Positions 1 through 27,973 of a DNA stretch of 27,973 bases are shown here, piece by piece. Origin of the DNA: a virus; the IMG/VR virus record IMGVR_UViG_3300034272_000638, positions 1 through 27,973 of that record; one strand, written 5' to 3'. Both the position numbers and the translations under genes were made by a program. Every line of letters starts with the position of its first letter. The first letter of the stretch is position 1. Below the pieces are notes generated by a model. The model did no database searches, was not told the origin of the DNA, and was given only the letters and a program-made list of their open reading frames with translations.

Positions 1-72
1 ACTAGAGTTATAACACAAGAACAGAGAGATAGAATGGTAGTAGCAAGAGCAGCTAGAGGAGCTAAGAAATAA
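1..72 (+). CDS. C-terminal end of an unidentified upstream gene (partial)
   Basis: An open frame runs from the window edge to a TAA at 70-72 and encodes 23 residues, ending in a basic Arg/Lys/Ala-rich tail. Its stop overlaps the dUTPase start as TAATG, so the two are probably translationally coupled. Codon use matches the neighbouring genes. Too little is present to name the family; from its position it would belong to the replication/nucleotide module. Confidence 0.6.
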   Translation, partial: TRVITQEQRDRMVVARAARGAKK

Positions 73-536
73 TGGTAACTATTGGTGTTAAGAAATTAAG
101 AGATGGGATTAAACTGCCTGAGTTCAGTACAACTCATGCAGCAGGTGCGGATGTATTCTTACCTGATGATGTTGAGTTATTCCGTCACCACTCTTACCAT
201 ATCCCATTAGGGTTCTCTTTAGATATTCCTGAAGGGTATGAAGTACAAGTAAGAGCTAAGAGTGGTTTAGCATTGAAACATGGTATTACACTTACCAATG
301 GAGTAGGTACTATTGATGCTGATTACAAAGGTGAAGTTGGAATGTTATTATCTTTCTTTGATATTAGTTATGACTACCCATGTGGAAGTCAAACAGTTGA
401 TGTTATACTCAAGAAAGGTTCTAAGATTGCACAGTTGGTAGTTGTACCTATTACACCTACTGAATATGTTGAAGTACAAGAACTAACAGAAACCAATTCT
501 AACCGTATAGGTGGGTTTGGTTCAACAGGAGTTTAA
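72..536 (+). CDS. dut: dUTP diphosphatase (trimeric dUTPase)
   Basis: Hydrolyses dUTP to dUMP and pyrophosphate in the cytoplasm, keeping uracil out of phage DNA and supplying dUMP for dTMP. At 154 residues it has the normal length for a homotrimeric dUTPase, and all five motifs are visible: AGADV (25-28), RAKSGLA (61-67), GVGTIDADYKGE (77-88, with the catalytic Asp82 and the uracil-stacking Tyr85), KIAQLVV (about 118-124) and a C-terminal GGFGSTG arm. The ATG overlaps the previous stop (TAATG), and a GAGGA sits upstream inside that gene. It is followed closely by a small membrane protein and the exonuclease. A dUTPase beside a T7 gp6-type exonuclease fits a nucleotide-metabolism module in an AT-rich phage that needs much dTTP. 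Family assignment is secure. Confidence 0.95.
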   Translation: MVTIGVKKLRDGIKLPEFSTTHAAGADVFLPDDVELFRHHSYHIPLGFSLDIPEGYEVQVRAKSGLALKHGITLTNGVGTIDADYKGEVGMLLSFFDISYDYPCGSQTVDVILKKGSKIAQLVVVPITPTEYVEVQELTETNSNRIGGFGSTGV

Positions 537-538
537 TT

Positions 539-721
539 ATGTATATCATCTTAGGAGTAGTCTTCTTTATCATTGTATGTATGTTAGGTTCAGCAGGACA
601 CAAGCAACGTATGCAGAATGATAGGAAGAGTAAAGAGAATGCTAAGAACATCTTCAAAAAGAAAGCTGTGAAGCTATTTGACCAGTATCAGCAACAACTA
701 GATTGGATAGATAATAAATGA
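539..721 (+). CDS. small single-pass membrane protein, function unknown
   Basis: 60 residues. Residues 2-18 form one strongly hydrophobic helix (IILGVVFFIIVCMLG), followed by a basic, then amphipathic, 40-residue tail. A good AGGAG lies just before the ATG, and the 3' end overlaps the exonuclease start as ATGA, so the gene is likely real and coupled to it. The topology suggests an inner-membrane anchor with a positively charged cytoplasmic tail. It could be a small holin-like or host-interaction protein, but nothing in the sequence identifies it, and it lies far from the endolysin. Confidence 0.7.
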   Translation: MYIILGVVFFIIVCMLGSAGHKQRMQNDRKSKENAKNIFKKKAVKLFDQYQQQLDWIDNK

Positions 722-1593
722 TAGATATTGAATTACCAGCACCCACTGTGATATTACATGATTATGATTATATGTTCTTTAAAGGAGTAACAACATCTAA
801 TTATTATCAAGATAATAAGGATAATCCTGATATTGATTTACTATCTCATATTGATGAAATAGATGAACATATTCAGAATATAGATAAACAATTAATGGGT
901 CCTCTAAATTGGATGAATGCAGAAGTAAAGAGATTTATTACTGTTAAAGACGATAAGAATGAGTATCACAGACATAAGTTTTATCCTAATTATAAAGCTA
1001 ATAGGGTTCAGAAAACTGTAACTCCAGCCTCTATTTTAAATGATAAAACTCAACAAGCAATCAAAGTGTTGAAAGATATTTATAAATCAAGAGGATGTCT
1101 GTATACCCCTGGAATAGAGGCTGATGACCTTGTGGGGAGTGGGATTTGGACAGTACTAACTGATACCAGTTATGTAGTAATAGGGCAAGACAAGGATTTG
1201 CGAACACTTCCTAATATATACTTCTATGATACATATAAGAATACTTATACCTATAATACTATAGATGATGCTACTTACTATACACAGTATCAGATGGTAG
1301 TAGGAGATAGTTCAGATGGTTATCCTGGAATACCAGGCATAGGTGATGCAAAGTTCCCTAAACTATTTGGTGATACTGCACTACCATGGGATGAATATAT
1401 CTCTATATATGTAGAACTTTGTAAGCTTCAGAAGAAGGATGAGTTCTGTAGAGATAACCCCTACACCTATATGGCTCTAATGTATAAATTAGCCCATATC
1501 CTCCATCCAGGGGAATTACTGGATAATACTACAATTAAATATAAATACCCATTCAACTACACTGATGATTATGGGTGTCCAATGGAGAAATAG
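718..1593 (+). CDS. 5'-3' exonuclease, FEN/PIN family (T7 gp6-like)
   Basis: Removes RNA primers and degrades double-stranded DNA from the 5' end; in T7 the counterpart gp6 supplies nucleotides from host DNA and takes part in recombination and concatemer formation. The 291 residues carry the metal-binding acidic motifs of the FEN superfamily in order: an N-terminal DYDYMFFKG, EADDL (Glu134, Asp136, Asp137), DKDL (Asp158, Asp160) and GDSSDGYPGIPGIG (Asp197, Asp200), the last matching the helix-hairpin-helix approach of this family. A YHRHKFYPNYKANR basic patch precedes EADDL, as in other members. The start overlaps the previous gene (ATGA) and has no strong Shine-Dalgarno, which suggests coupled translation. 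T7 gp6 is of similar length (about 300 residues). Confidence 0.93.
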   Translation: MIDIELPAPTVILHDYDYMFFKGVTTSNYYQDNKDNPDIDLLSHIDEIDEHIQNIDKQLMGPLNWMNAEVKRFITVKDDKNEYHRHKFYPNYKANRVQKTVTPASILNDKTQQAIKVLKDIYKSRGCLYTPGIEADDLVGSGIWTVLTDTSYVVIGQDKDLRTLPNIYFYDTYKNTYTYNTIDDATYYTQYQMVVGDSSDGYPGIPGIGDAKFPKLFGDTALPWDEYISIYVELCKLQKKDEFCRDNPYTYMALMYKLAHILHPGELLDNTTIKYKYPFNYTDDYGCPMEK

Positions 1594-1596
1594 CCT

Positions 1597-1782
1597 ATGT
1601 CAGCACCAAAGCTACCTAAGATTGCAGACCCTAAAGAGATTGCCCCTGCACCAGTGGCTTCTGCTACTGCCTTAGATATTAACCCTCAAGTAAAGAAGAA
1701 GAAGAATCTGAACAAGACTCTGTATTACTTACGAACAGCTAATGATGCTGGATTAGGTCCATCAGCATTAGGAGGTAATTAA
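1597..1782 (+). CDS. small protein before the portal, possible T7 gp6.7/gp7.3-type minor virion protein
   Basis: 61 residues: a Pro/Ala/Lys-rich N-terminal half, a KKKKNLNK basic stretch and a Gly-rich C-terminus ending LGGN. A GGAGA precedes the ATG, and the TAA overlaps the portal start (TAATG); its last codons hold the portal's AGGAGG ribosome-binding site. T7 and its relatives carry short, proline- and lysine-rich virion proteins (gp6.7, gp7.3) in exactly this slot. Position and composition support the analogy, but I see no residue-level similarity strong enough to call homology. Confidence 0.6.
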   Translation: MSAPKLPKIADPKEIAPAPVASATALDINPQVKKKKNLNKTLYYLRTANDAGLGPSALGGN

Positions 1783-3671
1783 TGGAACATGAGATTCTAA
1801 AATTAGTCAATAAGCGTAGGAAAGACCATAAGAAATCTATTAAAGAGTGCTATGATGAAGCAGCTAGATATAGAGCTTACACCCTTACTAGAGCTATTGC
1901 TTGTGATAAATATGCACAGACAGGACTATTCCCATTAGTTAAACCGTCTACTGATGGTAGTTGGGATATGTCTGATATGAGGAATGAGAGTGTTTCTCCT
2001 CGCACTTATGAGGGAAACTACCAACTCCTAGAGAATAGCTTATCTACAGATAAGTATGCTTTTGAGCCTAATGCAGCTATTGGTGTTAATACCATGTGTG
2101 CTAAGATTATTGAAGCTGTCTTCCCAACTGTTGTCCCTTACTTTGAACTTAAACCTTCATTAAGAGACCAAATTAAACTATCAGGGAAGATTAAAACTGA
2201 AGCTATTCAGAAGGTAAATCAAATCCTCCAACAACAATCTGATAATCAAATGAATCAGCAGATACAATCAGGGCAACCTATTACATCTCCTATTACCTTT
2301 GACCTCACCAATGGGGAGCATATCAGTTTATTAAATAACACATTTGAAGAGTTAAAAGCAGACCAAAGACAAGTATATAATGATTATACTTTACTTGCTT
2401 TTGATTATATTAAGAAGACATTTCTCCCTGAATATCAATATATGTCTATCCTCCTCTACCTTGTAACTGGTCCTTTCCTATTGTATATGAAACCTGACCC
2501 TATTGATGAGGCAGATGCTAGAGAGAGTATCAAAGTAATTCCATTAGATAAGTTTACCATTGTAGATGGACCTGATGGGAATATAGTAGAAATCTGTATT
2601 CGTGAACAGTACCATGTAGATGCAGTCCCTGAAGAGTTATGGGATGCTATTGAAGCTGTAAAGAATACTAAGTCTAATGATGCTCAATATGATAAAGTTA
2701 TTACTATCTATGAAATGATTAGGTTTAAACAAGAACCTATCAAGAATAAAGATGGTAAGACTACTGGATACAAGAAACTATTCTGTTCTGAAAAGGAGTT
2801 TGAAGGGTATGCTCTTCCTGATACTTATTATGAAGGACAAGTGGATGACTTGCCATATATAATCAATAGACCTTTACTTGCTTCTACGTCTAGTTATGGT
2901 TCACCATATATGGCTCAATTTATACCATTACTGGAAGATTCCACCAACACCAAGAACCAACTTAGGACTATCTTATTTAATGCTGCTGCATTTAGTATAT
3001 TTGTAGACCAAGCTTTCTTGAAAGAACATGAAATTGATGATATTCTTTCCATGAAGAATAAAGTATTCGCTACGGCTAATAACAATGCTAAAGATGCTGC
3101 TCATGGTATGCACTTCAACATTGGTCCTGAACTTCAAGTAGCTAGTAATATGTACCAAGAGTCTATTCAAATTATTCAATCTGCCTTTATGCAGAACTCT
3201 TCTGCCCAGCGTGATTCGGAAAGAACCACTAAAGGGGAGATTATGGTAGTTGTAGATGAACTCAAGAAAAGAATGAGTTTAACCTACACCCAACTTGAAG
3301 GGTTCTCAGGGGAGATAGTTAAAAGAGCTATTAAACAAATGAAACACCTAGGTATTTGGGATTTGAAGAATAAAGTAGAACCTCAAATTACTATAGGTAT
3401 TGGTAAAGTAGATTTAAATCAGAAGGCTGATACATTCATTGAAATGTTAGGGATTCTGAATCAGTTATTAAGTCAGTTAAACCCTGTATTATTACAATCC
3501 TTAGATGTTAATCATTTCATTGATATGGTTATGGCGTCTAAAGGATTCCAAGCTGATATGTTGTTAAGTGGGAAAGCAGTATCTGCTGGTTTAGAACAGC
3601 AAGTACAACAAGTCCAACAGCAACAGCAGATGATGCAAATGATGCAGGCTGTACAAGGTAAGCAATCATAA
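1782..3671 (+). CDS. portal (head-tail connector) protein, T7 gp8-like
   Basis: Forms the dodecameric ring at one capsid vertex through which DNA is packaged and ejected, and to which the tail tube attaches. The 629 residues begin with a helical KRRKDHKKSIKECYDEAARYR segment and have a hydrophobic core with the long alpha-helical stem expected of podoviral head-to-tail connectors. The C-terminus is a Gln/Met-rich low-complexity tail (QQVQQVQQQQQMMQMMQ, 3592-3655). T7 gp8 is 536 residues, so this one is longer. It is preceded by AGGAGG at 1770-1776 and followed 15 nt later by the scaffold, the standard connector-scaffold-capsid order. The call rests on size, start motif and context. Confidence 0.88.
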   Translation: MEHEILKLVNKRRKDHKKSIKECYDEAARYRAYTLTRAIACDKYAQTGLFPLVKPSTDGSWDMSDMRNESVSPRTYEGNYQLLENSLSTDKYAFEPNAAIGVNTMCAKIIEAVFPTVVPYFELKPSLRDQIKLSGKIKTEAIQKVNQILQQQSDNQMNQQIQSGQPITSPITFDLTNGEHISLLNNTFEELKADQRQVYNDYTLLAFDYIKKTFLPEYQYMSILLYLVTGPFLLYMKPDPIDEADARESIKVIPLDKFTIVDGPDGNIVEICIREQYHVDAVPEELWDAIEAVKNTKSNDAQYDKVITIYEMIRFKQEPIKNKDGKTTGYKKLFCSEKEFEGYALPDTYYEGQVDDLPYIINRPLLASTSSYGSPYMAQFIPLLEDSTNTKNQLRTILFNAAAFSIFVDQAFLKEHEIDDILSMKNKVFATANNNAKDAAHGMHFNIGPELQVASNMYQESIQIIQSAFMQNSSAQRDSERTTKGEIMVVVDELKKRMSLTYTQLEGFSGEIVKRAIKQMKHLGIWDLKNKVEPQITIGIGKVDLNQKADTFIEMLGILNQLLSQLNPVLLQSLDVNHFIDMVMASKGFQADMLLSGKAVSAGLEQQVQQVQQQQQMMQMMQAVQGKQS

Positions 3672-3685
3672 ATTAAGGAGATATT

Positions 3686-4729
3686 ATGAGTGATACTATC
3701 GAAACTACAAATGAACTTTCAACCCCCATTGGGGATGGAGAAGGATTACCCACCTCAGAAGTTAAACCTCAAGAGGGAAATCCTACCAACATCGAAGATA
3801 CCAGCACTACCCTACCAGGGGAAGAGACTGGACATAATGAGCAATCAACTACAGAAGAAGACACAACCTCAGAAGAAGTGGTGGGAGACAGTCCTACAAG
3901 CGATGACACTACCGATGAATCCATTTCTGACGATTCTGTAAGTGGCTTCCAACCACCCACCTATGAAGAACTAACTGGTTTAGGCTTAGATGTTAAGAAC
4001 GAACTTGGCTTCCCATTTAACTTATTAGACATGGATAAGTATACTGATATTTTCCGTGAAAGAAGTATGAATGATGAAGAAGTTAGTGGGATTAAACAAG
4101 AGATTGTAGATAATATGACTAAGATATTAGCTAGTCGTAATATCTCTGAATCTGAAATTGCTACCACTGCTGGTGTAGTATCTGCTTCTGTAGATAGTTA
4201 CATTGGGATGGTTGGTAAGGGATGGGAATTACAACGTGAGCAAGATGCAGCAGAAGCTGTACAGCGTGAGAACTACATCACTTCTATTCGTGAATCCACT
4301 TCCCCTGAGCAACTAGAGAAAGCTAAGACTTTACTTGAATCCTTAACAGGGCAAGAACAATTAAAGTTTGAAGACTTCTTATTAAATGATTATAAAGATA
4401 ACCCTAAGTTAGTTGATAAACTAATTGCAGGGGATGATGTAGTAGATGAATTAGAACAGGCTATTCAAGCCTTTAAAAATAATCCTAATACATTAAAGAA
4501 CTTCCTTAAAGATTTATCAGGTCCAGCTAAATCTAAAGCAGCTCTAGTAGAGTACGCATACAAGGAATTGGGCATGACAGGGACTCCACCTACTAACCCT
4601 ACAGATTCTGATATTCAGAGTATTGTAGAGCAGATTAGAAATGTGAAGGGTAGTTTATTATCAGGAAACTTACCTAAAGGTCTCATTAATAAGGATATTA
4701 CAGATATTCTGAATAAAATAAATAGGTAG
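3686..4729 (+). CDS. capsid assembly scaffolding protein, T7 gp9-like
   Basis: Transient inner scaffold that directs procapsid assembly and leaves before DNA packaging. 347 residues (T7 gp9 is 307). The first 90 or so are very acidic and rich in Ser/Thr/Pro (long Glu/Asp/Thr runs), the rest alpha-helical and charged, with a basic end (KDITDILNKINR), which is the usual scaffold pattern of acidic disordered N-terminus and C-terminal coat-binding helix. AAGGAG lies 8 nt before the ATG. Position between portal and capsid supports the call. Codon choice in the acidic N-terminal part (CCC, ACC, GGG) differs from the TTA/ACT/GGT-rich remainder. A 5-bp hairpin overlaps the stop codon. Confidence 0.85.
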   Translation: MSDTIETTNELSTPIGDGEGLPTSEVKPQEGNPTNIEDTSTTLPGEETGHNEQSTTEEDTTSEEVVGDSPTSDDTTDESISDDSVSGFQPPTYEELTGLGLDVKNELGFPFNLLDMDKYTDIFRERSMNDEEVSGIKQEIVDNMTKILASRNISESEIATTAGVVSASVDSYIGMVGKGWELQREQDAAEAVQRENYITSIRESTSPEQLEKAKTLLESLTGQEQLKFEDFLLNDYKDNPKLVDKLIAGDDVVDELEQAIQAFKNNPNTLKNFLKDLSGPAKSKAALVEYAYKELGMTGTPPTNPTDSDIQSIVEQIRNVKGSLLSGNLPKGLINKDITDILNKINR

Positions 4730-4766
4730 GTAATCCTACTATACAAATAATAGGTTATTACCTATT
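4726..4766 (+). promoter_or_regulatory. tandem hairpins between scaffold and capsid genes
   Basis: Two adjacent inverted repeats fill most of the 57-nt gap. The first is GTAGG/CCTAC (4726-4730 with 4735-4739), overlapping the scaffold stop. The second is the perfect AATAGGT/ACCTATT (4749-4755 with 4760-4766) with a TATT loop. The second ends about 20 nt before the capsid ATG, with GGAGA between them. There is no T-run, so these look like mRNA processing or 5'-stabilising structures for the most heavily translated gene rather than terminators. That role is inferred. Confidence 0.5.
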
Positions 4767-4786
4767 CATATTGGAGACAATTAAAT

Positions 4787-6010
4787 ATGACAGTTTACGC
4801 ACACTCCGAGAGTATTCGGCTTGAAGCTGACTCCCTCTCACAAATTATCAACTTCACCCAATTAGATATGGCAGAAGTCATCGCTAACGGTGAAACTGGT
4901 ACTCTATTGGCTGATGTCAACTTGGAAGTAAAAAACTACTACCAAGATAAAAAGACAATGAACAAATTGTTCCCTGTTAAAGATGATATTGAAATCTTCC
5001 GTAGTACAGCTCGTACTCGTAAGGTCAATGCTCAATACCAAAAGTGGAATGATACGGCTGAACAAACCTGGAACTACTTCCAAACGTCTAAAGATTCTGT
5101 TCTTCGTAAAAAGAACATTGCCCCATGGCGTATTGGTATCGCTCAAACGTGGTACAACAAAATGTTGGAAGACCGCAAGCGTGGTAAAGTAGGTCCTGCT
5201 GGATATGGTACAGAAATCATCGTAGCAGTTATGAAAGAGCTTATGGATGACCGTATGCTTATTGAAGCTCGCTATTGTGTAGATGCTTTGTACTCTGCTG
5301 CTTCCAAACCTGCTATCTTCAATGGTATCGGTGATGGTGTTAGTTCTGACTTGAATGCTTACAACTACGCTGCTATTGGGGCTATTTGGTCCCCTTCAGG
5401 TGGTAAAGGTTCAACGAACTTCAACCCTCTTATCCACATGAATGCTCCTGTAGCTGGTACAGAAAACGATGTAGCCGTCAGTACGAACACATTGTTGTAC
5501 ATGATTCGTGAAATCGCTTTAGATGCTACGAAAGCTGGTGGTACATTCTACACGACTCGTGATGGTCTTCGTGTCTTCATGCGTCTTCGTGAAACTCATC
5601 CTGAGTTATTCTCTAAAGACTATGATGCTCCTTTTGCAGGTGGTATTGCTAACGTAATCGCCCCTGTATTGAGCTTCTACAATGGTGCATTTAATGTTGC
5701 TGTTGTTGATGACTTGAACCCTGGCAACCGTGTATATGGTACTGGTGAAGCTGATACAGGTTACTTGGTTGACTCTACTGTTGACACTCGTAACGTATTT
5801 GGTTTCTATGTTAAAGGTACGCCGATTGTCCAACACAAATGGGCAGATGAGATGAAAGCTGGTACTCTTGGTACTAACGACATCTTAGAGAAAGTCTTTG
5901 CATTCGACTATGTTGATGAAAAAGATAACGACCGTGGTAACATTATCGTTGTTGAATCAGCTTACCGTTTGGTAAACGAAGACCGCCTCCGTGGTGCTTT
6001 GACCTACTAA
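4787..6010 (+). CDS. major capsid protein
   Basis: Main shell protein, expected HK97 fold, several hundred copies per head. 407 residues, no signal or membrane segment. The call rests on its place directly after the scaffold, its length (T7 gp10A is 345) and its codon use: it favours CGT, AAC, TTC, GAC, TAC and ACG far more than its neighbours, the mark of the most highly translated gene. A GGAGA precedes the ATG, two hairpins lie upstream and a Rho-independent terminator follows at once, matching T7, where T-phi follows gene 10. I do not see clear residue similarity to T7 gp10A from memory, so the assignment is by context rather than motif. Confidence 0.85.
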   Translation: MTVYAHSESIRLEADSLSQIINFTQLDMAEVIANGETGTLLADVNLEVKNYYQDKKTMNKLFPVKDDIEIFRSTARTRKVNAQYQKWNDTAEQTWNYFQTSKDSVLRKKNIAPWRIGIAQTWYNKMLEDRKRGKVGPAGYGTEIIVAVMKELMDDRMLIEARYCVDALYSAASKPAIFNGIGDGVSSDLNAYNYAAIGAIWSPSGGKGSTNFNPLIHMNAPVAGTENDVAVSTNTLLYMIREIALDATKAGGTFYTTRDGLRVFMRLRETHPELFSKDYDAPFAGGIANVIAPVLSFYNGAFNVAVVDDLNPGNRVYGTGEADTGYLVDSTVDTRNVFGFYVKGTPIVQHKWADEMKAGTLGTNDILEKVFAFDYVDEKDNDRGNIIVVESAYRLVNEDRLRGALTY

Positions 6011-6024
6011 CAGTTAGTTATAAT

Positions 6025-6054
6025 GGTGGGTATTTATTTACCCACCTTTTGTTT
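6025..6054 (+). terminator. Rho-independent terminator after the capsid gene
   Basis: A perfect 8-bp stem, GGTGGGTA (6025-6032) with TACCCACC (6039-6046), has a 6-nt loop and is followed at once by TTTTGTTT (6047-6054). It lies 14 nt after the capsid stop. T7 has its main late terminator T-phi in the same place, between gene 10 and gene 11. Partial read-through would set the ratio of capsid to downstream proteins. Confidence 0.85.
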
Positions 6055-6067
6055 AAAGGAGAAAATA

Positions 6068-6643
6068 ATGCAGATTTTAAGAGTTGGTTCACCTAACTTA
6101 AGTTATAACATTCCCCATTTAAAAGCCCATACAAAGTTCTATTTAGATGGTGTGGAGTTCCACCCACCTAATACTGATGTAGACCACAGTTTTATTCAAA
6201 TCCCCCCTGTTAAGGATAAGTTTGAGAACTACACGGTTACAGAAGGTATCTTACTTTACATTGATGAAGAAGAATCTTCCTCCACCAATACTAGACAACC
6301 TAGAGTTGATGCGAATGGAGAGCCTATCCCTTCTGATGTTAAAGCTATTGAATCAGGTTTAAAGAATAAACTTGCTAGATACCAAAAGTATGTAGACTTT
6401 ACTCGTGGGACTAAGCAAGTAACTAAATTAAATGGTGAAGTGGTGACAGGACCATTAACTAAAAAAGAAGAAAAAGAAGTAACAGTAGAAGAAGTTCCCT
6501 ATACTTGGGAAGACTTCCTATTGGAAGTATTCAATGTTACTGACCCTGAGTTATGGTTACACCAAGAAAAGAAAGCTACGACATCCCAACTAGAAACACC
6601 TGAACATACAGGGACTAGAATTGGTATTAGTAGAGTACTTTAA
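6068..6643 (+). CDS. hypothetical protein after the capsid gene
   Basis: 191 residues, no recognised family. The longer frame from 6023 begins inside the terminator stem; the start at 6068 has a proper AAAGGAG 6-7 nt upstream and is used here. The protein is soluble and charged: an N-terminal beta-like half, a Glu/Ser/Thr-rich middle (IDEEESSSTNTRQ), a Lys/Glu-rich linker (TKKEEKEVTVEE) and a WEDFLLEVFNVTDPELWLH motif near the end. Sitting between capsid and lysis genes, it could be a head-completion or minor capsid protein, but nothing proves this. Confidence 0.8.
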   Translation: MQILRVGSPNLSYNIPHLKAHTKFYLDGVEFHPPNTDVDHSFIQIPPVKDKFENYTVTEGILLYIDEEESSSTNTRQPRVDANGEPIPSDVKAIESGLKNKLARYQKYVDFTRGTKQVTKLNGEVVTGPLTKKEEKEVTVEEVPYTWEDFLLEVFNVTDPELWLHQEKKATTSQLETPEHTGTRIGISRVL

Positions 6644-6651
6644 TCGTTAAT

Positions 6652-6685
6652 CTTAATCTGCCTTAGTGATTTAAGGCAGGATAAG
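6652..6685 (+). promoter_or_regulatory. hairpin before the endolysin gene
   Basis: CTGCCTTA (6658-6665) pairs perfectly with TAAGGCAG (6672-6679) around a 6-nt loop. The stem extends outward through a U-G pair, a C-G pair over one mismatch, and CTTA/TAAG (6652-6655 with 6682-6685). No T-run follows, so an RNA processing or stability element is likelier than a terminator. It lies 27 nt before the endolysin start. Confidence 0.5.
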
Positions 6686-6712
6686 CTTAATGTAGGTTTG
6701 AAGGAGATTATT

Positions 6713-7186
6713 ATGATTACCCAACTGCAAATTAACTATATCTACTCTTTATGTCAAAAGGGTGATATTCACCAAATGAACATAGTAAAGTTTACTCCTA
6801 ACTTTACAGTGGGGGAGTTCTTTCAAGGTATCCCACCTGCTAAGTTCAAAGAGATTAAAAAAGAACATATCAAGAACTTGTTTAAAATGGCTACTATACT
6901 TCAAGAGTTAAGGAAGTCGTTATTTAAGAATAAGTCCATTATCATCTCCCCTCAAGGTGGTTGGAGAGATAAGAATACTCAAAGATTATTAGTTAAAGGT
7001 GGTAAGGGGGCTATCAAGTCTCAACACCTATTAGGTAACGCTGTAGATTTCAATGTTGTAGGGATTAGTGCTAAAGAAGTACAACTCCTCCTTCGACTTA
7101 GTAAGTGTAAGTATGCAAGAGGGTTAGGATTTAACTTCACCCATCTTGATGGAAGAATTGGAATAGGAGAGTTCACTTATGGGTAG
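6713..7186 (+). CDS. endolysin, peptidase M15 family (zinc D-Ala-D-Ala / L,D-endopeptidase type)
   Basis: Cleaves peptide cross-links of host peptidoglycan at lysis. The start is the ATG at 6713, seven nt after AAGGAG; the frame opens earlier at a TTG that overlaps this ribosome-binding site. 157 residues. The C-terminal half shows the M15 zinc site: SQHLLGNAVD (His105, Asp112) and THLD (His144), with GWRDKNTQ before it and GIGEF after, as in Peptidase_M15_3 proteins. No signal peptide, so a holin would be needed for export. The N-terminal 70 residues are helical and may be a wall-binding or spacer part. The gene overlaps the next one, a serine hydrolase, by 8 nt. In T7 the lysozyme is an early gene; here it is among the late genes after the capsid. 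Confidence 0.85.
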   Translation: MITQLQINYIYSLCQKGDIHQMNIVKFTPNFTVGEFFQGIPPAKFKEIKKEHIKNLFKMATILQELRKSLFKNKSIIISPQGGWRDKNTQRLLVKGGKGAIKSQHLLGNAVDFNVVGISAKEVQLLLRLSKCKYARGLGFNFTHLDGRIGIGEFTYG

Positions 7187-7889
7187 ATTAGTTGTGTATT
7201 ACCCTGGTATGTCAGCAGGTGAGGTTGAAGGGGATGATTATCTAGTCATCAAAGATACATTAAAGACTAAATATAAAGCTGATGAAGTTCAGATTATTAA
7301 TTGGGAGAAGTGGAGAGATAGGCAACCATTAGCTAGATTCCTTGTGCAAGGATTAAAATTAGGCTCCTTATTTGCTAGACTACCATTAACCTTAGCTGAA
7401 CCACTGATAGATATGTTATCTGACATTCCATCTGTATATAAATATGTTAAAACAGAACTACCCCACTATGATGTAGTTATTGTTAAAAGGTATATGGAAG
7501 AGTTACAGAAGAGGGTAGAGAAGGAAGTCGAGATAGTATTTGTAGGACATAGCTTAGGCACTGTCACTGCATTACAATTATCTCAATACTTTCAGGGTCC
7601 TCAACACTCAGTGGAACTATATGCTCCACCTATAGGGTTTAAAGGATTCCACCACCTATTCAGACCTATCTTAACTAATAAGATAAAACAAACCATATAC
7701 TTAGGGTTATATGACCCATTGACTAAATTGATAAATCCAAAGGATTTAGAAGATACCAATCCGCAAGTGAGAGTCCAACTTGTTGATTCAGGTCACGATT
7801 TCTTTGAACTTACTTCAAAAGAACCTCGTGTTGTTAGTAACATTGGACTTGGTAATTTATTAAAGAAATTGAATAAAGGAAACACATAA
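7179..7889 (+). CDS. putative alpha/beta-hydrolase (lipase/esterase-like) in the lysis cassette
   Basis: 236 residues with an alpha/beta-hydrolase layout: an N-terminal beta strand (RLVVYYPGMSAG), a nucleophile elbow GHSLG (Ser125) after a strand EIVFVGHS, then candidate Asp179 (LYDPL) and His206 (SGHDF), which are in the right order and spacing for a Ser-Asp-His triad. No signal peptide; residues about 60-80 are hydrophobic and could contact membrane or lipid. The ATG lies inside the last codons of the endolysin (8-nt overlap) with AGGAGA upstream, so the two enzymes are co-translated. The pairing recalls LysA/LysB of mycobacteriophages, where an esterase attacks the outer envelope lipid, but there is no evidence of such a host. 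Substrate unknown: an outer-membrane lipid, an ester-linked polysaccharide modification, or an intracellular target. Confidence 0.72.
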   Translation: MGRLVVYYPGMSAGEVEGDDYLVIKDTLKTKYKADEVQIINWEKWRDRQPLARFLVQGLKLGSLFARLPLTLAEPLIDMLSDIPSVYKYVKTELPHYDVVIVKRYMEELQKRVEKEVEIVFVGHSLGTVTALQLSQYFQGPQHSVELYAPPIGFKGFHHLFRPILTNKIKQTIYLGLYDPLTKLINPKDLEDTNPQVRVQLVDSGHDFFELTSKEPRVVSNIGLGNLLKKLNKGNT

Positions 7890-8353
7890 TGGCTACTATT
7901 GCTCGTGTTGGCGTATTCGCCTTTGGCGGTGGTAAAACACTTCCTATTAAACCTATTGTTGCTGCAACCTATGAACGTACTGTTACGACTGGTGTAGTTA
8001 CTGTAACTCTTACTAATCATGGGTACAAAAAAGGGGACCAAGTCTTCTTCCGTGCTACGGCTGGTACTACCCCTCCTATCTTAGGATTGTACACCATTAC
8101 TTCTGCTACGGCTAACACCTTCACCTTTGTTGATGCTGTAACTGTTACGGCTATTGCTGCTTCTACTGCCTGCTTACTTGGTGGTGGTGGTTATGGTGGA
8201 CCTGGTTTAGAATTACTTGGTATCTTTGAAGATGCTACGCAAGCTGCTGCTGCTATCACAGCTCTTAAAGCTGGCACATTGGCTGGTCAAGGTTCTGTTG
8301 TGAACTTTGAGAATGGTATATTCTTAACAATTCCAGTAACTGAAGATTATTAA
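7889..8353 (+). CDS. small beta-rich protein, probable virion decoration or minor structural protein
   Basis: 154 residues, Thr/Val/Gly/Ala-rich, no membrane segment. Residues about 25-90 form a small beta domain with the pattern NHGYKKGDQVFF...GLYTITSATANTFTF. The same pattern (AHG...GIYTITAVTTNTFTF) occurs inside tail tube protein B of this genome, and I know such domains from phage structural proteins. A Gly-rich GGGGYGGPG hinge follows, then a C-terminal alpha/beta part. Codon use (ACG, CGT, TTC, AAC) resembles the capsid gene, suggesting high expression. The ATG overlaps the hydrolase stop (TAATG) and AAAGGA lies upstream. A head or tail decoration role is inferred. Confidence 0.75.
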   Translation: MATIARVGVFAFGGGKTLPIKPIVAATYERTVTTGVVTVTLTNHGYKKGDQVFFRATAGTTPPILGLYTITSATANTFTFVDAVTVTAIAASTACLLGGGGYGGPGLELLGIFEDATQAAAAITALKAGTLAGQGSVVNFENGIFLTIPVTEDY

Positions 8354-8364
8354 TTGATTTTAAC

Positions 8365-8396
8365 CTCCTATACCATTTCTCCTTGTGGTATGGGAG
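8365..8396 (+). promoter_or_regulatory. 11-bp hairpin after the decoration-like gene
   Basis: CTCCTATACCA (8365-8375) pairs with TGGTATGGGAG (8386-8396) with a single G-U pair and a 10-nt loop. It starts 12 nt after the stop codon. Only TATAAA follows, no T-run, so 3'-end stabilisation or processing is likelier than intrinsic termination. Confidence 0.55.
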
Positions 8397-8415
8397 TATA
8401 AAGTTAATTACAGTG

Positions 8416-8469
8416 GTGGGTTCGGACTTATTTGGGTAATCCAGGTGAGTTGACTGCGACCCACTTTTT
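8416..8469 (+). terminator. candidate Rho-independent terminator with a two-tier stem
   Basis: The outer stem GTGGGT (8416-8421) pairs with ACCCAC (8459-8464). It encloses a second helix CTTATTTGG (8427-8435) with CCAGGTGAG (8441-8449), which uses three G-U pairs, and is followed directly by five T (8465-8469). The long stem makes it less certain than the post-capsid terminator. Confidence 0.5.
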
Positions 8470-8506
8470 AAGTGCATCTACCTATGGTAGAAAGTATTCG
8501 GATAAT

Positions 8507-8528
8507 ACCTCCTATTCATATAGGAGGT
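8507..8528 (+). promoter_or_regulatory. perfect 9-bp hairpin
   Basis: ACCTCCTAT (8507-8515) and ATAGGAGGT (8520-8528) around TCAT, extendable by a U-G and an A-U pair. The 3' arm contains AGGAGG, but no start codon follows at a usable distance, so it is not a hidden ribosome-binding site for any visible gene. No T-run follows. Confidence 0.55.
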
Positions 8529-8548
8529 GTAGTCTGTTAATTACAAAA

Positions 8549-8660
8549 CGTAATAAAAACAACACCTGTATGCCTCCAAATAATAATTTGGTCACTCTAC
8601 TACCTAAAAGTAATTTAGACACCGTACAGACTGTAATACATTACACACAGTGAACATATA
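8549..8660 (-). repeat. dispersed intergenic element, copy 1
   Basis: Read on the minus strand this 112-nt stretch aligns with copies 2 and 3. Shared blocks in order are TTTTAGGTA, TAGAGTGACC (TAAGTGTCC in the others), a CCAAAT...ATTTGG hairpin (8576-8591), GGCATACAG and TTATTACG. On the + strand its right end is AGTGAACATATA (8649-8660), 13 nt before the tail tube A start, repeated exactly at 27918-27929. It encodes nothing. Confidence 0.65.
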
Positions 8661-8667
8661 GAAAGGG
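8648..8667 (+). promoter_or_regulatory. candidate phage-type promoter before tail tube A
   Basis: CAGTGAACATATAGAAAGGG resembles the end of T7/SP6-type single-subunit RNA polymerase promoters (SP6: ACTATAGAAG), with initiation at the G of TATAG. AGTGAACATATA recurs at 27918-27929, and a variant, AGAGAACAT, at 25512-25520, each at the end of a copy or possible copy of the dispersed element. No phage RNA polymerase gene is in the window, so this is only a candidate. AAAGGG also serves as the ribosome-binding site. Confidence 0.35.
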
Positions 8668-8673
8668 TTAATC

Positions 8674-9276
8674 ATGTCTGCTGAATTAGATATTATTAAC
8701 AGGGTATTAACCCTCTTTTACCGAGAAACATTAACAACACTGGATTCGATTAGTTCTGAGATTAATCAGTATAAAAATGTCTTACAGACACAACATAGAC
8801 AACATCAATCCATGGCTAATATGTACACTAATCAATCCTTACTGCAAGTGCAAAAAGATGAGACGACAGGTAAGTTCTTATTACCGTCGGATGTTATTGA
8901 GTGTCTTACTCAAGGATTCACAGTAATTAGTAATGAGTTGAGGGAAGTAACACCTATTCCTCAAATAGCTAAAGAACATGGTGCATCTGTAATTCCATGG
9001 GCTACTGACTTCTTCAAACCTTTTAAACTAACTTCCTTATATCCTACTATCACAGTAGTGGTAAGGAGGATTACTCCTTTAGATGATACATCCCACAACT
9101 ATCGAGATATGATAGCTGCTGCTACAGCATTGGAGTGTTATGACATCAGTGGTGACTTATCGAGAAAAGATATATATGAACGAAAATATGCTCAAGCACT
9201 TCAACGAGTACAGTCAGATGAGTTTCGATATAAGAAACTCAACTTACAAGCGTTGAAGAGTTATGGGAGGGTATAA
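8674..9276 (+). CDS. tail tubular protein A, T7 gp11-like (gatekeeper)
   Basis: Forms the ring joining the portal to the tail nozzle. 200 residues (T7 gp11 is 196). The start EL-DIINRVLTLF resembles the INRVLxxIGE opening of this family. Further on are QVQKDETTGKFLLPSDVIEC, matching the usual 'G-x-LP-x-D' segment before the central beta region, and a helical C-terminus with regular QxxExRYKKLN spacing. It starts a new run of tail genes after the structured gap, with AAAGGG before the ATG, and its TAA overlaps the tail tube B start as TAATG. Confidence 0.85.
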   Translation: MSAELDIINRVLTLFYRETLTTLDSISSEINQYKNVLQTQHRQHQSMANMYTNQSLLQVQKDETTGKFLLPSDVIECLTQGFTVISNELREVTPIPQIAKEHGASVIPWATDFFKPFKLTSLYPTITVVVRRITPLDDTSHNYRDMIAAATALECYDISGDLSRKDIYERKYAQALQRVQSDEFRYKKLNLQALKSYGRV

Positions 9277-11834
9277 TGGCTAAAGCTAGAGCTTCCGCAG
9301 TTACTCAATTTGAATCCTTATCATTCCTTCAAGGAATTAGTCAACAAGCTGCTCCTATTGCTGCACCACTTACCGTGGCAGATAGTAGGAACTTCTTATT
9401 CGACCCTATTGAAGGGGTATATCGTAAACCACCTATGAAGAGATTATACTCTGTGGTTAATGATAATATACCTCGTTATACTTTTATCTCTCCTTTCACT
9501 GGTAACTTAACATTGTTGAAATTAGGTAATCCTATTACCATGTTAGACTTAGTTACTGGTAATCCTATAACAGTAACCCAAGCTGCCTCCACCAATAGTT
9601 ATATTGCAGGTGGTGTAAGTTTCACAGTGGTAGGTGATTATATCACTATGTTCAATAAAAATAAGAATGTAGTTGTTAATTCATTAAACCAAACCACTAC
9701 AACTAAAGCTGTCATCTTCTGTAGGGGTAGTTTTGTTGCCTCCACCACCTATGAGATATATAAAACATTCAAGGGTACAAGGACTACTATTGCTTCTTAT
9801 CATACTGGGTCATTAACCCCCGATACTATTGCTACTGATTTAACAGCAGATATTGTTTCTGCTGAACCTACATGGGGAGCTGTTAGGAGTGGGTCTACTA
9901 TTATGTGTGACCCTAACCCTGGTAAGACACCATCCAGCTATGTGATTACTGGTACACAATGTACAATTACACAACCTGCCCATGGTAGGACTGTATCCTC
10001 TACTGTAGATGTAGACTTCACTACTGGTTCTAACTATACTAAAGGTATTAATGGTATCTATACTATTACTGCTGTGACTACTAATACCTTCACCTTCACC
10101 CATACTGCTGCTGAGACTTCAGGGGAATGCTTATGTGATTATACTAAGCTCTCTGTATCAGATAAAGCTGCTGGGGATGTCATCAGGATTTGTCAACGGT
10201 CAGTGGAGACAATCTCCCAATTACCTGTAGATAACTTTGATGGTTTTGAAATCTTAGTATCAGGCAGTGCTAACAATGATGATAGATACTATGTTAAGTT
10301 TAAAACTACATCAGGTAATGTAAGTGGTGTGGGGACTTATGAAGAGTCTTCTAAACCTGAAGATAGGTTTACATTTGATGCCACTACCATCCCTCACGGA
10401 TTGAAGTATAACAATGATGGGTCTGTTAATATCATTCCTTTACCATTAGATACTAGACGTTATGGAGATAAAGATTCCAACCCTCACCCATCTTTTGTCG
10501 GTACATCCATTAAGGATATGCAGTTACATAAGGGGAGATTAGGTATTCTTACCAATAGAGGTGTAGACTTATCTGATTCAGGTGATGTATTCACCTACTA
10601 CAGAGATACAACTAAAGTCCTTAAAGACTCTGCTGTTATCTCTCTATTAATTGGATTACAATCCTTAGATGAGAAAGCATTATACCTATCCTCCTTCCAA
10701 GGGGAATTGTTAATCTACACCACCCAAGCTATCTTTGCCTTATTCACTAACCAAGAAGATTTGACAGCTTCTACTGCTACTATTAACAAACAGTCTAATG
10801 TAGCTATTAAAGATGATGTTAGACCTGTAGGTATCTCCACCTCCTCTATTGCTATTACCCCTGGTCAAGCAGGATTGAAGGTTATGGAGACATTTAGGCA
10901 AGAGGTAGGGTTATACGTTACCAACTCCTTATCTGATAAAGTACCTTATATTATCTCCCCTGATTGCTTTAAGTTAGCAGCCTCCCATAGATTATCTATG
11001 GTATGGGTGGCTAATGGTGATAACCTAATTAGTTATCAATACTTAGTATCAGGTCAAGAGAGAACTCAGCAAGCATTTGGTTTACATAGTCATCCTTATG
11101 ATACCCTCACTGATATGATACTCCTAGATGGAGAAGGATTATTGGTGACAGGTGGTATTATTGGGGATACTTATTGTATCCATCAAATGAGTTTGAATGT
11201 GAATGATGTATTATCTACACAACTCCCATACCAAATCCATATTGATGACCAAGTCGTCTGCAATCAGAATCCTGTTACTACTCCACACCCATTGTATAGT
11301 TATAATACCACTAGGGTTGATAGAAGCAGCATCCTGACAGATGATTACCTATCAACTCCTTATGAAGCTGTGGGATATAACACCACTGATGGAGTCTGTG
11401 TATCTGTTACTCCTTATATCACCACTAACTATATCTACATTCCTACGGAGTGTAATGAAGTAGTTTTTGGTAGGGATAGTTATAGTTATCTTAAACTACA
11501 TACTATCTATATGGATAATCAAGGTGTTAAGAACTTACAACCTATGCAAATACATAGGATGGCAATCAATACTATTGATACTGGTGGTATTCAACTTAAA
11601 AAGACAAACAATGTAACTCAAGCTGTCTTTACAGAGAACAAACTAGCTTCTAATATCAACACTCCTTTATCCTATTTAAATAAACTACAAAGAGCTACTA
11701 AGCAATTTGTATTTGAAAGAATTGGGATAAACACTAATGTAGATGTTGAAATTGGTTCTGTCAAGTGGTTCCCTATTACAGTAGGTAAAGTTACATATCA
11801 AGGAGAAAGTCATGGTACGGTCTTTGGAATATAA
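9276..11834 (+). CDS. tail tubular protein B, T7 gp12-like (nozzle)
   Basis: Hexameric tail nozzle that closes the channel before ejection. 852 residues (T7 gp12 is 794). The N-terminus, ESLSFLQGISQQAAPIAAPLTVADSRNFLFDPIEGVYRKP (9309-9440 region), is typical: a 'GG(I/V)SQQP' type opening followed by the 'N...(D/S)P..G(L/V)..RP' segment. Beta strands dominate. Residues about 220-288 hold a small domain (AHG...GIYTITAVTTNTFTF) shared with the protein at 7889-8353. The start overlaps tail tube A by one base and the end overlaps the next gene by 23 nt, so three tail genes are coupled. Confidence 0.9.
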   Translation: MAKARASAVTQFESLSFLQGISQQAAPIAAPLTVADSRNFLFDPIEGVYRKPPMKRLYSVVNDNIPRYTFISPFTGNLTLLKLGNPITMLDLVTGNPITVTQAASTNSYIAGGVSFTVVGDYITMFNKNKNVVVNSLNQTTTTKAVIFCRGSFVASTTYEIYKTFKGTRTTIASYHTGSLTPDTIATDLTADIVSAEPTWGAVRSGSTIMCDPNPGKTPSSYVITGTQCTITQPAHGRTVSSTVDVDFTTGSNYTKGINGIYTITAVTTNTFTFTHTAAETSGECLCDYTKLSVSDKAAGDVIRICQRSVETISQLPVDNFDGFEILVSGSANNDDRYYVKFKTTSGNVSGVGTYEESSKPEDRFTFDATTIPHGLKYNNDGSVNIIPLPLDTRRYGDKDSNPHPSFVGTSIKDMQLHKGRLGILTNRGVDLSDSGDVFTYYRDTTKVLKDSAVISLLIGLQSLDEKALYLSSFQGELLIYTTQAIFALFTNQEDLTASTATINKQSNVAIKDDVRPVGISTSSIAITPGQAGLKVMETFRQEVGLYVTNSLSDKVPYIISPDCFKLAASHRLSMVWVANGDNLISYQYLVSGQERTQQAFGLHSHPYDTLTDMILLDGEGLLVTGGIIGDTYCIHQMSLNVNDVLSTQLPYQIHIDDQVVCNQNPVTTPHPLYSYNTTRVDRSSILTDDYLSTPYEAVGYNTTDGVCVSVTPYITTNYIYIPTECNEVVFGRDSYSYLKLHTIYMDNQGVKNLQPMQIHRMAINTIDTGGIQLKKTNNVTQAVFTENKLASNINTPLSYLNKLQRATKQFVFERIGINTNVDVEIGSVKWFPITVGKVTYQGESHGTVFGI

Positions 11835-12270
11835 GAATACCACGATAGAAGAAATGCAAGATTTAGATATTACATCTGATGATATGAAAATTGGGGGTGT
11901 CCTAGATAGGGAGACCTCCATTTCCACCTTCACCCTAATGTTACTATCCAATAATAGATTTGCTAGGACTCTCTATCATTGTGGTCAACCACTGTGTGTG
12001 GTTATGTATGTTGATGGTGTTGGAAGTATCTATAAGCTGAGACAATCCAACCCTGTAACATTAGTTAAGAATATAGATTCAGTGGTGATGACAGTAATGA
12101 AGTTACTATTGAAATATAAAGTAAAACATATTGAAATTGAATACAGCAATAAGAACAAGTTTACTCAGAAGGCTATGAGTTACATGGATGTTCTAGCTGT
12201 TAAGAATGGGTTCAGAACCTATTATAAACAAAATAAAAATACAATAGAATATAAGTTGGAGAGGGATTAA
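11812..12270 (+). CDS. T7 gp13-like protein (tail/internal virion assembly), function by position
   Basis: 152 residues (T7 gp13 is 138) in the gp13 slot between nozzle and gp14-like genes. In T7, gp13 is needed for virion assembly but is not a core ejection protein. The sequence has an alpha/beta look with a GQPLCVVMYVDGVGSIYKL strand pair and a C-terminal Lys-rich helix (HIEIEYSNKNKFTQKAMSYMDVLAVKNGF), which recalls GNAT-acetyltransferase-like folds reported for proteins in this slot; no acetyl-CoA loop is obvious. The ATG lies inside tail tube B behind AAGGAG. Position gives most of the confidence. Confidence 0.7.
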   Translation: MVRSLEYKNTTIEEMQDLDITSDDMKIGGVLDRETSISTFTLMLLSNNRFARTLYHCGQPLCVVMYVDGVGSIYKLRQSNPVTLVKNIDSVVMTVMKLLLKYKVKHIEIEYSNKNKFTQKAMSYMDVLAVKNGFRTYYKQNKNTIEYKLERD

Positions 12271-12275
12271 GGCTA

Positions 12276-12944
12276 ATGATGATGATTGAACCCATCACAA
12301 TGAGCATTATTGGTGCTATTGTTAGTGCGTTAATCGCTGCTGCTGGCTCCACTGCTGCTGCTGTCTCTGCCAGTCAAGCAGCTAACGCACAAGCAGCCAA
12401 CCAACAACGTAACCAAGCTTCTGTTGTTGACCAATATAGAAGGTCTGTTGTTGAAGCAACTAAACGTAAAGCACAAGAAGATGCTAAGTTTGCTGAACAA
12501 AGAGATGCCGAACAAAGAAATAAAATGCAAGCATTAGGTATATTAGAGAATAGAGCTGGTGCTAGTGGTCAAATAGGTAATTCTGTTGATGCCTCATTAG
12601 GGGATTTATATGCTTCTATAGCAAGACAAGAGAACATTGGTAATTACAATGAAAAGATTTTACAACAGAATACTGAAGGTGAGTTTAGGGAATTAGGTAA
12701 TAGCTTTACCTCTACCTTCAACTCTGCTGGTTCTGTATTACAGAAACCTTCTTTCTTAGGTCAAGCTTTAGAAGTAGGTGGAGCCACTATTCAAGGTGGT
12801 CTAGCTGGCTACCAATTAGGTAGTGGTATCGATAGTGCTAACGCTGCTCGTAAAGCTACTGAAGCTAATAATGCTTATCTAGTTAATCAAGGATTAGGTA
12901 AAAGCCTAAATACATTTAAAGGTATGTACAATAATAGACCGTAA
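12276..12944 (+). CDS. internal virion protein B, T7 gp14-like
   Basis: Ejection protein; in T7, gp14 leaves the head first and forms a channel in the outer membrane. 222 residues (T7 gp14 is 196). Residues about 5-32 are a hydrophobic Ala/Ile-rich helix, followed by a long Ala/Gln/Glu/Arg-rich helical segment and a Gly-rich hydrophobic part (GQALEVGGATIQGGLAGYQLG). Both the layout and the position right before gp15- and gp16-like genes fit. The start has three in-frame ATGs (12276, 12279, 12282) behind a weak TAAGG; the first is used here. Confidence 0.82.
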   Translation: MMMIEPITMSIIGAIVSALIAAAGSTAAAVSASQAANAQAANQQRNQASVVDQYRRSVVEATKRKAQEDAKFAEQRDAEQRNKMQALGILENRAGASGQIGNSVDASLGDLYASIARQENIGNYNEKILQQNTEGEFRELGNSFTSTFNSAGSVLQKPSFLGQALEVGGATIQGGLAGYQLGSGIDSANAARKATEANNAYLVNQGLGKSLNTFKGMYNNRP

Positions 12945-12956
12945 AGGAGGTTACAA

Positions 12957-15185
12957 ATGGTAGATAGAAATCCATTGGGTCAATCACAAGACCCCCAACG
13001 ATTAGTCTCTAATGTGACTCCTGTGGCTATTACCCCTGCTCAATATGGAGTAGATACTTCATTAGCAACAGGTATGGCTAAAGCTAGTCAATTCTTATTG
13101 CAAGCTGCGAATGTTGGTACTCAGATTGCTAACAATAAACAAAGAGAATATGAAGCATTATTGAAAGACCAGGGGACTGCTATCGCTATAGCACAAAGAG
13201 ATGTTATTGCTCCTGAATTAGGGAATACCATTACTGGTTTAGATGATGTAAGTAAACAGAAACAAGAATTAGAGAATAGACTTAATAAGGATGCTAACCT
13301 TCCTGCTTCTGAGATTAAACCTTGGGACCAACAAGAAAGTATTCAGAAGTCTAAAGATAAAGAATCTTTATCTCAAGTTAATACTCAAATAGAGAATCTA
13401 ACAACTAGAGAATCACAATTAAAAGCAGCAGCTACTTATATTCCTAAAGGAAATGTAGCAGCTAAAGCTTACTTTGAAACTAAAGTAACTGGTGATTTAG
13501 GAGCAGCTACTTTACAATTAAAGACAGCTATTGCCTCTAACCCCACACTCACCCCTGAACAAATAGATAGGCTCGGTCAGGGTATTAGGAGTCAATACAC
13601 TAAAGCTTATTTGCAAGCTGGTAGTTCAGAATCTGCTGAGACCTTCACTAAAGGTTTTGACTCTGTATTCAATAATATCATTCAAGACAAATATGTAGAT
13701 AGTATTAACTTAGTTCAATCTATGGCTACTACTGCTGCTATGGAGCAGGGGTTGCAAGTCTTAGGTAATAATACTAATACCACTACCCCTAAAATAATCA
13801 CACCTATCTCAACTCCTGGCTTACAGAAACAAACTGTAACTGCTGCACCTCCTGTGGATGGTAGTGCTAAATTAACAGGTAAGTTTGGTGATAATCGTGG
13901 AGACCACAATCATAAAGGTATTGACCTAGCTATTAAAGCTGGTAGTCCTGTAAAGGTTGCAGTTAGTGGGACAGTCACTAAAGTAGGTTATGACCCTGGT
14001 TATGGTAACTTTGTATTTATTAAGAATGTAGATGGTAAAGAAACTAGATATGCCCACTTAGAATCTTCTAATGTCCAGCCAGGACAGAAGTTAGGTAAGG
14101 GTGTAGTGTTAGGTAAGGTAGGTAGTACTGGTAGAAGCACTGGTCCCCACCTCCACTTTGAAGTTAGAGATGGTAGGGGTGTAGCAATAGACCCTATTAA
14201 CTATATCAATAACCTCAACATACCTCCTGCCTCTAAGACTACGGCTATGGTAGCTACAGGTATGGCAGCAGTGGAGAAGGCTAAATATGCTACACCGAGT
14301 GTTCAACAAAATCTTCGTAACACTTACTTTGTAGATAGTATCTCTCAGATATTCAAACTGAATGGTGCTGAAAAAGGAAGTAAACCTGCCACTGACTTGA
14401 TTGATAATGGGTTTAAACAACTCATTGATAGTGGTGTAACTTCTGATAGAGCTTCAGATATTCTTCAACAGTTTATTAAAGCTGCTAAAGAAAAGGTAGC
14501 TAAAGATGGCACTGATTTACCAGCTCAACTAGCTTTAAGACAACTACAAAGTTATAAGAATGATAATGCTATAACTAAGTTCTCTACTTATGAGATTGCT
14601 AAAGCTAATCGTGAAGTCCAACTTAGAGATATTAATACTGCTCAGAATAATGCTAAAGATGCTCAATGGTTTAATGAGTATAAAACAAGAGTAGCTAATG
14701 GTGAAGACCCTGGTACTGCTGCTGCTATGACATCACAGATGTTTGGTAATCCAAGTAAGAATGTTGATAAATGGGTTACTCTCCACAACACTGCTAACAA
14801 TCAAGCTATTGTACGTCAAAACCAACAAGAAGGCATTGCTAGACAAGAGAAGAATAGACAAGAATCTCAGCAAAGAGCTGATGAGAAGGCTAAGAGAACT
14901 ATTGTTGTCCAGTCATTAAAAGGATTGAAGACTACAGACGTAACCAATGTAGTTGGTGAAATAACTAACTCCACCTCCGCTATATTAGGTAGAGTTGAAG
15001 AGCTTGCTCAATCAGAAGCACTTGCTAATGGTACAGATAGAGCAACCTCTATTAAGAAGGCTGCACAACAGTTAGGTATTATATCCCCTAAATCTAAAGC
15101 ACAATCTCCTACTACCAACAGTGGAGGTTCTAATAAAGCTTCTACAGTTAAAAAAAGTAATTCGCAACTAGCCACTGGCTTGTAA
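12957..15185 (+). CDS. internal virion protein C, T7 gp15-like, with an M23 peptidase domain
   Basis: Ejected core protein forming the periplasmic part of the DNA channel. 742 residues (T7 gp15 is 747). Unlike T7 gp15 it carries a LytM/M23 metallo-endopeptidase domain at about residues 305-415: HKGID (His319, Asp323), YAHLE (His367) and GPHLHFE (His398, His400), a complete zinc and catalytic set. This should cut peptidoglycan cross-links during ejection, the job done in T7 by the transglycosylase at the start of gp16. Flanking parts are helical; a Gln/Arg/Glu-rich coiled region lies at about 615-650. AAAGGAGG before the ATG is the strongest ribosome-binding site in the window. Confidence 0.88.
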   Translation: MVDRNPLGQSQDPQRLVSNVTPVAITPAQYGVDTSLATGMAKASQFLLQAANVGTQIANNKQREYEALLKDQGTAIAIAQRDVIAPELGNTITGLDDVSKQKQELENRLNKDANLPASEIKPWDQQESIQKSKDKESLSQVNTQIENLTTRESQLKAAATYIPKGNVAAKAYFETKVTGDLGAATLQLKTAIASNPTLTPEQIDRLGQGIRSQYTKAYLQAGSSESAETFTKGFDSVFNNIIQDKYVDSINLVQSMATTAAMEQGLQVLGNNTNTTTPKIITPISTPGLQKQTVTAAPPVDGSAKLTGKFGDNRGDHNHKGIDLAIKAGSPVKVAVSGTVTKVGYDPGYGNFVFIKNVDGKETRYAHLESSNVQPGQKLGKGVVLGKVGSTGRSTGPHLHFEVRDGRGVAIDPINYINNLNIPPASKTTAMVATGMAAVEKAKYATPSVQQNLRNTYFVDSISQIFKLNGAEKGSKPATDLIDNGFKQLIDSGVTSDRASDILQQFIKAAKEKVAKDGTDLPAQLALRQLQSYKNDNAITKFSTYEIAKANREVQLRDINTAQNNAKDAQWFNEYKTRVANGEDPGTAAAMTSQMFGNPSKNVDKWVTLHNTANNQAIVRQNQQEGIARQEKNRQESQQRADEKAKRTIVVQSLKGLKTTDVTNVVGEITNSTSAILGRVEELAQSEALANGTDRATSIKKAAQQLGIISPKSKAQSPTTNSGGSNKASTVKKSNSQLATGL

Positions 15186-15199
15186 GAAGGAGATACACA

Positions 15200-18100
15200 A
15201 TGGATGAACAGTTAAACCAAATGGGTACAGAAGCCCAACCTTACCGTACTGGTATTACTGTTGATAGTAATATGCTTGGTGGTACAGGTATTGACTTGCA
15301 AGGTGGTGGAGATGGTATTGGTAATACTTTAAATGGTATTGACCTCACTAACCTCCTACAACAAACTGGTGTTCAATCACAACCTCAAGTAACTAATGAA
15401 GGTCCTACTCCTTTAGATGATTTCTTAGATGGAGTAGGTACAGTTGTAGACCAATCTACTAACTTCAATCAAGGTGGTCTAGGTTCTGAATATAAACAGA
15501 ACATAGGTATGCCTAACTATCTATCACAAGCTGCTGAGATGTATGCTAAAGATAATGAACAGTTAGCTAAAGCATTTGGTTTGTATGGTGGAGTAACAGG
15601 TGGTATTACAGATACTGATGTAGCTGTAAAACTAGATAAGCTACCTACTGAAGTATACAACCAACTACAACGTAACTATGCTGATTTACTCAGGCAAGAT
15701 GCTGCTCAAAGACTTACTCCTAACTTTCAAGAGGAAGGTATTGGTCAACAGGTGTTGAAGGGTATTAATACTGCTTTAGAACCTGTAGCCGCTATTGGTA
15801 GAGGTATTGAGAATAGTACAGCTAAGCTTATTGGTTTAGGTGCAGATGTAGTAGGATTAGGTTCCCAAGCTATTGGTTCACTTATCCCTGGTAATGATGT
15901 ATTTGAAGACTTTGCTAAGTCCTCCTTTGATACGGCTAATGAGTTTAACAAATATGGTGGTAGTAAGTTTGTAGATATTAATAAATCTATTGTGGATGGT
16001 AGTCCTTATGATTGGATGAATCCTAACAACTTCTCCACCACCTTATTCAATGCTTTATCATTAGGTTCTGAATTAGGTTTTGATGCTTTGATTGCTATGG
16101 CTACTGGAGGTGGGACAGCTTCTGCTAACTTCTTCGGTAAGACTGCTATTAATACTATGGCTAAACAAGCTGCTAATACTTTAAAAGTAGGTAACATTGG
16201 TGTAGCTAAAGCATTGCGTAAAGCATTAGCTGATGCCACTATTAAAGATATTAAAACAGGTGGTGGGTTATTCCTACCTGGTATTGGACAACTCTCCTCC
16301 TCTCAAGCTGTAGCTATGTTACAAGCTGGTGGTAGAGGATTAGCTACTGCCCTTGCTATTACTCCTGCTGCTGTATTCGGTACAGTACAGTTAAGTAGAG
16401 GACCTATTCCTAACGTATTCAATGCCTTCCAAGAAGGTGGTAATGAAGAGTTAAGGAAGACTGACTTTATCTCTACTGCTAATAGAGTAGCTCAAGATAT
16501 ATTAGGTGAAGTAGTTGTAGCTGGTGGGTTAGGTGTAGCTGCTGGAGCTATTAAAGCTTTAGGCACTAAGATTGTAACTGAAAGTATTGACTTAGAAGCT
16601 ATTAAACAAGTACTACCTACACTGCCTGAGAGCAGTGCTGCATCTAAAGTTATTGAAACTATGGTGCAGTTGAGACACAATGCTGTTGCTCAAGAAGTAT
16701 ACAAAGTAGCTGATAAGTTTAATATCCATACAGAACTACCACAAGCTAACATTGGTAAAGCAGTTGCTAAGTGGGCTACTGAAGCAGTTAAACCTCCTTC
16801 TACTGGAACCTTTAATGTAGGTGGACAAGCTGGTTATCACCCTCAAGTTACTAAACTATTAGATGACTATGCTAATGTTCAGAAACAATTAGTAGAAAAC
16901 TTAAAGACTGTAAAGACTTCTCAAGAAGCTGAACAGATTATCAAACAAGCAGAAGTAGAACACGCTCAGATAGCTGAATTAGCTAAAGCAGTTACTTCTG
17001 AATCTAATGGTGAAATCAAGAGGATTGCTAAGACTAGAGTTCCTTCTAAAGAACTCTCTGAGAGTATTGATAATTTAGTTAGGACTAATAATGGTGGAGT
17101 TGCCCCTGTCTCTATAGAGAAGGCTAATGCTGCTGCTACTGTTAATATGTTAATTAAACAAGATACTCCCTCCACCAACATAGCTACACTTACTGAAGAG
17201 ATTAAAGCTTTGAAGGTAGGTAATAAGAAAACACCACCTAAGAATCCTAAACTATTAGCTCAATATGCTAAAGACTTAGAAACTAATAAATCTTTATTAA
17301 AACAGAAACAGTCAGAATTAAAAGAACAGAAGAATCTCCAACAAGCTAAATCAAGAAGTAATCTATTAACTCAGATTATGGATAAGCAGAAAGAGATTCA
17401 AGAGATTGTAGAGGGTACTCGATTACAAGTACAAGAAGGTACTGTGAAGAAGAACCTTGCTAAAGCTGAGAAGATTATAAATGCTCATAAAGCAGACCCA
17501 CAAGGCTTGTCATTATCTAAGAAATTAGAGGAGGCAGGTATTCCTTTGAAGCCTGCTAAGAAGGGGATGAATACTAAGAATAGATTATATCAACTTACTA
17601 CAGAAGATGTAGAACTATTCGATACCAACCATCCTGACTTATCTACTTTATCCATTAAGGATAAGAGACTGCTAGCTTCTGAAGAACTTAATGATTTAAC
17701 GCCTTTACAACTTAAAGAATTAAACAATGAGTTAAATCGTATTTATGATGATTCAGAGGAAGGTGGATTATTAGGGAGGAAGTTATCTAAACTTATTCCT
17801 GATGATAGTATCTTTAGACCTGAATACACATCTGATAGTGGTATCACTACACTCCTCCCTGAAGATATGTTATTGAGTCTGAATAAATTAGAATCTCAGT
17901 ATAATGAGTTAGCTGATATTGACTTACAATTAGCTCAAACTGTGGGTATTAGTAATGATGCTTTAAACCTACAACGTACTGTTATTGCTAATCAGATTGC
18001 AGATTCTGTATCTAAGAAGATGGGTGGGTTTGAACTAAACCCTAAGAAACTTGTAGAGAACTACAACAACTCATTAAGGGAATCAGTTCCTGAAGAGTAT

Positions 18101-21100
18101 CAATACCTTGTACCTACTCCTGAAGCTCAAAAGGCTATAGTAGTTAGTGGTAATAAACAGAGAATTGTTAATCGTATTCAACAAACTGATTACTATCAAT
18201 CTCTTCCTACTGCTGAGAAATCTGCTATTCAACTAAAGTTCAGAAGTAAAGGCAGTACACCTAATGATGCTCAAAAGTTCTTAGATGATATTTTATCAGG
18301 TAAAATAAAGGATACTCCCAATGGGGAAACAGCAACAGTCAAAGTTGAAAAGGTTGACTCAACCAAAGGTAGTCAAACCAAAACAGACACCAAAACCGAA
18401 ACCGAAGAAACCACCATTCAACCCAACACTCCCTCGGAAGTCGGAGATGGCTTAGATAGTGAATACTATACTAATGAAGATGTAGTAGGTGTTGTAAATA
18501 ACATCTCAGGTGGTGCTAATGTTAAGGCTAGTAGGTCTGATATAGATGCTGCTGTAATGAACATCGTCAATAATAGTAGGAAGAATGGATTAGATTATGA
18601 ATCTACTATCCACATCTTATCTCAATTCTTTGAAGATGTCAATAAGCAGATGAATACTCAAACTAACTTTGGTACTTATGAAACACCTAATGCTTTATCT
18701 CGTGGTACTATTAGTAGAACTGCTGACAGACTAGGTATTAACCCTAACTCCCTTATCCACTACATCAATCAAAATGTAGTAGAGGATGGATTACAGAAGG
18801 TTTATAAAGCTGAAGCTGTAGCTGCTATGGCTAACCACTTTGATAATATGTTGAAGGAAGCTTTAGATGTAGTAGGTAAAGCTGATGATGCTGAGTTCTT
18901 ACAACGTCCTTACAACACCTTCCCTATCTCAGGTAATGGGGGTAAGAAAGCTGAACCTGGATTATCTCCTACTGACAACTTACTAGATGTTATTAGTCGT
19001 ATTGAATTATTCACTAAAGTAGTCACTCCTGATTTACAGAAGATGGTAGAGGCTAGTGGATTGTATGCTTCTGATTTGAATGAATTAGTTAAACCATTAC
19101 AAGAAGCTAAGAAAGCTAATGCTTTATTCCAAGACTTTATTCCTGATATTGCTGAAATAGAAGGAAAGAAAGTATTGATGGAGAATCCATCCCCTGATGT
19201 TACTTCTACTAAATCTTCTGTATTAGCAGATATGTATAAAAAAGAAGAATACCAAACAGATGAATTAGTCCATAGTAAAGTATTAAATACCTTAGTTGAT
19301 GGTAAGAAGTTAGCTAACCAGCAAGATACATTTGCTGAAGTAAAGCACGTCTTAAAAGATTTCAATGCTGTTAGGGTTCAATACTCTAACCCTCTTAAAC
19401 TTCAATTAGGAATGGGTATAGGTAAAGCCCTCACCTCTTCTATTACTGCTGGTTATAATGCTGGTGTAGATGCTACTGTAGCTGCCACTATTGGTGCTAT
19501 GGTCCACTCCACTAATGTTGTAGCATTGCAGTTTGTAGGTGGCTTTATGGGAGTCCTCTATAACTTACAGAAGTTTGGGGGTGGTATTATCAATACTGCT
19601 GCTGCTAGAGGGATGTATGCTTTCACTAATAAGAACATATACAAAGAAGCTGGATTTACACAAGCTGCTGCTGTTTATGAATCACTGGCAGAATTACAAG
19701 CTGGTATGAGTGCATTCAAAACTATTGGTAATACATTTGCTGCTGCTGTCAGAGCTGTACCTCAAGGCGGTCACCCTATGACTGCTAGACACTCAGGAAA
19801 CTTAGAAGCTATATTCAAAGCTTCTTCTAAACAGTTTAAAGAGGGTAGTTTAGGTTATAGTTCATTGAATACCTTTGGTAAGTGGTTGGGTGTAGGGCAG
19901 AAAGCTTATGCTACTCCTATCTCCTTCTTAGATAGTTTAATGACTATCCACACTGCTAAAGTTAAATCTAGGGCTGCTGTATTACGAAATGTAATGATTT
20001 CTCAAGAGTATAAAGAACTTAACTTAACTCCTGGTACTAAAGAGTGGAGTCAGTATGTTAATGGTAAAGTAGATGAGGTTATGCCTAAAGACTACTTTGT
20101 ATGGAATAAGGATACTAATGCTTCCACCCATGCTGTTACCTATACTGAGCCATTACCTAAAGTACTTCGTGCAAATGAAAATGCTTGGGAAGTAATTAAA
20201 AGAGAAGGTGTAGCTAGAACATTCTTTGGGCTTACTGATGAGATAGCTCAAGTTGGTGCTGCTATTGCCCCACCTCTTAGACCTTACTTCACTTTATTCT
20301 CTACTGTTGCAGGTAACGTATTAAACCAATCACTTGGTGTAGTAGGTTCTCGTGATGGTATGGTATTAGGTAAAACTCTTAGTGGTGATGGTACACTCAA
20401 CTTTAGTAGTTGGGCTGAGAATTACTACAGTAAACTTGCGGATAAAGATACCTATGAAGCTATGGCATTTAGTGCTGGTAATGTAGCTTTAGGTTTAACA
20501 GCTCTCGGTGGTGCTTGGTTATTTGCTGAGCAACATAAGGATTGGTTAACTAAGAAGGGGAACTTCCTCCTTAATGAAGAAGATGACTTCCCTGGTATTA
20601 GACTCCTCCAACAATCTTTAGGATATGAATATAACCCTCTTACTGGTGGTTATGATACCGCTACTAAAGTTAGAGTTGGTGATTCCTTGACTGTAAACCT
20701 ATCTCAAATACCACTACCCTTCCTACTCCCTGCTATTAACTTCTATAGAGATATTACGTTAGTTAATGAAGGGTATAGTGAGCAGTTGAACAGTAATGTC
20801 GATACAAGTGGTAATGTGCTTGCTGCATTAGATGCTGAAAAAGAAGCTGGTTATGGTTTAGCTATGCAAAACTTCTTTAGAAGTGTTCTACCATTAGATT
20901 CTGCTAAAGACTTGAAAGAGACTGGGAAGAATCTCCTTACTGATACTATGAAACTACATATTCAGTTGAATGATTTATATAATGTATTCAGTGGTAATAG
21001 AGGAAATGAAGACCTATATGACCCTATTACTAATGTGGCTTTAGGTATGGCTGACCCTTTAACTCAAGAACTCCTCCTCCATGGATTGGCTTCTAAAGTG

Positions 21101-21922
21101 TTCCCACAACTACAGGAAATATCTGTTACTTCGTTAAAGTTAGATACTCACAGTGCTAAAGATTTAAAAATCTATGAAGCTGCTAGTATCTTAAAGACTG
21201 GTACTTCAATGGATACACTGATTCACTACCCTGGTGTATACTCTGTAACAGGAGACCCTAGAGTAGCGACTCGTTCTGCTTTTGTAGAACAGAAACCTGG
21301 TGCATCGGCTGATGTTGGTATCCAAGAATTAGATAGATTAAATAAGAGGTATCCTCTTTCTAAACTAGCTGATAACTTAGTATTCAACCTACACCCTATG
21401 GGTGGTGGTTCAGTACAACCATCTCATACAGTATGGGGTGGGGTTAAGGGTATCAATGGTAGTCACATTGTAGCTGCTACTTTAAGGAACTATAGACTAG
21501 GTAATAACTCTGACCCTCGGTCAGCTTTATACCCTTACAATGGAAAGACTCTCCCACAAGCTTTGAGAATCCTGATAAACTCTGAAGCTTATAGGAATGC
21601 TCCTGATGCTTACCTAGATGATAAAAAAGTCTTAGGTAATCCTGATGAGAGTAGGGAAAGAGAATCTAAAGTAACAATGGTTAAGACTCTGTTTAATGTT
21701 TACCATGAACGGATTAATGACTTGTTATCCTCTGACCCCTCCCTATTTGTAATAGAATCTTCCAATAGTAAAGGTACTAGCTTAATCCCTATTACTGAAG
21801 TAGAACAAGACCCTGGTGTTGATAATAGACCTAAAGGTTTAAGAACAGTACAACCTGTACCTCAACAACAAATAGATGATTTTACTAATAAGTTAATTAA
21901 TAACACTAAAAGTGTTTTATAA
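15200..21922 (+). CDS. internal virion protein D, T7 gp16-like, very large
   Basis: Largest ejection protein, expected to span the periplasm and inner membrane and to help pull the genome in. 2240 residues against 1318 for T7 gp16. I see no lytic transglycosylase motif at the N-terminus. Visible parts: a Gly/Asn/Gln-rich start; hydrophobic, Ala/Gly-rich stretches at about 277-453, 1410-1475 and 1755-1785 that could insert in a membrane; a Lys/Gln/Glu coiled-coil-like region at about 550-770; and a Thr/Glu/Lys low-complexity linker at about 1037-1080 with different codon choice, dividing the protein in two. AAGGAG precedes the ATG. The last codons form a small hairpin (AACACT/AGTGTT). Position after gp14- and gp15-like genes is decisive. 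Confidence 0.85.
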   Translation: MDEQLNQMGTEAQPYRTGITVDSNMLGGTGIDLQGGGDGIGNTLNGIDLTNLLQQTGVQSQPQVTNEGPTPLDDFLDGVGTVVDQSTNFNQGGLGSEYKQNIGMPNYLSQAAEMYAKDNEQLAKAFGLYGGVTGGITDTDVAVKLDKLPTEVYNQLQRNYADLLRQDAAQRLTPNFQEEGIGQQVLKGINTALEPVAAIGRGIENSTAKLIGLGADVVGLGSQAIGSLIPGNDVFEDFAKSSFDTANEFNKYGGSKFVDINKSIVDGSPYDWMNPNNFSTTLFNALSLGSELGFDALIAMATGGGTASANFFGKTAINTMAKQAANTLKVGNIGVAKALRKALADATIKDIKTGGGLFLPGIGQLSSSQAVAMLQAGGRGLATALAITPAAVFGTVQLSRGPIPNVFNAFQEGGNEELRKTDFISTANRVAQDILGEVVVAGGLGVAAGAIKALGTKIVTESIDLEAIKQVLPTLPESSAASKVIETMVQLRHNAVAQEVYKVADKFNIHTELPQANIGKAVAKWATEAVKPPSTGTFNVGGQAGYHPQVTKLLDDYANVQKQLVENLKTVKTSQEAEQIIKQAEVEHAQIAELAKAVTSESNGEIKRIAKTRVPSKELSESIDNLVRTNNGGVAPVSIEKANAAATVNMLIKQDTPSTNIATLTEEIKALKVGNKKTPPKNPKLLAQYAKDLETNKSLLKQKQSELKEQKNLQQAKSRSNLLTQIMDKQKEIQEIVEGTRLQVQEGTVKKNLAKAEKIINAHKADPQGLSLSKKLEEAGIPLKPAKKGMNTKNRLYQLTTEDVELFDTNHPDLSTLSIKDKRLLASEELNDLTPLQLKELNNELNRIYDDSEEGGLLGRKLSKLIPDDSIFRPEYTSDSGITTLLPEDMLLSLNKLESQYNELADIDLQLAQTVGISNDALNLQRTVIANQIADSVSKKMGGFELNPKKLVENYNNSLRESVPEEYQYLVPTPEAQKAIVVSGNKQRIVNRIQQTDYYQSLPTAEKSAIQLKFRSKGSTPNDAQKFLDDILSGKIKDTPNGETATVKVEKVDSTKGSQTKTDTKTETEETTIQPNTPSEVGDGLDSEYYTNEDVVGVVNNISGGANVKASRSDIDAAVMNIVNNSRKNGLDYESTIHILSQFFEDVNKQMNTQTNFGTYETPNALSRGTISRTADRLGINPNSLIHYINQNVVEDGLQKVYKAEAVAAMANHFDNMLKEALDVVGKADDAEFLQRPYNTFPISGNGGKKAEPGLSPTDNLLDVISRIELFTKVVTPDLQKMVEASGLYASDLNELVKPLQEAKKANALFQDFIPDIAEIEGKKVLMENPSPDVTSTKSSVLADMYKKEEYQTDELVHSKVLNTLVDGKKLANQQDTFAEVKHVLKDFNAVRVQYSNPLKLQLGMGIGKALTSSITAGYNAGVDATVAATIGAMVHSTNVVALQFVGGFMGVLYNLQKFGGGIINTAAARGMYAFTNKNIYKEAGFTQAAAVYESLAELQAGMSAFKTIGNTFAAAVRAVPQGGHPMTARHSGNLEAIFKASSKQFKEGSLGYSSLNTFGKWLGVGQKAYATPISFLDSLMTIHTAKVKSRAAVLRNVMISQEYKELNLTPGTKEWSQYVNGKVDEVMPKDYFVWNKDTNASTHAVTYTEPLPKVLRANENAWEVIKREGVARTFFGLTDEIAQVGAAIAPPLRPYFTLFSTVAGNVLNQSLGVVGSRDGMVLGKTLSGDGTLNFSSWAENYYSKLADKDTYEAMAFSAGNVALGLTALGGAWLFAEQHKDWLTKKGNFLLNEEDDFPGIRLLQQSLGYEYNPLTGGYDTATKVRVGDSLTVNLSQIPLPFLLPAINFYRDITLVNEGYSEQLNSNVDTSGNVLAALDAEKEAGYGLAMQNFFRSVLPLDSAKDLKETGKNLLTDTMKLHIQLNDLYNVFSGNRGNEDLYDPITNVALGMADPLTQELLLHGLASKVFPQLQEISVTSLKLDTHSAKDLKIYEAASILKTGTSMDTLIHYPGVYSVTGDPRVATRSAFVEQKPGASADVGIQELDRLNKRYPLSKLADNLVFNLHPMGGGSVQPSHTVWGGVKGINGSHIVAATLRNYRLGNNSDPRSALYPYNGKTLPQALRILINSEAYRNAPDAYLDDKKVLGNPDESRERESKVTMVKTLFNVYHERINDLLSSDPSLFVIESSNSKGTSLIPITEVEQDPGVDNRPKGLRTVQPVPQQQIDDFTNKLINNTKSVL
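21902..21920 (+). promoter_or_regulatory. small hairpin over the end of the gp16-like gene
   Basis: AACACT (21902-21907) pairs with AGTGTT (21911-21916) around AAA, followed by TTAT including the stop region. Six base pairs with a short T-run make a weak terminator at most. Confidence 0.3.
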
Positions 21923-21940
21923 GTAGTTATTGAATCTTCT

Positions 21941-21978
21941 CTCCCCTACATAGATACTTATCTATACGCTCAGGGGAG
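21941..21978 (+). terminator. two-tier hairpin after the gp16-like gene, terminator-like
   Basis: CTCCCCT (21941-21947) pairs with AGGGGAG (21972-21978). Inside, ATAGATA (21950-21956) faces TATCTAT (21959-21965). It begins 18 nt after the stop codon of the 6.7-kb gene. The GC-rich base would stop a polymerase or protect a 3' end, but no T-run follows, so true intrinsic termination is unproven. Confidence 0.4.
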
Positions 21979-22009
21979 CATAGATTTAATACTCAGTCGA
22001 TACTCTATC

Positions 22010-22121
22010 AGAATCGCCTGGATACACGCTAAAACTATACCTGTATGAGGCGTAAATACATTTTAGGTACTAAGTGTCCAAAACTATATTTTGGAAGCTC
22101 CTAGTGTATGTGTATCATAAC
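22010..22121 (+). repeat. dispersed intergenic element, copy 2
   Basis: Plus-strand copy. From 22061 it aligns without gaps to the reverse complement of copy 3 over 65 nt, with 49 identities by hand count; shared blocks include TTTAGG, ACTAAGTGTCCAAA, AGTGTAT and TATCATAAC. Two hairpins lie inside: CGCCT/AGGCG with ATACA/TGTAT nested (22015-22052), and TCCAAAA/TTTTGGA (22077-22083 with 22089-22095). The second is matched in copy 1 by CCAAAT/ATTTGG, so pairing is kept while bases differ. Confidence 0.65.
22091..22118 (+). promoter_or_regulatory. weak candidate sigma-70 promoter for the tail fibre
   Basis: TTGGAA (22091-22096) and TATCAT (22113-22118) are separated by 16 nt, with 4/6 and 5/6 matches to -35 and -10 consensus. 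It would start transcription just before the hairpin leader. AT-rich DNA gives such matches by chance, so confidence is low. Confidence 0.25.
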
Positions 22122-22134
22122 AATTATTCTTGAG

Positions 22135-22198
22135 ATAGCTAACTCGCTCACTTCACTTGTGAAGTTAGCTGTATTGCTCCACAAAGTGAGCGGAAGGA
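22135..22198 (+). promoter_or_regulatory. tail fibre leader with mutually exclusive hairpins
   Basis: Three inverted repeats overlap. (i) AGCTAAC (22137-22143) with GTTAGCT (22164-22170), extendable by two pairs. (ii) ACTTCAC (22150-22156) with GTGAAGT (22159-22165). (iii) CGCTCACTT (22145-22153) with AAGTGAGCG (22184-22192). Pairing iii shares bases with ii and ends at the first G of the GGAAGGA ribosome-binding site (22192-22198). A switch between forms could control fibre translation. Confidence 0.55.
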
Positions 22199-22203
22199 AC
22201 ATT

Positions 22204-23526
22204 ATGACATATAATCCTATCACATATACCGCCAGTGGTGGTCAGACAGTATTCAATATCCCCTTCACCAGGATTAGTGATACTTACATTAAGGTAGCTA
22301 CTAAATTAGTTGGAGCTACCAACTATATTACTCAAAGTGTTAGCACTAACTATACTATCGTAGGGAATACAGTAGTATTTAATATAGGTTTAGATTCAGG
22401 TGTAAAGGTACGGATATGGAGAAGTACCAATAGAGCATCATTAGTAGATTTCAATGGGGTTAATAATCTTACCTCCTCTAACTTAGGTTTAACCACCACT
22501 CAGCAATCAAATATAGCAGAAGAGGTGGAGTCAGACTTAGATGATTTGAATGCAATAGTGGATGGTATTGTTACTTCTGTTGTTGGGTTTGACCCTGATA
22601 ATGTATCTAATACTTATTTAGAATTACAGGGGGATGTAGCTGCCTATGCGGCTGATGTAGCTGCCGCTGTGGCTGATTTAGAAGATGCTGTGGCTGATTT
22701 AGAAGATGCTACCACATCCTTTGCCGCACAGACTACCCAAGTAGCTACTAATACTACCAACATAACTAATCTCATCAACCAAGGTACTTTACCTAATGGG
22801 TATGTAACTACTCCTGTACCTACCTACACCTCTGCTAGAGTTGTAAACTTTAATGGGATAGCGGCTGCTAGGACTACAGACAATGTAAGTAACATTGTAT
22901 TAGCATCTTCTAGTCGGAACTTAGACTTAAACACTACTGGTGCTAATGGTTTAAATACTGGTACTGTAGCTAACAACACTTGGTATTATGTTTACTTATA
23001 CCAAAATGGTTATGTTGCTTCTACCACTAATAATGCTACTACTTTAACTATTGCTTCTGTATCCCAAAAAGTTGTGCAGTTGCCGTTGACTTTGAGAACT
23101 GACGGCTCGGCAAACATTCTGCCGTTTGTGCTTGAACAATGGAATGGTAAAACTTCTTCAATCCGATATAGAGATACAGAAGAAACAAGTGCGTATCAAA
23201 TACTTTCAGGTGGTACGGCTTCTAGTTTTACAGCCGTTAGTTGCAGTTCCTTTGTCCCCCCAAATAGCCGTGTAGCGTTTATAAATGTAATGGCTTCGGG
23301 TGGAGGTGGCGGTGCAGCAGGGACTGTATGGACGAGGGAAACTGGAACAAACATAACAATAGGGAAGGTCGTGGCTAGACAAAGCCTAGATTCGGTTAGT
23401 GGCTATTGGAGGTCGGACCAAATCTACCCAAACACACAAACTTTAAATAGTTCCCAACAATTTGACTATAGACGTAATGATGGGAACGCAAGTATGCATG
23501 TACTAGGCTACACAATCAACTTATAA
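22204..23526 (+). CDS. tail fibre protein, T7 gp17-like N-terminus, mosaic C-terminus
   Basis: Trimeric fibre that anchors to the tail and binds the host receptor. The start at 22204 has GGAAGGA upstream. 440 residues (T7 gp17 is 553). Residues 1-130 match the T7 fibre anchor pattern: YTASGGQTVFNIPF, a VRIWRSTNRASLVDFNG strand pair and TTTQQSNIAEEVESD. A coiled-coil stem follows, with two identical AVADLED heptads (exact 21-nt tandem repeat). The last 150 or so residues, ending in a Gly-rich MASGGGGGAAG and a beta-rich tip, come from about 23065 on with clearly different codons (CCG, GCG, CTG, GTG, TTG), suggesting acquisition by recombination. Two small proteins follow closely. Confidence 0.88.
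   Translation: MTYNPITYTASGGQTVFNIPFTRISDTYIKVATKLVGATNYITQSVSTNYTIVGNTVVFNIGLDSGVKVRIWRSTNRASLVDFNGVNNLTSSNLGLTTTQQSNIAEEVESDLDDLNAIVDGIVTSVVGFDPDNVSNTYLELQGDVAAYAADVAAAVADLEDAVADLEDATTSFAAQTTQVATNTTNITNLINQGTLPNGYVTTPVPTYTSARVVNFNGIAAARTTDNVSNIVLASSSRNLDLNTTGANGLNTGTVANNTWYYVYLYQNGYVASTTNNATTLTIASVSQKVVQLPLTLRTDGSANILPFVLEQWNGKTSSIRYRDTEETSAYQILSGGTASSFTAVSCSSFVPPNSRVAFINVMASGGGGGAAGTVWTRETGTNITIGKVVARQSLDSVSGYWRSDQIYPNTQTLNSSQQFDYRRNDGNASMHVLGYTINL
22666..22707 (+). repeat. 21-bp exact tandem duplication in the tail fibre stem
   Basis: GCTGTGGCTGATTTAGAAGA plus T occurs twice in direct succession (22666-22686, 22687-22707), encoding AVADLED twice. Seven residues is one coiled-coil heptad, so the repeat changes stem length without breaking the register. 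Identical bases point to a recent duplication. Confidence 0.9.
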
Positions 23527-23537
23527 GGATTTTACAT

Positions 23538-23906
23538 ATGCCATTTTACGCATTTACTAATTTAACTAATAATACTTACACCTCCTTCAGGATGGTGGAA
23601 GCAGACTGGGAGTTGGGAGTTGATGAAACATTAGTGGAAGCTAACTCCTTAGAAGGTTACTCTGAAGCTATTCCACCTCCTCCTCCTCTATCAATAGATA
23701 GTAAAAGACTCATCTTAATGGAGCAATTTAAAGGCTTACCTGAATTAACTAGGAGAGTTTTTAAACAAACAGCTTTAGATGTAGAGGGATTTCTACGCTT
23801 AGAGGATATTAATAATGCTATCTTCTTCTTAGAACAAGCTCAGTTGGAACCTAATGCTGATACAGTTTTAATACAAAATATGATTAACTTCTTAGGAGAA
23901 GACTAA
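23538..23906 (+). CDS. small protein after the tail fibre, possible fibre chaperone
   Basis: 122 residues. An N-terminal part with aromatic residues (YAFTNLTNNTYTSFRMVEADWELG) leads through an IPPPPPL proline linker to a helical C-terminal domain (SKRLILMEQFKGLPELTRRVFKQTALDVEGFLRLEDINNAIFFLEQAQL). Short two-part proteins with a proline linker just after a fibre gene are often fibre assembly chaperones, and that is the best guess. A small terminase subunit is the alternative, since none is recognised elsewhere in the window, but no DNA-binding motif is evident. AAGGA precedes the ATG; the stop overlaps the next start (TAATG). Confidence 0.7.
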   Translation: MPFYAFTNLTNNTYTSFRMVEADWELGVDETLVEANSLEGYSEAIPPPPPLSIDSKRLILMEQFKGLPELTRRVFKQTALDVEGFLRLEDINNAIFFLEQAQLEPNADTVLIQNMINFLGED

Positions 23907-24265
23907 TGACTACAACCAATGTAAATAATATCAGGAGTGGTGTTAATAGAACATCTTCTTGGAACAACTCTGCTGCCTCTACTTCTGTAGTGTTACTGCC
24001 CCAAACAGGTGGGAGGATTCCTACTGATTTATACTACCAAGTAACTGGATTTAGCTGTGTACCGACTAATGATGCTACCCTTACCCTTATCTCAGGTAAC
24101 TCTACTAATGCTTCCACTGATAAAGTGTTGTGGGAGACTACTGTAAAAGCTAATACGAGAATTGACTTTGTAGATGAGTTCATTACTACAGCTATTGGTG
24201 ATGCTTTAAAGATTACCACTACTGCTGTTATTGGTAAGTTTACATTAGTGGTAGAGCATAAGTAA
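23906..24265 (+). CDS. small beta-rich protein, probable virion component, family unknown
   Basis: 119 residues, Thr/Ser/Asn-rich with alternating hydrophobic residues, no helix-rich stretch, no membrane segment. It looks like a single beta sandwich (VVLLPQTGG, YYQVTGFSC, ATLTLISGN, VLWETTVKANTRIDFVDEF, GKFTLVVEHK). Start overlaps the previous stop by one base. Its place in the fibre cassette suggests an accessory adhesion or decoration role; nothing identifies it further. Confidence 0.65.
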   Translation: MTTTNVNNIRSGVNRTSSWNNSAASTSVVLLPQTGGRIPTDLYYQVTGFSCVPTNDATLTLISGNSTNASTDKVLWETTVKANTRIDFVDEFITTAIGDALKITTTAVIGKFTLVVEHK

Positions 24266-24276
24266 AGGAGTTTATA

Positions 24277-24400
24277 ATGGCTTTACTTTTCACTGACGAG
24301 TAGCTTCTCTTTATCTTCTGCTATTACTGGTGAATTAAGCTATACTGAGGCACAACAAGTACACACCTCCTTGTATAAGATTTATACAACAGGTTATTAA
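24277..24400 (+). pseudogene. small frameshifted gene, or one using +1 frameshifting
   Basis: An AAAGGAG-ATG start at 24277 gives only MALLFTDE before TAG at 24301. From 24296 the +1 frame continues open for 34 codons to TAA at 24398 with normal phage codon use (SSFSLSSAITGELSYTEAQQ, then VHTSLYKIYTTGY). That frame has no ATG and is closed upstream by TAA at 24275. A single base gained or lost, an assembly error, or programmed +1 slippage before the TAG would join the parts into a protein of about 40 residues. The intact start signal and coding-like 3' part argue that this is or was a gene. Function unknown. Confidence 0.5.
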
Positions 24401-24415
24401 AAGTAAGGAATTACT

Positions 24416-24658
24416 ATGGAAATAAAAAGTGGTGATATAGTAGCATTAGCTCAATCACCAGTAGCACTAGCATTAATTGTTGCTGTGGTAATCTTAGTAG
24501 GATTAATGCCTATCAAAGACTCCACCACCGCTATTGTAACTGAATTACATGATGTGAATAGTAATATAGAAGAACTAACTGACCAAGTCGGAAGACATGA
24601 GAAGTTATTAGCAGACTTATCTGCAAAAGTAGATAATTTATCAAAGGAAAGAAAATAA
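24416..24658 (+). CDS. probable holin (single membrane helix, coiled-coil tail), T7 gp17.5 position
   Basis: 80 residues. Residues about 14-33 form one hydrophobic helix (SPVALALIVAVVILVGLMPI), followed by a 45-residue region with regular hydrophobic spacing (VTELHDVNSNIEELTDQVGRHEKLLADLSAKVDNL), a good coiled coil, and a charged KERK end. T7 has a small one-helix holin (gp17.5) in the same place after the fibre. A holin releases the endolysin encoded far upstream. An inner-membrane spanin is the alternative, because spanins also combine an N-terminal helix with a coiled coil, though they are longer. TAAGGA precedes the ATG; the stop overlaps the next start. Confidence 0.6.
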   Translation: MEIKSGDIVALAQSPVALALIVAVVILVGLMPIKDSTTAIVTELHDVNSNIEELTDQVGRHEKLLADLSAKVDNLSKERK

Positions 24659-25356
24659 TGATTTCAAAGTTTAAACCAAACTTCTTACAAGCTAAGGTGA
24701 CCCCTGAGTCCTTCAATCTTACTGGTGATGCGTTACACAACACCTTAGTATTACAGAAAGCCTTTAGGTTTGATGTATTAGATACTGATGGTATTACACC
24801 TGTAGGACGCTACATCTATAATGGCGAGGCTATCCCTGGTGGTACTGCTGTATCAACAGCAAATACTTTAGAGTTCTATCCATTCATTGTACAGCAAGCT
24901 ATCTTTGTAGATAAGATTGCATTCGGTACAACAGCTACTGGTACTAATGGTAACGGTGTGGTAGGTATTTATAATACTAAGGATAATGTTCCTTCACAAC
25001 TTATCATCTCTTCAGGTGCTAAAGCTATTGATAACACATTAGCTTCTACTACTCTTACTTCAAGAGTATTGCTAGTACCTGGTGTATATTGGGTTGCTCG
25101 TAATACGTCTTCTAACAAGACCTTTACTGCATTCCCTACAGCACAGGCTCACCTATTGTTAGGTGCTGCTATTACTGACTTAACCACCTTTGCTGCTGGT
25201 CCTACTGCTACTGGTTTATCTGTAGCATTTACCTACACTGGTACTCTACCTACCACTGCTCCCTCTGTAGCAGCAGCTACATTCTTAACTACTTCAGTTC
25301 CTGCTGTAGCTTTAAATGTAGTATCTCTACCTACACCTGCTACCGTTAAACGATAG
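24658..25356 (+). CDS. beta-rich protein of the fibre cassette, possible second adhesin
   Basis: 232 residues. The first 50 may be a docking part (FKPNFLQAKVTPESFNLTGD). Then comes a jelly-roll-like region with DKIAFGTTATGTNGNGVVGIYNT, QLIISSGAKAID and LVPGVYWVARNTSSNKTF, resembling beta-sandwich receptor-binding or structural proteins of phages in general. The C-terminus is Ala/Thr/Pro-rich with a basic end. No signal peptide. AAAGGA precedes the ATG, which overlaps the holin stop. Receptor binding is inferred only from fold-like pattern and place. Confidence 0.6.
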   Translation: MISKFKPNFLQAKVTPESFNLTGDALHNTLVLQKAFRFDVLDTDGITPVGRYIYNGEAIPGGTAVSTANTLEFYPFIVQQAIFVDKIAFGTTATGTNGNGVVGIYNTKDNVPSQLIISSGAKAIDNTLASTTLTSRVLLVPGVYWVARNTSSNKTFTAFPTAQAHLLLGAAITDLTTFAAGPTATGLSVAFTYTGTLPTTAPSVAAATFLTTSVPAVALNVVSLPTPATVKR

Positions 25357-25367
25357 TTTACTCTGAT

Positions 25368-25398
25368 TTCTCCTCGCTTAGCAATAGGTGGAGGAGAA
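25368..25398 (+). terminator. 8-bp hairpin after the fibre cassette, terminator-like
   Basis: TTCTCCTC (25368-25375) pairs perfectly with GAGGAGAA (25391-25398) around 15 nt, starting 11 nt after the stop codon. No T-run follows, so it may be a 3'-end stabiliser. It holds the same place relative to the repeat element as the hairpins at 8365 and 21941. Confidence 0.4.
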
Positions 25399-25410
25399 GA
25401 CAGAATAAAT

Positions 25411-25520
25411 CGTTATGATAGATATACACTGTATGCTCTTGAAATATCTATTTGGACACTTAGTGCCTAAAGTTGATTTACGCAGCTCACAGCGTGTTAT
25501 TTACAGAACACAGAGAACAT
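25411..25520 (-). repeat. dispersed intergenic element, copy 3
   Basis: Minus-strand copy, 110 nt. Its reverse complement matches copy 2 ungapped over 65 nt (49 identities by hand count). It also shares GCATACAG and, at its + strand right end, CACAGAGAACAT (CACAGTGAACAT in copy 1). It lies in inverted orientation to copy 2 and direct orientation to copy 1. Confidence 0.65.
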
Positions 25521-25580
25521 TCGATGAACAGTTACGAAGTAACTTTCATCCATGTAACCATTATAATAAGGAGAAAGATA

Positions 25581-27653
25581 ATGGAAAGAGATTATGATTA
25601 TAATCCCTCTATAATGAGGTTTGATAAGTTTGCTGTTCATTGTATGCAAATTAGAGGGTTTACTCCTTCTGATATGCAATTAGATGCAATTAAATGGCTT
25701 ACATTTGGACCATATACAGAGGCAGAGTATATGGCAGTGGGTAATAAACACTACTACCCTGAGTTAAAACAATTACTAGGGGTGGAGGGGAATGATAATA
25801 ACTCCATTATTAAATCCTATCATAAAACTCCCCTACTCCTATCATCTATAACAGGATTGTTTGACTTACACCTATCTTTTATTTATCTTATCCATGCACT
25901 TACTTTAGATGCAGCTAGGAATGTTGCTAAGGAAAGAAGGTTAATGGCTAATGACTTAGTGTGGTTAGCACCTAGGGGTTGGTTTAAGACTTCACTCTTA
26001 GCTATGTATAATGCCTATTGGTTATATATTGACCCTGCTGTAAACATAGGTTATTGTTCTAACTCTGCTAACACCACCCATGCCTTAGTAAGGGATGTAT
26101 TAAACCTTATCCTAACTGTACCTGATTTAAAACCACTAATACCCTCTACTGATAAGAAGGATAATACCCATCAAACTCAGACTAAACTGAGGACTAAGTA
26201 TGCTCAACCAAAGGAAGCATCCTTATGGACTGTACCACTCACTGGTAACTCCACTGGTCTTAGGGCTAGGGTAATGATAATGGATGACTTAGAGACTGCT
26301 ACTACCTCCAACACTGAGGATAAGAGAGATTTCCTAAGGAGTAGGATAGTAGAGTTCTTACGATTATCTGATTCTAATACAGAACAACAGAGATTGTTAG
26401 TAGGGACTCCATGGAATACTGATTCTGTATACTATTGGGCTTGTGATACACAAGAGAATGGTGGGTTAGGATTCAAAGGAAGAGTCTATACTGCTAGATT
26501 TCCTAAACTAGATGAAGTACCTGATTATAAAGGATTACTTGCACCATTTATCCTCGATAAGATGCTTAGGGATGATTCAATAGTCGGTACTATTACTGAC
26601 CCTCAAAGGATTAAAGAGTCGACACTTATTACCCAATATAGAGCTTCTAAAATAGATTATTATATGAACTATATGATGAATCCATTTATTAAAGCTACTG
26701 ATAACTATGCTTTTAGCTTAGAGGATATAGGGTTGATTAGGTATAAGAGTTTAGATTGTTACCTACCACCATTCCTTGTAGATACTCAACCTCATACTGC
26801 TAAACCTGAGTTAGTACCCTTTGCACCTAATAAAACCTCCCTACACCTTATCTCTCCCAACCTACAATCTACCTCCTCCTACTCCGCTACCTCTAGGATT
26901 CTCTATATTGACCCTTCAGCTACTGGAGAAGATGAGACTGCCTATTGTGTATTAGCTGTAGTCAATGGTAACTATGTACTGGAGAGAGTTGGTGGTTATG
27001 TAGGTGGTGCTGATGAGTATACTTTACAAAGTCTATTGGATTGTTATAACTCCTACTCTGATGAAGAGGGGCGAAATAAAATCACGCAAGTAGTCTTTGA
27101 AAAGAACTTTGGTGCTGGTATGTATAGGAAACTATTTGATGCTTACACTGAGAAGTTAGGTTCATTAGTTCCCACCTATGACCATCATGTATTAGGAAAA
27201 AAAGAACAAAGAATCTTTGATACCCTAACACCTGTTGTTAATGGTAGGAAGTTCTTTATTACAGAAGAATGTGTATTGAAAGACTTAGCTGATTATTTTG
27301 ATACCAACCACTCTATTACTACTCGTAATTACCTAAAGCAATATACCTTTATGTATCAACTCACCCACTTCTATTGGGGTAAGGGGATGAATAAATCTCC
27401 ATTTGGAGTATCAGGACATGATGATAGATTAGATGCTGTGTCATCTGCTGTATTGTATCTTGGTAATCTTATTAGACCTACTACTGATGAAGATAAAGCA
27501 GAGTTGTTAAGGCAAGAGCAAAATAACTATGAACGATTTAGGCAAGTATTTGGACAGAAAATAGCTGATATTCGATATGGTCATTTAAGTCCTGATAAAA
27601 TACCTAAATATGCTAGAACTCCTACACCTACTTCTATTGTACAGTTCAGTTAA
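25581..27653 (+). CDS. terminase large subunit (DNA maturase B), T7 gp19-like
   Basis: ATP-driven packaging motor and nuclease that cuts concatemers. The start at 25581 has AAGGAG 7 nt upstream. 690 residues (T7 gp19 is 586). ATPase part: a deviant Walker A, APRGWFKTS (about 130-138), and Walker B, IMDDLE (Asp235, Asp236, Glu238). Next is a C-motif-like LLVGTPWNTDS, as in T7-type terminases. RNase H-like nuclease part: YIDPSATGEDE (Asp444), VVFEKNFG (Glu507) and SGHDDRLDA (His613, Asp614, Asp615, Asp618). The Walker A lacks the usual GKT but keeps the lysine. Separated from the fibre cassette by a 224-nt structured gap and followed by a strong hairpin, so it may form its own transcription unit. 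Confidence 0.95.
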   Translation: MERDYDYNPSIMRFDKFAVHCMQIRGFTPSDMQLDAIKWLTFGPYTEAEYMAVGNKHYYPELKQLLGVEGNDNNSIIKSYHKTPLLLSSITGLFDLHLSFIYLIHALTLDAARNVAKERRLMANDLVWLAPRGWFKTSLLAMYNAYWLYIDPAVNIGYCSNSANTTHALVRDVLNLILTVPDLKPLIPSTDKKDNTHQTQTKLRTKYAQPKEASLWTVPLTGNSTGLRARVMIMDDLETATTSNTEDKRDFLRSRIVEFLRLSDSNTEQQRLLVGTPWNTDSVYYWACDTQENGGLGFKGRVYTARFPKLDEVPDYKGLLAPFILDKMLRDDSIVGTITDPQRIKESTLITQYRASKIDYYMNYMMNPFIKATDNYAFSLEDIGLIRYKSLDCYLPPFLVDTQPHTAKPELVPFAPNKTSLHLISPNLQSTSSYSATSRILYIDPSATGEDETAYCVLAVVNGNYVLERVGGYVGGADEYTLQSLLDCYNSYSDEEGRNKITQVVFEKNFGAGMYRKLFDAYTEKLGSLVPTYDHHVLGKKEQRIFDTLTPVVNGRKFFITEECVLKDLADYFDTNHSITTRNYLKQYTFMYQLTHFYWGKGMNKSPFGVSGHDDRLDAVSSAVLYLGNLIRPTTDEDKAELLRQEQNNYERFRQVFGQKIADIRYGHLSPDKIPKYARTPTPTSIVQFS

Positions 27654-27658
27654 AAGAA

Positions 27659-27730
27659 AATAATCCCGAACGGTACTATTTGCTTAATAATCTAGTGAAA
27701 TAATAGTAAATACTCCCTATCGGGATTATT
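27659..27730 (+). terminator. long hairpin after the terminase gene, candidate terminator
   Basis: AATAATCCCGA (27659-27669) pairs perfectly over 11 bp with TCGGGATTATT (27720-27730). A second stem inside is TACTATT (27674-27680) with AATAGTA (27702-27708). It starts 5 nt after the stop; the AT-rich flanks give a T-rich tail on either strand, so it could act in both directions at the end of the late region. Confidence 0.6.
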
Positions 27731-27738
27731 ATAATATC

Positions 27739-27783
27739 AACCTATAGGTTTACAAATTATAGTGGTTTGTCAACTTATAGGTT
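27739..27783 (+). repeat. 45-nt inverted repeat built from near-identical palindromes
   Basis: AACCTATAGGTT (27739-27750) is itself a perfect palindrome. It pairs with AACTTATAGGTT (27772-27783) with one G-U, enclosing ACAAA/TTTGT (27752-27756, 27766-27770). The two 12-mers are thus both direct and inverted repeats, which suits binding of a dimeric protein as well as an RNA hairpin. Confidence 0.65.
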
Positions 27784-27860
27784 ACTATTTCTAAAAAAAA
27801 TTGTAGAAATTATTTAGAAAAATATCTCTGAAGTAACCCACCCACCCTCCAATCGTTTAT

Positions 27861-27929
27861 TCCAAAAACCCCCCATATCGGTTACACAACATTTAGATAT
27901 ACTATACAGTTGGTGGTAGTGAACATATA
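27861..27929 (+). repeat. possible diverged fourth copy of the dispersed element
   Basis: Reading on the + strand, TCCAAA, GGTTACACAAC, ATTTAGA, TACAG and AGTGAACATATA occur in the same order as TCCAAA, GGTCACTCTAC, ATTTAGA, TACAG and AGTGAACATATA of copy 1 (8575-8660), but with a deletion in the middle and little else in common. Only the last 12-mer is exact. Confidence 0.35.
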
Positions 27930-27931
27930 AT
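27903..27931 (+). promoter_or_regulatory. candidate sigma-70 promoter at the right edge
   Basis: TATACA (4/6 to the -35 consensus) and a perfect TATAAT -10 (27926-27931) are separated by 17 nt. It would drive a gene beyond the window, plausibly the early region read by host RNA polymerase if the genome is circularly arranged or joined here. The -10 overlaps AGTGAACATATA. Confidence 0.4.
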
Positions 27932-27973
27932 ATAGTAATCATACAATTGCATACGCAATCAATGGATTAAACT

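Follow-up and report, generated by a model that had tools for sequence, protein, structure and literature searches.

Each of the three largest internal gaps (8354-8673, 21923-22203 and 25357-25586) in a 27,973-nt virus record, IMGVR_UViG_3300034272_000638, contains one copy of a non-coding element of about 110 nt, and each copy is quasi-palindromic, being symmetric about a centre that all three share. The repeat had been noticed in an earlier sequence-only reading of this stretch of DNA, referred to here in its full length as the window, and is confirmed; the symmetry is new. We tentatively interpret the element as a two-fold symmetric, protein-binding DNA site that lies, together with stem-loops, at the borders of late operons and may take part in late gene expression.

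To judge from its sequence, the genome that carries the element is that of a new phage with a T7-type terminase. The terminase large subunit scores 247.7 bits against the NCBIfam model NF033889 (termin_lrg_T7; cut-off 150). Its identity to the terminases of isolated phages is only 26-30%, and a search of 50,697 phage records gave no relative of the capsid protein. The gene order is also T7-like (portal, scaffold, capsid, tail tubes, internal virion proteins, fibre, terminase), with all recognised genes on the + strand and about 93% of the window predicted to be coding. The features discussed below are collected in Table 1.

Table 1. Positions of the element copies, their half-sites, the adjoining hairpins and the downstream genes
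Feature	Position	Strand	Context	Basis
Element copy 1	8549-8660	-	320-nt gap; symmetry centre about 8598	Leave-one-out nhmmer, shuffles, spaced pattern
Element copy 2	22010-22121	+	281-nt gap; centre about 22072	Leave-one-out nhmmer
Element copy 3	25411-25520	-	230-nt gap; centre about 25461	Leave-one-out nhmmer
Copy 1 left half-site	8600-8647	-		Half-site HMM
Copy 1 right half-site (inverted)	8549-8596	+		Half-site HMM
Copy 2 left half-site	22025-22071	+		Half-site HMM
Copy 2 right half-site (inverted)	22073-22121	-		Half-site HMM
Copy 3 left half-site	25462-25511	-		Half-site HMM
Copy 3 right half-site (inverted)	25412-25460	+		Half-site HMM
Row of four strong RNA hairpins	8354-8536	+	Beside copy 1, right after upstream stop codon	Fold z-scores
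Long imperfect hairpin	21923-21993	+	Upstream of copy 2, 3' of the stop of the 2240-aa gene	Fold z-scores
Long hairpin	25357-25409	+	Beside copy 3, after upstream stop codon	Fold z-scores
Tail-tubular-A-like gene	8674-9276	+	Downstream of copy 1 gap (320 nt)	
Tail-fibre-like gene	22204-23526	+	Downstream of copy 2 gap (281 nt)	
T7-type terminase large subunit gene	about 25587-27653	+	Downstream of copy 3 gap (230 nt)	

When the whole window was searched with nhmmer profiles, each built without the copy in question, copy 1 was recovered at 8637-8566 (E 1.2e-5), copy 2 at 22040-22125 (E 2.4e-10) and copy 3 at 25522-25408 (E 2.3e-13); the next background matches had E values of about 1 or more, except for copy 3 on its opposite strand. 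The pairwise local scores of all three pairs lie above every one of 1000 shuffles, a comparison that had been put forward as one that might refute the repeat. An ungapped alignment of copies 2 and 3 spans 85 nt, of which 63 are identical, and the earlier hand count of 49 identities over 65 nt is exact for the best 65-nt stretch. The spaced pattern CTGT-N8-TAAAT-N4-TTTAGG-NANTA is present in all three copies with no mismatches; with up to three mismatches allowed it has 3 matches in the window, where 0.1 would be expected. The coordinates and orientations first assigned to the copies proved to be right, but orientation is itself weakly defined, each copy being quasi-palindromic.

The element had also been described as non-coding, and this holds: substitutions are distributed evenly over the three codon positions, and copy 2 has an in-frame stop (TAG). 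In copy 3, and to some extent in copy 2, there is an open frame that reads ...FGHLVPK..., and KY-FGHLVPK is common to these two copies in one frame, with no indels, as a decayed coding sequence might leave it. Neither PHROGs nor tblastn yielded a relative, however, and together with the even substitutions and the stop codon this speaks strongly against a coding origin, which we find hardly credible.

Within each copy, two related half-sites of about 48 nt stand head to head around the centre. All six align with one another, and the centre falls on the same aligned base in every copy. The element profile matches its own reverse strand with 20.5 bits, against a maximum of 6.5 in 300 column shuffles, and it picks up copy 3 on the opposite strand as well. 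The total similarity of left to right half-sites is 198, compared with 126 +/- 10.5 (maximum 186) for a control set of 2000 column-block shuffles, which preserve the family alignment of each arm and none of which reaches the observed value. The symmetry is thus clear statistically and modest in identity. HMMs of the left half find no right halves at E < 5, and the right-half HMM finds only the left half of copy 3 (E 0.4). A rough half-site consensus is ATA-ACAC-CTGTATG-N5-(T/C)AAATA-N3-TTT(A/G)GG-N-(C)ACT, and no solitary half-site turned up elsewhere in the window or in the related contigs L003, L004 and, for the early region, L014.

Is it the motif or the ability to pair that has been kept? 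Selection for self-pairing, whether as RNA or as a cruciform, would predict a higher similarity of left and right halves within copies than between them. The similarity within copies (56 over three pairs, mean 18.7) does exceed shuffles (p 0.0065), but that between copies is at least as high (142 over six pairs, mean 23.7), which suggests that it is the motif, and not the capacity for base pairing, that has been kept. In copy 2 the left arm retains CTGTATG while the right arm reads CTAGGAGC, and pairing with the left is lost. The quasi-palindromic form also explains the mixed orientation of the copies, two of which (1 and 3) face against transcription.

These results bear on the possibility, which we regard as unlikely, that the element is transcribed into a Y-shaped RNA that serves in RNase III-like processing, in stability or as a leader. 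The proposed fold joins an outer CTGT/ACAG stem to TAAA/TTTA and CCAAA/TTTGG hairpins. RNAalifold does return a Y-like consensus on the strand of the sequence-only reading, with two-sided changes at 6 of 17 pairs and a consensus energy that beats 200 of 200 column shuffles (z -6.3), although the pair counts come from three distinct copies and column shuffles are a lenient control. A quasi-palindrome would allow a similar fold on either strand. Single copies, however, fold no better than shuffles on either strand (z only -0.4 to -2.6), and their internal complementarity is no better than the similarity between copies. The outer stem is mostly broken in copy 2, in the window and in L004 alike, and copy 3, which has TTTCA in place of TTTGG, cannot form the CCAAA/TTTGG stem intact. 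This last hairpin had been thought to be kept in copies 1 and 2 with different bases, but it is the loop that differs; the stem does not covary, since it is identical in those two copies and broken in the third. Against Rfam the window had no match at E <= 1; permissive thresholds yielded nothing but sub-threshold chance matches in the gaps, and up to E <= 2 none of them fell inside the element. With weak fold z-scores, no stem covariation in that hairpin and mixed orientation, a structured RNA is the least supported of the functions that had been listed.

Strong structure is found instead beside the element, on the + strand of the same gaps, where the flanks have fold z-scores of -3.7, -4.3 and -7.9 to -9.0; their structure is a point in favour of an RNA-level role. 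The region 8354-8545 has a z-score of -7.9, with none of 200 shuffles as stable (minus strand, z -3.6), 21923-22005 has -3.7 and 25357-25408 has -4.3. The hairpin upstream of copy 2 follows the stop codon of the gene for the 2240-aa virion protein; L004 retains its CTCCCCT/AGGGGAG stem around a different interior.

We consider it very unlikely that the element holds a phage late promoter, for a phage-type RNA polymerase or for host sigma-70. Its copies do stand before three late genes or gene groups, copy 2 has a weak sigma-70-like TTGGAA-16-TATCAT, and TTTTAGGTA-CTA bears a faint likeness to SP6-type promoters. Against this, copies 1 and 3 face the wrong way, sigma-70 matches are no more frequent in the gaps than in shuffles, no copy precedes the capsid gene or is found in the early-region relative L014, and clear host-type promoters occur elsewhere, as after the terminase gene in L003 (TTGACA-17-TATACT). 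A Gibbs-type motif search for a promoter shared on the + strand found nothing convincing, and a terminator scan of the gaps stayed at chance level, a single weak resemblance to a terminator within copy 3 being the exception.

No more than three close contigs came to light: L003 (6.2 kb), L004 (7.4 kb) and L014 (16 kb). L003 carries copy 3 and L004 carries copies 2 and 3, whereas L014, the early half of a cousin, has no copy. The stretch in which a phage-encoded single-subunit RNA polymerase would be expected lies outside both the window and L014. The expectation that the element would be kept in close relatives is thus borne out, and its absence from them, the other result that might have told against it, is not what is seen; but L003 and L004 share about 97-99% identity with the window, so that this is a weak test and weak evidence of function. 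Copy 3 differs in both contigs by a single change, G25465A, to the base of copies 1 and 2. Exact and degenerate DNA patterns located the element, among viral contigs, in L003 and L004/L005 only; L010-L013 and L110-L119 matched a pattern but had little likeness beyond it, and searches of bacterial genomes, phages and plasmids gave no real match. Scans with the terminase, portal, capsid and tail-tube proteins, that of the portal alignment being dominated by spurious poly-Q patterns, found no relative between about 30% and 87% amino acid identity. The earlier judgement that a function is likely is therefore reasonable but unproven, because the relatives available to test it are few and very close. 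In other phage loci that we surveyed, repeated non-coding stretches do occur. One such repeat, in L018, proved to be two group I introns, for which reason intron cores were considered for the window also, and excluded.

Comparison with L004 also bears on whether the element is an intergenic unit of MITE or PeSL (promoter early stem-loop) type, spread by recombination and marking module borders. Copy 2 is identical in L004 from position 22042 onward, whereas the 92-nt stretch on the other side of this border (22041/22042) has diverged strongly; in L004 that stretch includes TAAATAACACGCTGT, which occurs in copy 3 as well. The window and L004 differ in their distal tail-fibre region, and the tail-fibre cluster is flanked by copies 2 and 3, which lie in inverted order. 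The arms are inverted, the flanks of the copies are unrelated, and the copies occur in both orientations and only between genes. The breakpoint near copy 2 does not stand out, however, since differences cluster far from the element as well, for example at 27033-27113 and 24753-24945. In the relatives no empty site, no target-site duplication (judged by eye in the alignments) and no extra copy was seen, the sites in L003 and L004 being the same, and the arms are probably too diverged for efficient homologous pairing. We therefore think such a cassette improbable; were it one, it would be a rare T7-like case of the border elements known in T4-like phages.

Repeated inverted motifs in phage gaps are already known in kind. 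The ESAS motifs of Cluster K mycobacteriophages and the motifs of Microbacterium phages of clusters EF and EG are repeated and intergenic, 17-18 bp long, present in several to a dozen repeats (with a spacer of mostly 4-13 bp in ESAS), tied to start codons, nearly all in one orientation and of unknown function (PMC3203893, PMC7302621). Like ESAS and the EG motif, the present element is phage-specific, non-coding and intergenic, and is a pair of inverted half-sites, as in the ESAS type. It differs in its half-sites of about 48 bp, its three copies, its late-region location and its two orientations, and its sequence is unrelated. Nor does it lie directly upstream of a start codon with a SAS motif, as ESAS does: the distance to the start codon is about 13, 80 and 66 nt for copies 1, 2 and 3.

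The PeSLs of T4-like phages are mobile regulatory cassettes in which an early promoter is joined to a terminator-like stem-loop, and they are proposed to mediate module shuffling (PMC4503421, citing Arbiol et al. 2010; Comeau et al. 2014). The element is likewise repeated, intergenic and beside a stem-loop, but no early promoter is recognised in it (the promoter scan was no better than shuffles); as regards module shuffling, there is one L004 breakpoint near copy 2, with similar breakpoints elsewhere. MITE-type RUP or Correia repeats are about 100 bp long, palindromic and intergenic, and occur in both orientations. The element shares all of these features, but it has only three diverged copies, and no cognate transposase was seen. 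The signals in the late gaps of T7 are unidirectional and either about 20 bp long (promoters) or strongly folded (RNase III sites). Here too the element lies in late-gene gaps, of a phage with a T7-type terminase, yet it is neither short and unidirectional nor strongly folded. It fully matches none of these kinds.

The two-fold symmetry fits a site that acts as DNA, in regulation, replication or recombination, better than it fits a structured RNA, and with it the orientation of copies 1 and 3 relative to transcription is no longer a problem. We suggest that the element may be a cis-acting DNA site, the two related half-sites of which would be recognised by a DNA-binding protein that acts as a dimer or multimer and is most likely encoded by the phage. 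Binding would take place at the borders between late transcription units, ahead of tail tubular A, the tail-fibre cluster and the terminase, where the element and the adjoining stem-loops may jointly set late gene expression. The location suits late-operon signals. The varied distances to the start codon count against late control, and no copy precedes the capsid gene, which in T7-like phages is the place of the strongest late signals.

A bolder reading, and one that we hold to be rather unlikely, is that the element represents a new class of control site in T7-like phages, symmetric and about 100 bp long, at which a candidate phage protein could insulate or switch late units irrespective of orientation. 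The late genes of T7-like phages are usually thought to be run by short unidirectional promoters and terminators. If the proposal is true, a long, symmetric and repeated site at late borders would mean that this lineage has an additional DNA-binding factor, and the three copies would be ready bait with which to find it.

Among the non-coding stretches of this phage, the row of hairpins that opens the gap at 8354-8673 is a better structured-RNA candidate than the ~110-nt repeated element. Its fold z-scores are -7.9 to -9.0 on the plus strand and -3.6 on the minus strand, and an Rfam search of the row gave no match. The other two large late gaps, and the stretch after the terminase gene, each open with a long imperfect hairpin. 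The outer stem is A/T-rich in all three, and the first two share an inner stem of the CTCC/GGAG type. In the close relative L004 the stem at 21939-21979 is retained, with its interior swapped relative to the window. The capsid gene leader keeps its stem with altered bases when compared with that of L014, the early half of a cousin phage, where the hairpin reads AACAGG-tattatt-TCCTGTT.

RNA features of the window and of locus L018
Feature	Locus	Position	Strand	Remarks
Four strong RNA hairpins in a row	window	8354-8536	+	directly 3' of stop codon
Long imperfect hairpin	window	21923-21993	+	gap start, right behind stop codon
Long imperfect hairpin	window	25357-25409	+	gap start, right behind stop codon
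Long imperfect hairpin	window	27659-27730	+	gap start, right behind stop codon
Hairpin AATAGGT-tatt-ACCTATT	window	4740-4775		upstream of capsid gene
Group I introns	L018	22075-22255 and 22784-22964		RF00028, 78 and 77 bits

The two introns of L018, which is Chosvirus KM23C739 (KT997847), lie in the capsid gene region, annotated there as two separate capsid proteins. In L014 (11271-11669 and 12086-14758, minus strand) a SegE-type GIY-YIG endonuclease adjoins the ribonucleotide reductase, whose large subunit carries a sub-threshold intein-like match.

Differences between the window and its near-identical relatives, L003 and L004, are clustered in tight blocks (for example 27033-27113, 24753-24945 and 23681-23758), a pattern that short-tract recombination with diverged relatives would be expected to leave.

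The 12-mer AGTGAACATATA, common to 8649-8660, immediately 5' of the tail-tubular-A gene, and 27918-27929 (plus strand), in the stretch past the terminase, is a possible phage promoter core. In L003, the region after the terminase (4560-6235) includes ~1.2 kb that is largely non-coding, in which lie a TTTC-rich tract and the host-type promoters TTGACA-17-TATACT and TTGTAA-17-TATACT, each with TG. This stretch is probably where the early promoters sit, at the left end of the genome.
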